DNA of 64,000 nt from a virus, in IMG/VR virus record IMGVR_UViG_3300042387_000948, positions 124,001 to 188,000 of that record. One strand, given 5' to 3'. Position 1 is the first letter of the stretch. Each line of letters starts with the position of its first letter. Positions 1 to 64,000 of the stretch are shown piece by piece. Made by a program: the position numbers and the translations under genes. The notes beneath the pieces were generated by a model. That model was not told the origin of the DNA and made no database searches. It was given only the letters and a program-made list of their open reading frames with translations.

Positions 1-352
1 GGTCTGAAATTTCATAATCATTCCACCACCAATGCGGTCCTTCTTGCACATAGTGTACTTTATGATTTCCTTTTTCTTTTATTCTCTGAACGATGGATTG
101 TTGTAATAATTCTGAAATTGGATTGACTCCGTTTACCAATCTACTCCCCTCCGAACTTAAAAAAGTTTTACCTTTTGGAAATATAATAAATACATGGTCA
201 TAGTTTGTTAGGTTTTTATCCACACCAAACAAATGAATGTTATAGTGGTCAGCATCTAAAGCGTGCATCCAAGCAAACTCCGTTCTCATATTTGGATGAT
301 TTTCTGGCACTTTACCAACAAAACCCATTTCAGTTAAGAATGCTATTCTCAT
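1..352 (-). CDS. Glycosyltransferase-like protein, N-terminal part only
   Basis: About 117 residues are visible and the rest lies beyond the left window edge. The protein starts MRIAFLTEMGFVGKVPENHP and contains NMRTEFAWMHALDADHYNI, a glycine-bearing first strand followed by a charged stretch, as at the N-terminus of GT-B glycosyltransferases. The start codon overlaps the stop of the upstream GT2 gene as ATGA, which indicates translational coupling. It is probably part of the same sugar-transfer operon as the gene at 349-981. With no C-terminal donor-binding half visible, the family call is an inference from the start and the context. Confidence 0.5.
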   Translation of the reverse strand, partial: MRIAFLTEMGFVGKVPENHPNMRTEFAWMHALDADHYNIHLFGVDKNLTNYDHVFIIFPKGKTFLSSEGSRLVNGVNPISELLQQSIVQRIKEKGNHKVHYVQEGPHWWWNDYEISD

Positions 353-981
353 AGTGTATCGTAATATGCGTTTTGTTTTTCCTGTCTTTCAATTTCTTTG
401 GGATGATATAGACAGTAATCCTCTTCAGCGGGTAATACTGAAAGTGTGTTATACCCTTTGATTCTTTCGTGTACTTTACCATCCCACTCTATTTCCGATG
501 TTCTTCGATATAATCTAGTCTGATAATCTGGGAAATTTACCCAACCCTTTTCACTTACATTCCATCCCCATTTTTTAATATGTTTAGGAGTCAATCCACC
601 AACTGTATTAATACGTGGTACAAAGAAAAGGTCAACATCTTTATTATATTCCAATAAATCGTGTAAATTTTCTATCAAATATTCTGATGGTATTTCATCT
701 GCATCAATTTGGAAAATGAATATTCCGTTTGCATTATCTTTTAGATTGTTTTTAAAAGATGCAAAATCGTTGTTAAGTGGGTATGATATAACCCTAATGT
801 TTGTGTTATGTAATTGAGATATAATTAATAAATACTGCTTTACAGCATCGGTAACAGAATCCTCATCATATTGGATTAATATTTCATCATCCGTTTGTAT
901 TCTTGGATGTAGGAAATTTATTAATTTTGTAATTTCTTCTAACTCATTACAAACAGTAATAGCATAGGTAATATTTATCAT
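349..981 (-). CDS. Family 2 glycosyltransferase (GT-A fold)
   Basis: A 210-residue protein that starts MINITYAITVCNE, the usual first strand of GT2 enzymes, and has a DADE motif near residue 94 matching the metal-binding DxD that holds the nucleotide sugar. Further on are VPRINTVGG and a WDGKVHERI segment, typical of the acceptor half of GT2 proteins. It is short but apparently complete, and soluble. A host-type promoter lies just upstream and a late motif further up. It ends in an ATGA overlap with the next glycosyltransferase-like gene. The substrate is unknown; fibre proteins, DNA or host surface glycans are all possible. Confidence 0.85.
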   Translation of the reverse strand: MINITYAITVCNELEEITKLINFLHPRIQTDDEILIQYDEDSVTDAVKQYLLIISQLHNTNIRVISYPLNNDFASFKNNLKDNANGIFIFQIDADEIPSEYLIENLHDLLEYNKDVDLFFVPRINTVGGLTPKHIKKWGWNVSEKGWVNFPDYQTRLYRRTSEIEWDGKVHERIKGYNTLSVLPAEEDYCLYHPKEIERQEKQNAYYDTL

Positions 982-999
982 AACTTATTTTGTATTTTA

Positions 1000-1031
1000 C
1001 AAAGATACGAATAATTTTTCAATTATCCAAA
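1000..1031 (-). promoter_or_regulatory. Host-type (Bacteroidota) promoter for the GT2 gene
   Basis: Read on the minus strand, TTTG (1031-1028), 20 bases, then TATCTTTG (1007-1000). This matches the -33 TTTG / -7 TAnnTTTG consensus of Bacteroidota housekeeping promoters. The -7 box ends 18 bases before the start codon at 981. Confidence 0.75.
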
Positions 1032-1042
1032 CATCTTTTGTT

Positions 1043-1066
1043 TTTTATATATGTATATATAAATAT
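1043..1066 (-). promoter_or_regulatory. Late-type motif ATATTTAT + TATA stretch
   Basis: ATATTTAT at 1066-1059 is followed by a TATA-rich stretch. It is the same motif found before the structural operons, here about 80 bases upstream of the GT2 start and above the host-type promoter. Confidence 0.5.
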
Positions 1067-1086
1067 AAAGTTTTTGAATAAAACAT

Positions 1087-1120
1087 AAAAAAATGGGTAA
1101 CTTTTTTCAAAATTACCCAT
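1087..1120 (-). terminator. Rho-independent terminator after the collagen-like gene
   Basis: The inverted repeat ATGGGTAA / TTACCCAT (1120-1113 and 1100-1093) has a 12-base loop and is followed on the minus strand by a run of T. It lies 20 bases past the stop of the 1141-2166 gene. Confidence 0.85.
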
Positions 1121-1140
1121 CTTATTTTTCTTATGTTATT

Positions 1141-2166
1141 TTAGTAGAACGGATTCCAATCTAATCCATCATACACATACGGTTTTGGTGTTGGTGAACC
1201 ACTCATAATCAAACTACCAGTTACCGATGGAGTTGGTTTATTACCTACATATTGTGTTAATACTAAAATATTATTTATGTGTAAAGAACCTGATGCTTCT
1301 AAATAAAATACGTTAGGAGATATTACCGCACCACCTGCACCTTCTACATATGTAAAAACACCCCCATTAGTTGTACCGATTGTAGCAACAGACGTACCAG
1401 AACTACCAGAAGTACCGCTTGTACCAGATGTTCCACTTGTACCAGGTAATCCACTAGTTCCATTAAATCCAGATGAACCGGATGTACCATCCGAACCAAA
1501 CCCATTTGTACCATTTGTACCATTTAAACCAGATGTACCAGATGTACCATTACTACCAATACCATTAGTACCATTTGTTCCAGATGAACCGGATGTACCA
1601 GAAGTACCAGCTGCACCAAAAAATCCATTTATACCAGATGAACCTGAAGTTCCTGATGTACCAGTAGAACCAGTTCCACCAGTCACACCACTACTACCAG
1701 ATGTACCAGATGTACCAGATGTACCAGATGTACCAGTAGAACCAGTTCCACTTGTTCCAGAAGTTCCACTTGTTCCAGAAGTACCAGCTCCGCTTGTTCC
1801 AGAAGTTCCACTTGTTCCAGAAGTTCCAGAAGTTCCAAAGTTAGTACCATCTAATCCACTAGTACCACTTGTTCCAGACGTTCCTCGTGTACCACTACTT
1901 CCAGAAGAACCAGAAGTTCCAGAAGTTCCAGAAGTTCCAGAAGTACCGGCAGTACCAGAAGTTCCAGAAGTACCGGCAGTGCCAGCAGTACCCGTTGTAC
2001 CATTTGTTCCAGATGAACCGGATGTACCAGATGTACCGGATGTACCAGATGTTCCCCCAGTACCAGATGTACCAACTCCAATTAATCCATATAAGTAATC
2101 TAAGTTGTCATCCATTTCCAAAGCGGTCAATGGAGCACCTTTTTCTAATCTTTTAACTAATGCCAT
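1141..2166 (-). CDS. Collagen-like repeat protein (probable fibre)
   Basis: A 341-residue protein. Residues 1-30 (MALVKRLEKGAPLTALEMDD, then NLDYLYG) form a short head of the kind seen at the start of phage fibre proteins. Residues about 32-262 are Gly-X-Y triplets dominated by GTS, GSS and GTN, which should form a collagen-type triple helix. The final 80 residues (for example GGVFTYVEGAGG) are non-repetitive and probably form a trimeric tip or attachment domain. A late-type motif precedes the gene and a strong terminator follows it, so it is a single late unit. It sits between glycosyltransferase genes, which suggests its Ser/Thr-rich stalk could be glycosylated (inference). Confidence 0.8.
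   Translation of the reverse strand: MALVKRLEKGAPLTALEMDDNLDYLYGLIGVGTSGTGGTSGTSGTSGTSGSSGTNGTTGTAGTAGTSGTSGTAGTSGTSGTSGTSGSSGSSGTRGTSGTSGTSGLDGTNFGTSGTSGTSGTSGTSGAGTSGTSGTSGTSGTGSTGTSGTSGTSGTSGSSGVTGGTGSTGTSGTSGSSGINGFFGAAGTSGTSGSSGTNGTNGIGSNGTSGTSGLNGTNGTNGFGSDGTSGSSGFNGTSGLPGTSGTSGTSGTSGSSGTSVATIGTTNGGVFTYVEGAGGAVISPNVFYLEASGSLHINNILVLTQYVGNKPTPSVTGSLIMSGSPTPKPYVYDGLDWNPFY
1390..2070 (-). repeat. Gly-X-Y coding repeat block
   Basis: Tandem nine-base units such as GGTACATCTGG on the coding strand encode Gly-Thr-Ser-type triplets. Synonymous codons vary between units, so selection appears to act on the protein repeat and not on the DNA. Confidence 0.85.
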
Positions 2167-2198
2167 ATTCTTATTCTATAAAAATCATTCTTATATGG

Positions 2199-2206
2199 AT
2201 AAATAT
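2199..2206 (-). promoter_or_regulatory. Late-type motif before the collagen-like gene
   Basis: ATATTTAT, followed by CCATATAA, 32 bases upstream of the start codon at 2166. It matches the motif before the tail operons. Confidence 0.6.
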
Positions 2207-2227
2207 AAACAAAAGGGAAATTACGGA

Positions 2228-2698
2228 TTATTTATTTAAATATTCCTTTAATGTATCTTTTTTAATTACAATTTCTGAAATTTGTTTTATACCATCCATA
2301 TTATATGTTCTATATATGTTTTTTCTTCCCATAATAGTTGAATTGCCATTTACATATTTACTGAATAAAGAACTACCATTTCTATCACTTCTAATCATAA
2401 TATCATCCAATCTTTTATTTTCATCTATTTTTTCGTTAGTCAAACTTTTTTGAAATAATTTTTTCAACCACATAAAAAATTTATCAGGTTGTATTTCGCT
2501 TATTTTCAAACATACTAATTTTTTATCGTATATTCCTGTTACAAAAACATAAGCTGTTTTTGGACCTGATAAAGATTTTGCTGTTCCGTCTGCATACTGA
2601 TAATAAACTATTTTATAGATATTTTTAGGTCTCAACAATATTTTTGATATTGGGTCTTCTTTTTCTATAAATGGTTTATATTGTAAGCTAAATGACAT
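2228..2698 (-). CDS. Protein of unknown function
   Basis: A 156-residue soluble protein I do not recognise. It has an alternating beta-like N-terminal half (SGPKTAYVFVTGIYDKKLV), then a tryptophan-containing helix (PDKFFMWLKKLF) and a basic Lys-rich C-terminal part. There is no signal peptide or membrane segment. It starts two bases after the stop of the GT4 gene at 2700-3992, so it is co-transcribed with the glycosyltransferases and could be an accessory to them or to virion assembly. Confidence 0.6.
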   Translation of the reverse strand: MSFSLQYKPFIEKEDPISKILLRPKNIYKIVYYQYADGTAKSLSGPKTAYVFVTGIYDKKLVCLKISEIQPDKFFMWLKKLFQKSLTNEKIDENKRLDDIMIRSDRNGSSLFSKYVNGNSTIMGRKNIYRTYNMDGIKQISEIVIKKDTLKEYLNK

Positions 2699-2699
2699 T

Positions 2700-3992
2700 T
2701 TACAATTTGTTTAGTTTAGGTATCTGCATTGGTGATTTATTCAATTTTGGAAGATTAAACGGTACAACCTTTGGAGCTGCTTTCACATTACCATCCATAA
2801 TTTGTGTAAACTTTTCATGCATTTTATCCAATGTAAAGTTTTTAAGAGTATTATCTTTCAAACCTTTGGATTTCTCTATATAAGTATCATATTTGTTAAA
2901 TACATCATAGATTTTATTTGCTGCCAAACTATAATTTACACTAAACCATTGTGATTCTTTCATACAAAATTGGTCAGCTGCTGATTCATGCACCTGTGTC
3001 AATGAACCTTCTAATAGAACTGCATTATCTTTTGGTAAAAAATCCACTTGTCCACTCCAACCACTTGCTAATATTGGCTTCCCTGTCAAAGTAAATTCAG
3101 CCATAGGTCTACCATATCCCTCGCCTTTAGCAAATGAAATCATTGCTTTAACTTTAGGGTGATGGTATAGATTTGCCATATCACTTTCTTCCATATCGCC
3201 ATGTAATAGATACACAGATGGACACTTATCACCCAATGGTTTTAATACCGCATCAATCTTTTCTCTTGTTGCTTCTCTATCGATAACAGAAAACCCAGCA
3301 TGCGATGTTTTAACAATAAGGCCTGGTCTTTTATCCTTTGGTAGATATTGAAACACTGTAGCGAATGTTTTAATTGCCATACCAATATCTTTTCTATCCT
3401 GTCCTAAATCTCCTTTTAACCAATGTCCTACAATTAGGAAGTTGAAATCCTCTTTTACATTTGCTAATACATCATTACCAGATGGATTTAAGAATACATC
3501 AACATCAACTCCTTCAAATAGAACTTCACAGGGTTTAGTTAATCTCGTCTCCCCAACAATCTGCTTTGTATTTTGGTCTTGATGCTGATAAACAGTACCA
3601 GCCATAACTTGCTTTGTAAACTCCGATGGAACTAATATTAAATCCATCTTATTCATACCATCAATAAAATCTTTTGGTGCTATTGTAGTTTCAACACCAG
3701 CGGTTACACCAATGTTATAGTTACCCTTTGGCTCAAATTCATTTGCTACTGAAACTTGGAAGAACACATCGGGTTTATCACCAATTTCACCAATAACTCT
3801 TTCTAACATCCATCTTCCAAATTCAGTTGATGGGTCTACTTGGTTTTGCGGAGTGTTACCCCAACGTAATGGTATAATTTTAATATCGTATTTATCCATT
3901 TTTCGTAGTGATTTCATTAAATCTCTACAATGGTCACCATATCCACTACGAGTGAATATAGGTCCTTGAAATACTAATGTAGGTTTGTTCAT
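2700..3992 (-). CDS. Family 4-type glycosyltransferase (GT-B fold)
   Basis: A 430-residue protein with a two-domain GT-B layout. The N-terminal acceptor half starts with FQGPIFTRSGYGDHCRDL. The C-terminal donor half contains EGYGRPMAEFTLTGKPILA, the glycine-rich E-x7-E type signature that binds the nucleotide-sugar phosphates in GT4 enzymes. A proline/lysine-rich tail follows. The stop of the next GT4 gene lies three bases before its start. The start context is AATAAGTTATG. The sugar donor and acceptor cannot be read from the sequence. Confidence 0.8.
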   Translation of the reverse strand: MNKPTLVFQGPIFTRSGYGDHCRDLMKSLRKMDKYDIKIIPLRWGNTPQNQVDPSTEFGRWMLERVIGEIGDKPDVFFQVSVANEFEPKGNYNIGVTAGVETTIAPKDFIDGMNKMDLILVPSEFTKQVMAGTVYQHQDQNTKQIVGETRLTKPCEVLFEGVDVDVFLNPSGNDVLANVKEDFNFLIVGHWLKGDLGQDRKDIGMAIKTFATVFQYLPKDKRPGLIVKTSHAGFSVIDREATREKIDAVLKPLGDKCPSVYLLHGDMEESDMANLYHHPKVKAMISFAKGEGYGRPMAEFTLTGKPILASGWSGQVDFLPKDNAVLLEGSLTQVHESAADQFCMKESQWFSVNYSLAANKIYDVFNKYDTYIEKSKGLKDNTLKNFTLDKMHEKFTQIMDGNVKAAPKVVPFNLPKLNKSPMQIPKLNKL

Positions 3993-3995
3993 AAC

Positions 3996-5381
3996 TTATT
4001 TAATTTTAAATACTTCAAATCTTTCTCTTGGTTTCCAATTTTCAAAGGTAGTTTCTATACCTTCTACTAATGTATCACACATATTTGTATGAGATAATCC
4101 CATATTTCCTAAAAACTCTTCTCTACCTCTTAAACCGGCAGCTTTTCTATCAGGTTTTGGTGTGTTATAAACTTTCTCAATTACTTCCGCAACTTCGTAG
4201 TTATCAACTCTATCATCCCAAATATATGGAGTTGGTACTGAACCAGCTAATGCCAATGCTCTACTCCAAATTGGATATGCCCACTCACCATGCTCTAACT
4301 TACCTTCCCACTCTCTCCATTGGTGTAATGAACCAATCTTAATGTAATCTTCGTGCGTTAGGTATTTACCATCTAACTTAAATCCACATTGGTCTTGCAA
4401 TCCACCAGTTACGTTTACAATGATTGGTGTTCCAGCTACTACCGATTCGGCAGTTGCTAATCCAAACCCTTCGTTGTTTGCTATGTTAATGGTGCAATCT
4501 GCAATGTTGTAAAGAAGATTGAGTTCTTCTACCGGCATTCTACTATCTGAAAATACTACATTATATTCAGATGCAATTGCATCAACTACTGCGGGTAAAT
4601 CAGTTCCGTTTTCATCCACAGGTTGTGTATGCATTAATAAACAAACTTTATCAGCTTTTTCTTTACCAATCTTATCACAAAATACCTTAAATGCATGGAT
4701 TACATCTGCTGGTTGTTTTCTTCTGATGTTACGATTTGACCAATATAAGATAAAATCATATTCTTTGCCTTTTAAGATTTTGTTACGGAATTCATCAGAT
4801 ACATCCGCAGGTTTGTAGATGTTTGAGTTAATACCATGTGGTACATAACCCACTTGCCAATCTGCTTTAGGTTTCCAAGTTGGTTTATCATCTAATGCAG
4901 ATAAACGTTTGATAATACCATAAGTTTGACGAGAGATACAACCAATCCAATCTGAACTTTCATAGAAGTTACGATTGTATAATGGGTCAGGTAAATCATC
5001 CCAAATTGCGTAGAATAAAAGTGGAACGTTTTGTCTAATTTCATGCTCTATATCATACAACCAAGTCCAATAGCGAGGGTCAGTAAAGTGTAGGATAGCA
5101 TCGGGTTGTTCGGTGTTAATCAGTTGGCGGATTAAATCTGCATTACCATAACCATTCCAAGGAAGAATCTTAACATTGGCATCTGCTACACCATAGTTTT
5201 TACGAATATCTTCACTTACATCTAATATTTTCCCAGCATCAGGGTGATTGATTGCGGCTCCTACCTGAAACCAATCGTATTTATCTACCGTTCCTAATAC
5301 TAACTCCTTTGACATTGTAGCAATACCACTTGCCATTCTCAAGTCATCTGATAGTAATAGAATTTTTTTCTTTTTTGCCAT
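3996..5381 (-). CDS. Family 4 glycosyltransferase (GT-B fold)
   Basis: A 461-residue protein. The N-terminus (KKKILLLSDDLRMASGIATM) is the classic first GT-B strand with a glycine-rich loop. The C-terminal half carries the GT4 signature NNEGFGLATAESVVAGTPII, with the two glutamates of E-x7-E. A DDLP and an HFTDPRYWTW segment line the inter-domain region. It is packed tightly between the 2H phosphoesterase gene upstream and the second GT4 gene downstream. Together with genes 1-981 this makes four glycosyltransferase-type genes in 5.4 kb, enough to build a short glycan. Confidence 0.88.
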   Translation of the reverse strand: MAKKKKILLLSDDLRMASGIATMSKELVLGTVDKYDWFQVGAAINHPDAGKILDVSEDIRKNYGVADANVKILPWNGYGNADLIRQLINTEQPDAILHFTDPRYWTWLYDIEHEIRQNVPLLFYAIWDDLPDPLYNRNFYESSDWIGCISRQTYGIIKRLSALDDKPTWKPKADWQVGYVPHGINSNIYKPADVSDEFRNKILKGKEYDFILYWSNRNIRRKQPADVIHAFKVFCDKIGKEKADKVCLLMHTQPVDENGTDLPAVVDAIASEYNVVFSDSRMPVEELNLLYNIADCTINIANNEGFGLATAESVVAGTPIIVNVTGGLQDQCGFKLDGKYLTHEDYIKIGSLHQWREWEGKLEHGEWAYPIWSRALALAGSVPTPYIWDDRVDNYEVAEVIEKVYNTPKPDRKAAGLRGREEFLGNMGLSHTNMCDTLVEGIETTFENWKPRERFEVFKIK

Positions 5382-5384
5382 AAC

Positions 5385-5936
5385 TTATTGTATTGTAATT
5401 TGTATTTTTGTTTTTGTCCCATCGGGTTGTGAATAAACTGCGTATTGAGGTACACATTTTAATTCGGTTTTTACTTTGTTTAACATATCTACATATTTTT
5501 TACCATAGCCAGGTTTTAGATATGCAATAGTTAAATGTGGGTGGTAATCTGGATACGATGTTGTGTGTGGTAGTTTTTGCAATTCTGCATTTGTTTCGTG
5601 CAATGCAGGACCAGATACATCAAACTTTAGTACATCAAATTTTTCGTTTTCAAAAAGTGATGGATTGTATCCTTTGCATTCACCATATCCAAAATTACCC
5701 AATATACCCTTTACATCATCAACTGATACATCGTTGTGTAATCCATATAAAAATGTAGTGTGAGGTTCATCTTCAATACCATATCCACCATTAGTATCTT
5801 CTTCGTAAAGATGCTGTGGATTTATAGCATCCTGAATTTTGAATACTTCTGGTACTGAAAAATACAACATAGCACACCCATAATCATATGTACCTTTTGA
5901 TTCTTTGATTGAATTAAGTAACGTTTTTAATTTCAT
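5385..5936 (-). CDS. 2H phosphoesterase (LigT / 2'-5' RNA ligase-like)
   Basis: A 183-residue protein with the two HxTx signatures of the 2H family, H59-T-T61-F and H134-L-T136-I, about 75 residues apart as expected for the paired catalytic histidines. 2H enzymes hydrolyse cyclic phosphodiesters or 2'-5' linkages. The phage anti-CBASS protein Acb1 belongs to this superfamily and destroys cyclic oligonucleotide alarms, so a counter-defence role is possible here but not shown. RNA repair is the alternative. The N-terminus MKLKTLLNSIKES looks like a short helix ending in I-x-E. It starts five bases after the small RHH-like gene ends. Confidence 0.75.
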   Translation of the reverse strand: MKLKTLLNSIKESKGTYDYGCAMLYFSVPEVFKIQDAINPQHLYEEDTNGGYGIEDEPHTTFLYGLHNDVSVDDVKGILGNFGYGECKGYNPSLFENEKFDVLKFDVSGPALHETNAELQKLPHTTSYPDYHPHLTIAYLKPGYGKKYVDMLNKVKTELKCVPQYAVYSQPDGTKTKIQITIQ

Positions 5937-5940
5937 AGTT

Positions 5941-6144
5941 TTAAAATTGTGAACCGCTTATTTGAAGTTGTAAGTACTCATTCATTTCGTTTCTGAAATC
6001 ATCATCTCTAACATATCTTTCCACAGTTCTATTAACTAGCTTTTGTAGTGTTACATCGGAATCAAATGATACTTTTTTGAAACTTGAATACACATCTTTC
6101 AAAATTTTTACGGTTGTCAGTTTTGTGTTTTCATTTTGACCCAT
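5941..6144 (-). CDS. Small ribbon-helix-helix-like DNA-binding protein
   Basis: A 67-residue protein with one predicted strand (LTTVKILKDVY) followed by two helices (SSFKKVSFDSDVTLQKLVN, then RTVERYV), the Arc/MetJ-type ribbon-helix-helix arrangement. Such proteins act as dimeric repressors. It is the first gene after a late-type motif and heads the 2H/glycosyltransferase group, so it may regulate that group. The fold is inferred from pattern only. Confidence 0.5.
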   Translation of the reverse strand: MGQNENTKLTTVKILKDVYSSFKKVSFDSDVTLQKLVNRTVERYVRDDDFRNEMNEYLQLQISGSQF

Positions 6145-6149
6145 AGTTA

Positions 6150-6180
6150 TTTCGTTTTATATATTTGTATATATAAATAT
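6150..6180 (-). promoter_or_regulatory. Late-type motif before the RHH-like gene
   Basis: ATATTTAT at 6180-6173, followed by ATATACAAATATATAA, 28 bases upstream of the start codon at 6144. Confidence 0.6.
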
Positions 6181-6210
6181 AAACATTTTAAAAAAACGAA
6201 AAATTATGAA

Positions 6211-7077
6211 TTAAGGTTTACCATCACACAATCCCCTAACAGAGAACTCACACCATTTGCAATTCTTTTTAGCGTTGCCTGGTACTTTTGGATATGGGAT
6301 ATCTCTAAAGTTACCCTCATCATCAAACACAATATCAATGAAACTCATAAACTCATCATATACTTTGTTTACCGATGGAGAACCATTTGGTGGAATATGC
6401 TTTGAAATACGAGGAACAGGATATGGTGAATCTTCAGGAAGTTTCCTACGCATGATTTGGAACTCTACTCTGATTTTTGTTAATGGTATATCAAACAATT
6501 CAGAATAGTATTTCTTATATAATAGAATTTGTGAGTTCTTTAATCTATCTTCCTTTTGATACTTATTCCACCCCATTGTAGAGGTCTTTAAGTCAATGAT
6601 TATGATTGCGTTCTCCGCAATATCTTTTAATACAATATCAATATAACCAATGAAATGTACACCCTTCTTAATCTCTTTATTTAATGGAATCTCAATACCA
6701 ACCAATTCATATCCTGATTTAGAATAAAACTTTCCGATATGTTTCATAAACCATTCTAAAATACGTCTACCATCACCAAAAAACTCTTCTAACTCATCCT
6801 GCGAACAAGGTGTACCCTCACTCATCTTCTCTACCTCTACTTTGTAGTTTTCTCTCATTCTCTCCAATAAGAGTTTATCCACATTGATTTCATCTGCTTG
6901 CTTTTTAGAAACACCATACATAACCGAAAGGTAGTGTTGGATTGTTTCGTGCATAGCCGAACCAAAGATTGTGTGGATGTTAGATGAACTCTCCCCTAAC
7001 TTGTCTATGTAATTCAATTTGTATTGTTGTGGGCAAGAACTCCACATACCATATTGAGAAAAACTAACTCTAGCCAT
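6211..7077 (-). CDS. PD-(D/E)XK nuclease, RecB/Cas4-like, with cysteine cluster
   Basis: A 288-residue protein of the PD-(D/E)XK superfamily (PDDEXK_1 / RecB C-terminal type). It opens with SFSQYGMWSSCPQQYKLNY, has FGSAMHETIQHYL (the conserved His/Glu helix), then GYIDIV and IIIIDLKTS, the D...D-x-K active site. It ends with KKNCKWCEFSVRGLC. With Cys15 near the start, the three C-terminal cysteines match the four-cysteine iron-sulfur cluster of Cas4/AddB-type nucleases. The likely role is as a DNA exonuclease in recombination or host DNA breakdown. It has its own host-type promoter, so early expression is likely. Confidence 0.82.
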   Translation of the reverse strand: MARVSFSQYGMWSSCPQQYKLNYIDKLGESSSNIHTIFGSAMHETIQHYLSVMYGVSKKQADEINVDKLLLERMRENYKVEVEKMSEGTPCSQDELEEFFGDGRRILEWFMKHIGKFYSKSGYELVGIEIPLNKEIKKGVHFIGYIDIVLKDIAENAIIIIDLKTSTMGWNKYQKEDRLKNSQILLYKKYYSELFDIPLTKIRVEFQIMRRKLPEDSPYPVPRISKHIPPNGSPSVNKVYDEFMSFIDIVFDDEGNFRDIPYPKVPGNAKKNCKWCEFSVRGLCDGKP

Positions 7078-7093
7078 ATTTTTTATTTATATA

Positions 7094-7125
7094 CAAAGAT
7101 ATGTAAAAATGTTGATAATTCCTAC
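7094..7125 (-). promoter_or_regulatory. Host-type promoter for the PD-(D/E)XK nuclease gene
   Basis: The -7 box TATCTTTG is at 7101-7094, with a 20-base spacer and a weak -33 GTAG followed by GAATT at 7125-7122. The box ends 16 bases before the start codon. Confidence 0.6.
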
Positions 7126-7574
7126 TAAATCCCCAATTTTAATTTTGTTATAATTTTAGGGTCAGTTCCATACATTTCTGCAATCTCTTTTATATGCTCT
7201 TTGCCTGTTTTGGTTGAATATAGTATTTTAAGATACTCTTCCGCTTCCGTATCAGATACTTCGTACTTTCGCATTACTAACTTAACCAACCAATCCTCAT
7301 ACTTTTCAGATGAAGCTGCTTTCATATATTTTAGGAAAGTTCTACTCTTTGGTAGTAATCCAATCAATGCTTTGTAAACTGCTTTTGGTGGTGCTTCCTG
7401 AAGATATGGCTGTACATCTGCTATCAACTCTACCCATTGGGGATTCATTGTCATATAACGGATAATCATATAAGTACTCCATCCTTTTTTATCAGATTCA
7501 TCTAATGTATCCCAAAAGTTAGGGTCTTGTTCATTAGTAATTGCCTTAATGTAATCAAACAATCCTTTTGCCAT
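7125..7574 (-). CDS. Clamp loader small subunit, T4 gp62-like
   Basis: A 149-residue, mostly helical protein. Its centre (PKSRTFLKYM) and the segment RKYEVSDTEAEEYL resemble the KRYQVN...DAINY region of T4 gp62. Its place, three genes below a gp44-type ATPase and in the same operon as the rest of the loader, supports the call. In T4, one gp62 joins four gp44 subunits to load the gp45 clamp. T4 gp62 is 187 residues, so this one is shorter. The start overlaps the upstream stop as TAATG. Sequence similarity is weak, so context carries much of the weight. Confidence 0.65.
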   Translation of the reverse strand: MAKGLFDYIKAITNEQDPNFWDTLDESDKKGWSTYMIIRYMTMNPQWVELIADVQPYLQEAPPKAVYKALIGLLPKSRTFLKYMKAASSEKYEDWLVKLVMRKYEVSDTEAEEYLKILYSTKTGKEHIKEIAEMYGTDPKIITKLKLGI

Positions 7575-7834
7575 TATTCTTCTACCTTTAATCCTTTTGG
7601 TAATAATTCATTTAATAACTCACCACAATCTCCACATAAAAATACTTCGATTGGAATAACCTCATCTTCAGTACCACCTGTCAATAATTTAGATGTTTTA
7701 CGAAATGAAAACCCTTGTACAAAAACCTCACCACCACAACCTTTACATTCGATTGGGTTTGTTTTTGTTAAATCTAATGGTGCATCCTCTTGTGGTTTTA
7801 ATGCTTTACCATCTGCTCCTATAATTCCTGCCAT
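7574..7834 (-). CDS. Small zinc-ribbon protein A
   Basis: An 86-residue protein with two CxxC knuckles, C30-K-G-C33 and C67-G-D-C70, about 34 residues apart, which should form one zinc ribbon. The segment between them, FRKTSKLLTGGTEDEVIPIE, is nearly shared with the next gene upstream, so the two are tandem paralogs. They lie inside the clamp-loader operon. Zinc ribbons in phages often bind nucleic acid or RNA polymerase, but nothing here fixes the role. Confidence 0.65.
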   Translation of the reverse strand: MAGIIGADGKALKPQEDAPLDLTKTNPIECKGCGGEVFVQGFSFRKTSKLLTGGTEDEVIPIEVFLCGDCGELLNELLPKGLKVEE

Positions 7835-7835
7835 A

Positions 7836-8117
7836 TTATTTATCCTTTTCTATTTTATCTTTAGCTTCCAAATCTTTAAGTTCTTTTGGTTTCAAATCAC
7901 TTTGGTCCGTTCCACATTTTGCACATTCTAAAATATCAAATGGAATAATTCCATCTTCAGTACCCCCAAAAAGTAATTTAGATACTTTTCTAATTTTTAT
8001 TGTTGACTTAAATTTATCATGCCCACAATTTTCACAAACAACCGATGTTGATTGTGAAATATCTACTCTAGGATATCCCATAGATTCGTTGGATGTTCCT
8101 CCCATATTATTTACCAT
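7836..8117 (-). CDS. Small zinc-ribbon protein B
   Basis: A 93-residue paralog of the preceding small protein. It has C29-E-N-C32 and C66-A-K-C69, and the shared core IRKVSKLLFGGTEDGIIPFD. It differs in a longer polar N-terminus and a charged, Lys/Glu-rich tail. Starting three bases after the gp44-like gene, it is co-transcribed with the clamp loader. A DNA-, RNA- or RNA polymerase-binding adaptor is plausible; the function is unknown. Confidence 0.65.
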   Translation of the reverse strand: MVNNMGGTSNESMGYPRVDISQSTSVVCENCGHDKFKSTIKIRKVSKLLFGGTEDGIIPFDILECAKCGTDQSDLKPKELKDLEAKDKIEKDK

Positions 8118-8120
8118 AAT

Positions 8121-9065
8121 CTATAATGCGTTTAATATTTGTATAAGTGTTGCTGCCGCAGTTATTTCTTTATCAATTACCAATGCTGATTTATAAGCAC
8201 CATCCCCCAATAAAAGAATTACATTAGCGGTATTTTCTCCAGCATATTCTTCCACTTTATCGTATAGTAAAGTGTATAGTTCCGTAAAATCAGATACCTT
8301 TGAATCAATTAATGCCTGTCTCACATTCATATATTTGTTTCTCTTATCATCATTAGATTTTAAGATATCCAATACTTTGATTTTGTAATCGTTTTCTAAT
8401 AGATTCTGAACATCTACTTTCAACTTTCCTTTGTTAGAGTTAAGTTGACAAGTATTGATAACCTTACGGATATCAGGATATGCAGAATCTATGATAGGTA
8501 CTAAATCCTTAATATCAAATTCAATCTCTTCAGCTTTTAAGATATTACTGATTTGAATTGCCACATCTTTCTTTGTAGGTGGGATGATTTGGAATGTTTG
8601 GCATCTACTTTGGATAGGTTCAATTACCTTCTCTACATAGTTACACGTTAGAATGAATCGGCAGTGTGCGGAAAACGTTTCCATTAAGTTACGCAAGATT
8701 GCCTGTGCATTGTGAGTCATATAATCAAACTCATCCAAAATGATAATCTTAAATGGTTTGAATCCCATAGAAGATGCAAAGTTGGTTACTTTGTTACGGA
8801 CTGTATCTACGTTGTTCTCCGATGATGCATTGATAATCATATAATCACATTCGATTGAATTTACGATTAACTTTGCTAATGTAGTTTTACCAGTACCAGC
8901 TCTACCATACAATAACAAATGTGGTACATCTCCACTTTCTAAATAACCCTCTACTTTGGCTTTTAGGTGGTCATTACCTACATACTCCGATAACTTAGAG
9001 GGTCTGTGTCGTTCCACCCATAAGCTATTGTTTACTTTTTCTTTTGTTTGTTCTATAAAAGACAT
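8121..9065 (-). CDS. Clamp loader large subunit (AAA+ ATPase), T4 gp44-like
   Basis: A 314-residue AAA+ protein. It has Walker A GRAGTGKTT at about 54-62, Walker B IIILDEFD at 107-114, a sensor 1 segment ending LTCN, and the SRC motif (153-155) that marks clamp-loader ATPases and provides the arginine finger. The family box WVERHRPSKLSEYVG opens the protein. With gp62 it would open and load the sliding clamp for PolB. Length equals T4 gp44 (319). It lies between dUTPase and the zinc-ribbon genes. Confidence 0.95.
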   Translation of the reverse strand: MSFIEQTKEKVNNSLWVERHRPSKLSEYVGNDHLKAKVEGYLESGDVPHLLLYGRAGTGKTTLAKLIVNSIECDYMIINASSENNVDTVRNKVTNFASSMGFKPFKIIILDEFDYMTHNAQAILRNLMETFSAHCRFILTCNYVEKVIEPIQSRCQTFQIIPPTKKDVAIQISNILKAEEIEFDIKDLVPIIDSAYPDIRKVINTCQLNSNKGKLKVDVQNLLENDYKIKVLDILKSNDDKRNKYMNVRQALIDSKVSDFTELYTLLYDKVEEYAGENTANVILLLGDGAYKSALVIDKEITAAATLIQILNAL

Positions 9066-9071
9066 ATTATT

Positions 9072-9497
9072 TTATTTACCTGTACTACCAAATCCACCAC
9101 TACCTCTCTTACTTTCACTTAATTCATCTACCTCTACAATCTGAACAATTGGATGTGGTACGATTATTATTTGTGCAATTCTATCTCCCACATTATATGC
9201 AATAGAATCCAACCCATTCAACTTATTAAAAGTTGCTTGTAATTCTCCCCTATATCCAGCATCAATAACGCCAACTGAATTACTTAATATCAATTCGGTG
9301 TTTCGTATAGATGAACGAGGAAAAACTAATCCAACCATTCCATCAGGTATCTCCATTGCAATACCCAACCCATATGTTATTTGAAATGATGTATTTTCTA
9401 TAACAGATGTTGCTACCAAATCCATCCCAGCATCACTTTCTTTTGCGTATTTTGGTTTTACCGCATCAGGATGTACTTTTTTAATTTTTACTTTCAT
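9072..9497 (-). CDS. dut: dUTP diphosphatase (trimeric)
   Basis: A 141-residue enzyme that hydrolyses dUTP to dUMP and pyrophosphate, preventing uracil incorporation and feeding dTTP synthesis. All five signature motifs are present: DAGMDL (1), FPRSS (2), GVIDAGYRGEL (3, with the uracil-binding Tyr), GDRIAQI (4) and RGSGGFGSTGK (5, the flexible C-terminal lid). Length is normal for trimeric dUTPases. Its start lies 17 bases inside the upstream gene, so the two are translationally linked. Confidence 0.96.
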   Translation of the reverse strand: MKVKIKKVHPDAVKPKYAKESDAGMDLVATSVIENTSFQITYGLGIAMEIPDGMVGLVFPRSSIRNTELILSNSVGVIDAGYRGELQATFNKLNGLDSIAYNVGDRIAQIIIVPHPIVQIVEVDELSESKRGSGGFGSTGK

Positions 9498-9804
9498 GTG
9501 TAAATAATTTTTGTTTTTGTTGCATTTCTCTACCTTTCTCTGTCATCTCTCTTGCAAATATCTTAAACACCTTCCCATCATTATGGGTAAATGTTATATT
9601 TGAATGTTCATTATTAGATATAGTGAATTGAACTTGTGGTTCATCATCACCCATATTTTCATCCGTCCATGCAAATACTTGTGGTTGGTTATCATCAAAT
9701 TGAAAACACCACTCACACTCTTCGTATTTATTTGGTTGTTTTATATTGATTGATTGTTTTGGAGAATATTCAATATCCTCAAATAACTCTAATTGTTTTC
9801 CCAT
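9481..9804 (-). CDS. Acidic protein of unknown function
   Basis: A 107-residue protein I do not recognise. It has a paired CEWC (residues 30-33) and an acidic, beta-like centre (FAWTDENMGDDEPQVQFTIS), then a Lys/Gln-rich C-terminal helix. It overlaps the start of dut by 17 bases, and its own start overlaps the stop of the 404-residue gene as TAATG. It belongs to the clamp-to-clamp-loader operon. Confidence 0.6.
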   Translation of the reverse strand: MGKQLELFEDIEYSPKQSINIKQPNKYEECEWCFQFDDNQPQVFAWTDENMGDDEPQVQFTISNNEHSNITFTHNDGKVFKIFAREMTEKGREMQQKQKLFTHESKN

Positions 9805-11018
9805 TATCGTCCTACTTCTTTTAAATATTTTGCTTTGAATTCATCCCAACCCATACCTATACCTTCAATATAGAATAGATGTTCGGGCTTAATTCTACCT
9901 TCATCATACAACTTAGAATATCTACTAATTGCATGTTTTTTCCACCATTTGTTAATGTAATCAATACCTTGCTCAAATTTAGGTTTCAATACCAACGCAT
10001 CTTCTTCAATTTGCTTACATAAGAACTCTCTTCCGTTTTCATACATCATAGCAAGATATACACCCCTCTTAAATCCGTGATGATATTCGTTTGCTTTGAT
10101 ACCACACTCTTTGAAGATTTGACCTAATATCTTTTGTTTAATACCACTTACAGGTCCATTAGCTTCATAACCCATATTAGCACCATTACGAGCTCTTTCA
10201 TCTGATATATTTTGCTTATACCATTCTGCTCTGTTTTCCTTTAACCATTGATGCCACGGGTCATAGAATTTATCATCCGGCTTTAAACTAATCTTACCAG
10301 CCGATTCTCCTAATGTTTTGAAAAGTGGAATACCATTATATTGTGAGTGAATACCATACAAAGATGTTGTACCAACTGCTACAAGAGTTTGACCATACTT
10401 TGTTTTCCAATGGTTTCTAACTTCAGGAACAGTAGTCATCATAGCAACTAACTTACCACCTAAGAAGTTATATCCTAATGGCTGTGTACATACAATAGTA
10501 GATGCTATTGTAGTATGATTTAACTTACCATCAACAAACTTATTATCTTTACTCCAACCAATGAAATTATCTCTAACCCCCATTGAAGTAACATCAGATG
10601 CCAATGAAATTTGTCCCAACAACTTTCCACTCACTCTATCTTTCACATTAATCTTAACATTTCTACCAGGGTTTGCTGTAAAATCCATTGTGTGAATCAT
10701 CCTACGGATTTGTGCCCATTTAGTAGATTCTTTTGGATTATCATCTACAATCTCAACATAAGGGTCTAACGATTCAATTTCTTTTATCGTTAGCTCCTTA
10801 TTGTTGATATCAGTTGGCTTCCATTGTAAATCATAATATGTAGCTATAAGGGATTTATCTTTAATCATTGTATCTCCCTGTAATTCTACCCATTTTTTGT
10901 ATAGAGTTTGTTCCTCCACACTCATAGTAAGTAGGTAATCCATATTTTCTATTAGATTTGCCTTCTCTCTATCAAAGTCAAATACAGGTTTTTCCGGTTC
11001 ACTATCCCAAAAGCTCAT
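9804..11018 (-). CDS. DUF4338 (DruA)-like protein
   Basis: A 404-residue protein. Residues about 120-245 follow the pattern I associate with DUF4338, the domain of Druantia DruA. A G-Q-I-S-L-ASD strand is followed by RDNFIGWSKD, a KLNHT helix, a CTQPLGYNFLGGKL segment, VRNHWKTKYG, then LVAVGTTSLYG and FKTLGESAGK. The flanking parts are charged and helical, and HHGFKRGVY plus a Trp-rich region follow. The family match is from memory and not certain. The gene lies within the replication operon between clamp and dUTPase, so a DNA-related role in replication or modification is likelier than defence. Confidence 0.5.
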   Translation of the reverse strand: MSFWDSEPEKPVFDFDREKANLIENMDYLLTMSVEEQTLYKKWVELQGDTMIKDKSLIATYYDLQWKPTDINNKELTIKEIESLDPYVEIVDDNPKESTKWAQIRRMIHTMDFTANPGRNVKINVKDRVSGKLLGQISLASDVTSMGVRDNFIGWSKDNKFVDGKLNHTTIASTIVCTQPLGYNFLGGKLVAMMTTVPEVRNHWKTKYGQTLVAVGTTSLYGIHSQYNGIPLFKTLGESAGKISLKPDDKFYDPWHQWLKENRAEWYKQNISDERARNGANMGYEANGPVSGIKQKILGQIFKECGIKANEYHHGFKRGVYLAMMYENGREFLCKQIEEDALVLKPKFEQGIDYINKWWKKHAISRYSKLYDEGRIKPEHLFYIEGIGMGWDEFKAKYLKEVGR

Positions 11019-11024
11019 ATTATA

Positions 11025-11204
11025 TTATTTTACGATTCCTCTAATTTGATTAGTTGTTATTGATGGTGCGTAGATATAAAGTTCCTTACCAGCATTTTCT
11101 ACAAGAAACTTCTCTAAGTTCATATCCCATTCCTCACAAATATAAAGATAATCATCAATTAGTATTTGTGGTTCTTCAATTACAGTATAGTGCTGATTTG
11201 CCAT
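11025..11204 (-). CDS. Small protein of unknown function (59 aa)
   Basis: An uninterrupted 59-codon frame begins at ATG 11204, one base after the clamp gene stops, and ends with TAA at 11025, six bases before the next gene starts. The product starts MANQHYTVIEEPQILIDDYL, is acidic in the middle (CEEWDMNLEKF) and ends with a beta-like YIYAPSITTN segment. The tight fit between two genes and lack of another use for this gap support it as real. Confidence 0.65.
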   Translation of the reverse strand: MANQHYTVIEEPQILIDDYLYICEEWDMNLEKFLVENAGKELYIYAPSITTNQIRGIVK

Positions 11205-11205
11205 C

Positions 11206-11901
11206 TTATTTAATCTCTACCAAATAATAGTTCGATACATAATCTCCATCCGTAAATGATACGTGCGATAATCCTTTTGAAGAGATTTTCAATGAAGATG
11301 TTTTAGAACCTTTGTTAGCCATTAAGATAGCTTTCAAATACTTTGCAGAAAATGCAATTGGTTCGATATCATTAGTTGCAGTTGAATCTACATCCAATGA
11401 AATTCGGTTGGAGTTAATTGAAGAATATCCTAAAATAATCTCACCCTTACCACCTTTGTGAATAAATGTAAATGTATCTGCATCCGATAATACACCTTTT
11501 GATTTGATGAACTTATTTACAAAGTCATCATCCAAAGTGATTTCTGCATCAAACGGAGGAAGTGCTTTCAAATCAGGTACCGCAGGGATAACCGATGGTG
11601 CAGCTAACATATATTGTACTTTAGTTTTCTTATCGGAAAACTTTAATGCCCCAGTCACTTCTTCAATAGTGATAGCATCATCTAATACTGATAACAAACC
11701 TTTTAATTGTGATGTTGTGTAAATACCAAACTCACCATTTGGGAAATCCGATTCGGCAACACTTACATCACCTAATAAAGTTTTATCATCTGAAATCATT
11801 CTTACCGATAAGTTATTCTCATCGGATTTTACCATAACGGATTCAATCTCACCACCTAAGTTGTAACGACCAACGAAACCATCAAATTTGCTTCTGTTCA
11901 T
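11206..11901 (-). CDS. Sliding clamp, T4 gp45-like
   Basis: A 231-residue beta-rich protein, the same size as T4 gp45 (228), which forms a trimeric ring around DNA. It tethers PolB and, in T4, also activates late transcription. Seen here: repeated beta/alpha units, IYTTSQLKGLLSVLDDA as the inter-domain helix, an acidic EITLDDDFVNKFI segment, and a C-terminal IAFSAKYLKAILM strand-helix typical of clamps. It has its own host-type promoter placed right at the PolB stop codon, so it can be made in excess over the polymerase. Confidence 0.85.
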   Translation of the reverse strand: MNRSKFDGFVGRYNLGGEIESVMVKSDENNLSVRMISDDKTLLGDVSVAESDFPNGEFGIYTTSQLKGLLSVLDDAITIEEVTGALKFSDKKTKVQYMLAAPSVIPAVPDLKALPPFDAEITLDDDFVNKFIKSKGVLSDADTFTFIHKGGKGEIILGYSSINSNRISLDVDSTATNDIEPIAFSAKYLKAILMANKGSKTSSLKISSKGLSHVSFTDGDYVSNYYLVEIK

Positions 11902-11941
11902 AATTAGTTATTTATTGTTTTATTTATTTTATATTCGTTCA

Positions 11942-11973
11942 CAAAGATACAAATATTTTGTGAATATTCCAAC
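11942..11973 (-). promoter_or_regulatory. Host-type promoter for the clamp operon
   Basis: The -7 box TATCTTTG is at 11949-11942, with a 20-base spacer and -33 GTTG followed by GAAT at 11973-11970. The -33 box touches the stop codon of the polymerase gene. The leader to the clamp start is about 40 bases. Confidence 0.7.
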
Positions 11974-14495
11974 TAAAAAGAGAAAAACTTTTCAGCTGTT
12001 TTTTGTGAGGAAAGAACCTCACCCCAACCCAATGCTCCATAGAAATCCTCTAACTTCTTTAGTAATTCCCTTTCAAAGATTTTATCATAATCGATGTAAG
12101 TTTTTACCAAATCCATAATTTGGTCTGAATCCTCATATCCCTTAAATCCCAACCCATCCAAACCATATGGATTTTGCTTTAGATATACCCACTTAATTTT
12201 ATCACCATCTTTCATTGGTTCGCAGGTATTTTGTATATTAAAGTGAGCTATTAGTTGGTTATGTGCAATTGCTGCCTTAACGTGCGCCGGAGTTCCACTA
12301 TTGAATTGAAACATTGCTCTATTATCCTTTTTCTTTGGTATGTATTTAGATAACTCTTTAACTGCTGAATTCTTAGCGATTGAAGTTACATCCATATTAA
12401 CTAAATCCTTTTTGAAATCATGTATCTTATCAGTTAGTACATCTTCCGTTTCACCTTTTAGAATATCAATTAGGATACCACTCATAAACTTACGGAATTG
12501 TGCAGGATATGATGAACGAACCACATCCAATCCTTTAACATCCAATCTATCGCATGGAATACCATTTTCCGCAATAATCCATTGTGCATATCGTTTCTTA
12601 GCAATCCAAATACCTGATTTAGATACAAACTCTTTTTTGATTTGGAATCTATGTTTGGTTTTATCTACATTGAATACTCTTTCCGATAATACATCATAAA
12701 AGTTATTTAAGAAATCCTGCGTTTCACCAGCAATTGTATCTACTTTCAATGCAATTTCAGTATCATTATCAGCTTTCCAATTCTCATATCTATGGTCTAA
12801 TATAGGTACTGCTGAAAAGAATACCGAATCCGTATCAATGTATATGTTGAAATCCTGTCCGGTTGTTCCTAACTCTTTATTGTATTTAATATTAGCCATA
12901 TCAGCCGTAGATTTAATTACAGTTTGACCTGTTGTTGTTACAGCTTCTGCATTATCAACATCATAGAAACGGAACGCAGGTAATCCCAATACTCCATATA
13001 ATGAGTTCAATAAAATCTTTTGTACTAACTGTCTTTTCTTATAGAATGCATATTTTTCTTTATCACCACTCTCACCAAATTGTTTTTCCAACTTACGGAA
13101 CTCCACACGTTGAGAGAACCACAAATCTAAAATATCAGGGATACAACCAGCTTTATCGGTTCTATACATTACACCATTAGATGATACCGAATACTTACTT
13201 TCTTCTAATAGTTTCTTTAAGTTTTCTTTTGATATCGTTCGGTTTCCAATAAAAAACTCATCAATTTCACCCTTCATATACTTTTGAGCATCCCAATTAT
13301 CAATCTTAGCTACCTTTGTTTCAGGTGATATGTTAAGAGTCATAATGATGGATGGGTATAGTGATGTTAAGTCCAAGTCATATATCCAATCATACTTACC
13401 AACGATAGGTGCTTTTACATATGCCCCAATAAATTTCTCTTGGTCATTATCTCTTAATGCCTGCATCCTTTCTTGTCTATCCGCAGGTTTGTTAGGTGCT
13501 ACAATGTTCTTTCTCTTTAAGTAAGTTAATAGTGCTCCCTCCAAATACTTTGATGAATAAACGAAATCTTCGTATGGAACGTGTCCAGCGTGGCAGATAC
13601 CCCTAGCAGTATCAATGAATTGTAGTTTTGCATCCATATCTACAACTAACTGAACATCCACTAAGTTATACTCAATAAACTTTTCAATATCATCTCTGAA
13701 TAGGATATCCAAATTACCTTTGTATTCAATCTTACCTCTACCCAACTCTCTCATTGCAATACTATCCAAACGATAGTTATCCAACTCCGTATATGTAAAG
13801 TTTTTGTACAATCCTAAATAATCCAAATAGGATACCCCCGCCATAAAGAATCTCTTACGATATGGTGACCAGAAACATTCTCCAATAGGTGATAATCGAT
13901 TAGCATGTTTTTGACCCAACACCCTCTTAATACGATTGTATAAATAAGGTGTATCAAAGTAATCAATGTTCCAACCTGTAACGATTGTGGGATTAATATA
14001 CTCATATAAATCTAAGTATTTAAGTATCATATCCCTCTCATCCACAAATGGAATTACAATTGCCGTATCGGTTTTCTTCTCCACCATCTTACCGCTCTTA
14101 TCCATAATAAGGACATAGTATTGGTCAGCTGCTGAATCATGTAAACCAATTGCGGTTAATTCATTTTCAGCTTTTTCAGTATCCGGCAATCCCGTCTCCA
14201 TCTCACACTCAATATCGTATGTTAAGATAACGTGCCCCTCCGATGGAACATCTGAATCCGTATAAGTATCAACCAATACTCTAGTAGTTTCGGCAACATC
14301 TGATTCAAACAAATTAGGGTCATCTCCCTTAAATTTGTATATTTTTGTTAGTTTATCACCATATAAAGATGTGTAATCACCTCTTTCGGCTTTTTCATAC
14401 GCATAACGAGTGTAAGGAAAACTTCTGTATCCCTGAACATCATCCCAAATGTGCACTAAATTCTTTTCTCTCTGATAATATACGTTCTGGTACAT
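11973..14495 (-). CDS. Replicative DNA polymerase, family B (T4 gp43-like)
   Basis: An 840-residue polymerase with proofreading. The exonuclease motifs are YDIE (93-96), NIDYFD (176-181) and YNLVD (276-280). The polymerase motifs are A, DLDLTSLYPSII (373-384), B, KKRQLVQKILLNSLYG (486-501), and C, YIDTDS (552-557) with both catalytic aspartates. The SLYPSII core and DTDS are diagnostic of family B. The C-terminus (TAEKFFSF) carries a short hydrophobic tail of the kind that binds the clamp. Length is close to T4 gp43 (898). The clamp, clamp loader and dUTPase follow downstream. Confidence 0.96.
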   Translation of the reverse strand: MYQNVYYQREKNLVHIWDDVQGYRSFPYTRYAYEKAERGDYTSLYGDKLTKIYKFKGDDPNLFESDVAETTRVLVDTYTDSDVPSEGHVILTYDIECEMETGLPDTEKAENELTAIGLHDSAADQYYVLIMDKSGKMVEKKTDTAIVIPFVDERDMILKYLDLYEYINPTIVTGWNIDYFDTPYLYNRIKRVLGQKHANRLSPIGECFWSPYRKRFFMAGVSYLDYLGLYKNFTYTELDNYRLDSIAMRELGRGKIEYKGNLDILFRDDIEKFIEYNLVDVQLVVDMDAKLQFIDTARGICHAGHVPYEDFVYSSKYLEGALLTYLKRKNIVAPNKPADRQERMQALRDNDQEKFIGAYVKAPIVGKYDWIYDLDLTSLYPSIIMTLNISPETKVAKIDNWDAQKYMKGEIDEFFIGNRTISKENLKKLLEESKYSVSSNGVMYRTDKAGCIPDILDLWFSQRVEFRKLEKQFGESGDKEKYAFYKKRQLVQKILLNSLYGVLGLPAFRFYDVDNAEAVTTTGQTVIKSTADMANIKYNKELGTTGQDFNIYIDTDSVFFSAVPILDHRYENWKADNDTEIALKVDTIAGETQDFLNNFYDVLSERVFNVDKTKHRFQIKKEFVSKSGIWIAKKRYAQWIIAENGIPCDRLDVKGLDVVRSSYPAQFRKFMSGILIDILKGETEDVLTDKIHDFKKDLVNMDVTSIAKNSAVKELSKYIPKKKDNRAMFQFNSGTPAHVKAAIAHNQLIAHFNIQNTCEPMKDGDKIKWVYLKQNPYGLDGLGFKGYEDSDQIMDLVKTYIDYDKIFERELLKKLEDFYGALGWGEVLSSQKTAEKFFSF

Positions 14496-14508
14496 CGTGT
14501 CTTTTTAA

Positions 14509-15621
14509 TTAATCTTCAAATATTCTAGCGGTTTTTTCAAAATTGTTTTCAATATCCCAACTTTTCAATGAGTTTTCCCATAATAGAGCTTTTGATATTG
14601 CACTTACATCGGGTCTTTCAATTATTCCATCTAATAACCCAACAACCACTTCTTTAAAATGCTCCTTCGAATTATATAGTAATGGATAATCATTGCCAAC
14701 CATTTCAGGGTAACATAATCCGTTTGGTAGTACATATGGAACACCTCTACTCAATCCATCCGTTGTACTCATACTCCATGCTGAATATGTTTGGAAACAA
14801 CCAACTCCAAAATGAGCTTGTGATAGTTGATTCATATACACATTTCTATCAGCATGTCCAATGTATTTTGTGTATGGTTTTTTCATATCTTTTAAACTAG
14901 TCCACACCTCAAAATCCTGTCTTTCTTTCCATAGATTATCCATAGTTTCAAAGAACCATTCGGAACCTGTATATACCCCTTCCCTATGATTGAATACAAT
15001 GGTTTTTGGCTTGTATTCTTTTGGTTCTACGAATTCATCCGTACCCAAATACCAAGGCTGAATAATTCTATCTAATTTTTCAATGATATGTGGTTGAAAA
15101 TCTTCAGATACTCTTTTAATTACCAAATCCTTAACCCATTGAGAGTTTACACCACATACTTTCATATCCAACATACCCTTTACGTTTTTCCAAAAAGAGT
15201 TATCATCCCTAGCACCATTATCTTTAATTTCCCACCAATGGCAGTATCCGATAATAGGTTGAGTTTTGTTGTAAATACGAGTAATTTTATATTCGTGAGT
15301 CCATTCAGGTAAATGTGACCAAATTAGATTAAAGTTTTCCTTATCAATCAATCGTTGGAAGAATTTGTATGGATAGTTTACCCTCATTTTTGGTGGGAAG
15401 CAATCTAATCCATCCATTCTACGAAGTGATACGTTTGGATATTCGAATGTATTGATAATACCAGGATGGTTATCCATGTCAGGATATGGGAGTACAAACT
15501 CCCACTCCTTACCTATTTTTGTGTTATCTAAAAATGCTTTAAATACCAGCAAAAATGAATCTCTATTTATATCTTTGTTAGAGCCAAAGTTTGTATAATT
15601 TGGTATTACCAATACTTTCAT
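14509..15621 (-). CDS. GT-B glycosyltransferase-like protein
   Basis: A 370-residue protein starting with KVLVIPNYTNFGSNKDINRD, a GT-B-type first strand. The C-terminal half has GVGCFQTYSAWSMSTTDGLSRGVPYVLP, where a nucleotide-sugar-binding loop would be; the usual E-x7-E is replaced by S/D residues. A tryptophan-rich stretch (IGYCHWWEI) lies mid-protein. It directly precedes the polymerase gene in the operon, whereas the other glycosyltransferases are 9 kb away. That leaves a role in DNA base glycosylation, as for the T4 glucosyltransferases, as a hypothesis. Homology is inferred from pattern. Confidence 0.6.
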   Translation of the reverse strand: MKVLVIPNYTNFGSNKDINRDSFLLVFKAFLDNTKIGKEWEFVLPYPDMDNHPGIINTFEYPNVSLRRMDGLDCFPPKMRVNYPYKFFQRLIDKENFNLIWSHLPEWTHEYKITRIYNKTQPIIGYCHWWEIKDNGARDDNSFWKNVKGMLDMKVCGVNSQWVKDLVIKRVSEDFQPHIIEKLDRIIQPWYLGTDEFVEPKEYKPKTIVFNHREGVYTGSEWFFETMDNLWKERQDFEVWTSLKDMKKPYTKYIGHADRNVYMNQLSQAHFGVGCFQTYSAWSMSTTDGLSRGVPYVLPNGLCYPEMVGNDYPLLYNSKEHFKEVVVGLLDGIIERPDVSAISKALLWENSLKSWDIENNFEKTARIFED

Positions 15622-15622
15622 A

Positions 15623-17410
15623 TTATGCGGATAAATCTAATGTGTCAACTATTTGATAAATTGTATTAATTGATTTCTCAACTACCTTTTTTTCAGAACC
15701 ACTAAGTGTATCTAATATAGCTTCATTTCGTTCAGCTATCATAATCCAATATTCATTTGGTGAGCAATTCCAATTTTTATTTTTCTGATTACCATCTAAG
15801 TTATCATCTATCATTCCTAAAAATCCATCTTTAGCATCACCACCAGTACTATGCATTTGCTTATGTAACCAATGAAGTCCTTCTCCATTTGAAAAATTTA
15901 CAATAGATATGTTATCTGTGGATAATGGGAATAGTTTTAATCTAGCTACCATTGATTCACTTTCAATGAAAGATGCAGTTCTTTTCAATACATTTTCACG
16001 ATATTCAGCTTGTAAATCTCTATCTTTTGAACGATTTTTAATGTCCGAATCTACATTTTGAAATACATATTGAAAGATTTTATCCCAACGAGAATTAGCA
16101 CTTGTTGAATTATAAGTGGAAGCTTCTGTTCCAAAGTATTTCCAAACAGGAACTTTTTTATTATTATGGTTTACATCCGAATTCAAAAGTCTTGCATACT
16201 CATTGATAACTTTATTTACAACCTTAGAAATACCCATTTTTGGATTCTTTCTTTTAAAATAAAGTGCCAAACTAACCATCAATATACCGGTATGATATTT
16301 TTTAATATGAAGGTCTTCCATAGCTTGGATTTTAGAACCTCCTATTTTTTTCCAATCATTAACTAAGCTATTAATTGTTGTAGTAATTGTAGTCCACTCT
16401 TCTGATTCAAATACAAGTTTATATTCTTTTTCATAAAATGAAACAATATCTAAATAACTAGCATCTGTAATTGTTTTCTTAAACATATCTCTCCAATAAT
16501 CAGTTTCTTTTCCATCATCTTTACCATTTTCAAAACTAACTACCATATTATTAAACTTTTTAAACTCATCGATAGTATCACAATATCTAGAACCTATATA
16601 TGCCTGAAGAATTGGAATCATTTTGGCTACTTTATGCTTATCAGCATAACTTTGATGACCAAACATTAATTTACCTTTATTAAAGTTATCAGTTCCAATT
16701 TTATTGGTAAAATATTCAAGTAGTTTATCTCCACAATAATGAGTTTTATATTCATTTGTTCGTTTTAGTGGAGTCATATAATAGTTATAAGCCAACCAAG
16801 GGTTTGGTTGTCTATTACAATTCATCATATCTTTTTCAAATTGACGGGTTGTTTGTAAACTAACTACAAATCCAATCTTAACATTATTATAAAACTCTTT
16901 AAACTCATCGGATGATTCTACCACAGACTTCAAAGAGTAAGCGTAGTCTAATTGTTCTTCTTTTTTTGAATTAAAAAAATTGCGAATTAAATTTATCAAA
17001 TACTTATCGTCTTCATTATTTATATCATAATGCAATATGATATCATCGCACATATTCAACCATTCCTTTCCATTAAGAACTTCGTTGGTATAATATTTTC
17101 CAAATGTTAATGAAAACATAGTTCCATTATCACGAATAAATCCAACTTTCGATGGATTATCTTTTAAAATACTTACCAGTAATTGACCTTTTTCTGAAAT
17201 ACCGGTCATATAACGAATTAAATGATGAACTTTACCATAATACTTTATTTTTGTATCTAAATCTTCATCACGATTTCCTTCATTATCTAATTGTTTAGCT
17301 TCAATAAGATATTTACATTCATTGAATGTAACTACTCCTATTTGTTTTACAAACATAGCAGGTTTTTGTTTGTTATTACCTACATACTTAATTGATTCTT
17401 TTAATTCCAT
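15623..17410 (-). CDS. Large protein of unknown function
   Basis: A 595-residue, Lys/Asn-rich soluble protein that I do not recognise. The N-terminal region has FVKQIGVVTFNECKYLIEAK. The middle is helical with many aromatic residues. The C-terminal 100 residues contain GEGLHWLHKQMHSTGG, then DDNLDGNQKNKNW and EYWIMIAERNEAI. The His/Asn/Asp spacing could fit an HNH-type nuclease or a restriction-like ParB/DUF262-type protein, but no clear motif settles it. It has its own host-type promoter and sits between the Mom-like genes and the glycosyltransferase/PolB pair, so an early DNA-related or anti-host function is plausible. Confidence 0.6.
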   Translation of the reverse strand: MELKESIKYVGNNKQKPAMFVKQIGVVTFNECKYLIEAKQLDNEGNRDEDLDTKIKYYGKVHHLIRYMTGISEKGQLLVSILKDNPSKVGFIRDNGTMFSLTFGKYYTNEVLNGKEWLNMCDDIILHYDINNEDDKYLINLIRNFFNSKKEEQLDYAYSLKSVVESSDEFKEFYNNVKIGFVVSLQTTRQFEKDMMNCNRQPNPWLAYNYYMTPLKRTNEYKTHYCGDKLLEYFTNKIGTDNFNKGKLMFGHQSYADKHKVAKMIPILQAYIGSRYCDTIDEFKKFNNMVVSFENGKDDGKETDYWRDMFKKTITDASYLDIVSFYEKEYKLVFESEEWTTITTTINSLVNDWKKIGGSKIQAMEDLHIKKYHTGILMVSLALYFKRKNPKMGISKVVNKVINEYARLLNSDVNHNNKKVPVWKYFGTEASTYNSTSANSRWDKIFQYVFQNVDSDIKNRSKDRDLQAEYRENVLKRTASFIESESMVARLKLFPLSTDNISIVNFSNGEGLHWLHKQMHSTGGDAKDGFLGMIDDNLDGNQKNKNWNCSPNEYWIMIAERNEAILDTLSGSEKKVVEKSINTIYQIVDTLDLSA

Positions 17411-17436
17411 ATTTAAGGGGGTTATTGTTTATATAA

Positions 17437-17468
17437 TAAAGATAAGTAAAATAAATGATATTTCCAAA
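17437..17468 (-). promoter_or_regulatory. Host-type promoter for the 595-residue gene
   Basis: TTTG at 17468-17465, 20 bases, then TATCTTTA at 17444-17437 (the last base deviates). It lies 26 bases before the start codon at 17410. Confidence 0.6.
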
Positions 17469-17472
17469 TATT

Positions 17473-18273
17473 TTACCAAAAATTTTCAGTACCTTCAGGT
17501 ACTTCGTATGTTGTTAAATGATGTACTACTTCTGTATTATAAGATGCAGTATCTTTGGGGTATGGCTTGATTTCATGCTTCAATCTACTCATCAAATCTT
17601 TCTTCTCCCGCTTATCTTGCGCAATTATCTGAACGTACCTATGTTTTGGTGGTTCTTCTCTTCTCCAAAATTCTTTGTATCCTTCTTTACCAATTTCGTT
17701 TTGTAAATGTGCTAAATTACCACTACCCCATAAAGAGAATACTGTCCTACTATGAATCCATTTGTAAGGGTCTTTACTTAATGAGATACCCCAATTTGGC
17801 ATTAGTGCTATATCGGATGATAATCCTTGATAAATCCAATTTGTAGCTTGGTAGATACCACCTAAATGTGCTTGTCCATTGTCTGCATATGATAGGAGTA
17901 CTTTGATTGCTTTATCGTTTTCTTTTAACCATTTGAATGTCTGTCCTAATGCAAATGATTCGATGTTAGAACCATAACCATCATCACAATATAGACGAGT
18001 TAGTTCTAAAATGTTATCTTTGGTTAATCCTTCACAAATTGATGTTGATGCTTTTGCTCCCACTGGGAATCCATAAATTACACAACCTATTAATCTATCT
18101 CCATCAAATGTATTAGCATCATCGGATTTGTAATAAATTCCTAATGCGTATCTACAAGCTGTCCAAGCGTGCGTATAGTGTTTCTTTACAATAATATCTT
18201 TTGCTATGTTTTTAGCTATTGGGTGAACATACACCTTACTAACATCACAATAATCTTTTCCTTCTACTTTCAT
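17473..18273 (-). CDS. Mom-family DNA modification acyltransferase, copy 1
   Basis: A 266-residue protein with the layout of the phage Mu Mom family, GNAT-like enzymes that convert adenine in DNA to a carbamoylmethyl derivative and so block restriction. Visible landmarks are IIVKKHYTHAW (28-38), LIGCVIYGFPVG, the core ILELTRLYCDDGYGSNIES (88-106), LLSYAD (126-131) and the signature YQATNWIYQG (141-150). The C-terminal third is basic (KHRYVQII...KREKKDLMSR). It is coupled by ATGA to the upstream Lys-rich gene. A second copy lies 320 bases upstream. The exact modification is unknown. Confidence 0.75.
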   Translation of the reverse strand: MKVEGKDYCDVSKVYVHPIAKNIAKDIIVKKHYTHAWTACRYALGIYYKSDDANTFDGDRLIGCVIYGFPVGAKASTSICEGLTKDNILELTRLYCDDGYGSNIESFALGQTFKWLKENDKAIKVLLSYADNGQAHLGGIYQATNWIYQGLSSDIALMPNWGISLSKDPYKWIHSRTVFSLWGSGNLAHLQNEIGKEGYKEFWRREEPPKHRYVQIIAQDKREKKDLMSRLKHEIKPYPKDTASYNTEVVHHLTTYEVPEGTENFW

Positions 18274-18578
18274 ATTTTACCAGAAGCCATCTTCTTCTTT
18301 ATTGTCATTTTTTTTTTAGCTACCGGCTTTTTCTTTTTCTTCCGTTTAGCATCCAACTTAGCGAACGCATCATGTAACTCACCTAATTTACCTTCTGCTT
18401 TTGGTTTTTTTGGTGATTTGTTTTCTTTAAGATATTCAGCTGTCCATTTGATTTCAACCGATACAGGTCCATTTTGGAATTTGTTGGTATCATACTTCCA
18501 AACCATTGTACAATCCTCATCTTTATAAACTCTTTCAAATTGTGTTGCGTTTGGTACTTCTATTAGTTTTTTAGCCAT
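18270..18578 (-). CDS. Small basic Lys-rich protein between the Mom-like genes
   Basis: A 102-residue protein. The first 60 residues look folded (FERVYKDEDCTMVWKYD, VEIKWTAEYL). The last 35 are almost all Lys/Ala/Pro (KRKKKKKPVAKKK), a tail typical of non-specific nucleic-acid binding. It begins four bases after a perfect host-type -7 box, so its mRNA is probably leaderless. It ends in an ATGA overlap with Mom-like copy 1, which implies co-expression. It may be a DNA-binding partner for the modification enzyme (inference). Confidence 0.65.
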   Translation of the reverse strand: MAKKLIEVPNATQFERVYKDEDCTMVWKYDTNKFQNGPVSVEIKWTAEYLKENKSPKKPKAEGKLGELHDAFAKLDAKRKKKKKPVAKKKMTIKKKMASGKI

Positions 18579-18582
18579 AGTA

Positions 18583-18614
18583 CAAAGTTACAAAATTAAT
18601 TTGATATTTCCAAA
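18583..18614 (-). promoter_or_regulatory. Host-type promoter, leaderless start
   Basis: TTTG at 18614-18611, 20 bases, TAACTTTG at 18590-18583, then TACT and the ATG at 18578. The promoter lies over the end of the upstream Mom-like copy 2 gene. The box-to-ATG distance predicts transcription starting at the start codon. Confidence 0.75.
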
Positions 18615-19369
18615 TTTACAGGTTCCATTTTATGAACCTCATCAATGATATCTAACTCTACTTTTGGGTATGGGAATACCTCATGTTTAAGTGAGTTTAT
18701 AAATGCTTTCTTTTCTTTCTTATCTTTGGTTAGAATATACACATATCTATGCTTGCGAGGTTCTCTCTTAATCCAAAATGGAGATGTTACCATTGTCTGA
18801 ATTATCTTAGGGTCATTTGTTCCGTATTTTACATAAGATGTTCTACTATGATGCCACTCATCATCTTCGTTCCATTTGAAACTCCAACTGTCACTCCATC
18901 TGATTTTGTTACCCTGATAAATCCAATTGGTAGCTTGATATACTGTTCCTAAATGTCCAGCATTTGGGTCTGAATATGATATTAGTGCTTTGATTCTAGG
19001 TACATTCTTTCGTAACCATTCAAACGATTGTCCAACAAACCAACTCTCAATGTTAGAACCATATCCATCAAATACAAATAATCGGGTCAATTCTAACACA
19101 CCATCTCTTGGGAGTAACTCCGATATCGATGCTCCCGCGTTTCTACCAACCGGGTCACCATAACATGCAACTCCAACTAATTGTTCGTTTACACCACTAA
19201 AGAAATTATGTTCATCTTCGGATATGTAAAACAAACCAATAGCATAGGATACCTTCGTCCATATCCCACTATAATGGTTATTTACAATGATATCCTTTGC
19301 TATGTTTTTGTTTATCTCTCTAATTGAAAATTTAGAGATATCGCAATATTGTTTACCTTCTATTTTCAT
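18596..19369 (-). CDS. Mom-family DNA modification acyltransferase, copy 2
   Basis: A 257-residue paralog of the gene at 17473-18273. They share the opening (KIEGKQYCDISK), KNIAKDIIVNNHYSG, the core VLELTRLFVFDGYGSNIES, ALISYSDPNAGHLG and YQATNWIYQG, and a basic C-terminal region with KHRYVYILTKDKKEKK. Catalytic-region residues are kept in both copies, so both are probably active, perhaps on different sequence contexts. Its start overlaps the stop of the small HTH gene upstream (ATGA), so they form one unit from the 19574 promoter. Confidence 0.75.
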   Translation of the reverse strand: MKIEGKQYCDISKFSIREINKNIAKDIIVNNHYSGIWTKVSYAIGLFYISEDEHNFFSGVNEQLVGVACYGDPVGRNAGASISELLPRDGVLELTRLFVFDGYGSNIESWFVGQSFEWLRKNVPRIKALISYSDPNAGHLGTVYQATNWIYQGNKIRWSDSWSFKWNEDDEWHHSRTSYVKYGTNDPKIIQTMVTSPFWIKREPRKHRYVYILTKDKKEKKAFINSLKHEVFPYPKVELDIIDEVHKMEPVNLEISN

Positions 19370-19569
19370 AAACTACCAGACCAAAATTCGTTTAGATGAG
19401 TCCAAGTTTTACGTTGGATAATTTTTAACACATTTGATGGTGATACCTTATTGTTTCGGGCAATCACTTTAATATTCCTATGACCCATTTGCCATAGTCT
19501 TCTAATTTGTAACACCTGCTCATCCGTAAGTTTGGCAGATGGGTGCGTTTGACCCCTTAATATTCCCAT
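19366..19569 (-). CDS. Small helix-turn-helix protein
   Basis: A 67-residue protein made almost entirely of one HTH unit: SAKLTDEQVLQIRRLW, IKVIARNNKVSPSNVLKIIQ and RKTWTHL. This unit is common as the DNA-recognition tail of phage HNH homing endonucleases, but here no nuclease domain is attached, so it is either a free regulator or the remnant of one. It begins four bases after a -7 box (leaderless) and is coupled to Mom-like copy 2. Confidence 0.65.
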   Translation of the reverse strand: MGILRGQTHPSAKLTDEQVLQIRRLWQMGHRNIKVIARNNKVSPSNVLKIIQRKTWTHLNEFWSGSL

Positions 19570-19573
19570 GTAA

Positions 19574-19605
19574 CAAATATAACACTTTTATTTGGATTTT
19601 CCTAA
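19574..19605 (-). promoter_or_regulatory. Host-type promoter, leaderless start, for the HTH/Mom-like unit
   Basis: The -7 box TATATTTG is at 19581-19574, followed by TTAC and ATG at 19569. The -33 position 20 bases upstream reads TTAG followed by GAAAA, one base off the consensus. Confidence 0.6.
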
Positions 19606-19609
19606 TTTT

Positions 19610-19873
19610 TTATCCTAAATTTTCATTTATGGCAGTTTCATATACCATTTTAGATTGAGCTCCCACAATTCTTTTTACTTCCTTACCATCTTTAACTAAT
19701 AATACAGTTGGTACTGAACGGATTCCAAATTGAGATGCAACATCTGAACTATCATCAATATCGTATTCGTTGAAGGATACTCCACTAAATGAATTTTTTA
19801 CCTCATTAAATGTTGGTGCCAATGTTTTGCATGGGCCGCACCAACTTGCCGAAAATTTCTTAACTTCTAACAT
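19610..19873 (-). CDS. Thioredoxin
   Basis: An 87-residue thioredoxin with the active site WCGPCK at 11-16, the cis-proline loop SVPTVLLV and the final GAQSK...Y helix. It is slightly shorter than bacterial thioredoxins (about 105). Placed directly after nrdA, it is the likely electron donor that re-reduces the phage ribonucleotide reductase. Start ATG 19873 follows the nrdA stop by 20 bases. Confidence 0.92.
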   Translation of the reverse strand: MLEVKKFSASWCGPCKTLAPTFNEVKNSFSGVSFNEYDIDDSSDVASQFGIRSVPTVLLVKDGKEVKRIVGAQSKMVYETAINENLG

Positions 19874-19893
19874 ATTTTTATTTGTTTATTTGT

Positions 19894-21675
19894 TTATCCC
19901 TCACAACTTACACAGTCCGGGTCAGTTGCTCTTGCTGCAATATCACCTCTTAATACTGATTCGGTTCTCATATAATATAGGGTTTTTACTCCCTGCTTCC
20001 AAGCTTCCATAGTTACTTGATTAATCCATTTCGGGTCAGCGATTGATGGAAATGCTAAGTTTAGAGATACCGCCTGGTCAATGTATTGTTGTCTTATACC
20101 TGCCTGCTTTACCAAATCTAATTGGTTAATCTCTTTGAATGTACGGAATACATCCTTAACTGAATTACATTTATTCTGATGCTCTTCCGTAGTCACTTCG
20201 TTACATTGTACTAACTTACTATCCAAGAAACACCACTCATCTAAAAATGCTAAATCTTGCACCGAACCACCATCTTCTAATATTCTATCCCAAGTTTCTT
20301 TTGTATTTTTTCCAATCTTTTTCAAAACTCTTTCCAATTCAGGATTCTTACGGATAAACGTACCTTTAGAAGTTTGCTCCGTAAATACGTTAGCTGCCCA
20401 AGGTTCAATACCACTACTCACGTTACCACTCAATTTAGAGTTTGATACCGTTGGTGCTACTGCTCTTAGGTGAGTATTTCTGAAACCTGTATCTCTACAC
20501 CATAGGGGTTCTCCCAATTCAGCTGCCATATCTCTACTTGCTCTTTCCGATTCAATCTTAATTTGAGAGAATATTTTACGAGTTTCAAATTGTGCCTGCA
20601 ATCCTTCAAATGGAACACCTTTTTGTTGTAGGTATGTATGCCATCCTAAAACTCCCAATCCCAATGCTCTTCCTTTTGCCGCTGAACGAACTGAATTCTC
20701 AAATCCAACCAATCCCTTAGCTCTTTGAATAAACTCCTCTAAAACACCATCTAAAAACATCGTAGACGTGTACACTAAATCAGTATCTTTCCACTCATCG
20801 TATTTGGCTAAGTTTAGTGATGAAAGGCAACATACAAATGAGTGAGATTCATCAGTATGTAGAACAATCTCCGAACAAATGTTAGTCATAAACACTTTTA
20901 ATCCGTTCTTCTTATATGCTTCTGGATTTTGTTTGTTCACATTACCTTTAAACATAATATAAGGTTCTCCAGTTGCTTTTCTCTTTTGTAATAGTTTACC
21001 CCACTTTCTTCTTGCTTCGGATTCCCCCTCCTGCAACTTTCTCATAAACTTATCACCCACTACCGCACATTGGTGCATATTAAGTGATTGGCGGTTTACA
21101 TCACCCTTTGGTTCTCTAATCTCCAACCAATCTTCAAAATCTTTGTGTTCAATGTTCATATTCACCGAAGCGGCTCCTCTACGAACTGAACCCTGATTTG
21201 TTGCTAATATAGTTGAATCGTAAATCTTACAAAATGGAACTACACCATCGGATGTTCCATTACCAGTAATCTTTGCACCTGCTGGTCTGATTTGATTAAT
21301 ACCAATACCTACACCACCACCATGCTTTGCCAATAACATCAACTCCAAATTCTTATATCCAATCTCATAGATACTATCACCAACATCGATTCCAAAACAA
21401 GAGATTGGTAATCCTCTATCAGTACCTGTATTTGATAATACCGGTGTTGCTAAACATAACCATCCTTTCCAAATGTAATCAAAGAACTTTGTAGCAAGTT
21501 GTGGTTTACCCAATCTTCTAGCTACTGCCGTTGCAACTCTCCAATAGGCATCTTTTGGTTTTTCACCATCTAATAGATAACCTTTTGAGATTGTTTTAAC
21601 GTATATTTCCGTATTTCCCCACGATGGGTAATCAACATCGATTTCCCAACCGAATTCTTCTCCGTAATGCTTCAT
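19894..21675 (-). CDS. nrdA: Ribonucleoside-diphosphate reductase, large subunit (class I)
   Basis: A 593-residue catalytic subunit that reduces ribonucleotides to deoxyribonucleotides. Visible: C93 in ISCFG (redox cysteine), N265-I-C267-S-E269 (active-site thiyl Cys with its Asn and Glu), CCLSSLN (partner Cys at 282), the radical-path tyrosines in LYYMRTE, and a C-terminal CVSC pair that passes electrons from thioredoxin. It lacks the about 100-residue N-terminal ATP cone of E. coli NrdA (761 residues), so it should be insensitive to dATP shut-off at that site. It is followed by thioredoxin and preceded by nrdB. Confidence 0.95.
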   Translation of the reverse strand: MKHYGEEFGWEIDVDYPSWGNTEIYVKTISKGYLLDGEKPKDAYWRVATAVARRLGKPQLATKFFDYIWKGWLCLATPVLSNTGTDRGLPISCFGIDVGDSIYEIGYKNLELMLLAKHGGGVGIGINQIRPAGAKITGNGTSDGVVPFCKIYDSTILATNQGSVRRGAASVNMNIEHKDFEDWLEIREPKGDVNRQSLNMHQCAVVGDKFMRKLQEGESEARRKWGKLLQKRKATGEPYIMFKGNVNKQNPEAYKKNGLKVFMTNICSEIVLHTDESHSFVCCLSSLNLAKYDEWKDTDLVYTSTMFLDGVLEEFIQRAKGLVGFENSVRSAAKGRALGLGVLGWHTYLQQKGVPFEGLQAQFETRKIFSQIKIESERASRDMAAELGEPLWCRDTGFRNTHLRAVAPTVSNSKLSGNVSSGIEPWAANVFTEQTSKGTFIRKNPELERVLKKIGKNTKETWDRILEDGGSVQDLAFLDEWCFLDSKLVQCNEVTTEEHQNKCNSVKDVFRTFKEINQLDLVKQAGIRQQYIDQAVSLNLAFPSIADPKWINQVTMEAWKQGVKTLYYMRTESVLRGDIAARATDPDCVSCEG

Positions 21676-21685
21676 AAAATTTTAA

Positions 21686-22699
21686 TTAAAATATATCAGA
21701 CCAATCTTCACCTTCGTTTGCTTTACTGTAATCAGTAGGTCTCATTGCAAAGAAGTCGGTATGGGTTACTCCACCAGTTAAGTGATAGAACCAATCTAAT
21801 TGAGATGCTGATTCTTCGTTGTATTCAAAGTAATCATCACCACCGGGTATTGGGTTATATCCCAACTCTCCTAATTTCTCATTAACTCTTTTTGTAATAA
21901 ATTCTTTTAGGTCATCCGCTTTTAGATTTTCTAAATCACCTTTTTCAAATATTCTATCAATGAATTTGTGCTCCAAATCTCTAATGATTAATGCTGCTTC
22001 ATATATAGATGATTTTGCTTCTTCTAACAATTCAGGAAACTCATCACACATATGTCTGAATAATTGACAACCCATCTTTGAATGTAGGGATTCATCTCTA
22101 ACACTCCACTTCATTTGTTGTCCAATTCCTTTTAATAGGTTTCTCATTTGGAATGAATATAGAACTGCAAATGATGAGTATAGTGCTACACCTTCAGCAA
22201 ATGCCGAAAAAATAGCAAGTGAACGAGCAACCTCAACTCTAGCTTTGTGATTTGTTTGTAAATCAGTAGGAGTCCAATCTGCGGTTGTATTTGTTAATAA
22301 TTCAAATCTCTCCTTCATAACATCATCGTGCATAAAACCTGCAAAATCATCCAATCCTAAAGTTTCATTCAAATACGAATATGCAACCGAATGTATTGTT
22401 TCTTGCGAACCAAACGCCATTGCCATTTGTTTAATTTCGTGTTTTGGAAACCATTTAGTTACCATCCCCGTCCAATAATCGGAAACCGCACATTCAGTTT
22501 GGGCAAAACCCAATAGAATATTTCCTACTAAATGTTTTTCTTCTTTTGTTAAATTTTCATTCCAGTCTTTAACATCTCCTTGCATTGGGATTTCGGTATG
22601 TAACCAAAATGCCTGCATTTGCTTCAACCACCCTTCGGTGTAATAGTCTGGATATTCAAATGGTTTGTACGCTATTCTTTCTGTAAATAAATTGCTCAT
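21686..22699 (-). CDS. nrdB: Ribonucleoside-diphosphate reductase, small subunit
   Basis: A 337-residue ferritin-like radical subunit. Metal ligands appear in FAQTECAVSDYW (Glu in place of the usual Asp), SQETIHSVAY (E-x2-H, with the radical Tyr four residues after the His as in E. coli Y122), FAEGVALY and VRDESLHSKMG (E-x2-H). The C-terminal tail ending in DWSDIF is the peptide that docks on NrdA. It lies 11 bases upstream of nrdA. The presence of the radical Tyr argues for class Ia/Ib chemistry. Confidence 0.95.
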   Translation of the reverse strand: MSNLFTERIAYKPFEYPDYYTEGWLKQMQAFWLHTEIPMQGDVKDWNENLTKEEKHLVGNILLGFAQTECAVSDYWTGMVTKWFPKHEIKQMAMAFGSQETIHSVAYSYLNETLGLDDFAGFMHDDVMKERFELLTNTTADWTPTDLQTNHKARVEVARSLAIFSAFAEGVALYSSFAVLYSFQMRNLLKGIGQQMKWSVRDESLHSKMGCQLFRHMCDEFPELLEEAKSSIYEAALIIRDLEHKFIDRIFEKGDLENLKADDLKEFITKRVNEKLGELGYNPIPGGDDYFEYNEESASQLDWFYHLTGGVTHTDFFAMRPTDYSKANEGEDWSDIF

Positions 22700-22811
22700 A
22701 TGTAATTATCTTTTTGTATGCTTTAGGTTTTAATAAATACAACCAATCTTAACTTCTCATACAAAAAATTGCATGTTTTTTTAACTTTTTATTTTTATAT
22801 TTTTATATATC

Positions 22812-24209
22812 TTATCCTAGTCCAGATACCGGCTTTACTGCCCCACCCAACGGCATAGTATCCATATATTTTTTGTGTAATAATTGCCTTTCTTCTTCAG
22901 CTCCACTATTACTTTCTTTCCGTGCTAATATCCCATCTGCTGAATTTGCATCAAATACTTCAATTATTCCTTTATTAGTATCCATTTTAGTTGGGAATGT
23001 GATACCATCCATACCAAAACGATTTTTCATAACGTGAACCCTAGCAGTATTGTTTAGTTTATCCTTTGATTTTCTACTAACACTCATAATAAAATCTGCA
23101 TTCATTACTTTAGCGTATGAATCTGCAATCTTATCAGCTTCAATAACCTCTGAATCTATACCACTTCTATTTGTTTGTGATGCTGTCCAAATTGGAATAC
23201 CTAACTCACCACCCATTCCTCTCAATTCAATATACACACCACCTTGCTCCCCATATGTACTATCATTCTTATTTGAGTGTGATAGTAGTAAATCGGCATA
23301 ATCTACAATGATTAAATCGGGTTTATTACCAGCTGCTGTCATCTTTTCAATGTGAGCTTCAATCTTTTTGGATGATACACCCTTTGGTGGGAAATACTTA
23401 ATCAATAACTTACCTGCTAATGATTTTATTTTTCTATGTACTAAATCTCTATTATCAACCAAATCCGCAGATGGGATACTAGTAAAGATTGTATCGTATC
23501 TCTCACCTACATAGTTTTCGGATAGTTCCAATGAGTAGTGAACAACACTCTTACCTGCTTTAACTGCAGCCGCTCCGATTGCTGCAAGAACCCAAGTCTT
23601 ACCAACCCCAGAAGGTGCCACTACAACCCCTAACTCACCCGGTCCTAAACCTCCGTTCATTAATTCGGTAATAACCTCCCACGGAGTAGCAATGGTATCT
23701 CTTTTCTCATCCTCAATACGAGCTATGTAATCCAATAGATAATCATGTCCCAAATCGGTTTCAATACCAACTTTCATTGCCTTATCTACTAAATCCTTAA
23801 TCCTATCGTAATTACCCGCTTTGAGTAAATCTACCGATTGTATAATTACCTCTTTTAGATTCTGATTGATACAAAATGATGAGAACTCCTTCTTTACATA
23901 ATCCGTATCATCTTGTCCAACTTGGGTATAAACTACTTTAAGTTGCTCGATTATGGTTTTTTGTAAAGATGGATTATCTACTTTGGATATTTCTGATTTG
24001 AATACATCCAATGTAGGTTCTTTCTTAAACTCATCAAAATAATCTTTAATTGTTTCAACTATCCATTTATTAGCTTCCGATTCAAAAAACTTCTTATGTA
24101 TAATATCACTTAACGAATCCAAAAGTTTAGCATCCGTCAATAATACAGATATTACTTTTGATTGAAACGATTGACCGTATTTAGATAATGTATCTAATGC
24201 TTCTGCCAT
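22812..24209 (-). CDS. Replicative DNA helicase, DnaB family (T4 gp41-like)
   Basis: A 465-residue hexameric helicase matching T4 gp41 in length (475). The N-terminal 170 residues are helical (primase-interaction domain). The RecA-like core has Walker A APSGVGKT (198-205), HYSLELS, and the Walker B strand PDLIIVDYADLLLS. Next comes a DnaB-type ASQTNRSG sensor and then RKSKDKLNN. It follows the FEN nuclease gene by six bases within the gp32/UvsX operon. No primase gene is seen in this window. Confidence 0.92.
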   Translation of the reverse strand: MAEALDTLSKYGQSFQSKVISVLLTDAKLLDSLSDIIHKKFFESEANKWIVETIKDYFDEFKKEPTLDVFKSEISKVDNPSLQKTIIEQLKVVYTQVGQDDTDYVKKEFSSFCINQNLKEVIIQSVDLLKAGNYDRIKDLVDKAMKVGIETDLGHDYLLDYIARIEDEKRDTIATPWEVITELMNGGLGPGELGVVVAPSGVGKTWVLAAIGAAAVKAGKSVVHYSLELSENYVGERYDTIFTSIPSADLVDNRDLVHRKIKSLAGKLLIKYFPPKGVSSKKIEAHIEKMTAAGNKPDLIIVDYADLLLSHSNKNDSTYGEQGGVYIELRGMGGELGIPIWTASQTNRSGIDSEVIEADKIADSYAKVMNADFIMSVSRKSKDKLNNTARVHVMKNRFGMDGITFPTKMDTNKGIIEVFDANSADGILARKESNSGAEEERQLLHKKYMDTMPLGGAVKPVSGLG

Positions 24210-24215
24210 TTATTT

Positions 24216-25259
24216 TTATTTAACTATAATGTTTGAAAATGTTGATTTTAACCAATCGTTAATATCACTCCAATTTTGTAGGATTTTGTATTTAGCGCCT
24301 ACCTTAAAGAACTCCATCTTTTCAAACTTCTTATTTGGTTCTCTAAACCTATCTAAAATTTTCATCTTTTCGTTAGTGGAAATTATAGGTTCGGCTAATT
24401 GCATTAATTGTTGATTTCTTAAAATAACATCTTTATTAGCTACAATATCAGAATATAATTTAGATTCTTTGATTTTAGTTTCCGCAATATCAAAAAACTC
24501 ATCAAATTCTATCTTTCTATCTTCACTTAACTCTGGGAATCTTTTTAGTACTGTCTTTAATCCACACCCCTTTACACCCGGAATATTATCCGAATTATCC
24601 CCATCCAACGTTCTGAATAGAAGTAGATTTTGTGGATATAAGCCATACTCTTCAAATACCGCTTTCCTATCATATTTTTTCTTTTTAGTTGGAGAATAGA
24701 TTGTGACCTTATCATTTACCAATTGTAGGAAATCCTTATCAGTAGATACGATTACACACTCTTCATCCTCACCCAATAGTTGTGTAGTGATGTGTCCGAT
24801 AACATCATCTGCTTCGATACCATCATACACCATTGTTGTAACAGGCAAACTATCTAATATATCCACTAACCAAACGAATTGGCGTTTCATAGATACCTGC
24901 TCATCTTCTTGGGTCATCATTTCGGGGTATTGTCTATTAACTCTGAAACGATTCTTACCTCTTTCAGATTTATACCCCTCATAAATCTTTTTTCTACCAT
25001 TAGAACCACCCTTACCATCAAAAGTAAGGATAACTCTTGTAGGGTTAAATTGGCGAATGCCAAACCCTATTGATTTCAATGAACCAATAACTCCACCCGT
25101 ATGGTCACCATCCTCATTCATTGTAGGATTGGTTGTCCAACTACGGATGAAGGTATTTAGTCCATCAATGATAAGAACTCTACTATTTCTCACTCTTTGA
25201 GAGTTTGAGTCGTGTTCCGTTTCTACTTCATTGAGTAATTTTTTGTAAAGTTCTTTCAT
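24216..25259 (-). CDS. 5'-3' exonuclease / RNase H, FEN family (T4 Rnh-like)
   Basis: A 347-residue FEN-type nuclease that would remove RNA primers and 5' flaps. Conserved acidic residues appear in VLIIDGLNTFIR, ILTFDGKGG, YDGIEADDVIG, IVSTDKDFLQL and TLDGDNSDNIPGVKGCGLKT (the helix-hairpin-helix DNA-binding loop). The metal-ligand set is complete. T4 RNase H is 305 residues, so this one is a little longer. The position between UvsX and the helicase fits an Okazaki-fragment role. Confidence 0.92.
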   Translation of the reverse strand: MKELYKKLLNEVETEHDSNSQRVRNSRVLIIDGLNTFIRSWTTNPTMNEDGDHTGGVIGSLKSIGFGIRQFNPTRVILTFDGKGGSNGRKKIYEGYKSERGKNRFRVNRQYPEMMTQEDEQVSMKRQFVWLVDILDSLPVTTMVYDGIEADDVIGHITTQLLGEDEECVIVSTDKDFLQLVNDKVTIYSPTKKKKYDRKAVFEEYGLYPQNLLLFRTLDGDNSDNIPGVKGCGLKTVLKRFPELSEDRKIEFDEFFDIAETKIKESKLYSDIVANKDVILRNQQLMQLAEPIISTNEKMKILDRFREPNKKFEKMEFFKVGAKYKILQNWSDINDWLKSTFSNIIVK

Positions 25260-25282
25260 TTTGTTTGTAACATATTAGTTAA

Positions 25283-26404
25283 TTAATCTCCAATAACTTC
25301 CGAATCTACAAATAGTTCATCTGAATCGATTGTACTACCCTTTTTGTATTGTAAGATGGTTGCCTCACAAATACGTTTGTAGATTTGGTCTTTAACTGAT
25401 TGATTAGTTTCCAATAATTCAGGAAAATCCTTTGATTGGAACTTAATTTCCTCACCGGTATCAGTGTCCACATAAGTGTACCAAGCACCAGATTGTTTAA
25501 GTAAGCTATTGTCTTTCATACTACCCAACCAAGCTCCGTAGTTATCAATACCTCTATCAAAGAAGATATCAAAATCCGCCGTTCGTAATGGTGGGCCCAT
25601 ACGATTCTTTACAACCTGACAACGAACTTTAATTCCCACAATTTGGTCATTTCCATTCTTGTCTTTTGCTTTAATTGTACCCATACCCTTCAATCGTAAA
25701 CGAACCGAAGCATGAAAAGCGATTGCTTTACCACCAGAAGTTGTCCACGGGTCAGAGAATGGCATAGCGTTCATCTTCTGTCTTAATTGATTTGTGAAAA
25801 CCAAAGTGATTTTCTGTCTACCAATTAAGTTAGTGATTTTACGCATTGCTTTTGAGATAATGATTGCCTTATCGGTAGCGTATCCGTCTTTATCGTAATC
25901 AGCATCCATCTCCTTTTTAGTTGATGCTGCTGCTACTGAATCCACTACGATAGTTACATACTTATCCTTTGATGCAACTCTCACTTTTTCGATAATCGTT
26001 TCGGTGTACTCAAAACACTCTTCCACAGTTTCAGCTGCTACATAAAGCATTTTAGATACATCTACTCCAATTGCGTTTAAGAACTCCGCACTTACTGCAT
26101 TTTCAGTATCAATTAATACTGCCAATCCACCTAACTTTTGCGTTTCGGCAAGAAGGTGGGCGGATAAGAGCGATTTACCACTCTGCTCCAACCCAGTAAC
26201 TTCGGTAATTCTACCAACAGGCAATCCACCATAAGGGCGATTTGAGATAGCCACATCCAACAATGATGCTCCAGTTGATACCCAACCTTCTACATTTGTA
26301 GGTGCTTCATCCGAATCCAAAAAGAATGCCACTTTCTGGTCTTTAGATTGTTTGTTTAGAGTTTCAGCAAGTATATCTGCTAACTCAATTTCCTTTTTTG
26401 CCAT
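25283..26404 (-). CDS. UvsX/RecA-type recombinase
   Basis: A 373-residue strand-exchange protein. Walker A is GLEQSGKS (71-78), in the place of the RecA GPESSGKT. Then follow LAVLIDTENAVSAEFLNAIGV, Walker B VTIVVDSVAAAS, and the L2-region FTNQLRQKM...TSGGKAIAFHASVRLRL, characteristic of RecA/UvsX. T4 UvsX is 391 residues. It lies 11 bases after gp32, which in T4 works with UvsX in recombination-dependent replication. Confidence 0.93.
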   Translation of the reverse strand: MAKKEIELADILAETLNKQSKDQKVAFFLDSDEAPTNVEGWVSTGASLLDVAISNRPYGGLPVGRITEVTGLEQSGKSLLSAHLLAETQKLGGLAVLIDTENAVSAEFLNAIGVDVSKMLYVAAETVEECFEYTETIIEKVRVASKDKYVTIVVDSVAAASTKKEMDADYDKDGYATDKAIIISKAMRKITNLIGRQKITLVFTNQLRQKMNAMPFSDPWTTSGGKAIAFHASVRLRLKGMGTIKAKDKNGNDQIVGIKVRCQVVKNRMGPPLRTADFDIFFDRGIDNYGAWLGSMKDNSLLKQSGAWYTYVDTDTGEEIKFQSKDFPELLETNQSVKDQIYKRICEATILQYKKGSTIDSDELFVDSEVIGD

Positions 26405-26415
26405 AATAACTTATT

Positions 26416-27252
26416 TTAGTTGTTGAAAAGGTCATCAAATGCAGATGTTACATCATCTAATTTCTTAGTTGGTGCTGGTGCTTCCGTTACTGCCTCCACT
26501 TTCGGTGTTGGTGTTGGAATTACCGATTCCGCAGGTGATGCCGTTGAAGATAATGTTTGAGCCGATACTGATGTTTCTAATTCATCATCACCGGTTGCAG
26601 ATGGGTTTAACCATCCCTCTAACACACTTTTCAACTCTGAATAAGTTAATTCTTGATAAAGGTCTGTGATTTCCATTTGGCTTGTAAGGAATTTCTTAGT
26701 TTCCTCCGCTGATTCTACCAATGGTGTTTCTTTTGGTTTTACTCTGATTGTTGTAACAGGGTATGATGTACCACTATCTTCAGCCGATACAATCTCAACA
26801 GTGATATCTCTACCAGTTGTTGGGTCAGTAATATCGCCGTAATCTGGGTCAGCCATATATCCTAAGATTTCTTGGTAAACAGTCTTACCAAATCCCCAAA
26901 AACGAACACCTTCTCCTTCTTCACCTCTTACCAATACAGGTACGAATGTACGAAGTTTTGGCTCCATCTTTTTCGCTGCTTTCCAATCTTCCTTATCACC
27001 CATACGCTTTAATTTGTCAGCGAACTCAACAATTGGGTCAGGTCTGCCAAATGACATTGGAGATAAATAAGATTTGTTGTTAATGTTGTAATGAAAATAA
27101 AGTTCGATAAAAGGATTTTCTTCGTTGAACTTATATGGGACTAATCGGATTTGATGTTTGCCCGGTGCTGGTTTCCACAATTCTACTTTCTTCGATGTGG
27201 TTGATTGCAGTTTGTTCAGTCTGCCTCTGATAGCATCTAAATTAATAGCCAT
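26416..27252 (-). CDS. Single-stranded DNA-binding protein, T4 gp32-like
   Basis: A 278-residue protein with the gp32 plan. A basic N-terminus for cooperativity (RGRLNKLQSTTSKKV) leads into the OB core (HQIRLVPYKFNEENPFIELY, then SYLSPMSFGRPDPI, then RFWGFGKTVYQEIL). A Pro/Thr linker follows, with an acidic tail ending in DDVTSAFDDLFNN, close to the T4 gp32 tail that recruits partner proteins. Unlike T4 gp32 it contains no cysteine, so the zinc-binding subdomain is absent. It is served by two host-type promoters and a late motif, as suits a protein needed in bulk. Confidence 0.92.
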   Translation of the reverse strand: MAINLDAIRGRLNKLQSTTSKKVELWKPAPGKHQIRLVPYKFNEENPFIELYFHYNINNKSYLSPMSFGRPDPIVEFADKLKRMGDKEDWKAAKKMEPKLRTFVPVLVRGEEGEGVRFWGFGKTVYQEILGYMADPDYGDITDPTTGRDITVEIVSAEDSGTSYPVTTIRVKPKETPLVESAEETKKFLTSQMEITDLYQELTYSELKSVLEGWLNPSATGDDELETSVSAQTLSSTASPAESVIPTPTPKVEAVTEAPAPTKKLDDVTSAFDDLFNN

Positions 27253-27320
27253 TTTTTTGAGTTTTAAGAGTTTATGATTTATGGTTTTATTTTGGTGTCT
27301 GTCCTACACCGACGTCCTAT

Positions 27321-27328
27321 ATAAATAT
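27321..27328 (-). promoter_or_regulatory. Late-type motif before gp32
   Basis: ATATTTAT followed by ATAGG, downstream of both host-type gp32 promoters and 68 bases before the start codon. It could keep gp32 expressed late. Confidence 0.45.
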
Positions 27329-27338
27329 AACGTTCTTA

Positions 27339-27370
27339 CAAAGATACGAAGAATATTTGATAATACCAAA
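27339..27370 (-). promoter_or_regulatory. Host-type promoter 1 of the gp32 operon
   Basis: TTTG at 27370-27367, 20 bases, TATCTTTG at 27346-27339. It is an exact match to the Bacteroidota consensus and lies about 86 bases before the gp32 start. Confidence 0.8.
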
Positions 27371-27418
27371 TGTTTTTTTAAACTTTTTTTTATGCAGATA
27401 TTTTTCATATAATTGTAA

Positions 27419-27450
27419 CAAAGATACTAATAATTTGTTACAAATCCAAA
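27419..27450 (-). promoter_or_regulatory. Host-type promoter 2 of the gp32 operon
   Basis: TTTG at 27450-27447, 20 bases, TATCTTTG at 27426-27419. It is in tandem, 80 bases upstream of promoter 1. The -33 box sits just past the T-run of the preceding terminator. Confidence 0.8.
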
Positions 27451-27481
27451 CAAAAAAGGGAAAACTTTCGTTCTCCCTTTT
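27451..27481 (-). terminator. Terminator after the 373-residue virion-like gene
   Basis: On the minus strand AAAAGGGAGAAC-GAAA-GTTTTCCCTTTT forms a stem with a tetraloop and a T-run, three bases past the stop at 27484. Confidence 0.88.
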
Positions 27482-27483
27482 GT

Positions 27484-28605
27484 TTATCGTATGATTGATT
27501 CTTTTACTAATTGTTGGAGTTGATTAACTGCCAACCTAGCTTCGTTTTGTGTTATAGTATCACCTTTCTTTTCTGCATTATATTCTTCAACTGCTTTTGC
27601 TATTATTTCATTGGGTATATCCATTTTTTCTATATTATCGGCTATTACTGAAAGAAATTGCTCCATTGCCTTTTCTTCATCACTATCAGTATCACCAGCA
27701 AATAATGCTGCCTTACCAACCCCAGCTATAATAGTTTCTTCAACAACATGCGGAATGAATCCACTAACACACTTTGCGGCAAATGCACCAGCACCAGCTC
27801 CCAATCCACCTGTCACAACACCAAGTACAACCCCTAATGCAAACTTTTTAGCAACACTTTTTACTGCTTTCTTTTGTGGTTCGGTCATATCAATACCATC
27901 TTTCCACATTGCAATTCCTGTTGCAGCATCTTTAAATGTATGAACTTCGTGTTTAAACCCTTTTTTAAGAGCATGGTAAGCACCGACTGCTTTATCTTTT
28001 AATGCCTTACCCCAACTTCTTCTTTCTGGTGTATCACCTTTATGTACTTTTTCTTTAAAAAATGCTTTTTCTTCTTCCGCCCAATCTTTGATACCATCTT
28101 TAATTGCTCTAACATACACTTTTGGTTTTGTTACTGCGGTTTTTACATTTTTTCTTAAACCAGCTTCATCATCACTACCTGATGAATGAGCTGCTATTTT
28201 AGCTTGTGTTTCTTTTTCTGTATCCATTCTAGCTGCCATAGCAGGGTCTGCTGTAAATAATTGAGCTTTTACTTGTGGTGATGGTTCGTTTGAGGATGGT
28301 TTTTCAGATTGCGGTGTTTTTTCATCACCACCTTTTTTAGTATTATTAATTGATGGTACTGATTTTCCATCTTTTTCACTACCCAATGATTTGTTTATTG
28401 CTTTTCTTTCTGGTGTCCCATCCTTTGGAAGTGTTTTTTCAGCAGCAATTCTACCTGCACTATCTTTGGGTAATCTTAACAAATTACCAACAATACCTTC
28501 GGTATCTTCACCTTTGGAGTTTTTGTATTTTATCTTTTTATTTAACGCAGGATTACTAAAATTTTTATCATCTGCCTCCGTTACTAACTTTGATAATCTA
28601 ATCAT
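27484..28605 (-). CDS. Putative virion or internal-head protein
   Basis: A 373-residue protein not matching a family I know. It starts MIRLSKLVTEADD, a short helix ending in an acidic cleavage-like site. The next 140 residues are polar and low in complexity (Lys, Ser, Pro, Gly). Basic helices follow, then a hydrophobic Gly/Ala stretch (LGVVLGVVTGGLGAGAGAFA) that could insert in a membrane. The tail is acidic and helical. It forms a single late unit with its own late motif and terminator. The mix suggests a protein packaged in the head or ejected with DNA, but this is inference. Confidence 0.5.
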   Translation of the reverse strand: MIRLSKLVTEADDKNFSNPALNKKIKYKNSKGEDTEGIVGNLLRLPKDSAGRIAAEKTLPKDGTPERKAINKSLGSEKDGKSVPSINNTKKGGDEKTPQSEKPSSNEPSPQVKAQLFTADPAMAARMDTEKETQAKIAAHSSGSDDEAGLRKNVKTAVTKPKVYVRAIKDGIKDWAEEEKAFFKEKVHKGDTPERRSWGKALKDKAVGAYHALKKGFKHEVHTFKDAATGIAMWKDGIDMTEPQKKAVKSVAKKFALGVVLGVVTGGLGAGAGAFAAKCVSGFIPHVVEETIIAGVGKAALFAGDTDSDEEKAMEQFLSVIADNIEKMDIPNEIIAKAVEEYNAEKKGDTITQNEARLAVNQLQQLVKESIIR

Positions 28606-28614
28606 TGAAAATAT

Positions 28615-28636
28615 ATTTATTATATACTATAAATAT
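28615..28636 (-). promoter_or_regulatory. Late-type motif before the 373-residue gene
   Basis: ATATTTAT at 28636-28629, then AGTATATAATAAAT, 23 bases upstream of the start codon at 28605. One of the best copies of the motif. Confidence 0.65.
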
Positions 28637-28644
28637 TGTGAAAT

Positions 28645-28668
28645 AAAAAAGGAGGAATAAATCCTCCC
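28645..28668 (-). terminator. Terminator after the endolysin gene
   Basis: The stem GGAGGA / TCCTCC has a TTTAT loop and is followed by six T on the minus strand, six bases past the endolysin stop. Confidence 0.85.
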
Positions 28669-28673
28669 TTTTT

Positions 28674-29546
28674 TTATGCTAATAAGTGATAGTATTCTTT
28701 GAAGTGTTTGATTCTGTCTGCCAAACCAATTGTACCTCCGTTTACTCTTTTAGTAATCTTTGTTACAACTGCATCCGAACTTCCTTCATCTGCCATCTTA
28801 TGTAATCCATTTTTAGAAAAAAACCAAGCTGCTGATAATAATGCATATGGACCAGCTACTTTATCCTGATTAACTGTCATATCTTCACCAATTGATTTAC
28901 CAAATGCAGTATAATTTTCTTTTCCAGTCAATTGGATATATCCTCTTCCTCTGAATTTGTATCCCTCTCCACTACTTTCAGGTCCGTTACCCATTCTACC
29001 ACCATATACTCTATTTGCAATCTTTTCCGGCTTTCTTTCGTAAGCTGCTGCTAATGCTGAAGTTGGGAAGTACTTTTTGAATATACCCATCAAACCTTTT
29101 GCAGAATAGTTTAGGTTTTCTTGCGTTGCACGGAATCCTCCACTTTCGTGTCCACATTGTGCTAAGAAGTGTGCTAATCTTAACGGTGTATTGATACCGA
29201 ACTTTGCAGCAGTATCAGGAATCATTGCAATTACATTATCAGGAATATGACCTTTTAATTTTGCCAAATTCAATCCAGCTACACTTACCACCGGTGTAGA
29301 TGAAACAGGTTGTGGTGCAGGTACAGTAGCGGTTGGTTGTGCTACTGGTTTTGGAATTTGGGTAACTCCCATAATTTTGTTCCAAGTATTAGGTCCAACA
29401 ATACCATCGGCAGTTAAACCATTCTTTGCTTGCCATGCTTTTACAGCATCTTCCGTTTTAGGACCGAAGTTACCAATTGGTTCTAAACCCAATTTGGCTT
29501 GTAACTTCTTAACATCTTCGTTATTATCGCCTCTTTTTAATAACAT
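28674..29546 (-). CDS. Endolysin: peptidoglycan-binding domain plus GH19 lysozyme
   Basis: A 290-residue lytic enzyme. Residues 1-60 form a PG_binding_1 domain (RGDNNEDVKKLQAKLGL, then FGPKTEDAVKAWQAKNGL and DGIVGPNTW). A Pro/Thr/Val linker of about 35 residues follows. Residues 100-290 form a GH19 chitinase/lysozyme domain with CGHESGGF carrying the catalytic Glu and RGRGYIQLTGKENY, the family hallmark. It cuts host peptidoglycan at lysis. There is no signal peptide, so release needs a holin or similar, which I could not identify. It belongs to the late operon starting near 30016. Confidence 0.93.
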   Translation of the reverse strand: MLLKRGDNNEDVKKLQAKLGLEPIGNFGPKTEDAVKAWQAKNGLTADGIVGPNTWNKIMGVTQIPKPVAQPTATVPAPQPVSSTPVVSVAGLNLAKLKGHIPDNVIAMIPDTAAKFGINTPLRLAHFLAQCGHESGGFRATQENLNYSAKGLMGIFKKYFPTSALAAAYERKPEKIANRVYGGRMGNGPESSGEGYKFRGRGYIQLTGKENYTAFGKSIGEDMTVNQDKVAGPYALLSAAWFFSKNGLHKMADEGSSDAVVTKITKRVNGGTIGLADRIKHFKEYYHLLA

Positions 29547-29560
29547 TTCTTAAATATTGT

Positions 29561-29986
29561 TTAATTAGTGGTTGTAACTTCTTCTTTTTCCTCACCAAAT
29601 GATATTACCTCAAAAACACGAGTTTGTATCTTTTTAGTTCCGGTTGCGTTTGTTAATATGATTGAATTCTTAAACTTAGGCCAATCAATTACAAAATTGG
29701 AGTTCAATACCCCACCATTCTCCTCTTTAACTAATTCGTTAAGAGCATTAATTGTGTATAAGGTATTAGATTCCTTTTTTCTATGTATTAATATAGTGTT
29801 TTCTAACGGAGTTGCCGGTTGAAAAGCTGTATCTATGTTGTATGTAATAAACAATTCCTCTAAATTGGATTTGTTTTGTAGAATATAAATATAGTTGTAA
29901 ACTATATGATATATTTCTCTAATTTGTTGTAGAGTGTTTTGTAACTCTTCTTTTGTTGTAAACGTGCAAAGTAACTGTGTCTTCAT
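29561..29986 (-). CDS. Protein of unknown function in the lysis operon
   Basis: A 141-residue soluble protein that I do not recognise. The N-terminal 45 residues are helical (EELQNTLQQIREIYHIVYN). The rest is beta-like with SNFVIDWPKFKNSIILTN and an acidic tail. No membrane segment is visible, so it is not an obvious holin. It is the first gene after a late motif and lies 14 bases before the endolysin gene. Confidence 0.6.
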   Translation of the reverse strand: MKTQLLCTFTTKEELQNTLQQIREIYHIVYNYIYILQNKSNLEELFITYNIDTAFQPATPLENTILIHRKKESNTLYTINALNELVKEENGGVLNSNFVIDWPKFKNSIILTNATGTKKIQTRVFEVISFGEEKEEVTTTN

Positions 29987-30015
29987 CTATCCTTCTTTGT
30001 AATTCTTATTCATAA

Positions 30016-30023
30016 ATAAATAT
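30016..30023 (-). promoter_or_regulatory. Late-type motif before the endolysin operon
   Basis: ATATTTAT followed by TTATGAATAAG, 29 bases upstream of the start codon at 29986. Confidence 0.5.
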
Positions 30024-30052
30024 TAAATTACAAATGAAACATAGTTTTGGAG

Positions 30053-32284
30053 TTATTTTTTAGCTTTACTCTGCAAACAATCTCTGATATCTTTACCAAA
30101 ATAACTTGCTACTTTTTGAGTAGTACCTGCGGTTCTCCACTGGTCATTAAATAATTCAACCTCCTTACCCTCATTCATTACACTTACCTTTTCACCACCA
30201 GGTGTTACTCTTGATTTTTTCAAAAGATGTTCTTTAAGTCCATTTTTACCTTCAGATGTACTTAAATCACCATTGTATCCACTTTGTTCAGCTATACAAT
30301 TTCTAATCATAGATGGTTTTACGCCATTAAAACCCATTTGTATTAACATTGCATCATCATCCGCATCATCTAAATCTATGTAAGTTCCCAAATGCATTGC
30401 ATCCATTACACCAGAAATATAAGCTTGGGTATGCTTCCCATTATCTGCATTTGGCTTTGTATCAGGATGATACCCATCAGGCTCATCATCTTTAAACAAT
30501 TGATTAGTTACTTCGGTATGAACGGCGGTTACAATATCTTTTTCAGTTTGCTTTATAGCTTTAGTTTCATCATTTACACCAAATTCTCCTAATTTAATTG
30601 CTATTTTTCCAAATGGTTCATATGGTAATCCTATTTGACCTAATGATTTAATAGGACCAACTTCGTTTCCATTATCATCTTTATAAAAAGTTCCCTCATC
30701 TTTTTCTACAATACGTGAATTTCCTTGCTCATCATATAATCTACTATTAGAATATTCGTTCATTAATTCTAATTTTTTGGAAGTGGGTAAATTTTTCCAA
30801 TCTTTTACTTTAGATTGGATGTATTTTGAAAATCTATGTTTACCATCGGTGGCAATGCCATCCAATACATTCATATAGTTTTTCATTTTTGGAGATTCAC
30901 ACGCACTAACTACCAAATCATCAATTTTAATTTTAGCTTGACTTTTTACAGTAGCTGCTGCAGCATTTGATACTTTTTGAATTCCCTCTTCAATTGTATT
31001 AGAAACCCCAACTGATACATCATCCCCAAATTTAATTTGCATTAATCTTAATCTTTGTGCTGGAGTTGTGTTGTTTTGTGGGTCTTTAACTTCTGAATCT
31101 TTTTTATTTGAAATACTAACTATTGCGGTTCTTCCATTTTTATCCTTTCCTATTGCAAATGTATCGTGATAACTTTTAAATTTTTTAAATAATTTTAATT
31201 GATGTGCATAATATTGCTTATCATCACCTTCGGATTTTACAACCATATCTTCTAAGTGAGCTTGAACTGCATCATTTAATTCTGTCGTTGATTGTACAAC
31301 TTTATGTGGTTGTGAAGTATCTAATTTAGATTCATTTAATCTGTTAATGGTTGATAACCCACCGGCATATGCAGCTCGCATCCATTCCATATACGCTTTT
31401 TCATTATTATCAAAACCTGTTTTTCCTGGTTTACTAAATACACTATCCGAATCCGATTGTGCTTTTTGTAAATTAACTTCCGCAAATACTTCTCTTTCGG
31501 CTAATATTGTTAAAAATTCATCACTATCTGATTTTAATCCCAATGATATAGCAAATTTTTTCTCTTCAACATTTAATTTTTTTCCTATTAATTCTTTTGT
31601 TTTTGTTTGTATTTTTTCTGAATTTTCTTTTTTAAATTCATCTAAATTATTAATTGAATTGCAGTATTTAGATTCACCCTCACTAGCCACAGGACCACCA
31701 GCCCCAGCTATACCTTTTTCTCTATTTAATTCAACCTCATTTTGGTATTTAGTTATTGTATCAAAATTACCTTCATTTAAGTCATTAACAATTTCTTGTT
31801 GAGTAGGTCCATTAGGTGCATCTTTATAATTTTTATTTTTGGTATCAAATCCACTTCTATCAACATTTGTAGCTTCTTCTTTTGATTTGGGTTGCTCTTT
31901 TGATTGAGGTTCTGCTTTTGGTTTTGGTGTTTGCTCCTCACCACCTCTTTGTGATTGGTAATCACCACCAAACAAATCCGAACCTGCTACTTTTTTAGGT
32001 TTATCTTCATCATCGGCTTTCATTGTGTGAGTTCCATCTTTTACAGCCGCATCTCTTGCTTCCTTTGATTTAAATACGGAAGTTTTACCTGTATCTTTTT
32101 TGGTTGCGGTAAATGTATCATCCGCTTCCATTAAATTTTTTAATAGTTCGTGTTTTATTTCACCCAACCCCATTTCGGTTAATACTAAAGATAGTTCGGT
32201 TAAATGTTTTGAGTTCTTTGGATTTGGCATACCATTATCCACTCTATAAGCCCACTCTTCTAATATATTGTTAATTAAAGACAT
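30053..32284 (-). CDS. Large putative virion protein
   Basis: A 743-residue acidic protein. The N-terminus (MSLINNILEEWAYRVDNGMP) resembles an opening found on several T4-like virion proteins and is followed by a helical segment. Residues 60-170 are polar and low in complexity (Lys, Glu, Gln, Pro). The remaining 570 residues look folded, with FAISLGLKSDSDEFLTILAE and MDAMHLGTYIDLDDADDDA, an acidic cluster that may bind metal. No catalytic family is clear. It lies between the phosphatase gene and the endolysin operon, so a structural or ejected protein is likely. Confidence 0.5.
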   Translation of the reverse strand: MSLINNILEEWAYRVDNGMPNPKNSKHLTELSLVLTEMGLGEIKHELLKNLMEADDTFTATKKDTGKTSVFKSKEARDAAVKDGTHTMKADDEDKPKKVAGSDLFGGDYQSQRGGEEQTPKPKAEPQSKEQPKSKEEATNVDRSGFDTKNKNYKDAPNGPTQQEIVNDLNEGNFDTITKYQNEVELNREKGIAGAGGPVASEGESKYCNSINNLDEFKKENSEKIQTKTKELIGKKLNVEEKKFAISLGLKSDSDEFLTILAEREVFAEVNLQKAQSDSDSVFSKPGKTGFDNNEKAYMEWMRAAYAGGLSTINRLNESKLDTSQPHKVVQSTTELNDAVQAHLEDMVVKSEGDDKQYYAHQLKLFKKFKSYHDTFAIGKDKNGRTAIVSISNKKDSEVKDPQNNTTPAQRLRLMQIKFGDDVSVGVSNTIEEGIQKVSNAAAATVKSQAKIKIDDLVVSACESPKMKNYMNVLDGIATDGKHRFSKYIQSKVKDWKNLPTSKKLELMNEYSNSRLYDEQGNSRIVEKDEGTFYKDDNGNEVGPIKSLGQIGLPYEPFGKIAIKLGEFGVNDETKAIKQTEKDIVTAVHTEVTNQLFKDDEPDGYHPDTKPNADNGKHTQAYISGVMDAMHLGTYIDLDDADDDAMLIQMGFNGVKPSMIRNCIAEQSGYNGDLSTSEGKNGLKEHLLKKSRVTPGGEKVSVMNEGKEVELFNDQWRTAGTTQKVASYFGKDIRDCLQSKAKK

Positions 32285-32291
32285 TATTTTT

Positions 32292-32936
32292 CTATTTTAT
32301 TAGGTTATGCTTAACCAATTGTTTGAATAAGTATTCTGATATCTTCCTATCCGATGGAAAATGTACACCACTTAATTCTCTTACTCTTTTTATTTTGTGA
32401 TAAAATTTATCTATTTCTTCTGCCGCTTCGGGTTTTATTTTTCCAAAGTGATATAATGTTACTAAAAAATCTAATGAATGTCCTGATGGGTATGATGCCG
32501 AATTTGCATCGGTTGTTACTATTGCATACAATTCCAATCCCAATTCTCTTGCCAATTGATATGGTCTTGGGCGGTTGAATTTATCTTTAAGATAAAACAA
32601 TACCGGGTCTATATCAAAACACCAATTCTTTACCTGTTCGGTAGTGACATTTAATCCCAATTTTCTACCAGCTAATGCTAAAAAATCGTGATGATTATGC
32701 TCTAATAATTTACAAAATTTAAAGTCATCAGCATCAGCTTTTTTTGTAATTTCAACCAAATATTCTAATTCCTTTTTGGTTTCATCTGATGAATTGGTTG
32801 GAAATGGATGATTTTCTAATATATCCTTTACTATACCCTTATTAATACAATCCTGTAAGATACCAGCTCTATCAGCTTTTACCTTATCATCTTGCTCTTT
32901 GGGTGGATTACCAAATTTTATATCATCCAAATTCAT
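32292..32936 (-). CDS. PAP2-type acid phosphatase
   Basis: A 214-residue soluble protein with the full PAP2 / class A acid phosphatase signature: K117-x6-R124-P (KDKFNRPRP), P150-S-G-H153 and R186-x5-H192-x3-D196. The two histidines and the arginines form the vanadate/phosphate site. There are no membrane helices, unlike lipid-phosphate PAP2 enzymes, and no signal peptide. The N-terminal 100 residues are helical and less typical. The substrate is unknown; a nucleotide, sugar phosphate or lipid carrier phosphate is possible. It lies between the secreted nuclease and the 743-residue gene. Confidence 0.82.
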   Translation of the reverse strand: MNLDDIKFGNPPKEQDDKVKADRAGILQDCINKGIVKDILENHPFPTNSSDETKKELEYLVEITKKADADDFKFCKLLEHNHHDFLALAGRKLGLNVTTEQVKNWCFDIDPVLFYLKDKFNRPRPYQLARELGLELYAIVTTDANSASYPSGHSLDFLVTLYHFGKIKPEAAEEIDKFYHKIKRVRELSGVHFPSDRKISEYLFKQLVKHNLIK

Positions 32937-33018
32937 ATATATAAGTATTAATTGAAAAGAAACTCATTTCTAATCAAACATTTTGTTGTTGGTATGCTGC
33001 GGTTTAAATAACCTATAT

Positions 33019-33648
33019 TTATTTAAATTTAAATCCGGTCAATTTTTCTATTTGTGTAATCGGTACTTCGTTATTTTGGAATCCATCGGCCGGTGATAAA
33101 TCATTGTTGAATAGATATGCGTGCCATTTTCCTGCTACCTGAACTACTTTCCAGCATTGTGTAGGAACTGATACTAACCCTATTTTCTTTGCTTCACCAA
33201 CTGAACCACTCCATACTCTTACTTTTGAACTAATCATTGCCCAATTTCGGGTTGCAGTTTCTAATGATTTCCAATCCCCTGCATTTAATCTATGAGTTTG
33301 TGCTACCATATTACTAAAATAGAAACATTCATCCTGCACCGCTTGAGTTTGACAAAGGTTGTCCGCCGCCGGCATTACATGTCCTCTATCGTATCCACTT
33401 TTTAGGTAATAAAATGCAATATTAGTTTCATCTACCAATTGTGGGTCAGGTTTAAAGTTATCTTTTCTTTTTAGGGGTGTTGGACAACCTACCATTGCTT
33501 TTGTTGTTTCCCATTCCACTAATACTGGGTATCTTTTTGATTTACTGAAGTGTGTTGTGTAGTTTGTGTGTTTGATTACTACGATGTCTTGTGCTCTTAC
33601 AACAATTAATGTAAAAAAGAACAATAGAGATAAACCTAATTTTTTCAT
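33019..33648 (-). CDS. Secreted DNA/RNA non-specific endonuclease (NUC1 family)
   Basis: A 209-residue nuclease. Residues 1-19 form a signal peptide (KKLGLSLLFFFTLIVVRA, cleavage before Gln20), so the enzyme is exported. The family motif D87-R-G-H90 (YDRGHVMPAAD) contains the catalytic histidine, and FYFSNMVAQTHRLNAGDW supplies the metal-binding Asn and the conserved N-x-G-x-W. Three cysteines are present. Export across the inner membrane would place it in the periplasm or outside the cell. A late motif sits directly upstream. Confidence 0.9.
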   Translation of the reverse strand: MKKLGLSLLFFFTLIVVRAQDIVVIKHTNYTTHFSKSKRYPVLVEWETTKAMVGCPTPLKRKDNFKPDPQLVDETNIAFYYLKSGYDRGHVMPAADNLCQTQAVQDECFYFSNMVAQTHRLNAGDWKSLETATRNWAMISSKVRVWSGSVGEAKKIGLVSVPTQCWKVVQVAGKWHAYLFNNDLSPADGFQNNEVPITQIEKLTGFKFK

Positions 33649-33666
33649 ATGTTATAGTATTGTTTT

Positions 33667-33683
33667 GTATATACTATAAATAT
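33667..33683 (-). promoter_or_regulatory. Late-type motif before the secreted nuclease
   Basis: ATATTTATAGTATATAC, with its core 27 bases upstream of the start at 33648, in the 41-base gap after the PolA-like gene. Confidence 0.65.
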
Positions 33684-33689
33684 GGTTTT

Positions 33690-34976
33690 CTACACTTTTC
33701 CATAATCCAAACCCCAACTTGCTTTGATTGGAAACCCACCCTCTTCAATGATTTCTTTCAAATCCTTAATCTTATTCTTATCCACATTCGTAGGAACATC
33801 AAATAGAAACGAGTCATAAGTATATAAACTAAATCCGATTCCACTATTTCTAATGTAATCTAATATCTTTTTCATCTTATCAATGTTCATTTCAGTCTCT
33901 AAGGCTTGTAGAAGATAGTTAAACACCTTTTGTGGATTTGAACCCTCTATCCAACTTAGGGGTATTCTACGATATTTGGTTTGTAGGTATCCGTTTTGTT
34001 GTGTTTCAATCCATAATCCATCTATGTAATCAGCTACTGCGTTTAGATATGGAATTTGACGGAATGTATCATCGATTCCCCCATATAGTAATTGGAATGT
34101 AATACCCTTACCCTCATTTACATCACATCCATATTGTTCGGCTAACCACTCATGCACATTACCATCCGGCATATCAAACTTAATCAACTTACCAATAAGA
34201 CGGGGGTGGTATGCATTATAATCCATTTGTAGGAATATCCCATCGGAAACGAAACACTCCCTACTACCATCCGATTTATTGAGAGCGGCATAGTTCACAC
34301 CACCATGTCGATTTGAAGGTCTACCCGTTACCGTAAATGGATTGTATTCCGTAAACACTTTACTATCATCTGTCAAATGTCTAATAGCTTGATTCCATCT
34401 ATCAGTAAATTTTTTCCTATCGACCCGAATCCCATATCCCTCCATTTCTGAAAGTGTGGGTATGAATGTTTGGTTATACCATCGATATGTGTTAGAATCT
34501 GAATTATTGGAATAGTATTTAATGAATTGTGGTTCTATTACTTCCACAATCTTCATTAAAGGAATGGATTGAATTAAGTCATCTCTATACCCTTTATGAG
34601 TTAGCGTTGATAATAAAGGATTTAAAGGTGCCTCATAATCAATAACCTCACCTGTCCTTACAAAGTATTCCGAATCTACATCATATAGATTTACCGAAAC
34701 ATAAAGAGAGTGTAATATTTTTTTCTTTTGGAATACCCACTTCTTACCATTGGTATTTAGTATCGATTTAACGTCCGATACTTTGATTGTAAGAGCATCT
34801 GCGTGTTGAATTGGTAAAACATACAACTCATCCAAACATCGTACCAGTATGAGAGAAAGATTAGTATGAAGAGGATGCTTTGAGTTATCAACCCATAGTG
34901 GATACCATATAGATACTTCGGTTTCCAGCTTATCTTTCAACCAATTTACTTCCTCTATGGATTCTATAACTTTCAT
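33690..34976 (-). CDS. Divergent family A DNA polymerase
   Basis: 428 residues from ATG 34976. The frame is open nine codons further up, but those codons precede or overlap the promoter. The C-terminal half carries family A motifs: TGRPS (217-221), motif A MDYNAYHPRL (catalytic D252), motif B K290-x7-Y298 (KGITFQLLYG), the NYLLQALETEMN helix, and motif C reduced from HDE to Y387-D388-S389. Both catalytic aspartates remain. The N-terminal 200 residues would hold a 3'-5' exonuclease domain, but I see no DxE motif. The phage already has PolB, so this is an extra, perhaps repair or bypass, enzyme. It is expressed from a leaderless host-type promoter. Confidence 0.75.
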   Translation of the reverse strand: MKVIESIEEVNWLKDKLETEVSIWYPLWVDNSKHPLHTNLSLILVRCLDELYVLPIQHADALTIKVSDVKSILNTNGKKWVFQKKKILHSLYVSVNLYDVDSEYFVRTGEVIDYEAPLNPLLSTLTHKGYRDDLIQSIPLMKIVEVIEPQFIKYYSNNSDSNTYRWYNQTFIPTLSEMEGYGIRVDRKKFTDRWNQAIRHLTDDSKVFTEYNPFTVTGRPSNRHGGVNYAALNKSDGSRECFVSDGIFLQMDYNAYHPRLIGKLIKFDMPDGNVHEWLAEQYGCDVNEGKGITFQLLYGGIDDTFRQIPYLNAVADYIDGLWIETQQNGYLQTKYRRIPLSWIEGSNPQKVFNYLLQALETEMNIDKMKKILDYIRNSGIGFSLYTYDSFLFDVPTNVDKNKIKDLKEIIEEGGFPIKASWGLDYGKV

Positions 34977-34980
34977 TTTA

Positions 34981-35012
34981 CAAAGATACAAAAAAAATCC
35001 CACAATTCCAAA
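34981..35012 (-). promoter_or_regulatory. Host-type promoter, leaderless start, for the PolA-like gene
   Basis: TTTG at 35012-35009, 20 bases, TATCTTTG at 34988-34981, TAAA, then ATG at 34976. It overlaps the tmRNA terminator hairpin. Confidence 0.8.
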
Positions 35013-35026
35013 TGGAAAAGTGGGAG
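34991..35026 (-). terminator. tmRNA terminator
   Basis: Directly after the tmRNA CCA end, TCCCAC / GTGGGA pair around an inner TTCC / GGAA, followed by eight T on the minus strand. The hairpin's right arm contains the -33 box of the next promoter. Confidence 0.82.
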
Positions 35027-35406
35027 TGGTGGAGATGGCGGGATTCGAACCCGCGTCCAGATAAGTTTCTAATGTAAATCGTTCACAAGTTTAGGATAGT
35101 GTTTTATCTTACTAACACTCCAAAAGAATTGGGGCCGAATGGTTAATTCAGCAGATTCCACCAATCCATTTTAAGTTTGGATAAACTTAAATGTTCACTT
35201 CTTTTTAAATCCCATGAGTGATACGGGAGCGATTAGGCAGCTACTGCGTAATCGAAAGACTCCATCCATGCCATAGCATCTCCGAAAGTCATTGTAGATA
35301 ATTCTACGTCTGCACTTATTGTTTGATAGGTCTTCAAAGGTTTCCATCTAACCTTACTTGCATCAATACAACCAGTCTTCATACCTGTCAAAAGCCGGTC
35401 ATCCCC
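35027..35406 (-). ncRNA. ssrA: Transfer-messenger RNA (tmRNA)
   Basis: A 380-base tmRNA. The 5' end GGGGATGACCGGCTTTTGAC is the conserved tmRNA start, and its GGGGATG pairs with CATCTCC at the 3' end, followed by A-CCA. The 3' end has the T-arm GCGGGTTCGAATCCCGC (35052-35036). The tag frame ends TAA at 35235-35233, followed by TCG as in Bacteroidota tmRNAs. The likely tag is GDAMAWMESFDYAVAA, if reading resumes at GGA 35283, but the resume codon is uncertain. The ending AVAA resembles the usual ALAA degradation signal. tmRNA frees stalled ribosomes and marks the peptide for proteolysis. It would rely on host SmpB. It has its own promoter and terminator. Confidence 0.93.
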
Positions 35407-35425
35407 ATATTTTAAAGAACTCTTA

Positions 35426-35457
35426 CAAATATACGATAAATATTTGTAATTTCCAAA
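35426..35457 (-). promoter_or_regulatory. Host-type promoter of the tmRNA
   Basis: TTTG at 35457-35454, 20 bases, TATATTTG at 35433-35426. The box ends 19 bases before the mature 5' end, leaving a short leader for RNase P to remove. Confidence 0.8.
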
Positions 35458-35811
35458 TTAATACTTATAAAATTGTAAATAGTTTAAAAGATATATTAAT
35501 ATTCCCTTCATTTTGTGTGAGGCTAGTTTAACTGATTTAAAATTTGATTCTTTTATTTGTTCAATAGTTCCATTTAATCTCCAATCTAATGTAATAGTTG
35601 TGTAGAAGGAATTATTGTTTAAATTAGAATATGTATTTAAATTAATTTCATATATGACAGAATTTGTATCATTTGTTTTTTGAGCAAAATATCTAGTTAT
35701 GTACCCTCTCTTATAATCAGTTTCCGAAATTATAGGAATGTGTGTATTAATTTTTTTTAAATTATAATCATCTGGTAATTGTACTATTTTTTTATATCTA
35801 GTTATATCCAT
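35458..35811 (-). CDS. Small protein at the end of the baseplate operon, unknown
   Basis: A 117-residue protein that I do not recognise. It has beta-like segments (SVIYEINLNTYSNLNNN, FYTTITLDWRLNG) and a hydrophobic C-terminal helix (GILIYLLNYLQFY). It follows the baseplate gene by 14 bases and ends at the tmRNA promoter, so it is the last gene of the tail operon. A role in the baseplate or its assembly is inferred from position only. Confidence 0.55.
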   Translation of the reverse strand: MDITRYKKIVQLPDDYNLKKINTHIPIISETDYKRGYITRYFAQKTNDTNSVIYEINLNTYSNLNNNSFYTTITLDWRLNGTIEQIKESNFKSVKLASHKMKGILIYLLNYLQFYKY

Positions 35812-35825
35812 TTTATTTAGGTTTT

Positions 35826-38105
35826 TTATGCTGAAGGTAACTGTCTAAAACCACCACTTATTTCAGTTTTCCAAGTCATATCCGTAATTGTATGTTTTAC
35901 AGATAATACTTGAAAAAACCCACCAGTTTCATATTGTTCAGGTATTCCTTTAATTCTAAATTTATCTCCCCGCTTTATTCCACTAATACCATGTATTGTA
36001 AATGTGAAATTTATTGGAAATAGTATTGATACACTTGTTTTATTTAATTTTTCATCCGAACCAACTTTTATTGATTCAAATAAAGCTAAATCATCCAATG
36101 ATGCTATGTATGATTGGTCTGAAATATTATCCGAAACCGTATCTTTTGTTATCATAACTTTGGGAAATATACCAACTTTACTTAAAAATAATTGTAAGTT
36201 TTTTTCTTTTAATTTTTCCTCATCTTCATCACCTGCAACCGTTGATGGTGTTTTTTTTGGAAATGGTGATGCTTCAGCTCTTTTTATTTCAGTTAGTATT
36301 TTATCTTTTAAATTTTTTGCAAAAAGCTTACCAGTAACAGGTGGTTGTGATGAATTTACATTATTTGATAATCGTTGACCTATAATTTGATTCATTTTAG
36401 CTCCTGATATATTTAAATCCAAAGATGCATCCATAAATATTGATTTATTACCATATACATCAAATGCAATTGGTAATTCGGGAACTGCATTATTTTTTAA
36501 ATTTAAATCTACTACAACTAATTCTGTTACTTCTGGATTTTTGGGGTCTGTTGTCTCTATTATTTGATAATCCCAAATTCCACCGGCCGCAGATGCCATT
36601 CCATTTAAGATTTGATATAAAGCATCTTTAACATAAAAATTTTTTGTTTCTAATATACCTTTTACAAAATCAAAATTAACATACAAATCATCTAAAAATC
36701 CCCAATGTTCACCAGGAACATTAAGTGATTCAATTGTAGAATCTTTATATGATAGAATACCTTTATATGTTTGATTATCAGTTATAGCACCTTTTGATGG
36801 GAAATGTATATCCAATGCCTTTCCACCACTTGTCCCAATAACACTATTATTTAAAATTTCTTTATATTTTTTTTGTGGCGTTTTGGATTTTATAGCTGCC
36901 AATAAATCAAATTTTGGTGTTTTTGGATTTGGAATGAATAATTTTGATTTATTACAACTAAATATTTTAGGAAATGCACTTACAACAGTTCGTTCGGTAT
37001 TCACTTGCATTTTTACTTTCTTTCCTCCAATAACATAGTGGTCTATACCTATTGCATTTATTATTTTCATTAATGTACCAAATCTAATAAATTTATCAGG
37101 TCCAATTATTTCAGTACCAGATGGAAAACTTACAGATTCACTACCAACTGTTGCCGAATTTTCAAATATTCCCCATGCCCAACCATCCGTTTGATTGTTC
37201 ATTTCTTCTCTAACCGATTCATCAAAATTTATAAAATTGACTACATGTGCAACTTCCTTCGTATCTTTTATTAAACCATATACAGCATCCGTTCTTCTAT
37301 TTGATGGTAGTTGATTATACATCATCATAAAACGTTTTAAACCTAAATCTGTTTGAGCTGATATTTCAGCAGGGTCAAACTCATTTGCTGCTTCTTCTAA
37401 CTCTTCTGGTGTTTGGTCTGGTTTTGTATTATCTGCGGCTAAAAAGTATGCAGGTAATTCCGTAAATCCAGTACATTCTACACTTATTTCCCAAAATTGT
37501 CCACTTATAGCTATACTACCGCCTGTTATAAATCCCAAATAATTATCATATAAACCACCAGTTTCCTCTCTTCGTTGATTTACATTTTTAAAAGATTGAT
37601 TTTTTGCAACATAAGGAACACTTATTGCCTCAAACCCATTCATTGCTCTTCTTTCATTCCACCCCCATTCTAAAAATATAGTAAATCCAGGCTCTAAAAA
37701 AAATTTACATAATTCATTTAATTGACCCGGTGTGTATGCAGTTATTGTAAATTTTGCTTTTCTAGAAAGATTACCAGCTCCCTCATCTATTTCTATTGAG
37801 GTTACATTTGGCTTTGGTCTAAATGCTAAATCATTATAATCTATATAAGGTCTACCATCCCATGTTACTCCAATAGTTCCACTTGATGATTGATTACCAT
37901 ATATAGTACCAATAGACCTATCTCCAGCAGCTTCAAATATTGTAAAATTAGGATTTGAATATAGTATTAATCCAGAATCAACACCAGAAGCAATTCTAAC
38001 CCAAGCGTTTAAACCACTAATAGTTTCAATTGGGTTTGCAATTCTTCTATCCAATTCCGCTCTAGCGTATGGAGCAACATTTGAAAAATTAGGAAATCCT
38101 GACAT
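35826..38105 (-). CDS. Baseplate hub-type protein
   Basis: A 759-residue protein. The first 220 residues include SIEIDEGAGNLSRKAKFTIT and FFLEPGFTIFLEWGWN, a pattern of contractile-tail hub/spike proteins (gp27/gpD-like barrels). The C-terminus contains INFTFTIHGISGIKRGDKF and FQVLSVKHTITDMTWKT, the closing barrel strands typical of this class. No lysozyme or spike domain is present, in contrast to T4 gp5. It follows the LysM-like baseplate gene by six bases. The assignment as hub and not wedge is from pattern and gene order. Confidence 0.65.
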   Translation of the reverse strand: MSGFPNFSNVAPYARAELDRRIANPIETISGLNAWVRIASGVDSGLILYSNPNFTIFEAAGDRSIGTIYGNQSSSGTIGVTWDGRPYIDYNDLAFRPKPNVTSIEIDEGAGNLSRKAKFTITAYTPGQLNELCKFFLEPGFTIFLEWGWNERRAMNGFEAISVPYVAKNQSFKNVNQRREETGGLYDNYLGFITGGSIAISGQFWEISVECTGFTELPAYFLAADNTKPDQTPEELEEAANEFDPAEISAQTDLGLKRFMMMYNQLPSNRRTDAVYGLIKDTKEVAHVVNFINFDESVREEMNNQTDGWAWGIFENSATVGSESVSFPSGTEIIGPDKFIRFGTLMKIINAIGIDHYVIGGKKVKMQVNTERTVVSAFPKIFSCNKSKLFIPNPKTPKFDLLAAIKSKTPQKKYKEILNNSVIGTSGGKALDIHFPSKGAITDNQTYKGILSYKDSTIESLNVPGEHWGFLDDLYVNFDFVKGILETKNFYVKDALYQILNGMASAAGGIWDYQIIETTDPKNPEVTELVVVDLNLKNNAVPELPIAFDVYGNKSIFMDASLDLNISGAKMNQIIGQRLSNNVNSSQPPVTGKLFAKNLKDKILTEIKRAEASPFPKKTPSTVAGDEDEEKLKEKNLQLFLSKVGIFPKVMITKDTVSDNISDQSYIASLDDLALFESIKVGSDEKLNKTSVSILFPINFTFTIHGISGIKRGDKFRIKGIPEQYETGGFFQVLSVKHTITDMTWKTEISGGFRQLPSA

Positions 38106-38111
38106 AACTTT

Positions 38112-38408
38112 TTAATTTATTTTAGTTTGATTTGATACTATTTCTATATAATTTAATGGTATCCTTAATATTGTACCATCTTCAAATCCAAATACCGCAT
38201 TATGTATGTTATTAGCCGATGCTATTATCCAACCTAATGTAGAATCTCTATAATAATCGTATGCTAATGTATCCAACCTATCACCGGTTTCAGTAGCAAC
38301 ATACAAATCATCATCTCTCAATGGTATGTTTGGATATATTTTTGGTTTATATACAGTTCTCCCATCAACAGTCTTTTTAGTTTCGTTATTTGAATATCTA
38401 CTTATCAT
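38112..38408 (-). CDS. LysM-like baseplate protein (tail protein X / gp53-like)
   Basis: A 98-residue protein with the LysM-like plan of small baseplate proteins. YVATETGDRLDTLAYDYYRD (position about 36-55) is followed by LGWIIASANN and a final ILRIPLNYIEIV strand. These proteins link hub and wedge in contractile tails; T4 gp53 carries a similar domain. The upstream 880-residue gene ends 13 bases before its start. Confidence 0.8.
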   Translation of the reverse strand: MISRYSNNETKKTVDGRTVYKPKIYPNIPLRDDDLYVATETGDRLDTLAYDYYRDSTLGWIIASANNIHNAVFGFEDGTILRIPLNYIEIVSNQTKIN

Positions 38409-38421
38409 TTTAATTATTTAT

Positions 38422-41064
38422 TTAGAGACCCGCTCCACCAAGTAATGAACCACGTCCTTTATTTAAAAATTTATTAAATGGATTATCTTTATCTATTTTT
38501 TGTTGTATTTCTGTTTGACGTTTATTAAAATTTTCGTTACTTAATATCGCTGATGGTGTTTTGCTTGTTACGGATGCTGCCTTTTTTTGTGGATTTACCT
38601 CTTGGAGTTTTTTAGCAATATCATTTTGAGGAAGTGTACTATTCCATCCATAAAAATTATTTACAGTATTATTTCTACTTTCTATAAATTTAAGACTTAT
38701 ATTTACACTAACTACCATTGGAAGTTTATATCCGTTTAATGGTTTTGTTACTTCGGCAGTATTACCATCAGTTTCAATATTTACTTTACCACCATTACCA
38801 CCATATGATTTATTATCACCAATTTCCCAACCAGCAGTATCATCTACCGTATACGATAGACTATCTATAATACATTCTTTATCTTTATATAAATTACCAA
38901 TTGTTACTTTTGTAAATGGTGAAATTATATAAGTTTCATTATGATATCCAGCAGGATATGCTAATGATGTTAAGAAGTTTATTCGTTCCCACATTGCTAC
39001 GTGCTCTTGTGAATTTGTAGAATATAATGTAAGTGTAAAACTAACACTTCGTTCTATACCCGAATATGTATAATAATTAAAAGGAGAACCTAAAAATTTA
39101 GCAGAATCCCAACTAGGTGATACATTTTCACTAATACCAGTAATTGTAGCTGTAAAATTAACTGATTTTTTGTTTGGTACGGATGTAAACTTCACAGTTA
39201 TAAAATCCAAATCCCCAAATACATCATTTCCAGTATCAGTATAATGATTTTTTGTATTTAAAAAATTTACAGCATTTCCTAATGATTTTTTAGATTCAAT
39301 ACTACGAGCAAATTCTTCTGAACTATACTTTAACTTATCGGTTTTTTGTGGTATTCCATTATTACCAATTCCGGTTATATTTAATTCATTACCAGTAGAT
39401 TTTGTTTCAGCTACAGTTTGAATTTTAGTTAATAAAGTAGATAAATCATTTCTACTTTTTTCATCATCATTTGTTTCATCAACCGTATTTGAATAAGCAG
39501 TTGCAGATAATCTAGGGTCATATTTTAATAAATCGTTTCCTTTTGATTCTTGAACTTTTCTACCTAATTCTTGCTGTCCTTCTTTTCTAGCAGTTAATAA
39601 ATCTTCTGCTTTTGCGGGTGGGGGTATTATTATACCGTTTGGTAATGATAACCCATTTTCACCAGCCAACGCTTTAAATAAACTTTTTTCTTGTTGAGTT
39701 TTTTTATTTAAACCAGCAAATTGAGAACCTATTGATGTTGTACTTTGTTTATCCTTTGTAGTTGCATTTATTAATGCAAGACTTGCAGGGTCTACACCTC
39801 CAATTTGTTGTAATCTTGTAGATAAATCGTTTCGTTGTTCAATTACCAGTGATTCTTCATCAACTGTATTTGAGTATTTTGTTATTGTATTATCAGCATT
39901 GTATTTTAATATACCTTCACCAGTTCCTACTTTTAATAATTCCTTACCTATTACTTGCTGTCCTTCCTTTCTACCCGTAATTAAATTATTTGCATTTGCT
40001 TTTGGAATTGTAAATACGTTTGATTGATTTGCTCCCTTAACTGGTATATTAAATACGTTTGAAGTTCCCGATTTACTAGGTAAACTAAATACGTTTGATA
40101 CACCGCCTCCGCCTATACTAAATGGATTTGATACACCACCACCACCTATACTAAATGGATTTGATACACCACCACCTACAATTGAACTAAATAAATTATT
40201 TGGTTTATTTTCTTTTGATAATCGTAAATATTCACCACTTAAATTAGCAGGTCCATCTTTTTTTATTGTTGATAATTCATTTTTTATTGTTGATAAATCA
40301 TTTCTTAATTTTAAATCTGTACCTGTATAATCTACGGTATCTTTATATGGCATTGCGCTTGAATACAAACGTGATGTAGGGTCATTTTTTGCCAATAATT
40401 GTTGTCCACTTTTTCTTGCACCAAATAGATAAGTTTGAACTTTATCTTTTGCTAATTGAATACCAGAACCCAACACTGCGTTTCCAATTTGTCTAGGAGT
40501 TCCTGTTACGTTTTGTGCTAAAAACTTACCAACCAATGTCCCACCTGCATCTTTTTTAATTTTAGCAAGTGTTTGCATTGTATTTGGTTCAAGTCCATTT
40601 TTAAAATCATTTTTTAATATTACTCTAGATGGAATTATCTCTTCTGGAAATGCTACACCTATTTTTGATGCTAATTCTAATCCTTTTCCTTTTACTTTGT
40701 TTAATAAGTTTCCAATTATACCATTATTACCCGCATTTCCATTTACACCAGCTTTCATATCATCCAACATATTGGTGGATAATCTATTTAAGCGGATAAT
40801 ATCCGTACCATATATGATTGGCTGTGATAAAAAACGTAATTGTCTTAATCCTAATAATTCTTCTTCGATGACAGTTTCTCTCGTTCTATCACTTATTCTA
40901 CTTCTACGCAATTTATTTACTAACGGAAATGAAGTTGCGTTTAGAGCACCATTTGGAGTTGATATTGATATATCTTTACTATTACGGGTTTCGTATTTTT
41001 GTTCAGCAGTTTGTGTGTTGCTTAATTTTTTAGTTTGAAAAAGTTCTAATATAGTTTTTCCCAT
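38422..41064 (-). CDS. Large baseplate protein with internal repeats
   Basis: An 880-residue protein. The N-terminal 110 residues include LRFLSQPIIYGTDIIRLNRL. The middle is low in complexity with three GGGVSNPFSI-type copies and three copies of a longer unit, RKxGQQ...LLKY...YSNTVDE. The C-terminal 270 residues are folded, with VFGDLDFITVKFTSVPNKK, SVSFTLTLYSTNSQEH and FLTSLAYPAGYHN, a pattern of tube-initiator or wedge proteins near the baseplate. Its start overlaps the tape measure stop as TAATG, so the two are made together. Confidence 0.6.
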   Translation of the reverse strand: MGKTILELFQTKKLSNTQTAEQKYETRNSKDISISTPNGALNATSFPLVNKLRRSRISDRTRETVIEEELLGLRQLRFLSQPIIYGTDIIRLNRLSTNMLDDMKAGVNGNAGNNGIIGNLLNKVKGKGLELASKIGVAFPEEIIPSRVILKNDFKNGLEPNTMQTLAKIKKDAGGTLVGKFLAQNVTGTPRQIGNAVLGSGIQLAKDKVQTYLFGARKSGQQLLAKNDPTSRLYSSAMPYKDTVDYTGTDLKLRNDLSTIKNELSTIKKDGPANLSGEYLRLSKENKPNNLFSSIVGGGVSNPFSIGGGGVSNPFSIGGGGVSNVFSLPSKSGTSNVFNIPVKGANQSNVFTIPKANANNLITGRKEGQQVIGKELLKVGTGEGILKYNADNTITKYSNTVDEESLVIEQRNDLSTRLQQIGGVDPASLALINATTKDKQSTTSIGSQFAGLNKKTQQEKSLFKALAGENGLSLPNGIIIPPPAKAEDLLTARKEGQQELGRKVQESKGNDLLKYDPRLSATAYSNTVDETNDDEKSRNDLSTLLTKIQTVAETKSTGNELNITGIGNNGIPQKTDKLKYSSEEFARSIESKKSLGNAVNFLNTKNHYTDTGNDVFGDLDFITVKFTSVPNKKSVNFTATITGISENVSPSWDSAKFLGSPFNYYTYSGIERSVSFTLTLYSTNSQEHVAMWERINFLTSLAYPAGYHNETYIISPFTKVTIGNLYKDKECIIDSLSYTVDDTAGWEIGDNKSYGGNGGKVNIETDGNTAEVTKPLNGYKLPMVVSVNISLKFIESRNNTVNNFYGWNSTLPQNDIAKKLQEVNPQKKAASVTSKTPSAILSNENFNKRQTEIQQKIDKDNPFNKFLNKGRGSLLGGAGL

Positions 41065-43916
41065 TATTTAAGTGCGTATGAATTTGAAGTTACAGTAGAT
41101 ACTACTTTTGAAACGCCAGATGTTACTTTTTTACCATCCATATGTACTGATATTTTACCAGAATTTAAATCTGTTCGTAATGCTTTTATTTCGTTTATTA
41201 ATTCATCCATTTTAGCATTTTTATCTTCAGCTTCTTTACCACCACCTTCTCCACCACCACTTAGTGCCTCTATAACAGAACCACCACCTATTTCTAAAAA
41301 TGTACCAACTGCTAACATTGCAGGTATTGCTAATAATCCAGCTACTGCAAACGATGCCATTGCAGCAGATAATGCAATAAATCCACCTGCCATAGAAAAT
41401 AAAGCGGCTGCTGCATCCATAGATAACAATGGTAATATTTTAACCATTAAATCACCTATACTACCCACCACCGATGCAATTCCCTTTCCAATTGATTCTA
41501 CTACACTACCAATTGATTTACCAATGGATTCAATTAATGGTGCTAACAAACTCAATGCATATGTTAATGGTATTAATGATGCACCAAATAATGCCAATAA
41601 TCCAATTCCAATTAATGCAGCCGGTGCACTAACACCAAATGCGGACAATCCTCCAGCTAATGCAACTAATCCAATTGCTGCGGCTTCTCCACCCAATGCA
41701 ATTGCAGCTAAACCTAATGAACCTACTGTCATAATTGCAAATGCCAAACCAGCTACTACTAATACACCAGCACCAGCTAATACTTTACCATCACCAAATG
41801 CGGATAATCCTTTAGCTAATGATTTTAATCCAGTACCAACCGTACTTATATCAATTTTTGATAAAACAAATAATGTTGGTAAACCTACCGACATTAATGC
41901 AAAACCAATTCCAGTTGGTATTAAATTAAAAGCACCAAATAATACTTTTGGATTTCCCATTGCTTTTAATCCTGAAGCTAAATCTTTAAGTTTATCACCC
42001 ATTGATTTATCTTTATTCATAGATTCGGTTGCTTGTTCTACACCTTCAGGTGATGTTACGGAATCTATTTTATTATCTACTAAATCTTCTACTTTACCAC
42101 TTGCTTTATCTTGTATAGTTTCTTTTGCTTTATCCGCTAAACTACCTCCAGCTACATCTGCTATTGATTGAGTTGCCGTTGATACCGCTCCACCACCCAT
42201 AAATTTTTGCAGTACATTAGATGCCATATTTTTTATAAATTCAGCTGATGTTTTTACCCAACCACCCATAGTACTACCAATTGATTTTGCGTACTCACCC
42301 AATTTTGTAAATTTAACACCCATTTGACCTAATGCACCTCCAAATTGAACTCCTGTCATTATTCCACCACCTAACAATTGTATAAATGAACCCAATCCTG
42401 TATTCATACCAGCTTGTATAGTTTCATTTATCATACTAAATTGTGAATTCATTTGTCCAGTTAATGTAGTTGCATTCTCCTGATTAGCAGCCATTTTACC
42501 AAGTTCAGCTACGGATATACCTAATAAATCTGCAGTTGCTTTCTTTTGGAAATAATCCATTTTATTAAAAGCATCCACACCACCTAATGCATTTAAAGTT
42601 TCTTGTGTAGCTTCTTCAATTTTACCTTCAAATGCTAATGCTCTAGCTCTATCTAAATTGATATTCTTACCCATTAAAGCACCCAATTCCAATTCTTTAG
42701 TTATTGATGTTTCAAAATCTAAAAGGTTATCAGCAATACCGGTCATAGTTTTTAAACTAACACCCATTTTGGCTGCTGCTGCTGCTGCTTTTATTATATT
42801 CTCACCGCCATCTTTACCAAATAAAGCAAATTCTTCAGCAGAACCGGCTAAATCTGCCATTAAAGCTGCAGGTATTATTCCATTTTGTTTTGCAAACTCT
42901 TGTGTTGATTTTGTTAAATTTAGGGCAGCTTCTTCACTATTTCCGTTTAATCTACTAAAAGAACCCAATAATCCGGCTGCTTCAGTTCCACTAATACCCA
43001 TATTTTTGGATATTAATGATGTTGATGCTTGTAATTCCCCACTAACATTATTCATACCTCCGAATTCGGAAGCTAATGCTTTAGCGTTTTCAACTGCATT
43101 ATCATCAAAGAAAGCCAAACCAGTTGTTGCAAATTCTGTTAATCCTCCCAATTGAGAACGAACTTCACCTAATTTATTAACAAATGTACCAACTCCCATA
43201 ACCATCAAACCAATTGCTACTTGTGGTTTTTTTAATGCAGTTGTTATTTGGTTAGCAACTGCATTAAACCTAGCTTGCATTCTATTTGCCTCTTCGGTAA
43301 GTTCTTTATAAGCATCTAACTCATCTTCAGTAAGACCTATCGTTGCCTGCATTGCTTTATTTACTTTACTTTGTGCCGCACCAAAATCCTGAACTGCTCT
43401 TGCTATATCTTTATTATTACTAAAAACAGAATCGCTAGATTTTATTAAATCTACATACATTTTTTTTGCAATATCTAAATTTTCAGTAGCCGCTTTCATT
43501 GCATCGGAATCACCACTAGCAGATGCATGCATTAACTCATTTTGGGCTTGTGTTAGCATATCAGCACCTGCCATAAAATCTTTTACAAAATTAGCAGCAT
43601 CAACATCACCAACATCAATACTTATACTACCTATTTTATTAACTTGCTTAGCCATAAGAGTAAGTTCTTTACCCATATCGGATGTAACATTACCAGCTAA
43701 TGACATTTGAGTTGTTAAGTCTTTAAAATTAGAAATCGATTCTCTAATTCCTTTTGTTCTACCAATAAAATCATTTATTTTTTTAATTTTTTTATCTAAA
43801 GCACTTATTTGAGCAGAATCTTGCGCAGCAGTTGCTTCTGCAAGTTTTTCTTGCAAATTGGCTAAATTTTGTATAGCTTTAGCTTCGGCATCAATTAATT
43901 TTGATTTATCTGCCAT
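41064..43916 (-). CDS. Tail tape measure protein
   Basis: A 950-residue protein with the composition of tape measure proteins. The N-terminal 240 residues are coiled coil rich in Ala, Lys and Gln. A Gly/Ala-rich helical middle follows, then several hydrophobic stretches at about 660-870 (for example TGIGFALMSVGLPTLFVL and VLVVAGLAFAIMTVGS) that can form membrane segments during DNA ejection. It follows the tube gene and the chaperone pair, the standard order. At about 1.5 angstrom per residue it would set a tail of roughly 140 nm (inference). Confidence 0.85.
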   Translation of the reverse strand: MADKSKLIDAEAKAIQNLANLQEKLAEATAAQDSAQISALDKKIKKINDFIGRTKGIRESISNFKDLTTQMSLAGNVTSDMGKELTLMAKQVNKIGSISIDVGDVDAANFVKDFMAGADMLTQAQNELMHASASGDSDAMKAATENLDIAKKMYVDLIKSSDSVFSNNKDIARAVQDFGAAQSKVNKAMQATIGLTEDELDAYKELTEEANRMQARFNAVANQITTALKKPQVAIGLMVMGVGTFVNKLGEVRSQLGGLTEFATTGLAFFDDNAVENAKALASEFGGMNNVSGELQASTSLISKNMGISGTEAAGLLGSFSRLNGNSEEAALNLTKSTQEFAKQNGIIPAALMADLAGSAEEFALFGKDGGENIIKAAAAAAKMGVSLKTMTGIADNLLDFETSITKELELGALMGKNINLDRARALAFEGKIEEATQETLNALGGVDAFNKMDYFQKKATADLLGISVAELGKMAANQENATTLTGQMNSQFSMINETIQAGMNTGLGSFIQLLGGGIMTGVQFGGALGQMGVKFTKLGEYAKSIGSTMGGWVKTSAEFIKNMASNVLQKFMGGGAVSTATQSIADVAGGSLADKAKETIQDKASGKVEDLVDNKIDSVTSPEGVEQATESMNKDKSMGDKLKDLASGLKAMGNPKVLFGAFNLIPTGIGFALMSVGLPTLFVLSKIDISTVGTGLKSLAKGLSAFGDGKVLAGAGVLVVAGLAFAIMTVGSLGLAAIALGGEAAAIGLVALAGGLSAFGVSAPAALIGIGLLALFGASLIPLTYALSLLAPLIESIGKSIGSVVESIGKGIASVVGSIGDLMVKILPLLSMDAAAALFSMAGGFIALSAAMASFAVAGLLAIPAMLAVGTFLEIGGGSVIEALSGGGEGGGKEAEDKNAKMDELINEIKALRTDLNSGKISVHMDGKKVTSGVSKVVSTVTSNSYALK

Positions 43917-43919
43917 TTA

Positions 43920-44111
43920 TTATTTTGCGTATTTATCTAAATATTTTACTAAATCATCCAAATCATTTGTTATATTTGCTAATTTTTTAGATACTTCTGG
44001 ATGCTTTTCTGCCGATTTATTTATAAAAGTTTGGTCCAATCCTTTTTTATAAGAATCAAAAAAAGCATCTACAAATTTATTGAGAATTCCTTCGTTTAAT
44101 TTTTTTGCCAT
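43920..44111 (-). CDS. Small tail protein of unknown function
   Basis: A 63-residue helical, Lys-rich protein (MAKKLNEGILNKFVDAFFDS, then KKLANITNDLDDLVKYLDK) three bases before the tape measure gene. It is the first gene of that operon, after a late motif. It may be a chaperone or plug linked to the tape measure; no family is recognised. Confidence 0.6.
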   Translation of the reverse strand: MAKKLNEGILNKFVDAFFDSYKKGLDQTFINKSAEKHPEVSKKLANITNDLDDLVKYLDKYAK

Positions 44112-44121
44112 TTGTACAGTT

Positions 44122-44140
44122 GGTTATATATAATAAATAT
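44122..44140 (-). promoter_or_regulatory. Late-type motif of the tape measure/baseplate operon
   Basis: ATATTTATTATATATAACC, with its core 21 bases upstream of the start at 44111, just past the terminator of the chaperone pair. Confidence 0.65.
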
Positions 44141-44145
44141 TGAAT

Positions 44146-44180
44146 AAAAAAAAAGTGAGGATTATCTCATCCTCACTTTT
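44146..44180 (-). terminator. Terminator after the tail chaperone pair
   Basis: The perfect 11-base inverted repeat AAAAGTGAGGA / TCCTCACTTTT has an 8-base loop and is followed by more T on the minus strand. Its 5' arm overlaps the last codons of the gene. Confidence 0.9.
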
Positions 44181-44392
44181 CCTGCTTTTGATTTACTTTG
44201 TGCAGCTTTCATTTCATCTGCTTCTTTCTTTTTGATATCAACTAATTTTTTAAAATAAAATTTTCTAAGATGTATTGGCATCGTATAAACTTCTGTCCAA
44301 TTGAATCCATTACCAAAATGAACCATTTCCCAAATTTGATTATGAAGTGTTGTTTTATAATCAATTGGCAGGGTAAAAAAAGCTAACCCCAA
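44162..44392 (-). CDS. Tail chaperone extension read by frameshift
   Basis: A frame of 76 codons whose upstream part overlaps the end of the gp26-like gene by 32 bases. It has no ATG near its beginning: the first possible start is TTG at 44392, and the first ATG is 22 codons in. It therefore looks like the downstream half of a frameshift fusion, as in the G/GT tail chaperones of other phages. The product has WEMVHFGNGFNWTEVYTMPI and MPIHLRKFYFKKL followed by a Lys-rich tail. The position just before the tape measure operon fits that role. Confidence 0.7.
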   Translation of the reverse strand: MGLAFFTLPIDYKTTLHNQIWEMVHFGNGFNWTEVYTMPIHLRKFYFKKLVDIKKKEADEMKAAQSKSKAGKVRMR

Positions 44393-45152
44393 ATGGGATA
44401 TCTAACGCCTCCGTTTCGCCTGTTATATCTGATGTAAATTCGAATTTTAAGTCTAAATCTGGACTAATTTCTCTAACATATTTTCTAAATGCTTTTGTAT
44501 CTAATGCTAAAAATCCATTTTGAATCCATTTGTTAATAAATCCACCATCCTTATTACCATCTACTGATAAAATCATATATCTAAACCGAGTAGTTACATC
44601 AAAAGATGTTGTGTTTTTTGTTTTATTTACTCTTTCCAATGCTTGATTATCTTTATTAATATCCTGCTCATCACCATGCGTTAATAACTTAAATTCAATT
44701 ACCTTTTTACTTTGTGGTAATGTAAATTTGTACACATTTTCGGCGTTTAATACAGATTCATCAACATCTTTTGTTTGTACTTTTGATAAATCAATTGTAA
44801 CTTCTTGCTTTTCGGATGTAAATGGGTCAGTAATTTCAACCGTATAATCAGCCCCATATCCTAAAATACGAGTAGCCAATAGAATTGCGTTTTTATCACC
44901 AATGAAAATATCATTTATATTTACACCAGGTTCAACAACAACCGATTCAAATAACTTATCTAACACAATACCTTTTTTAATTAAATTTTGAGATGCTAAG
45001 ATATCTTCTTCTCTTGCTGTCATATATTTTATTTCAACCGTTCCTTTACTCAAAGGGTTATCTTTTGAATATACCAATCCTCTTGATGGTAATTCTATAA
45101 TTTCGGTTGGAAATTCAAATTTACTTGTAGTTGCATTTGCACTTTCTGCCAT
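44361..45152 (-). CDS. T4 baseplate protein gp26-like / tail assembly chaperone
   Basis: A 263-residue protein matching the T4 gp26-type family (T4_baseplate). The opening FPTEIIELPSRGLVYSKDNP, then VEIKYMTAREEDIL and GDKNAILLATRILGYG are its typical blocks. A mid-protein LLTHGDEQDI and the C-terminal beta segment follow. It sits between the tube gene and the tape measure operon and probably has a frameshift extension. The start context is AAAGTTATG. Confidence 0.78.
   Translation of the reverse strand: MAESANATTSKFEFPTEIIELPSRGLVYSKDNPLSKGTVEIKYMTAREEDILASQNLIKKGIVLDKLFESVVVEPGVNINDIFIGDKNAILLATRILGYGADYTVEITDPFTSEKQEVTIDLSKVQTKDVDESVLNAENVYKFTLPQSKKVIEFKLLTHGDEQDINKDNQALERVNKTKNTTSFDVTTRFRYMILSVDGNKDGGFINKWIQNGFLALDTKAFRKYVREISPDLDLKFEFTSDITGETEALDIPFGVSFFYPAN
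44375..44381 (-). other. Candidate programmed frameshift site (T7 run)
   Basis: In the gp26-like frame the codons read AGC TTT TTT TAC CCT. The downstream frame reads GCT TTT TTT ACC CTG, which is +1 (equivalently -2) relative to it. The seven-T run allows slippage, and the zero-frame stop (TGA) is only five codons further on. Confidence 0.6.
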
Positions 45153-45180
45153 AACTTTAATAATTTAGTTTTATATATAT

Positions 45181-45188
45181 ATAAATAC
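45181..45188 (-). promoter_or_regulatory. Late-type motif variant before the gp26-like gene
   Basis: GTATTTAT followed by ATATATATATAA, 28 bases upstream of the start at 45152. It differs from the core in its first base. Confidence 0.5.
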
Positions 45189-45210
45189 ATCAAAATAAAA
45201 AAATTAGAAA

Positions 45211-45244
45211 TAAAAAAGGGATAACCTTTCGGAAATCCCTTTTT
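45211..45244 (-). terminator. Terminator after the tail tube gene
   Basis: The stem AAAGGGAT..CC / GG..ATCCCTTT has a four-base loop and is followed by a T-run on the minus strand, 19 bases past the tube stop. Confidence 0.85.
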
Positions 45245-45263
45245 AATATTGTAGTAGATATTA

Positions 45264-45755
45264 TTAATATTCCAAAATAGCGTAATCGTAAGCTATTTCT
45301 AATGTAATATCGGCAGGGTCAGTAGCGTTTGACCAATCCAAGTCTCCAAAATTTGCATTTACTATAAATGCTCCTTTAAGAGTCCATTGTTCAATTACAT
45401 CACCAACAGGTCCTAACATTTTACAAGTTATATCTTTTTTGTAAAAATCAGCATAACCTCTTCTACCAGTGATTGATTCGTGTCCTAAACGTACCCACTC
45501 CATTACAGCTTGAGCCGCAGATGGAACAATAGGGTCAATAAGTGTAAATGTTACGTTAGACCACTCACCCTTTCCTTGCAACTTTCTTTTTATATTAATA
45601 TGGTCTAATGTTACCGTTTCAAATGCAATAGTCGGTCTTTGCGCCACTTTAATAGTATATGCTTGAAGCCCGTCTACATCAATTGTAAAACGATGCTTCA
45701 TTTTAGGTTCGAAGTTCGTATAGAACATCTTGTCAAACTCTAGTATCTCTGCCAT
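45264..45755 (-). CDS. Tail tube protein, T4 gp19-like
   Basis: A 163-residue protein, the same length as T4 gp19 (163), which stacks as hexamers inside the sheath. The pattern of the family is clear: FEPKMKHRFTIDVDGLQAY, FETVTLDHINIKRKLQGKGEW, VTFTLIDPI, and a final ITLEIAYDYAILEY strand. It is a single late unit with its own motif and terminator, as expected for a protein made in large amounts. Confidence 0.92.
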   Translation of the reverse strand: MAEILEFDKMFYTNFEPKMKHRFTIDVDGLQAYTIKVAQRPTIAFETVTLDHINIKRKLQGKGEWSNVTFTLIDPIVPSAAQAVMEWVRLGHESITGRRGYADFYKKDITCKMLGPVGDVIEQWTLKGAFIVNANFGDLDWSNATDPADITLEIAYDYAILEY

Positions 45756-45782
45756 TTTTTTTTAATTTCTATTTTGTTATTA

Positions 45783-45790
45783 ATAAATAT
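45783..45790 (-). promoter_or_regulatory. Late-type motif before the tail tube gene
   Basis: ATATTTAT followed by TAATAACAAAATAG, 27 bases upstream of the start at 45755. Confidence 0.6.
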
Positions 45791-45812
45791 TGGTTTTTCG
45801 TTTTTTTCTTAA

Positions 45813-48131
45813 TTAAGCGTTAAACGATGCTCCAGTTGGTAAGATGTTGAAATCAATTACGATGAATTCAGCTGTCTTAGCCGGTTGTAAAAATATTTGT
45901 CCTGCTAATACATTTCTATCTATTACATCAGGAGTATTGTTAGTTTCATCCATCACTACTTTGAATGCGTATAAACCTTGTCTTTGTTGAATTGCTTCGA
46001 AATAAGGGTTTACAGTGTTTAAGAATCTATTTCTAGTCGTTGTAGTGTTTTGTTCAAACAATAGGTAACGAGACGTAGATGCGATGAATTTCTTAACAGT
46101 GATTAATAATCTTCTTACGTTGATTCTATCCAATGCTGATGCTTTATCTTGCAATGTCTTCTGTCCGAATGCTACAATACCTTGTCCAGGGAATGAAGCG
46201 ATTGGATTAACTTTGTTTTCGTATAAAGTATCTCTTTCAGAATGTGTTAATCTATTCAATACACTAATTGCTCCAGTGATACCACCTCTATTTAAACCAG
46301 CAGGTGCGAACCATTCTGCTGCCAATCTATCATTAGCTGCAAACACTCCAGGTAATAATACTGAAGGTGGAACACTCATTATTTTATTATTATTATTGTC
46401 AATTGTCTTAACCCAAGGGTAGTAAGTTGCTACATAGTTTGAATCTACTGAATTAGATTGTAAAGTAGTATCTGCTATATCGGAATCAGCTTCACTAAAG
46501 TCAGCTATGTAGAATGTATCTTGTCTATCTTCAACCATATCAATAACCTTAGTAGTTACCGATGGGTGTAGAGAACGAATGATACCAGGAGTTACAACTA
46601 AGTTAATATCATACTCATCCGGATTAGATACAGCGTTTATTGCTTTGAAATATGCAGTTGTACCAGATGATGCTCCATTTGAACAATCAAATCCTTGCGT
46701 ATTTTGTTGAGTGATATCAGTTCCAAGTGCTTTAGCTACCGTTGGGTTCATACCATCGTATCCACCTTGCAATGCTAATACAAACTGTCTTTTAACCATA
46801 TCTGCCGAATTTGAGCCCGTCATTTGATAATTTAATTGAGAATCAAACGCAAATGTTACGTTAGAACCAGTTTGTGCATTTGCAGGAAGTGGTTTTAAAT
46901 ATTGTTTGTTATCAATTGCCACACCAACAGTTTCAAAATCAAATCCAGAATAATATAATGGAGATGATGATGTATTTCCAGTTGAGCTTGTTTGTAATGT
47001 TATAGCAGGTACTAATAACGATTCTGCAGCATTTGTTGCTGTAATTGGGTTTGTATATGCCCCATGTCCAAAAGGTGCTGCTGATATAGGGAATGAACCC
47101 TGAGCTGCTACTTCAACTCTAATATATTTTGAACGATTTTGGTAATCACCATTTTCAGTAATTTTACCATCTTGATTTAATGTAATAAATCTATCACCAA
47201 TTCTTCTTGCAATATAATTTGTAGAAGCAGGGTCTAAGTTTACATTATTAAATGTTTCAAAAACTACTTTTCTTTTATCAGTATCAGAGTATGAACGAAC
47301 AGTTACAGTAAATGTTGAATAATCCGTTGCTCCATCTTCGCCAGCTGCCTTAACATTAGAGATACCAATTTTAAATTTAGTATTATAAACATTACCATGT
47401 CCTAATGTGTGGAAACTGAATAGAGGATATCTAACACCACTAATATCTTGAGATACTACAAATGGTGTTGATGCTACACTTGCCTCATATGCATAATCTT
47501 GAGTTGGTAATACAACTCTAGTTATTACAATGTTATTTCCAGCAGAACCTGTGTAGAATGATGCCAAATTCTCAAAATAAGAATGTACATATGCTGCTTT
47601 ACTTCCAAATGGTGATTCACCAAATACATCAGCTAAATCGTTTGTTGCGGTTGGTAATATTGATGCGGATACGTTTGTACCAGCAACCAATGCATTGATT
47701 ACAAAAGAACCATCTAATGCATCATTACTAACTATACTTGCTCCAGTAAATCCAACACCCTCATCACCAGCTGCAGTTGAGTGTAATACACCAATTAGTT
47801 TAGTTCCTACTGATTGTGCCGATGAACCAGAAGCAAATATTGCTAAAGGTGCTACTTGAGAATATCCAGCAGTACCAGCTACCCTTACAATAGTTGCTGA
47901 ACCAGCTTCTCTAAGGTAGTTTTGTACTGCATATTCAGTATAATATGTCCCATCAGGTGTACCGAAGATATCTTCAAATTCTGATTGAGTTCTTACAATC
48001 GTTGGTACGAATGCCGGTCCTTGCTTAAAAGGTCCTATAAATGCTGCTCCGATTTCACCGATTCCTTGCGCTAAGAAGGATAAATCGTTTTCTCTTGTGA
48101 ATACACCGGGTGATACAATTCTTTCTGCCAT
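45813..48131 (-). CDS. Contractile tail sheath protein, T4 gp18-like
   Basis: A 772-residue sheath subunit. The N-terminus (RIVSPGVFTRENDLSFL) is the handshake arm typical of sheath proteins, followed by GEIGAAFIGPFKQGPAFVPT. The C-terminal domain has ERDTLYENKVNPIASFPGQG, the QGIVAFGQKTLQ strand and INVRRLLITVKKFI, the most conserved sheath region that packs on the tube. T4 gp18 is 659 residues; the extra length is in the central variable domains. It shows that the virion is a myovirus. Confidence 0.95.
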   Translation of the reverse strand: MAERIVSPGVFTRENDLSFLAQGIGEIGAAFIGPFKQGPAFVPTIVRTQSEFEDIFGTPDGTYYTEYAVQNYLREAGSATIVRVAGTAGYSQVAPLAIFASGSSAQSVGTKLIGVLHSTAAGDEGVGFTGASIVSNDALDGSFVINALVAGTNVSASILPTATNDLADVFGESPFGSKAAYVHSYFENLASFYTGSAGNNIVITRVVLPTQDYAYEASVASTPFVVSQDISGVRYPLFSFHTLGHGNVYNTKFKIGISNVKAAGEDGATDYSTFTVTVRSYSDTDKRKVVFETFNNVNLDPASTNYIARRIGDRFITLNQDGKITENGDYQNRSKYIRVEVAAQGSFPISAAPFGHGAYTNPITATNAAESLLVPAITLQTSSTGNTSSSPLYYSGFDFETVGVAIDNKQYLKPLPANAQTGSNVTFAFDSQLNYQMTGSNSADMVKRQFVLALQGGYDGMNPTVAKALGTDITQQNTQGFDCSNGASSGTTAYFKAINAVSNPDEYDINLVVTPGIIRSLHPSVTTKVIDMVEDRQDTFYIADFSEADSDIADTTLQSNSVDSNYVATYYPWVKTIDNNNNKIMSVPPSVLLPGVFAANDRLAAEWFAPAGLNRGGITGAISVLNRLTHSERDTLYENKVNPIASFPGQGIVAFGQKTLQDKASALDRINVRRLLITVKKFIASTSRYLLFEQNTTTTRNRFLNTVNPYFEAIQQRQGLYAFKVVMDETNNTPDVIDRNVLAGQIFLQPAKTAEFIVIDFNILPTGASFNA

Positions 48132-48190
48132 TTTTTTATCTCTAAAATTCTATGTTTGTTATTTTGTAAAAAGTATTCCAATTTACACAT

Positions 48191-48198
48191 ATAAATAT
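48191..48198 (-). promoter_or_regulatory. Late-type motif before the sheath gene
   Basis: ATATTTAT followed by ATGTGTAA. It lies 59 bases upstream of the start at 48131, farther than in most other operons. Confidence 0.5.
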
Positions 48199-48204
48199 AA
48201 ACAA

Positions 48205-48250
48205 AATACCCAAAACATAAATTTTATATTAAAAATATATTTTGGGATGT
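48205..48250 (-). terminator. Possible weak terminator after the small-protein cluster
   Basis: CCCAAAA / TTTTGGG (48246-48240 and 48215-48209) flank an AT-rich loop that can pair further, with TATTTTG after it on the minus strand. The loop is long, so confidence is limited. Confidence 0.4.
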
Positions 48251-48284
48251 TTTACTATTGTTTTATTGTTTTAAATGATACCTA

Positions 48285-48716
48285 TTATGGATTAGATATA
48301 CTTACAAACTCCCATCTATCACAAAATATTTCGGAAGATATACTTGCTCTCCCTGGCCAACCACCATTGCTAGGACTCTGAAACCAAAGGTCGGCTTGTC
48401 TAAATGATGTACTCCAACCCCTATCTATATTTGCACCACTTGTCCAACTTCCAGCATTGAAACCATAAGTGTTTCCACCAGTATCAACCCATAACGCATT
48501 CCATATTGTCAATGCTGAATTAAAATCAGAAGAACCATTTGTTTGAACAAATGACATATAAGTTTTAACAATAATGTGTAGATGCGGATTTCCTCCAGAA
48601 ATATTAAATCGAAGGTAAGGACCAACATTATTTTTACCGCGTGAATATACTCTCATATAAGAGTTATTATTCGATTGATTCATAATTAATCCCTGATTCC
48701 CTGTTATTCTTGCCAT
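48285..48716 (-). CDS. Small Trp/Gly/Asn-rich virion protein 1
   Basis: A 143-residue beta-rich protein (SRGKNNVGPYLRFNISGGNP, SALTIWNALWVDTGGN, DRWEFVSIS). Size and composition fit a small adhesin or fibre-tip domain. It is the last of three adjacent genes of similar length and shares LRxxxSGGNP with the third (49186-49647). No family is recognised. A receptor-binding role is inferred from the fibre context. Confidence 0.55.
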   Translation of the reverse strand: MARITGNQGLIMNQSNNNSYMRVYSRGKNNVGPYLRFNISGGNPHLHIIVKTYMSFVQTNGSSDFNSALTIWNALWVDTGGNTYGFNAGSWTSGANIDRGWSTSFRQADLWFQSPSNGGWPGRASISSEIFCDRWEFVSISNP

Positions 48717-48722
48717 AATTAT

Positions 48723-49184
48723 TTAATCACTAAAAACGTTTACTACTAAATTTGAAAATGACATAGTACATATATTTATCCAAACCGAACCAATTACTCC
48801 CGTAGCCATACCACTATTTGCCCCTATAAATATAGATGCACCACCTTTTCCTACATATGGGAATAATATCCCATTACCTCCCCAACTATGCCAATCTAAT
48901 CCAGAACGCATTTCAACTTCACCATATGTTTGCATAGAAAATCTTGCAGATGCGTAAAGAATAGGTAATTCTGTTTTTGAACCTTCCGTTCTTATTGCTG
49001 CCCATCTTAATTGTACTGATACTTCTTCTCTTGTGCCTGTTCCACCACTTTGATACATTTGTATCATATTAATATTAGACTGATACGGTGCCCAAGTTCT
49101 AGTTGAGGTATATACTCTAGACCCCCATTGGTTGTTGTTACTACTATCTATTCTTATACCTTCGAGTGAACGTAAAACTGCCAT
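48723..49184 (-). CDS. Small Trp/Gly-rich virion protein 2
   Basis: A 153-residue beta-rich protein that starts MAVLRSLEGIRIDSSNNNQW and contains VQLRWAAIRTEGSKTELPIL, MRSGLDWHSWGGNG and a final FSNLVVNVF strand. It is the middle of three adjacent genes of like size and composition. The SNNN near the N-terminus also appears in protein 1. It probably belongs to the fibre or baseplate edge. Confidence 0.55.
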   Translation of the reverse strand: MAVLRSLEGIRIDSSNNNQWGSRVYTSTRTWAPYQSNINMIQMYQSGGTGTREEVSVQLRWAAIRTEGSKTELPILYASARFSMQTYGEVEMRSGLDWHSWGGNGILFPYVGKGGASIFIGANSGMATGVIGSVWINICTMSFSNLVVNVFSD

Positions 49185-49185
49185 A

Positions 49186-49647
49186 TTATACGCAATATAA
49201 TGTTATTAAATCTATCCTTTCACTATATACCATCACACGATGTATAGTAGTTGATACTCCAGCTGCACTTGACGCTCTCCACGTTATTGTTCTATTTCCT
49301 ACATCCCAATAAGACCAATCTGTACTACCAGCATTAAATTCTAGTTGATATGCAACAAAATTTGCAGCACCATTACCTGTTGGGTTATCAATATTACCAT
49401 TTGATTGAACTCTCCATCCATGCGCAAAAGCTATCCATCGTATATCAGCCCCATTATTATGGGTAACAGTTTCCTCTTGTAGTGTTGAAAAATAAAATTC
49501 AGGATTTCCACCGGATACTTCTAATCTTAAACTACCAACAGTTTGATATGAACCTCCATTACTTTTTCCACAAACACATTCTTTCCATCCGCGTGTTGCA
49601 GATTGGGTACGTGTAATACCGTGTAATTGTCTGTTTAATAATCTCAT
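49186..49647 (-). CDS. Small Trp/Gly-rich virion protein 3
   Basis: A 153-residue beta-rich protein with VGSLRLEVSGGNPEFYFSTL (shared SGGNP block with protein 1), IRWIAFAHGWRVQSNG and WSYWDVGNRTITWRA. It has three cysteines, two of them in CVCGK near the N-terminus. It begins three bases before the DUF7936-like gene ends, in the same late operon. No enzyme motif is seen. Confidence 0.55.
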   Translation of the reverse strand: MRLLNRQLHGITRTQSATRGWKECVCGKSNGGSYQTVGSLRLEVSGGNPEFYFSTLQEETVTHNNGADIRWIAFAHGWRVQSNGNIDNPTGNGAANFVAYQLEFNAGSTDWSYWDVGNRTITWRASSAAGVSTTIHRVMVYSERIDLITLYCV

Positions 49648-49650
49648 AGT

Positions 49651-50007
49651 TTATGGTATAATTGGGTCTTGCGTTTCCATTAAGGTAGGCAAACCATTCC
49701 ATGCTACATATTCTCTATTAGTAAATTGTTCATTAATAGCTCTTCTTAAACTAGCCTTTACATTAGCCATAGGTTCGCAGTTTTCTACCCAACTTATAAT
49801 TTCTTCTTCGGTTAGTTCATCGTAGGGTTTAAAGTTTTCAACATTTGGTGTATCAACCGGCACATCTGCTAATGCCCAATCAAACTTTGGTAATCCTGCA
49901 ATTTCCGCACTAACAATAAAATCAGCACTTACTACAATATCCTCCAATCCATCAAATGATTTTACTTTCTTGATTCCAACAAGTGTGTATGAATAATTTA
50001 TTTGCAT
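49651..50007 (-). CDS. Small tail-associated protein, paralog A
   Basis: A 118-residue protein with a beta N-terminal half (YSYTLVGIKKVKSFDGLED, IVVSADFIVSA) and a helical half (ELTEEEIISWVENCEPMANV). The overall pattern matches the next upstream gene: Y-x-(4)-GIKK, then a strand pair, then LTE-x-(4)-W, so they are paralogs. Proteins of this kind occur next to fibre genes in marine T4-like phages. The function is unknown, possibly fibre assembly. Confidence 0.6.
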   Translation of the reverse strand: MQINYSYTLVGIKKVKSFDGLEDIVVSADFIVSAEIAGLPKFDWALADVPVDTPNVENFKPYDELTEEEIISWVENCEPMANVKASLRRAINEQFTNREYVAWNGLPTLMETQDPIIP

Positions 50008-50013
50008 ATTTTA

Positions 50014-50412
50014 TTAATTAGTTGGTGTTAGTGGTTGTGGTGTTACACTAGAACCGCTTGTTGGTGACCATGGTAAATTAACATCACTAACTTCCGCAAT
50101 AGACAATTTACTTCTATTGATTTGTTTATCCATTTGTCCTTGAATATGGTCCCAATAATTTGTTACAGCCGAACTACTTACCGTATGTTTAATCCACCCT
50201 AATACTTGAGTTTCAGTTAAATTAGCATATTCAATGAAACTACCCGTATCAATTGTTTTTAAATCAAATGGAGTTGCTCCACTAAATTCACCAGTATTTC
50301 CATCCATATCGGTACAAATCACTTTCCATCTAGTTCCAATAACAGCATCATTGATACTATCGGAAGTTGCTTTTTTAATACCTGTTACAGACCATTCGTA
50401 GGTATATCCCAT
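50014..50412 (-). CDS. Small tail-associated protein, paralog B
   Basis: A 132-residue protein: YTYEWSVTGIKKATSDSIND, then TRWKVICTDMDGNTGEFSGA, PFDLKTID and LTETQVLGWIKHTV. This arrangement is widespread beside tail fibres in T4-like phages (DUF7936 type, from memory). A Pro/Thr/Ser tail ends the protein. It heads an operon of five genes (50412 to 48285) behind a late motif. Confidence 0.65.
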   Translation of the reverse strand: MGYTYEWSVTGIKKATSDSINDAVIGTRWKVICTDMDGNTGEFSGATPFDLKTIDTGSFIEYANLTETQVLGWIKHTVSSSAVTNYWDHIQGQMDKQINRSKLSIAEVSDVNLPWSPTSGSSVTPQPLTPTN

Positions 50413-50422
50413 AATTTTATTC

Positions 50423-50444
50423 GTTTATTATATATTATAAATAT
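50423..50444 (-). promoter_or_regulatory. Late-type motif before the small tail-protein operon
   Basis: ATATTTATAATATATAATAAAC, core 50444-50437, 24 bases upstream of the start at 50412. Confidence 0.65.
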
Positions 50445-50471
50445 AGTTATTTTTTATTTTTATTGTAAACA

Positions 50472-53400
50472 TTACTTACCCAATAATGCCTTTAATTCAT
50501 TTATTTGTTGTTGTTGTTCTTTTATTGCCTCAATTAGTAATGCCGTTATTCTTCCATAAGATACCGAATCTGCTTCTCCAGATTTTGTAAAGTTAATAAT
50601 TTCAGGAACAATATCTGCAACTTCTTCCGCAATTACACCAATTTCAGTATCATCCGAACCTTTTCTATTGTAAGTTACACCTCTTAATAATAATACTTTA
50701 TCCAATGATTTATTTAAACTAACTACATTTTCTTTATATCTAATAGATGATGTTTCTGTCAATGATATACAATTCAGTACATTTAAGTTTGTTGTACCAT
50801 CCGGGTCACAATAATACCCACTATTATTTGAATCATAAATTATAGTTGACCAGAATACACCTGAACTTTCGTTCAAGCCATACATTGCTATTTTATACCA
50901 AGCACGTTTTGTATTCCAATAAGATGTATGCCATAAACCTTGAATAGGTCCACCAACTATTTGGATACCATATCCGTTATTATACCCAGCTACATAGTGA
51001 TGGGCCTGAACACCTACATAGTGAGATGTATCACCAGGAGAGTTTGGAATACCACCCCAAGTATCAATAAATCCAGACCCCCAACCAAATGCAGAAATAA
51101 AATCGGTTGTACCCCAACCCATTGTACCTACCCAATAGTTAGAATCTCCAGTATAATCGTTTCTTCTAAAGTTACCTTTGGCTGTCAAACCAATTCTCAT
51201 TTTAGAGTAATCATCAGTTCCTTGCCATCTAGTAGTACCATTTCCATCAAAATAGAATCCGGTATCACTTCTGTCATAAAATATAGCTGAGCGAATATCT
51301 CCCGTATTAATGTATGAACCATCGTTTACGGTTAATGGTACGTTAAAGTAAAAATTAGGTCTATCAGTGTACATGTGTGCATGTCCACTATTCGCAGGTC
51401 CAAACCAAATATATCCATCATTTGTTCTAAATCTAACTCCCCATGTACTTTCCCCATCAAATCTACCAGTATTAGTTGATGTACCAAATCTTAGTTGATT
51501 AAATATAGATGTAGATAACGGGTCTGCGTAATATCCAGTATTATCTCTATCATAAAATATTGGTGCTCTCATCGAATCTCTAGCAAACATATTACCAGAA
51601 GTATCTATACCACCAACCGTTTGACCTGCAGCTTCCGAATAAAAATGGAAAGATTCAGTTCCCACTAATTGCGATGTTACTCTTTTACCAACATACCAAC
51701 CACTACCACTACCACCATTATAACGAACCATAGCTTCGTATCCATTTCCTGGATTGATATAAAGGTATTTGTTTGATGCACCGGTAATAGTTAAATCCCA
51801 AAGAACAGATGTTGAACGAGGGTCTGTATAATAACCGGTATCGTTACTATCGTAGAATATTGGTGCTCTTAATGAGTTACCACCCGTTGCGTAATTGTTA
51901 AATAATACAGTATTGTTTGGATACAACTCCATATTAGTAACTCTAGTACCAGATGTGTTAGTATTGTAGAAATATATATCCCCAGATGAAGCGAATCTCA
52001 TATAACCTTGTCCAAACGAAGTATTTAGTCTACCAAATCCAGAAGGAGAACCACCATCGTTTGTTACGTTATATCCAAATCCAGCTCCTTCCCAACTTAC
52101 ATTAGGTTCAGAACACCACATTTGCAGTTGTACAATACCAGTACCATTTCCATTATTTGCAGCAGGTAATCTATTAATTATTTGAGAAGTAGCATGTGCT
52201 CCACTATTTCTTATACCACCAAATAATTCGGTAAATGTTGCAGGGTCTACATAATAAGCAGTATTTGCCGAATCATAAAACGCAGTTGCATATAATCCAG
52301 TAGCGTTCCAATATCCTAATTCAGCTCTATTATAACGATAGAAATGTAATGCTCCTCCAGCTGCACCAGCTTCAGTTTTTCTGCCACCAATACCAGCATA
52401 TTCTCTAATTGTTCCACCACTATCTTTTAGTTGGAAATGTAAATTAGAACCTACTGATGTTGCTGAGTTATTGTGATTTGTTCTTGTTAAATGTAATGTA
52501 CCATATGTACCATCATCACTAAATGAAGTTCCACCTTTTCTCATATCAAACGCAACAGGTGTCGAATTTGATGTGTGCTCTAATATTACTTCATTTGCAT
52601 TACTAAAGTTTATTGCATTACCAGCGTTTGTTAAATTTAATGTAGCAAATGTTGGAGAATCGGTTGTTTGAATATTTTGATTCATTAAATGAACTTCAGT
52701 TGCACCAGGACCTGTGTTAATATTACCAGCTATTGTTAGTGTAGTACCATCAAATGTAAGATTACTTTCAACTGTTGCGTTTGGTGCAGTTCCGTTTAAT
52801 GTAATTACACCATTATCGGTTGTACCGGTTAAAGCAAGTACTCCAGACGTACCAGATGTACCAGCGCCAGATGTTCCAGACGTACCAGATGTACCAGCAC
52901 CAGATGTACCACTACTTCCAGATGAACCAGATGCGCCGGATGAACCAGATGCGCCGGATGCACCAGAAGTACCACTACTTCCACTACTTCCAGAAGAACC
53001 AGATGCGCCGGATGCACCACTACTACCACTTGTACCACGTGTACCAGACGTACCTGATGTGCCTGAAGTACCACTTGTACCAGAAGTTCCGGATGAACCA
53101 GAAGTTCCGGATGAACCAGAAGTACCACCAGAACCAGAAGTACCAGCTGCGGCTAACCAAGCTGAACCATTATATCGATATATGTTTGTATCTGAAGTAT
53201 TGTAATATATTTGTCCAGCTTTTGTACCAACAGGATTTGTTGCGAATGCTGGAATTCTCAATGAACCACTTATATCCACCGAACCAGTAAATTCTTGTGT
53301 ATCATTTGTTGCATCACCAAATTTATTTGAACCAGATGAGTAAATTAAAGATGATGAAATAAATTGTACTAATATTTGTTGTGCTCGGATTGTACCACCA

Positions 53401-56400
53401 ACAGTTAAGTTACCACTAAGGGTTTCGTTTCCAGTAATAGTAGAATTACCCACTAAAGTTTGAGTTCCAATAACATTTAAGTTTTGAACTCTAGTACTAC
53501 CACTTACATCTAATGCAAATGTTGTTGATGGGTTTTGATTTATACCTAAACTACCAGTAATTATTGTATGTGCGGTTGATATTACAGTATTTCTACCACC
53601 AATAATATCAACTTTCTTTAAATTAGTATTATTTAATAAAGATGTTGGTTGGGTTGCTTGTGCAGTTAGTGTTGTAACTGAACTACCTCTTGTCAAATAT
53701 ACATTAAAAGTTCCGGCAGCACTAGTACAAGCCTGCACAAACACCCATATTTCAGGATTAGTTGCACTTGCAGTATCACCTACTATAAAACTATTTATAG
53801 TTGTATTATTTAATCTACTATATGGATGTACAATTATATCAGTTCCCTGATTATATGCCCCCACTATAAAAGTCACTTCACCACCATATCCATTATTATC
53901 CCAACTACTTTCAATATAAGTTGATAATGTTTGTTGACCATAAGTTGTGTATGAATTATGTATTCTTATATAAGCAGCGGGGTCTCCGGGATTTCTAACT
54001 AATGTTAATTTTGTATTATAAACATTACCACCTCTAATGTACTCACCAGTTATACCTCTGATTATTGTTACATCATTTCGTAATCTAGTAGAACCACTAA
54101 CATCTAATGTAAATCCACCATTTACAGTTGAACCAACGGTTAAGTTACCACTAATGGTTTCGTTTCCAGTTACCGCAAGAGTTGTACCATTAAATGTTAA
54201 GTTTGCCTCAACACTTGCGTTTGGAGCAGTTCCGTTTAATGTAATTACACCATTATCAGTTGTACCTGTCAATGAAAGTAAACCAGAAGAACCAGAAGAA
54301 CCAGATGTACCGCTTGTACCGCTTGTTCCAGATGAACCACTACTTCCAGAAGAACCACTACTACCGCTTGTTCCGGAAGTACCTCGTGTCCCAGATGTTC
54401 CGGATGTTCCAGAAGTACCGCTTGTTCCAGAAGTTCCAGAAGTACCGCTTGTTCCACTAGCACCAGTTGCTCCAGAAGAACCACTACTTCCAGAAGAACC
54501 ACTACTTCCAGATGAACCACTACTACCGCTTGTTCCAGAAGTACCTCGTGTCCCAGATGTTCCAGAAGTTCCAGATGTACCGCTTGTACCACCAGTACCA
54601 GCAGTTCCCATTGTACCACTTGAACCAGATGTTCCAGAAGTACCAGATGTTCCACTTGTGCCGGAAGTACCACTACTACCGCTTGTTCCAGAAGTACCAC
54701 TTGTACCCCCACTACCAGATGTTCCGGCTGCTGCTAACCAAGTTGTACCATTGTATCGATATATGTTTGTATCAGCTGTGTTATAATATATTTGTCCAGC
54801 TTTTGTTCCCGTTGGGTTTGATGGATATGCTGGAATTCTTAATGAACCACTAATATCTACCGAACCAGTGAATTCTTGTGTATCATTTGTTGCATCACCA
54901 AATTTGTTACTCCCACTTGCGTATATTAATGATGATGAAATATATTGTACTAATATTTGTTGTGCTCTGATTGTACCACCAACCGTTAAGTTGCCACTAA
55001 GGGTTTCATTTCCAGTTACCGTTAAAGTAGTACCATCGAATCTAAGATTAGCCTCCGCAGTTACGTTTGGAGATGCACCATTAAGAGTAATTACACCATT
55101 ATCGGTTGTACCACTTATAGATAATGCTCCAGAAGTACCAGATGTTCCGCTTGTACCGCTAGTACCAGATGTACCACTTGTACCCGAAGAACCTCCACTA
55201 CCAGCAGTTCCGTTTGTTCCACTTGAACCCGATGAACCACTACTTCCGCTTGAACCACTACTACCAGATGTTCCGCTTGAACCAGATGTTCCAGATGAAC
55301 CTCCACTTCCTGCAGTTCCGTTTGTTCCAGAAGAACCAGAAGAACCAGATGAACCAGATGTTCCGCTTGTTCCACTTGTTCCGCGTGTACCAGATGTACC
55401 ACTTGTTCCAGATGTTCCAGAAGAACCCCCACTACCAGCAGTTCCACTACCACCACCAGCTCCAGTTACACCACTACTACCACTCGTTCCAGATGTTCCA
55501 GATGTTCCACTTGAACCAGTAGTTCCAGAAGAACCACTACTACCTGATGAACCCGAAGTACCTACAGTTCCAGAAGAACCAGAAGTACCTGATGTACCCG
55601 AAGTACCAGCAGTTCCCGAAGAACCACTACTACCAGATGAACCACTACTACCAGATGAACCACCAGCTCCAGTTATACCACTTGTACCGGAAGTACCAGA
55701 TGTTCCACTTGTACCAGATGTTCCAGAAGTTGCGGATGTACCACTCGTTCCAGAAGAGCCAGTTGTACCAGATGAACCAGTTGTTCCACCACTACCAGAT
55801 GTACCAGATGAACCAGTAGTACCACTACTACCACTTGAACCAGAAGTTCCAGAAGTACCTCCACTACCAGATGTACCAGAAGAACCAGATGAACCAGATG
55901 AACCAGATGAACCAGATGTACCACCACTACCAGCAGTTCCTCTTGTACCACTACTACCGCTTGTTCCAGAAGTACCAGAAGTACCAGAAGTTCCGCTTGT
56001 TCCAGAAGAACCCCCACTACCAGATGTACCACCACTACCAGACGAACCATCCGTACCAGATGAACCAGATGAACCAGATGAACCACCACTACCGCTTGTA
56101 CCACCACTACCGCTTGTACCAGATGAACCACCACTACCGCTTGTTCCAGATGTTCCAGAAGTACCAGAAGTACCAGATGATGCAGCTGCAGTTCTTCTAC
56201 CAACCACACCAGTAGTTGTATTAAGTACTAAGAATTCTTGCGTTGTATTATCGGTAGTTACATTGGTATTATCAAATCTAACACTACCAGAAACTGCTAA
56301 ACTACCACTTATACCTAACGAACCTGTTATTTCTTGTTTATCGTTACTTGCATCACCAAATTTGTTTGAACCAGATGAAAAAATAATTGATGATGATATA

Positions 56401-57200
56401 TAAGTTACTTTTAATTCAGTTGCGTTTATTGTACCACCAACACTTAAATTTCCAGTTATTGTTTCATTACCAGTGATGGTTTGATTTCCAATCACACTTG
56501 AATTACCCACTAAAGTTTGAGAACCAGTTATTCTTAGTGCACCAGATATAAAAGTTGAACCACTTATATCAAATTGAGTTGTTGGTGTTTTTCTTATACC
56601 AACATTTCCACCACCATTTGCTAAAATTACATTAGATGTTGATGCCCTATTAAGATATAAATCTACATTTGTTGAATCTATTCTACCATTAGATGGTGTA
56701 ATTGCAATTGTTCTACCATTAGTAGTTGCGGTTATTGAAATTGAAGTATCGGGTGCGTTTACATTAATACCACCACTAACTATGTTTAAATTTCCACCAT
56801 TTATGTTTTCACTACCACTAATATTTAATGAACCACTTATCGTTGTATTTGTATTTACAACTAATCCTAAATTTGGTGAAATTACTGCTTGTGCTGAACC
56901 TGATTTAATTCTATCCAAATCACCAATTGAAGATGCATTGATATTCGTTAAACCACTACCATTTCCTGTAAATAATGATGCCGATACTGAACCACTAAAT
57001 TGTGAATTTGCATTTATTTGTAATGTTGCTCCGTTTGGAGTCCCAATTTGATAAGTTTGTACGGCCGAACCACTTAGTTTACCAACAACACTTACCGATT
57101 CTGAAGTAGCAGTTAAAATAGATGAACCACTTACAAAAAGTGATACACTATTTACACTATTTTGATTTAACCCATTGGGACTTTTACCGTTGAACTCCAT
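50472..57200 (-). CDS. Giant tail fibre with collagen-like stalks and S74 chaperone
   Basis: 2242 residues. The first 330 are fibre-type GSL/ISGS repeats. Three Gly-X-Y blocks follow, separated by a repeated module ([14 protein letters not shown], then [18 protein letters not shown], then [20 protein letters not shown], then [15 protein letters not shown]). The last 650 residues hold five copies of a xxFYDSxDTGYYxDP motif. The C-terminal 93 residues are an S74 intramolecular chaperone (SSIRYKENV, then [16 protein letters not shown], then [15 protein letters not shown]), which trims itself off after trimerisation. The serine just before I-R-Y-K is the likely cleavage residue. This is the main host-recognition fibre candidate. 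Confidence 0.88.
52840..53150 (-). repeat. Gly-X-Y coding repeat block (fibre, third stalk)
   Basis: Tandem Gly-Thr-Ser, Gly-Ala-Ser and Gly-Ser-Ser triplets. Residue order varies more here (GASGASG) than in the other blocks. Confidence 0.85.
54275..54725 (-). repeat. Gly-X-Y coding repeat block (fibre, second stalk)
   Basis: Tandem GTSGTSG / GSSGSSG coding units with GTRGTSG interruptions by charged triplets. Confidence 0.85.
55125..56190 (-). repeat. Gly-X-Y coding repeat block (fibre, first stalk)
   Basis: The longest collagen-like block of this fibre, about 350 residues of Gly-Thr-Ser/Gly-Ser-Ser/Gly-Gly-Thr triplets with few GVTGAGG and GTNGTAG variants. Confidence 0.85.
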
Positions 57201-57219
57201 TCAATTATGTTTTTTTATT

Positions 57220-57552
57220 TTATGTCAATTCTAATATTGAAACAATCACATCTGCTGAATTAGCTAATGAGGATGTTACCGAAAGTAAATCATTTGCTTC
57301 CATTACCACTTTTTGTTCTCCACCAACTAATACCGTTGAACCACCCTGTACAATTAAAGCATCTTTTACTAAAAATACTGCTTTATTTGCCGAAGTATCT
57401 CTCAACATTACACTAACCGATATGTTTTGTGAAGCTACATTAGCCACATTTACACCAATTACCGTTGTTGTAGTTGCAGATGGTACAGTGTACACCCCAA
57501 CTCCCGTTGAACCAATTGAACCAGTTATACTATTTTTAAATATATTTGCCAT
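57220..57552 (-). CDS. Small virion protein of fibre cluster
   Basis: A 110-residue beta-sandwich-like protein: NSITGSIGSTGVGVYTVPSA, TTVIGVNVANVASQNISVSV, then STVLVGGEQKVVMEANDLL and a final VIVSILELT. This pattern occurs among small fibre-associated proteins of marine T4-like phages. The exact role is unknown. It lies 19 bases upstream of the giant fibre gene and shares its late operon. Confidence 0.6.
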   Translation of the reverse strand: MANIFKNSITGSIGSTGVGVYTVPSATTTTVIGVNVANVASQNISVSVMLRDTSANKAVFLVKDALIVQGGSTVLVGGEQKVVMEANDLLSVTSSLANSADVIVSILELT

Positions 57553-57558
57553 CTTTTT

Positions 57559-57888
57559 TTATCCTAATGCAATAGCAAAAGCTAATGCGGTATCTAATAC
57601 GTTTACACCATCTACTTGAAATTGTCCTCCATCAATTACATTTATACTACCTTGAACTTGCTCCGAACCACTTATAAACACAGAACCAGTAATTCTTTGT
57701 CTATCCGTTGATAATGTACCAACAGTTATTGTTCTTGTAACTGTTAAGTTTTCAAAAGTAGCAGTATTTACTTCAATTTGACCTTTAAATGAACCAGTAA
57801 AAGACCCAGTGAATGAACCACTTAAATTTGCATAGGCATTTGCCGATTGAATTATCGAACCCGAAAATATGGGACTTTGTATTTTCAT
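57559..57888 (-). CDS. Short fibre-like protein
   Basis: A 109-residue protein with repeated GSF/GSI steps (LSGSFTGSFTGSFKGQIEV, then ITGSVFISGSEQVQGSINV). This is the same beta-helical repeat style as the first 330 residues of the giant fibre. It may be an adaptor or short whisker on the fibre. It is the first gene of the late operon leading into the giant fibre. Confidence 0.6.
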   Translation of the reverse strand: MKIQSPIFSGSIIQSANAYANLSGSFTGSFTGSFKGQIEVNTATFENLTVTRTITVGTLSTDRQRITGSVFISGSEQVQGSINVIDGGQFQVDGVNVLDTALAFAIALG

Positions 57889-57904
57889 TTAATAGTTTGT
57901 AATG

Positions 57905-57920
57905 TTATAGATATAAATAT
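57905..57920 (-). promoter_or_regulatory. Late-type motif before the giant fibre operon
   Basis: ATATTTATATCTATAA, core 57920-57913, 24 bases upstream of the start at 57888. Confidence 0.6.
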
Positions 57921-57934
57921 AAGTTATCTATCTT

Positions 57935-58378
57935 TTATGGTTTCTCCGGCCAAACTATACTGAAAGGGTCTGATTGATTTGTAATATCTCTCAAATCTTG
58001 TCTATATGATTGGTAGGAAGTTTTAATACTTTCAGAAACATCCGATAATTGTGTCCAATCACACTCTGATAATAACTGATTTCTTAATTCTCTAATTTCA
58101 CTCCATTTTATTGCTAATCTTAATTCTTTTTCAGAATTAGAAGCATCTATTTGTACCCAATTTTGATAATATATACCATCCGTTAAAGTTGGAGTACCTT
58201 CGGATATGTTTTTAGTATAATCGTTTGGTTTTTGGGTTTGAGTTACTTCAAATACACCAAAATCACTTAATATTTCAGTTGGTATGTTTAACGGAAATGT
58301 ATAAGTTTTATTATCCACTCTAAATTGTTTTAAAGAGTATGGGTATGTTATTTCATTATCTATTATTCTTAAATACAT
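57935..58378 (-). CDS. Tail fibre assembly chaperone-like protein
   Basis: 147 residues from ATG 58378, one base after the upstream stop. A longer start at 58408 would overlap that gene by 29 bases, so I prefer the shorter one. The C-terminal half RELRNQLLSECDWTQL, then SYRQDLRDIT and FSIVWPEKP is the signature of the phage tail assembly chaperone family (Phage_tail_APC). Such proteins help fold fibres. The position, directly after the adhesin and giant fibre genes, agrees. Confidence 0.8.
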   Translation of the reverse strand: MYLRIIDNEITYPYSLKQFRVDNKTYTFPLNIPTEILSDFGVFEVTQTQKPNDYTKNISEGTPTLTDGIYYQNWVQIDASNSEKELRLAIKWSEIRELRNQLLSECDWTQLSDVSESIKTSYQSYRQDLRDITNQSDPFSIVWPEKP

Positions 58379-58379
58379 A

Positions 58380-59282
58380 TTATTTGAAAGTTGATGGTAT
58401 TGATGCAAAGTTAGTTAATCCAGTACAATTTCTAAATGCACCAGTTCCAAAAGGTGTTGGCGTTCTTAACCAAATTGTAGGAGCAGTTCCACTAATACTA
58501 TTTGTTGTAGATGTCATATAATACACATTTTGAAAAGTTGAAACCGCTGTATTAAAGGTAAATTGAATTACACCAGATGTTATTGCTGCACATTGTCTAA
58601 ATGTTTGTGAAAAGTTTACTACATCAGGACATAAATCAAATAAAGTCAAAGGTACGGTTGTTAATGATACACATCCGTAAAATGTAGATGTAAAATCAGT
58701 TGCTAAAGGTACATTATTAAACAATCCAGAAGGAACTGAAGTTATTTGGGTAAATGAAAATGCACTACTAAATATTTGTGCATTAGGTGAAAAATTAAAC
58801 ATATCAGATGGAATTGATGTTAATCCAGTTCTTGACATAAATCCCGTCCAATCAATCATTTCATCTAAACCATCATATCCACCAACTGCAGATAAAGATG
58901 CGGAGGATGGAATTGATGTTAAAAGATTACATCCTTGAAAGTTTAATCTTCTTAATCCATTTATACCAAATTGTACAATGGAAGTGTATAAACCACGATT
59001 AGATACACTATTATTCACAGTAAATGCGGGCATAAACCCACTTATACTTATTGTATATGAACCTATGGATACATAATTATGTGTTAATGCTATATCCGAT
59101 GATGATGTTATTACATCACTACTACCATCTCCCCAATCGACAACAAAATTTGGAGTCAATCCCTCATAATCAAAAATAGGTAATCTAAATGCTCTGTTGG
59201 CAGTTGTAGTTGTTATTGTAACCTTAAATGGAAACAATTCACTACCTTCACCCGATGATGTTAATCTTCTAAATATTCCCAT
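58380..59282 (-). CDS. PKD plus BspA-like repeat adhesin
   Basis: A 300-residue protein. Residues 1-75 form a PKD-type beta domain (FVVDWGDGSSDVI, LTHNYVSIGSYTISISG). Residues 90-300 contain leucine-rich-like repeats of the BspA/DUF285 type with the frames LTSIPSDMF, ITSVPSGLFNN, LTTVPLTLFD. These domains bind surfaces in Bacteroidota and are known as adhesion modules. There is no signal peptide, so it is most likely a virion-attached receptor-binding protein. The start context is AAAGTTATG. It is packed six bases after the giant collagen-like gene. Confidence 0.75.
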   Translation of the reverse strand: MGIFRRLTSSGEGSELFPFKVTITTTTANRAFRLPIFDYEGLTPNFVVDWGDGSSDVITSSSDIALTHNYVSIGSYTISISGFMPAFTVNNSVSNRGLYTSIVQFGINGLRRLNFQGCNLLTSIPSSASLSAVGGYDGLDEMIDWTGFMSRTGLTSIPSDMFNFSPNAQIFSSAFSFTQITSVPSGLFNNVPLATDFTSTFYGCVSLTTVPLTLFDLCPDVVNFSQTFRQCAAITSGVIQFTFNTAVSTFQNVYYMTSTTNSISGTAPTIWLRTPTPFGTGAFRNCTGLTNFASIPSTFK

Positions 59283-59287
59283 AACTT

Positions 59288-62200
59288 TTAATTCATGTTT
59301 AATCCGGTCACAAATCCATAATAAGATGAGCCCCCATCAAATGTGTAAAATACTAATATATCCTCACCAGATGAAGTTAAAATTGGAGGTGTACCACCTA
59401 CCCAATTTACACCACTCCAAGCTAATGAATGTGCTCCTGCGTTTACTGCTAATAATGTAAATCCAAATGCTTTTCCAGCAGGTGCATTTGAGAATGATAT
59501 TGAACCATTTCCAGTAAAAGTTCTCTTAAAGTTGTTAGCAGTTGATAAATCAATTGATGCACCACTACCACTTCCTAAATCAGAGAAAGTTTCTCTGAAA
59601 GTTGTTGATGTTGTAAATCCAGTTGTAGATAAACTAGTTGATAGATTTACACCATTTGTTGCAATTATGTTTAAAGATGTGGGTGAAGTCAAATTAGGAG
59701 TTCCACCGGTATAAATGTTAAATGCTGATGCGGATACGGGTCCAGTTGCTTGAATTGTACCAGTTACAGTTAATGTACTACCATCAAAAGTTAAATTACT
59801 TTCAACCCGTCCATTTGGTGCAGTACCATCTAATGTGATAACACCATTATCAGTAGTTCCTGTCAATGCTAAGAAACCACTTAAACCAGACGAACCAGAT
59901 GTTCCAGCTCCAGATGTACCCGATGTTCCAGAAGTTCCAGATGAACCAAAATTTGTTCCATCTAATCCAGATGAACCAGAAGTTCCAGATGTACCATTTG
60001 TACCTTCACCAGATGTTCCAGACGTTCCAGACGTTCCTGATGTACCACTACTACCAAATAAAGTTCCATCTAAACCAGATGTACCAGACGTTCCCGATGT
60101 ACCATCTGTTCCAGTTGAACCAGATGTACCAGACGTTCCTGATGTACCACTTGTACCAGACGAACCAAAGAATGTTCCATCTAAACCAGAAGTCCCAGAA
60201 GTTCCAGAAGTTCCAGATGTGCCATCTGTCCCAGATGTACCCGAAGTACCACTTGTTCCAGATGTTCCAGACGAACCAAAATATGTACCATCTAAACCAG
60301 ATGTGCCAGAAGTTCCAGATGTGCCAGAAGTTCCATCAGTAGCATCAATTCCAGATGTTCCAGATGTACCACTTGTTCCAGAAGTTCCAAAGAAAGTTCC
60401 GTCTTGTCCACTTGTACCAGATGTACCCGATGTACCAGAAGTTCCATTGGTAGCATCTAAACCAGATGTTCCAGATGTACCAGATGTACCATTTGTTCCA
60501 AAAAAAGTTCCATCTTGTCCACTTGTACCAGATGTACCACTCGTTCCGCTTGTACCATCGGTCCCAACACCAGATGAACCAGAAGTTCCGCTTGTACCAG
60601 ATGAACCAAAGAATGTACCATCTACACCACTTGTACCAGATGTACCACTTTCGCCACTTGTACCAGATGAACCGCTTTCTCCACTTGTACCAGATGAACC
60701 GCTTTCTCCACTTGTACCAGATGAGCCAAAGAATGTTCCATTTAAACCAGAAGTACCGCTTGTACCAGATATACCATCAGTACCACTAACACCAGATGAA
60801 CCAGAAGTACCGCTTTCTCCACTTGTACCAGATGAACCAAAGAATGTTCCATCTAAACCAGAAGTACCGCTTGTACCCGATGTACCAGAAGTTCCATCAG
60901 TCCCAGAAATACCGTTTGTACCACTTTCTCCACTTGTCCCACTTGTTCCAGATGAGCCAAACAATGTTCCATCTAAACCAGAAGTACCAGAAGTCCCAGA
61001 AGTTCCAGATGTACCATCGGTCCCAGATGTACCAGAAGTTCCATCAGTACCAGAAGTTCCATCAGTACCGCTAGTACCAGATGTACCACTTTCACCACTT
61101 GTTCCGCTTGTTCCAGATGTACCACTTGTGCCTGAAGTACCAGATGTACCACTTGTGCCTGAAGTACCAGATGAACCAAATAAAGTTCCATCTAATCCAC
61201 TTGTTCCAGATGTACCAGATGTTCCATCGGTACCCGAAGTACCAGAAGTTCCATCAATACCGCTTGTACCAGATGTACCTGATATACCTGAAGTACCGCT
61301 TGTACCCGAAGTACCAGATGTTCCATCAGTTCCAGAAGTTCCGCTTGTTCCAGAACTACCATCACTACCACTTGTACCAGATGTTCCGCTTGTACCAGAT
61401 GAACCTTCAGCCGATGTACCACTACTACCACTTGTACCAGATGTTCCATCACTACCACTTGTACCATTTGTACCACTTGTCCCACTTGTACCATCACTTC
61501 CAGAAGTTCCGCTTGTTCCGCTTGTTCCAGAAGTACCACTTGTACCTGATGTACCATCAGTTCCGCTTGTACCCGATGTACCATCAGTTCCGCTTGTACC
61601 CGATGTACCATCGATTCCCGAAGTTCCAGAAGTTCCGCTTGTACCAGATGAACCGCTTGTACCAGATGTACCATCAGTTCCGCTTGTACCAGATGTACCA
61701 TCCGTACCGCTTGTACCAGATGTACCGCTTGTACCAGATGTACCATCAGTCCCAACACCAGAAGTTCCAGATGAACCGGAAGTACCATCAGTTCCAGAAG
61801 TTCCACTTGTCCCATCTGTTCCAGAAGTACCGCTTGTACCAGATGTACCATCCGAACCAGTTGTACCACTACTTCCGCTTGTACCAGATGTACCATCAGT
61901 TCCGCTTGTACCAGAAGTACCGCTTGTACCAGATGTACCGCTTGTACCAGATGTACCATCCGAACCAGTTGTACCACTACTACCAGAAGTACCGCTTGTT
62001 CCATCGGTTCCTGAAGTACCAGAAGTACCGCTTGTACCGCTTGTACCAGATGTACCGCTTGTACCAGATGTACCGCTTGTACCAGAAGTACCGCTTGTAC
62101 CAGAAGTACCATTTAACCCAGAAGTTCCCGATGTACCACTTGTTCCGCTTGTTCCACTTATACCACTTGTTCCAGAAGTACCAGAAGTTCCAGAAGTACC

Positions 62201-64000
62201 ATTTGTACCAGAAGTACCAGAAGTACCAGAAGTACCAGATAAACCACCGGAACCAGATGTGCCCGATGTACCAGATGTGCCAGAAGTTCCATCAGAACCA
62301 TCAGCTCCATCACTACCAGATGTTCCACTTGTACCAGAAGTACCCCCACTACCTGCACTACCATCTATTCCATCCGAACCTTTTGCTCCAGATGTTCCGC
62401 TTGTTCCTGATGAACCAGACGTACCAGATGTTCCCGATGTACCATTTAATCCGTTTACACCAGAAGTACCCGAAGTACCAGAAGAACCAGATGTTCCACC
62501 ACTACCAGCAGTACCAGCAGTTCCATTTGTACCACTTGTACCGCTTGTTCCACTTGTACCACGTGTGCCACTACTTCCACTTGTTCCAGATGTTGCGGAT
62601 GTACCTGATGTTCCACTAGTACCAGATGTTCCGCTTGTACCAGCAGTTCCAGATGTTCCAGATGTTCCCCCACTTCCAGATGTACCAGAAGTTCCAGAAG
62701 TTCCAGATGTTCCAGATGTTCCATCCGAACCAGTTGTACCACTACTACCGCTTGTTCCAGAAGTACCGTCCGAACCAGTTGTACCACTACTACCGCTTGT
62801 TCCAGAAGTTCCAGAAGTTCCGCTTGTACCAGATGAACCACTTGAACCGCTACTACCAGATGAACCTGATGAACCACTTGTTCCAGATGTTCCAGATGTT
62901 CCAGATGTTCCCGAAGTACCATCAATTCCACTTGTTCCCGAAGTACCGCTTGTACCAGATGTTCCGCTTGTTCCAGAAGTACCATCCGTACCATTTGTAC
63001 CAGAAGTACCAGAAGTACCAGAAGTACCAGAAGTACCGGCTGCCTGCTGAACATCTCTTGTTTCTAATTTTTTAGTAGTAGGGTCCCAAGTTACAACCAA
63101 TTGAGAGGCTGATGATGTATAAAATTGTTGTATATATACACTACCAGTAATATCTAAACTACCAGTTATTACCAAACTACCACTAAATCTTTGATTACCT
63201 GAATTTAGTAAGAATGATGATGTATCTATACTTTGTGCATTTAATGCAAATTGTGCAATACTTGCAAATGATGAACTAAATACTGTCATCGATGCAGTTT
63301 GTGCATTTGTAATAAATCCTTCCGCAGATAATACCCCACCTAATACATGAGATGCGGTTAGTGCGTAAGATGCGGAAACTGCTAATGAAGCAGTACCAAC
63401 CAACATTGATGCGGTTTGTGCATTTTGTACAAAGTTAGCAGTATCAACATTTGATGCGTTTTGTGCAAATAATGCGTAAGAAGCAGTTCTAGCAAACGAT
63501 GCACTTAATACTGTCATCGATGCGGTTTGTGAATTTAACACAAATTCACCAGCATTTACCGATGCTGATATTAATGCTTCTAAAGATGCCGTATTTAATC
63601 CTATTACACTGCCAGCTATGGTTGCAAAATTAGCGTTTACCGCATGTGATGAGGAAAGTACCGTTCCAATTACTCTATCCGCCTGAATTGTACCATTTAT
63701 TAACGAACCACCACTACCAATTACGATATGTCCACTTGTCAATCCACTAAATGTTACTTGAACAGTGTTATTATCGATTGCTAAAATAGATGCAGGAAGA
63801 ATCATTTCATCTTGCGAACCAGTTCCATACACCTGTACCATTGGGTATCTAATATCCAAATTATGTACAATCGTTACCGAACTTGCGTTACTAAATGGTA
63901 CAGTCTCCGTTAATGAAGTTTCGGGTTGAGGAATATAGTATCCCCTATTCTCATCATATCTTAAAGTATTGTATTCCGCAGATGCTTCGATACCAGCTCC
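59288..64000 (-). CDS. Giant collagen-like fibre, N-terminus beyond window
   Basis: The frame is open to the right window edge; the visible part is 1570 residues. An ATG-less internal start at 63859 (TTG) is not the true start, because the frame upstream reads [21 protein letters not shown], continuous with the folded domain [11 protein letters not shown]. Next come about 220 residues with repeated SASYAL and NAQTASM heptad-like steps, probably coiled coil. Gly-X-Y triplets follow for about 1060 residues, broken by [10 protein letters not shown]-type insertions. Last is a fibre tip ([14 protein letters not shown], then [13 protein letters not shown], then [18 protein letters not shown]). Confidence 0.88.
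59855..63045 (-). repeat. Long Gly-X-Y coding repeat block (giant fibre)
   Basis: About 3.2 kb of tandem nine-base units coding Gly-Thr-Ser-type triplets, with synonymous codon variation. The left third carries regular G-(L/Q/V)-D-G-T-x-F-G insertions that add one residue to the triplet register. Confidence 0.88.

Follow-up and report, generated by a model that had tools for sequence, protein, structure and literature searches.

The window analysed here, a 64,000-nucleotide stretch (positions 124,001 to 188,000 of IMG/VR record IMGVR_UViG_3300042387_000948), carries genes for tail fibre, tail sheath, tail tube and baseplate hub, nucleases, a gp32-like ssDNA-binding protein, a gp45-like sliding clamp with gp44- and gp62-like clamp loaders, and a tmRNA (Table 1). 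Several of these genes are preceded on the minus strand by the octamer ATATTTAT, whose core is TATTTATA. All 12 exact copies reported in the first-pass annotation (ten in its main list, plus 1066 and 27328) are present at their coordinates, and the variant it placed at 45188 is GTATTTATA, which retains the core. Four further minus-strand copies of ATATTTAT were absent from that list (29892, 35443, 36440 and 48833); those at 29892, 36440 and 48833 are all intragenic and probably occur by chance.

The bare octamer is not over-represented across the window (20 copies observed against 15.5 expected, a number reached by 18 of 100 shuffles), so the raw count is not taken as evidence, and the significance of the octamer rests on strand and location. 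On the minus strand, 13 copies fall in intergenic DNA, which makes up 3.7% of bases, and 3 in coding sequence, confirming the intergenic placement described earlier; the corresponding plus-strand counts are 1 and 3. That the motif points with the genes is true but trivial on its own, because 235 of 238 genes lie on the minus strand; hence our tests concerned intergenic location, unit starts and relatives. Distances from box end to ATG peak at 17–33 nt, in agreement with the short spacing first noticed. The TATA-rich run said to follow the octamer is real but loose: the DNA is AT-rich, with A at position +8 at a frequency of 0.76–0.79, and there is no fixed motif beyond that position. A fixed ATATTTATANTATA element was rejected, since with just 4 copies genome-wide the TATA run is no fixed part of the motif.

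Table 1 Putative late boxes, host-type promoter elements and clamp genes in the window.
Feature	Position	Strand	Context
Late box ATATTTATA	1059..1066	-	Upstream of gene 349-981; tandem with host-type promoter 1000-1031
Late box	2199..2206	-	32 nt before tail-fibre gene 1141-2166
Late box ATATTTATA	6173..6180	-	28 nt before gene 5941-6144
Late box ATATTTATA	27321..27328	-	68 nt before gp32-like ssDNA-binding protein gene 26416-27252; downstream of two host-type promoters
Late box ATATTTATAGTATATA	28629..28636	-	23 nt before gene 27484-28605
Late box	30016..30023	-	29 nt before gene 29561-29986
Late box ATATTTATAGTATATA	33676..33683	-	27 nt before DNA/RNA non-specific endonuclease gene 33019-33648
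ATATTTAT copy, role doubtful	35436..35443	-	Within spacer of the tmRNA's host-type promoter
Late box	44133..44140	-	21 nt before gene 43920-44111, first of unit with 41064-43916
Variant late box GTATTTATA	45180..45188	-	Before gp26-like baseplate hub gene 44361-45152
Late box	45783..45790	-	27 nt before tail-tube gene 45264-45755
Late box ATATTTATA	48191..48198	-	59 nt before tail-sheath gene 45813-48131
Late box ATATTTATAATATATA	50437..50444	-	24 nt before gene 50014-50412
Late box ATATTTATA	57913..57920	-	24 nt before gene 57559-57888
Host-type promoter TTTGG...GTATCTTTG	1000..1031	-	Before gene 349-981
Host-type -7 element TATCTTTG	7094..7101	-	Before PD-(D/E)XK nuclease gene 6211-7077
Host-type -7 element TATCTTTG + TTGG -33 element	11942..11949	-	Before gp45 sliding-clamp gene
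Host-type -7 element	27339..27346	-	Before gp32-like gene; second one 27419-27426
Host-type -7 element TATATTTG + TTTGG -33 element	35426..35433	-	Before tmRNA
gp45-like sliding clamp, 231 aa	11206..11901	-	phrog_223, E=4.8e-14
gp44-like clamp loader	8121..9065	-	phrog_168, E=1.2e-80
gp62-like clamp loader	7125..7574	-	phrog_225, E=2.4e-15

Across the whole genome, here the 207-kb parent contig, ATATTTAT occurs 34 times in intergenic and 11 times in coding DNA on the minus strand, and 3 and 6 times, respectively, on the plus strand; the corresponding counts for ATATTTATA are 26 and 4 against 0 and 1. Equal frequencies in coding sequence or on the plus strand, which the first-pass annotation had named as speaking against a promoter, are not observed. 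The 34 gene-strand intergenic copies compare with 5.2±2.2 in dinucleotide shuffles of intergenic DNA (z=13) and with 2 on the opposite strand, and boxes precede 26 of 90 unit-first genes but only 3 of 129 internal genes (p=9e-9). By function, the genes behind boxes in this phage include those for fibre, sheath, tube, hub and head completion; gp17, gp20, gp21 and gp23 are absent from the contig, and their promoters fall outside these counts. We counted it against a late role that some boxes stand before small unknown genes across an early-looking 60–100 kb region.

Relatives of the phage preserve the box. Ahead of the tail-tube gene, all 28 distinct sequences keep an intact octamer, 18–29 nt before the ATG, with diverging flanks, and 52 late loci of relatives contain 188 sense-intergenic versus 4 antisense-intergenic boxes, with a box-to-ATG peak at 20–29 nt. 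In the cultured relative Flavobacterium phage vB_FspM_immuto_2-6A (NC_055915), [AC]TATTTATA stands before late genes as it does here, preceding terL (terminase), gp20 (portal), PhoH, sheath, tube, hub and tape measure, with the first A often replaced by C (CTATTTATA). Immuto also has an early-looking promoter class, TATATTTAGG with an AGTTGC element upstream. Gene 50014-50412 of the window has a weak lysozyme-like match in immuto.

The phage studied here also has another promoter class, TTTGG-N19-GTATCTTTG, which is of the Bacteroidota housekeeping type (TTTG / TAnnTTTG; PMC6847099), with both the TAnnTTTG and the -33 TTTG elements. It precedes gp45, other replication genes, the sigma operon described below and the tmRNA; by function, its genes include gp45, a nuclease and a PolA-like protein. 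The late box differs from it in ending A-T-A rather than G and in lacking a -33 element. Among relatives, the host-type GTAnnTTTG dominates polymerase loci (89 sense-intergenic copies) and almost never occurs in tube loci (1 copy).

A candidate reader of the box is encoded outside the window, at 12423–13172 of the genome, in an operon with a host-type promoter at genome position 13469. Located by motif search and then by profile comparison, this 249-aa protein is a divergent gp55-type sigma: it aligns with the gp55 profile over 98 columns (E=1.3e-6, with a score of 47.5, whereas 60 column-shuffled controls reached no more than 25.3), profile alignment and fold matches both indicate sigma region 2 homology, and the 50 best fold matches are without exception sigma factors. 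No single Foldseek match reached E<=0.001, and query-normalised TM-scores were at most about 0.3, which we attribute to an uncertain domain arrangement. No Pfam or PHROG family recognises the protein (PHROG families 234, 12791 and 19643 and Pfam Sigma70_r2 did not find it), nor did single-sequence phmmer with T4 and S-SM2 gp55. Among the -10 pocket residues of T4 gp55 (N13, L54, R57, F86, H95, Y97 and T99; PMC7892883), the profile alignment shows F86 and Y97 retained (F81 and Y91), T99 similar (S93), and N13, R57 and H95 not retained; cyanophage S-SM2 gp55 likewise has F at 95. The gp55 family has no sigma region 4, whose function falls to gp33, whereas the candidate has a second helical domain (residues 137–224) with a helix-turn-helix-like end. 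Searches did not find gp33, and the C-terminal part of the candidate did not match it. No link to a host came from looking for the sigma in bacterial genome contigs.

The box co-occurs with particular types of sigma: TATTTATA precedes 45 of 399 ORF starts near sigmas of the candidate's own type and 61 of 598 near immuto-type sigmas, but 0 of 223 near T4/cyano-type gp55. The immuto sigma, KNV73_gp118, is annotated only as hypothetical and is 39.5% identical to the candidate. At the C-terminus, where the gp55 family has a hydrophobic-acidic epitope that binds the clamp, members of the candidate's own type have acidic-hydrophobic tails such as NDFWEEEYLYE and DEDEFFSY, whereas the sigmas of immuto and Mel-JY01 have none; no relatives of the Mel-JY01 sigma were found by search. 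In contrast to the phage studied here, immuto has a family A DNA polymerase and no detectable gp43, gp44, gp45 or gp62. Since it possesses box and sigma with no detectable gp45, gp44 or gp62, clamp activation cannot be universal in the group.

We consider it likely that, in a Bacteroidota lineage of the T4 superfamily, a phage sigma reads TATTTATA as the -10-like element of late promoters. The initial proposal, in which a gp55-like factor reads a late promoter specific to the phage, is supported by the placement and conservation of the box, its presence in immuto, the separate host-type class and the gp55-type sigma gene. Placement, strand, conservation, the missing -33 element, the host-type class and the sigma homology can be read from the sequence itself; late timing, start sites, sigma–box recognition and the role of the clamp are what we infer. 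In the proposed mechanism, the divergent gp55 relative would be made from its host-type promoter and would displace the housekeeping sigma on the host RNA polymerase. Its region-2 domain would read TATTTATA within the element ATATTTAT(A), with no need for a -33 element; the AT-rich DNA just past the box would be melted, and transcription would start roughly 6–8 nt beyond the box, so that virion, lysis and some other late genes would have short leaders. A gp45-like clamp is the expected co-activator in a T4-type late system and, by analogy with T4, probably activates the sigma holoenzyme. More tentatively, the two-domain sigma might merge the job of gp55 (region 2, on TATTTATA) with that of gp33 (the region-4-like domain, on the polymerase flap), and in the immuto branch, where gp45 is not detectable, late transcription might be uncoupled from the clamp and hence from replication.

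An unlikely alternative reader is the housekeeping sigma itself, with the box as a variant host -7 element (TAnnTTTG with its final G changed to A) and no phage-specific factor involved. TATATTTA does fit the TAnnTTT of the host consensus, a T precedes ATATTTAT in 64–68% of sites, and the immuto TATATTTAGG class with AGTTGC shows that a TTTA ending is possible in a host-like promoter. However, G-5 is almost invariant in Flavobacterium promoters (PMC6847099), CTATTTATA of immuto breaks the TAnnTTT register, the host-type class of the same genome has a strong TTTGG element that the late class lacks, the two classes differ in the functions of their genes, and the phage encodes its own sigma.

As the sigma is a putative reader, and a fixed box at a fairly constant distance from the ATG would also suit an activator, the box could instead be the site of a DNA-binding protein (MotA-like or another late activator, acting with the host sigma) rather than a -10 element. 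T4 middle promoters, where an activator works with the host sigma, offer a precedent. We judge this very improbable, given that the DNA downstream of the box contains no conserved host-type -7 element, that the AT-rich DNA directly downstream and the 20–30 nt to the ATG suit a -10 element, and that a gp55-type sigma is present. The box could also be an element of the leader or of translation, or a by-product of AT-rich composition ahead of starts in a genome without Shine-Dalgarno sequences. This would fit the 34% GC content, the A-rich context upstream of start codons and raw octamer counts near expectation, but is scarcely credible in view of the intergenic shuffles, the strand asymmetry, the restriction to unit-first genes, box distances that range between about 14 and 77 nt, and a box that stays exactly conserved where the adjacent AT-rich flanks diverge.

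In the literature searched, we saw no description of TATTTATA as a phage promoter, and neither a late promoter nor a late sigma of Bacteroidota T4-like phages turned up in the open papers searched. Coasts, lakes and guts have Bacteroidota among their main bacteria, and the phages carrying the box form a large, mostly uncultured group of T4-like phages infecting them, with the pair of box and sigma present in hundreds of viral contigs. This pair offers a simple rule for late-gene calling in this lineage and suggests names for 'hypothetical' proteins of a cultured Flavobacterium phage. It also makes it possible to test directly how the T4 late system was adapted to a polymerase with a -7 element (TAnnTTTG) unlike that of E. 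coli, and whether a sliding clamp is required.

The T4 late promoter, TATAAATA, works with gp55, gp33 and gp45 (PMC2988020, PMC7892883). Like it, the putative late promoter described here has a single 8-bp AT-only -10-like box without a -35 or -33 element (no upstream column is comparable to the TTTGG of the host class), is followed directly by AT-rich DNA (mostly 72–98% AT per position, in a background that is also AT-rich) and stands before virion genes, in a phage that has gp45, gp44 and gp62 and encodes a gp55-related sigma. TATTTATA takes the place of the T4-type octamer, with TT for its central AA, and TATAAATA is unused on the gene strand (4 sense versus 167 antisense intergenic copies in tube loci). 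T4 differs further in using gp33, not found here, and in a gp55 without the extra C-terminal helical domain; the host polymerase here is Bacteroidota-type. The late box of cyanophages S-PM2 and Syn9, NATAAATA (PMC2984593), and the Aeh1 variant (PMC2988020) are also lineage-specific variations of the T4 late box, but there the differences lie mainly in the first one or two positions, whereas the change here is central and the sigma, with no PHROG hit, is far more diverged than in cyanophages. The core is indeed the reverse complement of TATAAATA, as first noted, but this does not distinguish it from T4, because TATTTATA and TATAAATA, compared on the same strand, are identical at 6 of 8 positions (T-A-T-.-.-A-T-A). 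The box system therefore looks like a version of the T4 late system that is specific to this lineage.

With the window's two strands taken together, ATATTTAT as a bare octamer shows no enrichment (20 found versus 15.5 expected), and its significance is in its placement rather than its raw count. On the gene strand of the whole linear IMG/VR contig (207,029 bp, of which the window is bases 124001–188000), 34 copies are intergenic and 11 coding, against 3 and 6 on the opposite strand, and shuffled intergenic DNA yields 5.2±2.2 boxes compared with the 34 observed. Similarly, ATATTTATA occurs 26 times between and 4 times within genes on the gene strand, versus 0 and 1 on the other. With ORF-based gene calls made for this analysis, a box lies within 80 nt upstream of 26 of 90 unit-first genes versus 3 of 129 internal genes (Fisher p=9e-9), with box-to-ATG distances peaking at 17–33 nt. 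Every minus-strand coordinate that the first-pass annotation gave for the box before structural operons is correct, and the variant it listed retains the core TATTTATA; its remark that the box points with the genes is true, but carries little weight alone, because 235 of the 238 called genes of the contig are on the minus strand.

Upstream of the tail-tube gene, ATATTTAT is kept 18–29 nt from the ATG in all 28 distinct sequences from IMG/VR relatives (protein hits 71–100% identical), and the flanks vary. Across 52 non-redundant late-gene loci, the box appears 188 times in sense intergenic positions versus 4 times antisense; counts over loci, here and below, are not independent events, because metagenome loci are related to one another. 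In the cultured Flavobacterium phage immuto, [AC]TATTTATA precedes the portal, terminase, PhoH, sheath, tube, hub and tape measure genes, and its gene strand holds 15 copies of ATATTTATA between genes and a single one within a gene. Immuto also has a separate early-looking promoter class, AGTTGC..TATATTTAGGTATC, whose common element, AGTTGC(C/T)-N-TATATTTAGGTATCAATAATTAAAACA (16 sites in loci L341 and L342), is unusually long, its conservation extending beyond the expected start site. Microcystis phage Mel-JY01, the closest by DNA polymerase (50.7%), carries ATATTTAT 5′ of tube, portal and other genes.

De novo k-mer analysis of upstream regions recovered TATATTTATA and, separately, GTATCTTTG / GTATATTTG, the latter preceded at a constant distance by TTTGG or TTAGG. 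Judged by its sequence, this second class is of the Bacteroidota housekeeping promoter type, described in Flavobacterium johnsoniae as TTTG / TAnnTTTG (PMC6847099). Such host-type promoters precede gp45, a PD-(D/E)XK nuclease, a PolA-like gene, the tmRNA and the putative sigma operon; late boxes, labelled as such on gene content, precede fibre, sheath, tube, hub, head completion and a nuclease gene; the gp32-like gene has both. In relatives, polymerase (early) loci hold 89 host-class promoters versus 26 late boxes, and at tube loci the host class is nearly gone (1). Some host-type −7 elements end just 3–4 nt short of the start codon as called, so that the messages may be leaderless or the starts wrongly placed.

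A phage-specific late promoter would require a gp55-like factor, as first proposed. Family searches did not find gp55; a motif search led to a 249-aa protein encoded outside the window, whose stretch ...HMFKEGRGKAFSYFSIVAKNHLI... was set against the corresponding T4 gp55 stretch. Its relatives are 39.5% identical in immuto and 41.9% in Mel-JY01; in IMG/VR, a search with the protein itself gives 179, and there are at least 600 of the immuto type. Profile-profile comparison (129-sequence alignment) with gp55 gave 98 colinear columns at E=1.3e-6 and score 47.5, versus at most 25.3 in 60 column-shuffled controls. The predicted structure comprises two helical domains (mean pLDDT 75.9, about 90 at residues 11–50 and 71–100), and its best 50 PDB fold matches, none at E≤0.001, are all sigma factors, provided that the UniProt names RPSH, RPSB and RPSD stand for sigma H, sigma B and sigma D of B. 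subtilis. In T4 gp55, pocket residues read the −10 element (PMC7892883); of these, going by the profile alignment, the candidate conserves F86 and Y97 and has Ser for T99. The host-type promoter upstream of its operon would be expected for a factor made before the late genes. TATTTATA lies 5′ of 45 of 399 ORFs in loci of sigmas resembling this protein (own-type) and 61 of 598 in immuto-type loci, and of 0 of 223 ORFs near T4/cyano-type gp55.

By family matches, the contig belongs to a T4-superfamily myovirus with T4-type DNA polymerase, clamp, clamp loader, gp32-like SSB, contractile sheath, gp19-type tube and gp26-type hub; gp17, gp20, gp21 and gp23 are absent from it, and it is presumably incomplete. 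Start codons have an A-rich context and no Shine-Dalgarno signal, as in Bacteroidota (PMC6847099). AGGAG precedes the tube ATG in many IMG/VR relatives (upstream regions L103–L134) but not in this phage, and Mel-JY01 has Shine-Dalgarno-like leaders and encodes bS21; the way in which Bacteroidota ribosomes mask the anti-SD may be connected with this. Further features are listed below.

Coordinates of promoter elements, the candidate sigma gene and other features
Feature	Position	Strand	Detail
Candidate sigma, 249 aa	genome 12423-13172		
Host-type promoter, sigma operon	genome 13469		
Host-type −7 elements	genome 19843, 158981 (window 34981), 55896		
Variant late box	window 45188		
Acb1 (anti-CBASS) / 2'-5' RNA ligase-like	window 5385-5936	−	weak match, under curated cut-off
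DruA-like (Druantia DruA)	window 9804-11018	−	PF14236, E=1.5e-20; within phage replication gene cluster
Two neighbouring Mom-family proteins	window 17473-18273, 18596-19369	−	PF25680, E about 1e-44; suggests DNA base modification
Family-A-like DNA polymerase fragment	window 33690-35003	−	phrog_17, E=4e-13; homologous to first 'DNA polymerase family A' ORF of immuto record; phage also has T4-type family-B gp43
Phage tmRNA	window 35027-35406	−	RF00023, 99.6 bits, E=1e-37; predicted tag ADVELSTMTFGDAMAWMESFDYAVAA
Immuto early-looking promoter (example)	immuto record 71002		
Ribosomal protein bS21, Mel-JY01	L013:22183-22410		

T4 late promoters have TATAAATA at −13 to −6, AT-rich DNA downstream and no −35 element (PMC2988020), and the cyanophage late promoter is NATAAATA (PMC2984593). 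The core TATTTATA is, as originally pointed out, the reverse complement of TATAAATA; since the two are also identical at 6 of 8 positions on the same strand, the simplest reading would be that the T4-type box has varied in sequence rather than been inverted. The candidate sigma differs from T4 gp55 in having a second domain, and a search for gp33 did not find it. Immuto has no detectable clamp and a sigma without a tail; the clamp-tail correlation is imperfect, because Mel-JY01 has a clamp and lacks the tail. This phage has a gp45 clamp and a clamp loader, and the C-terminal ends of own-type sigmas are acidic-hydrophobic tails resembling T4's clamp epitope.
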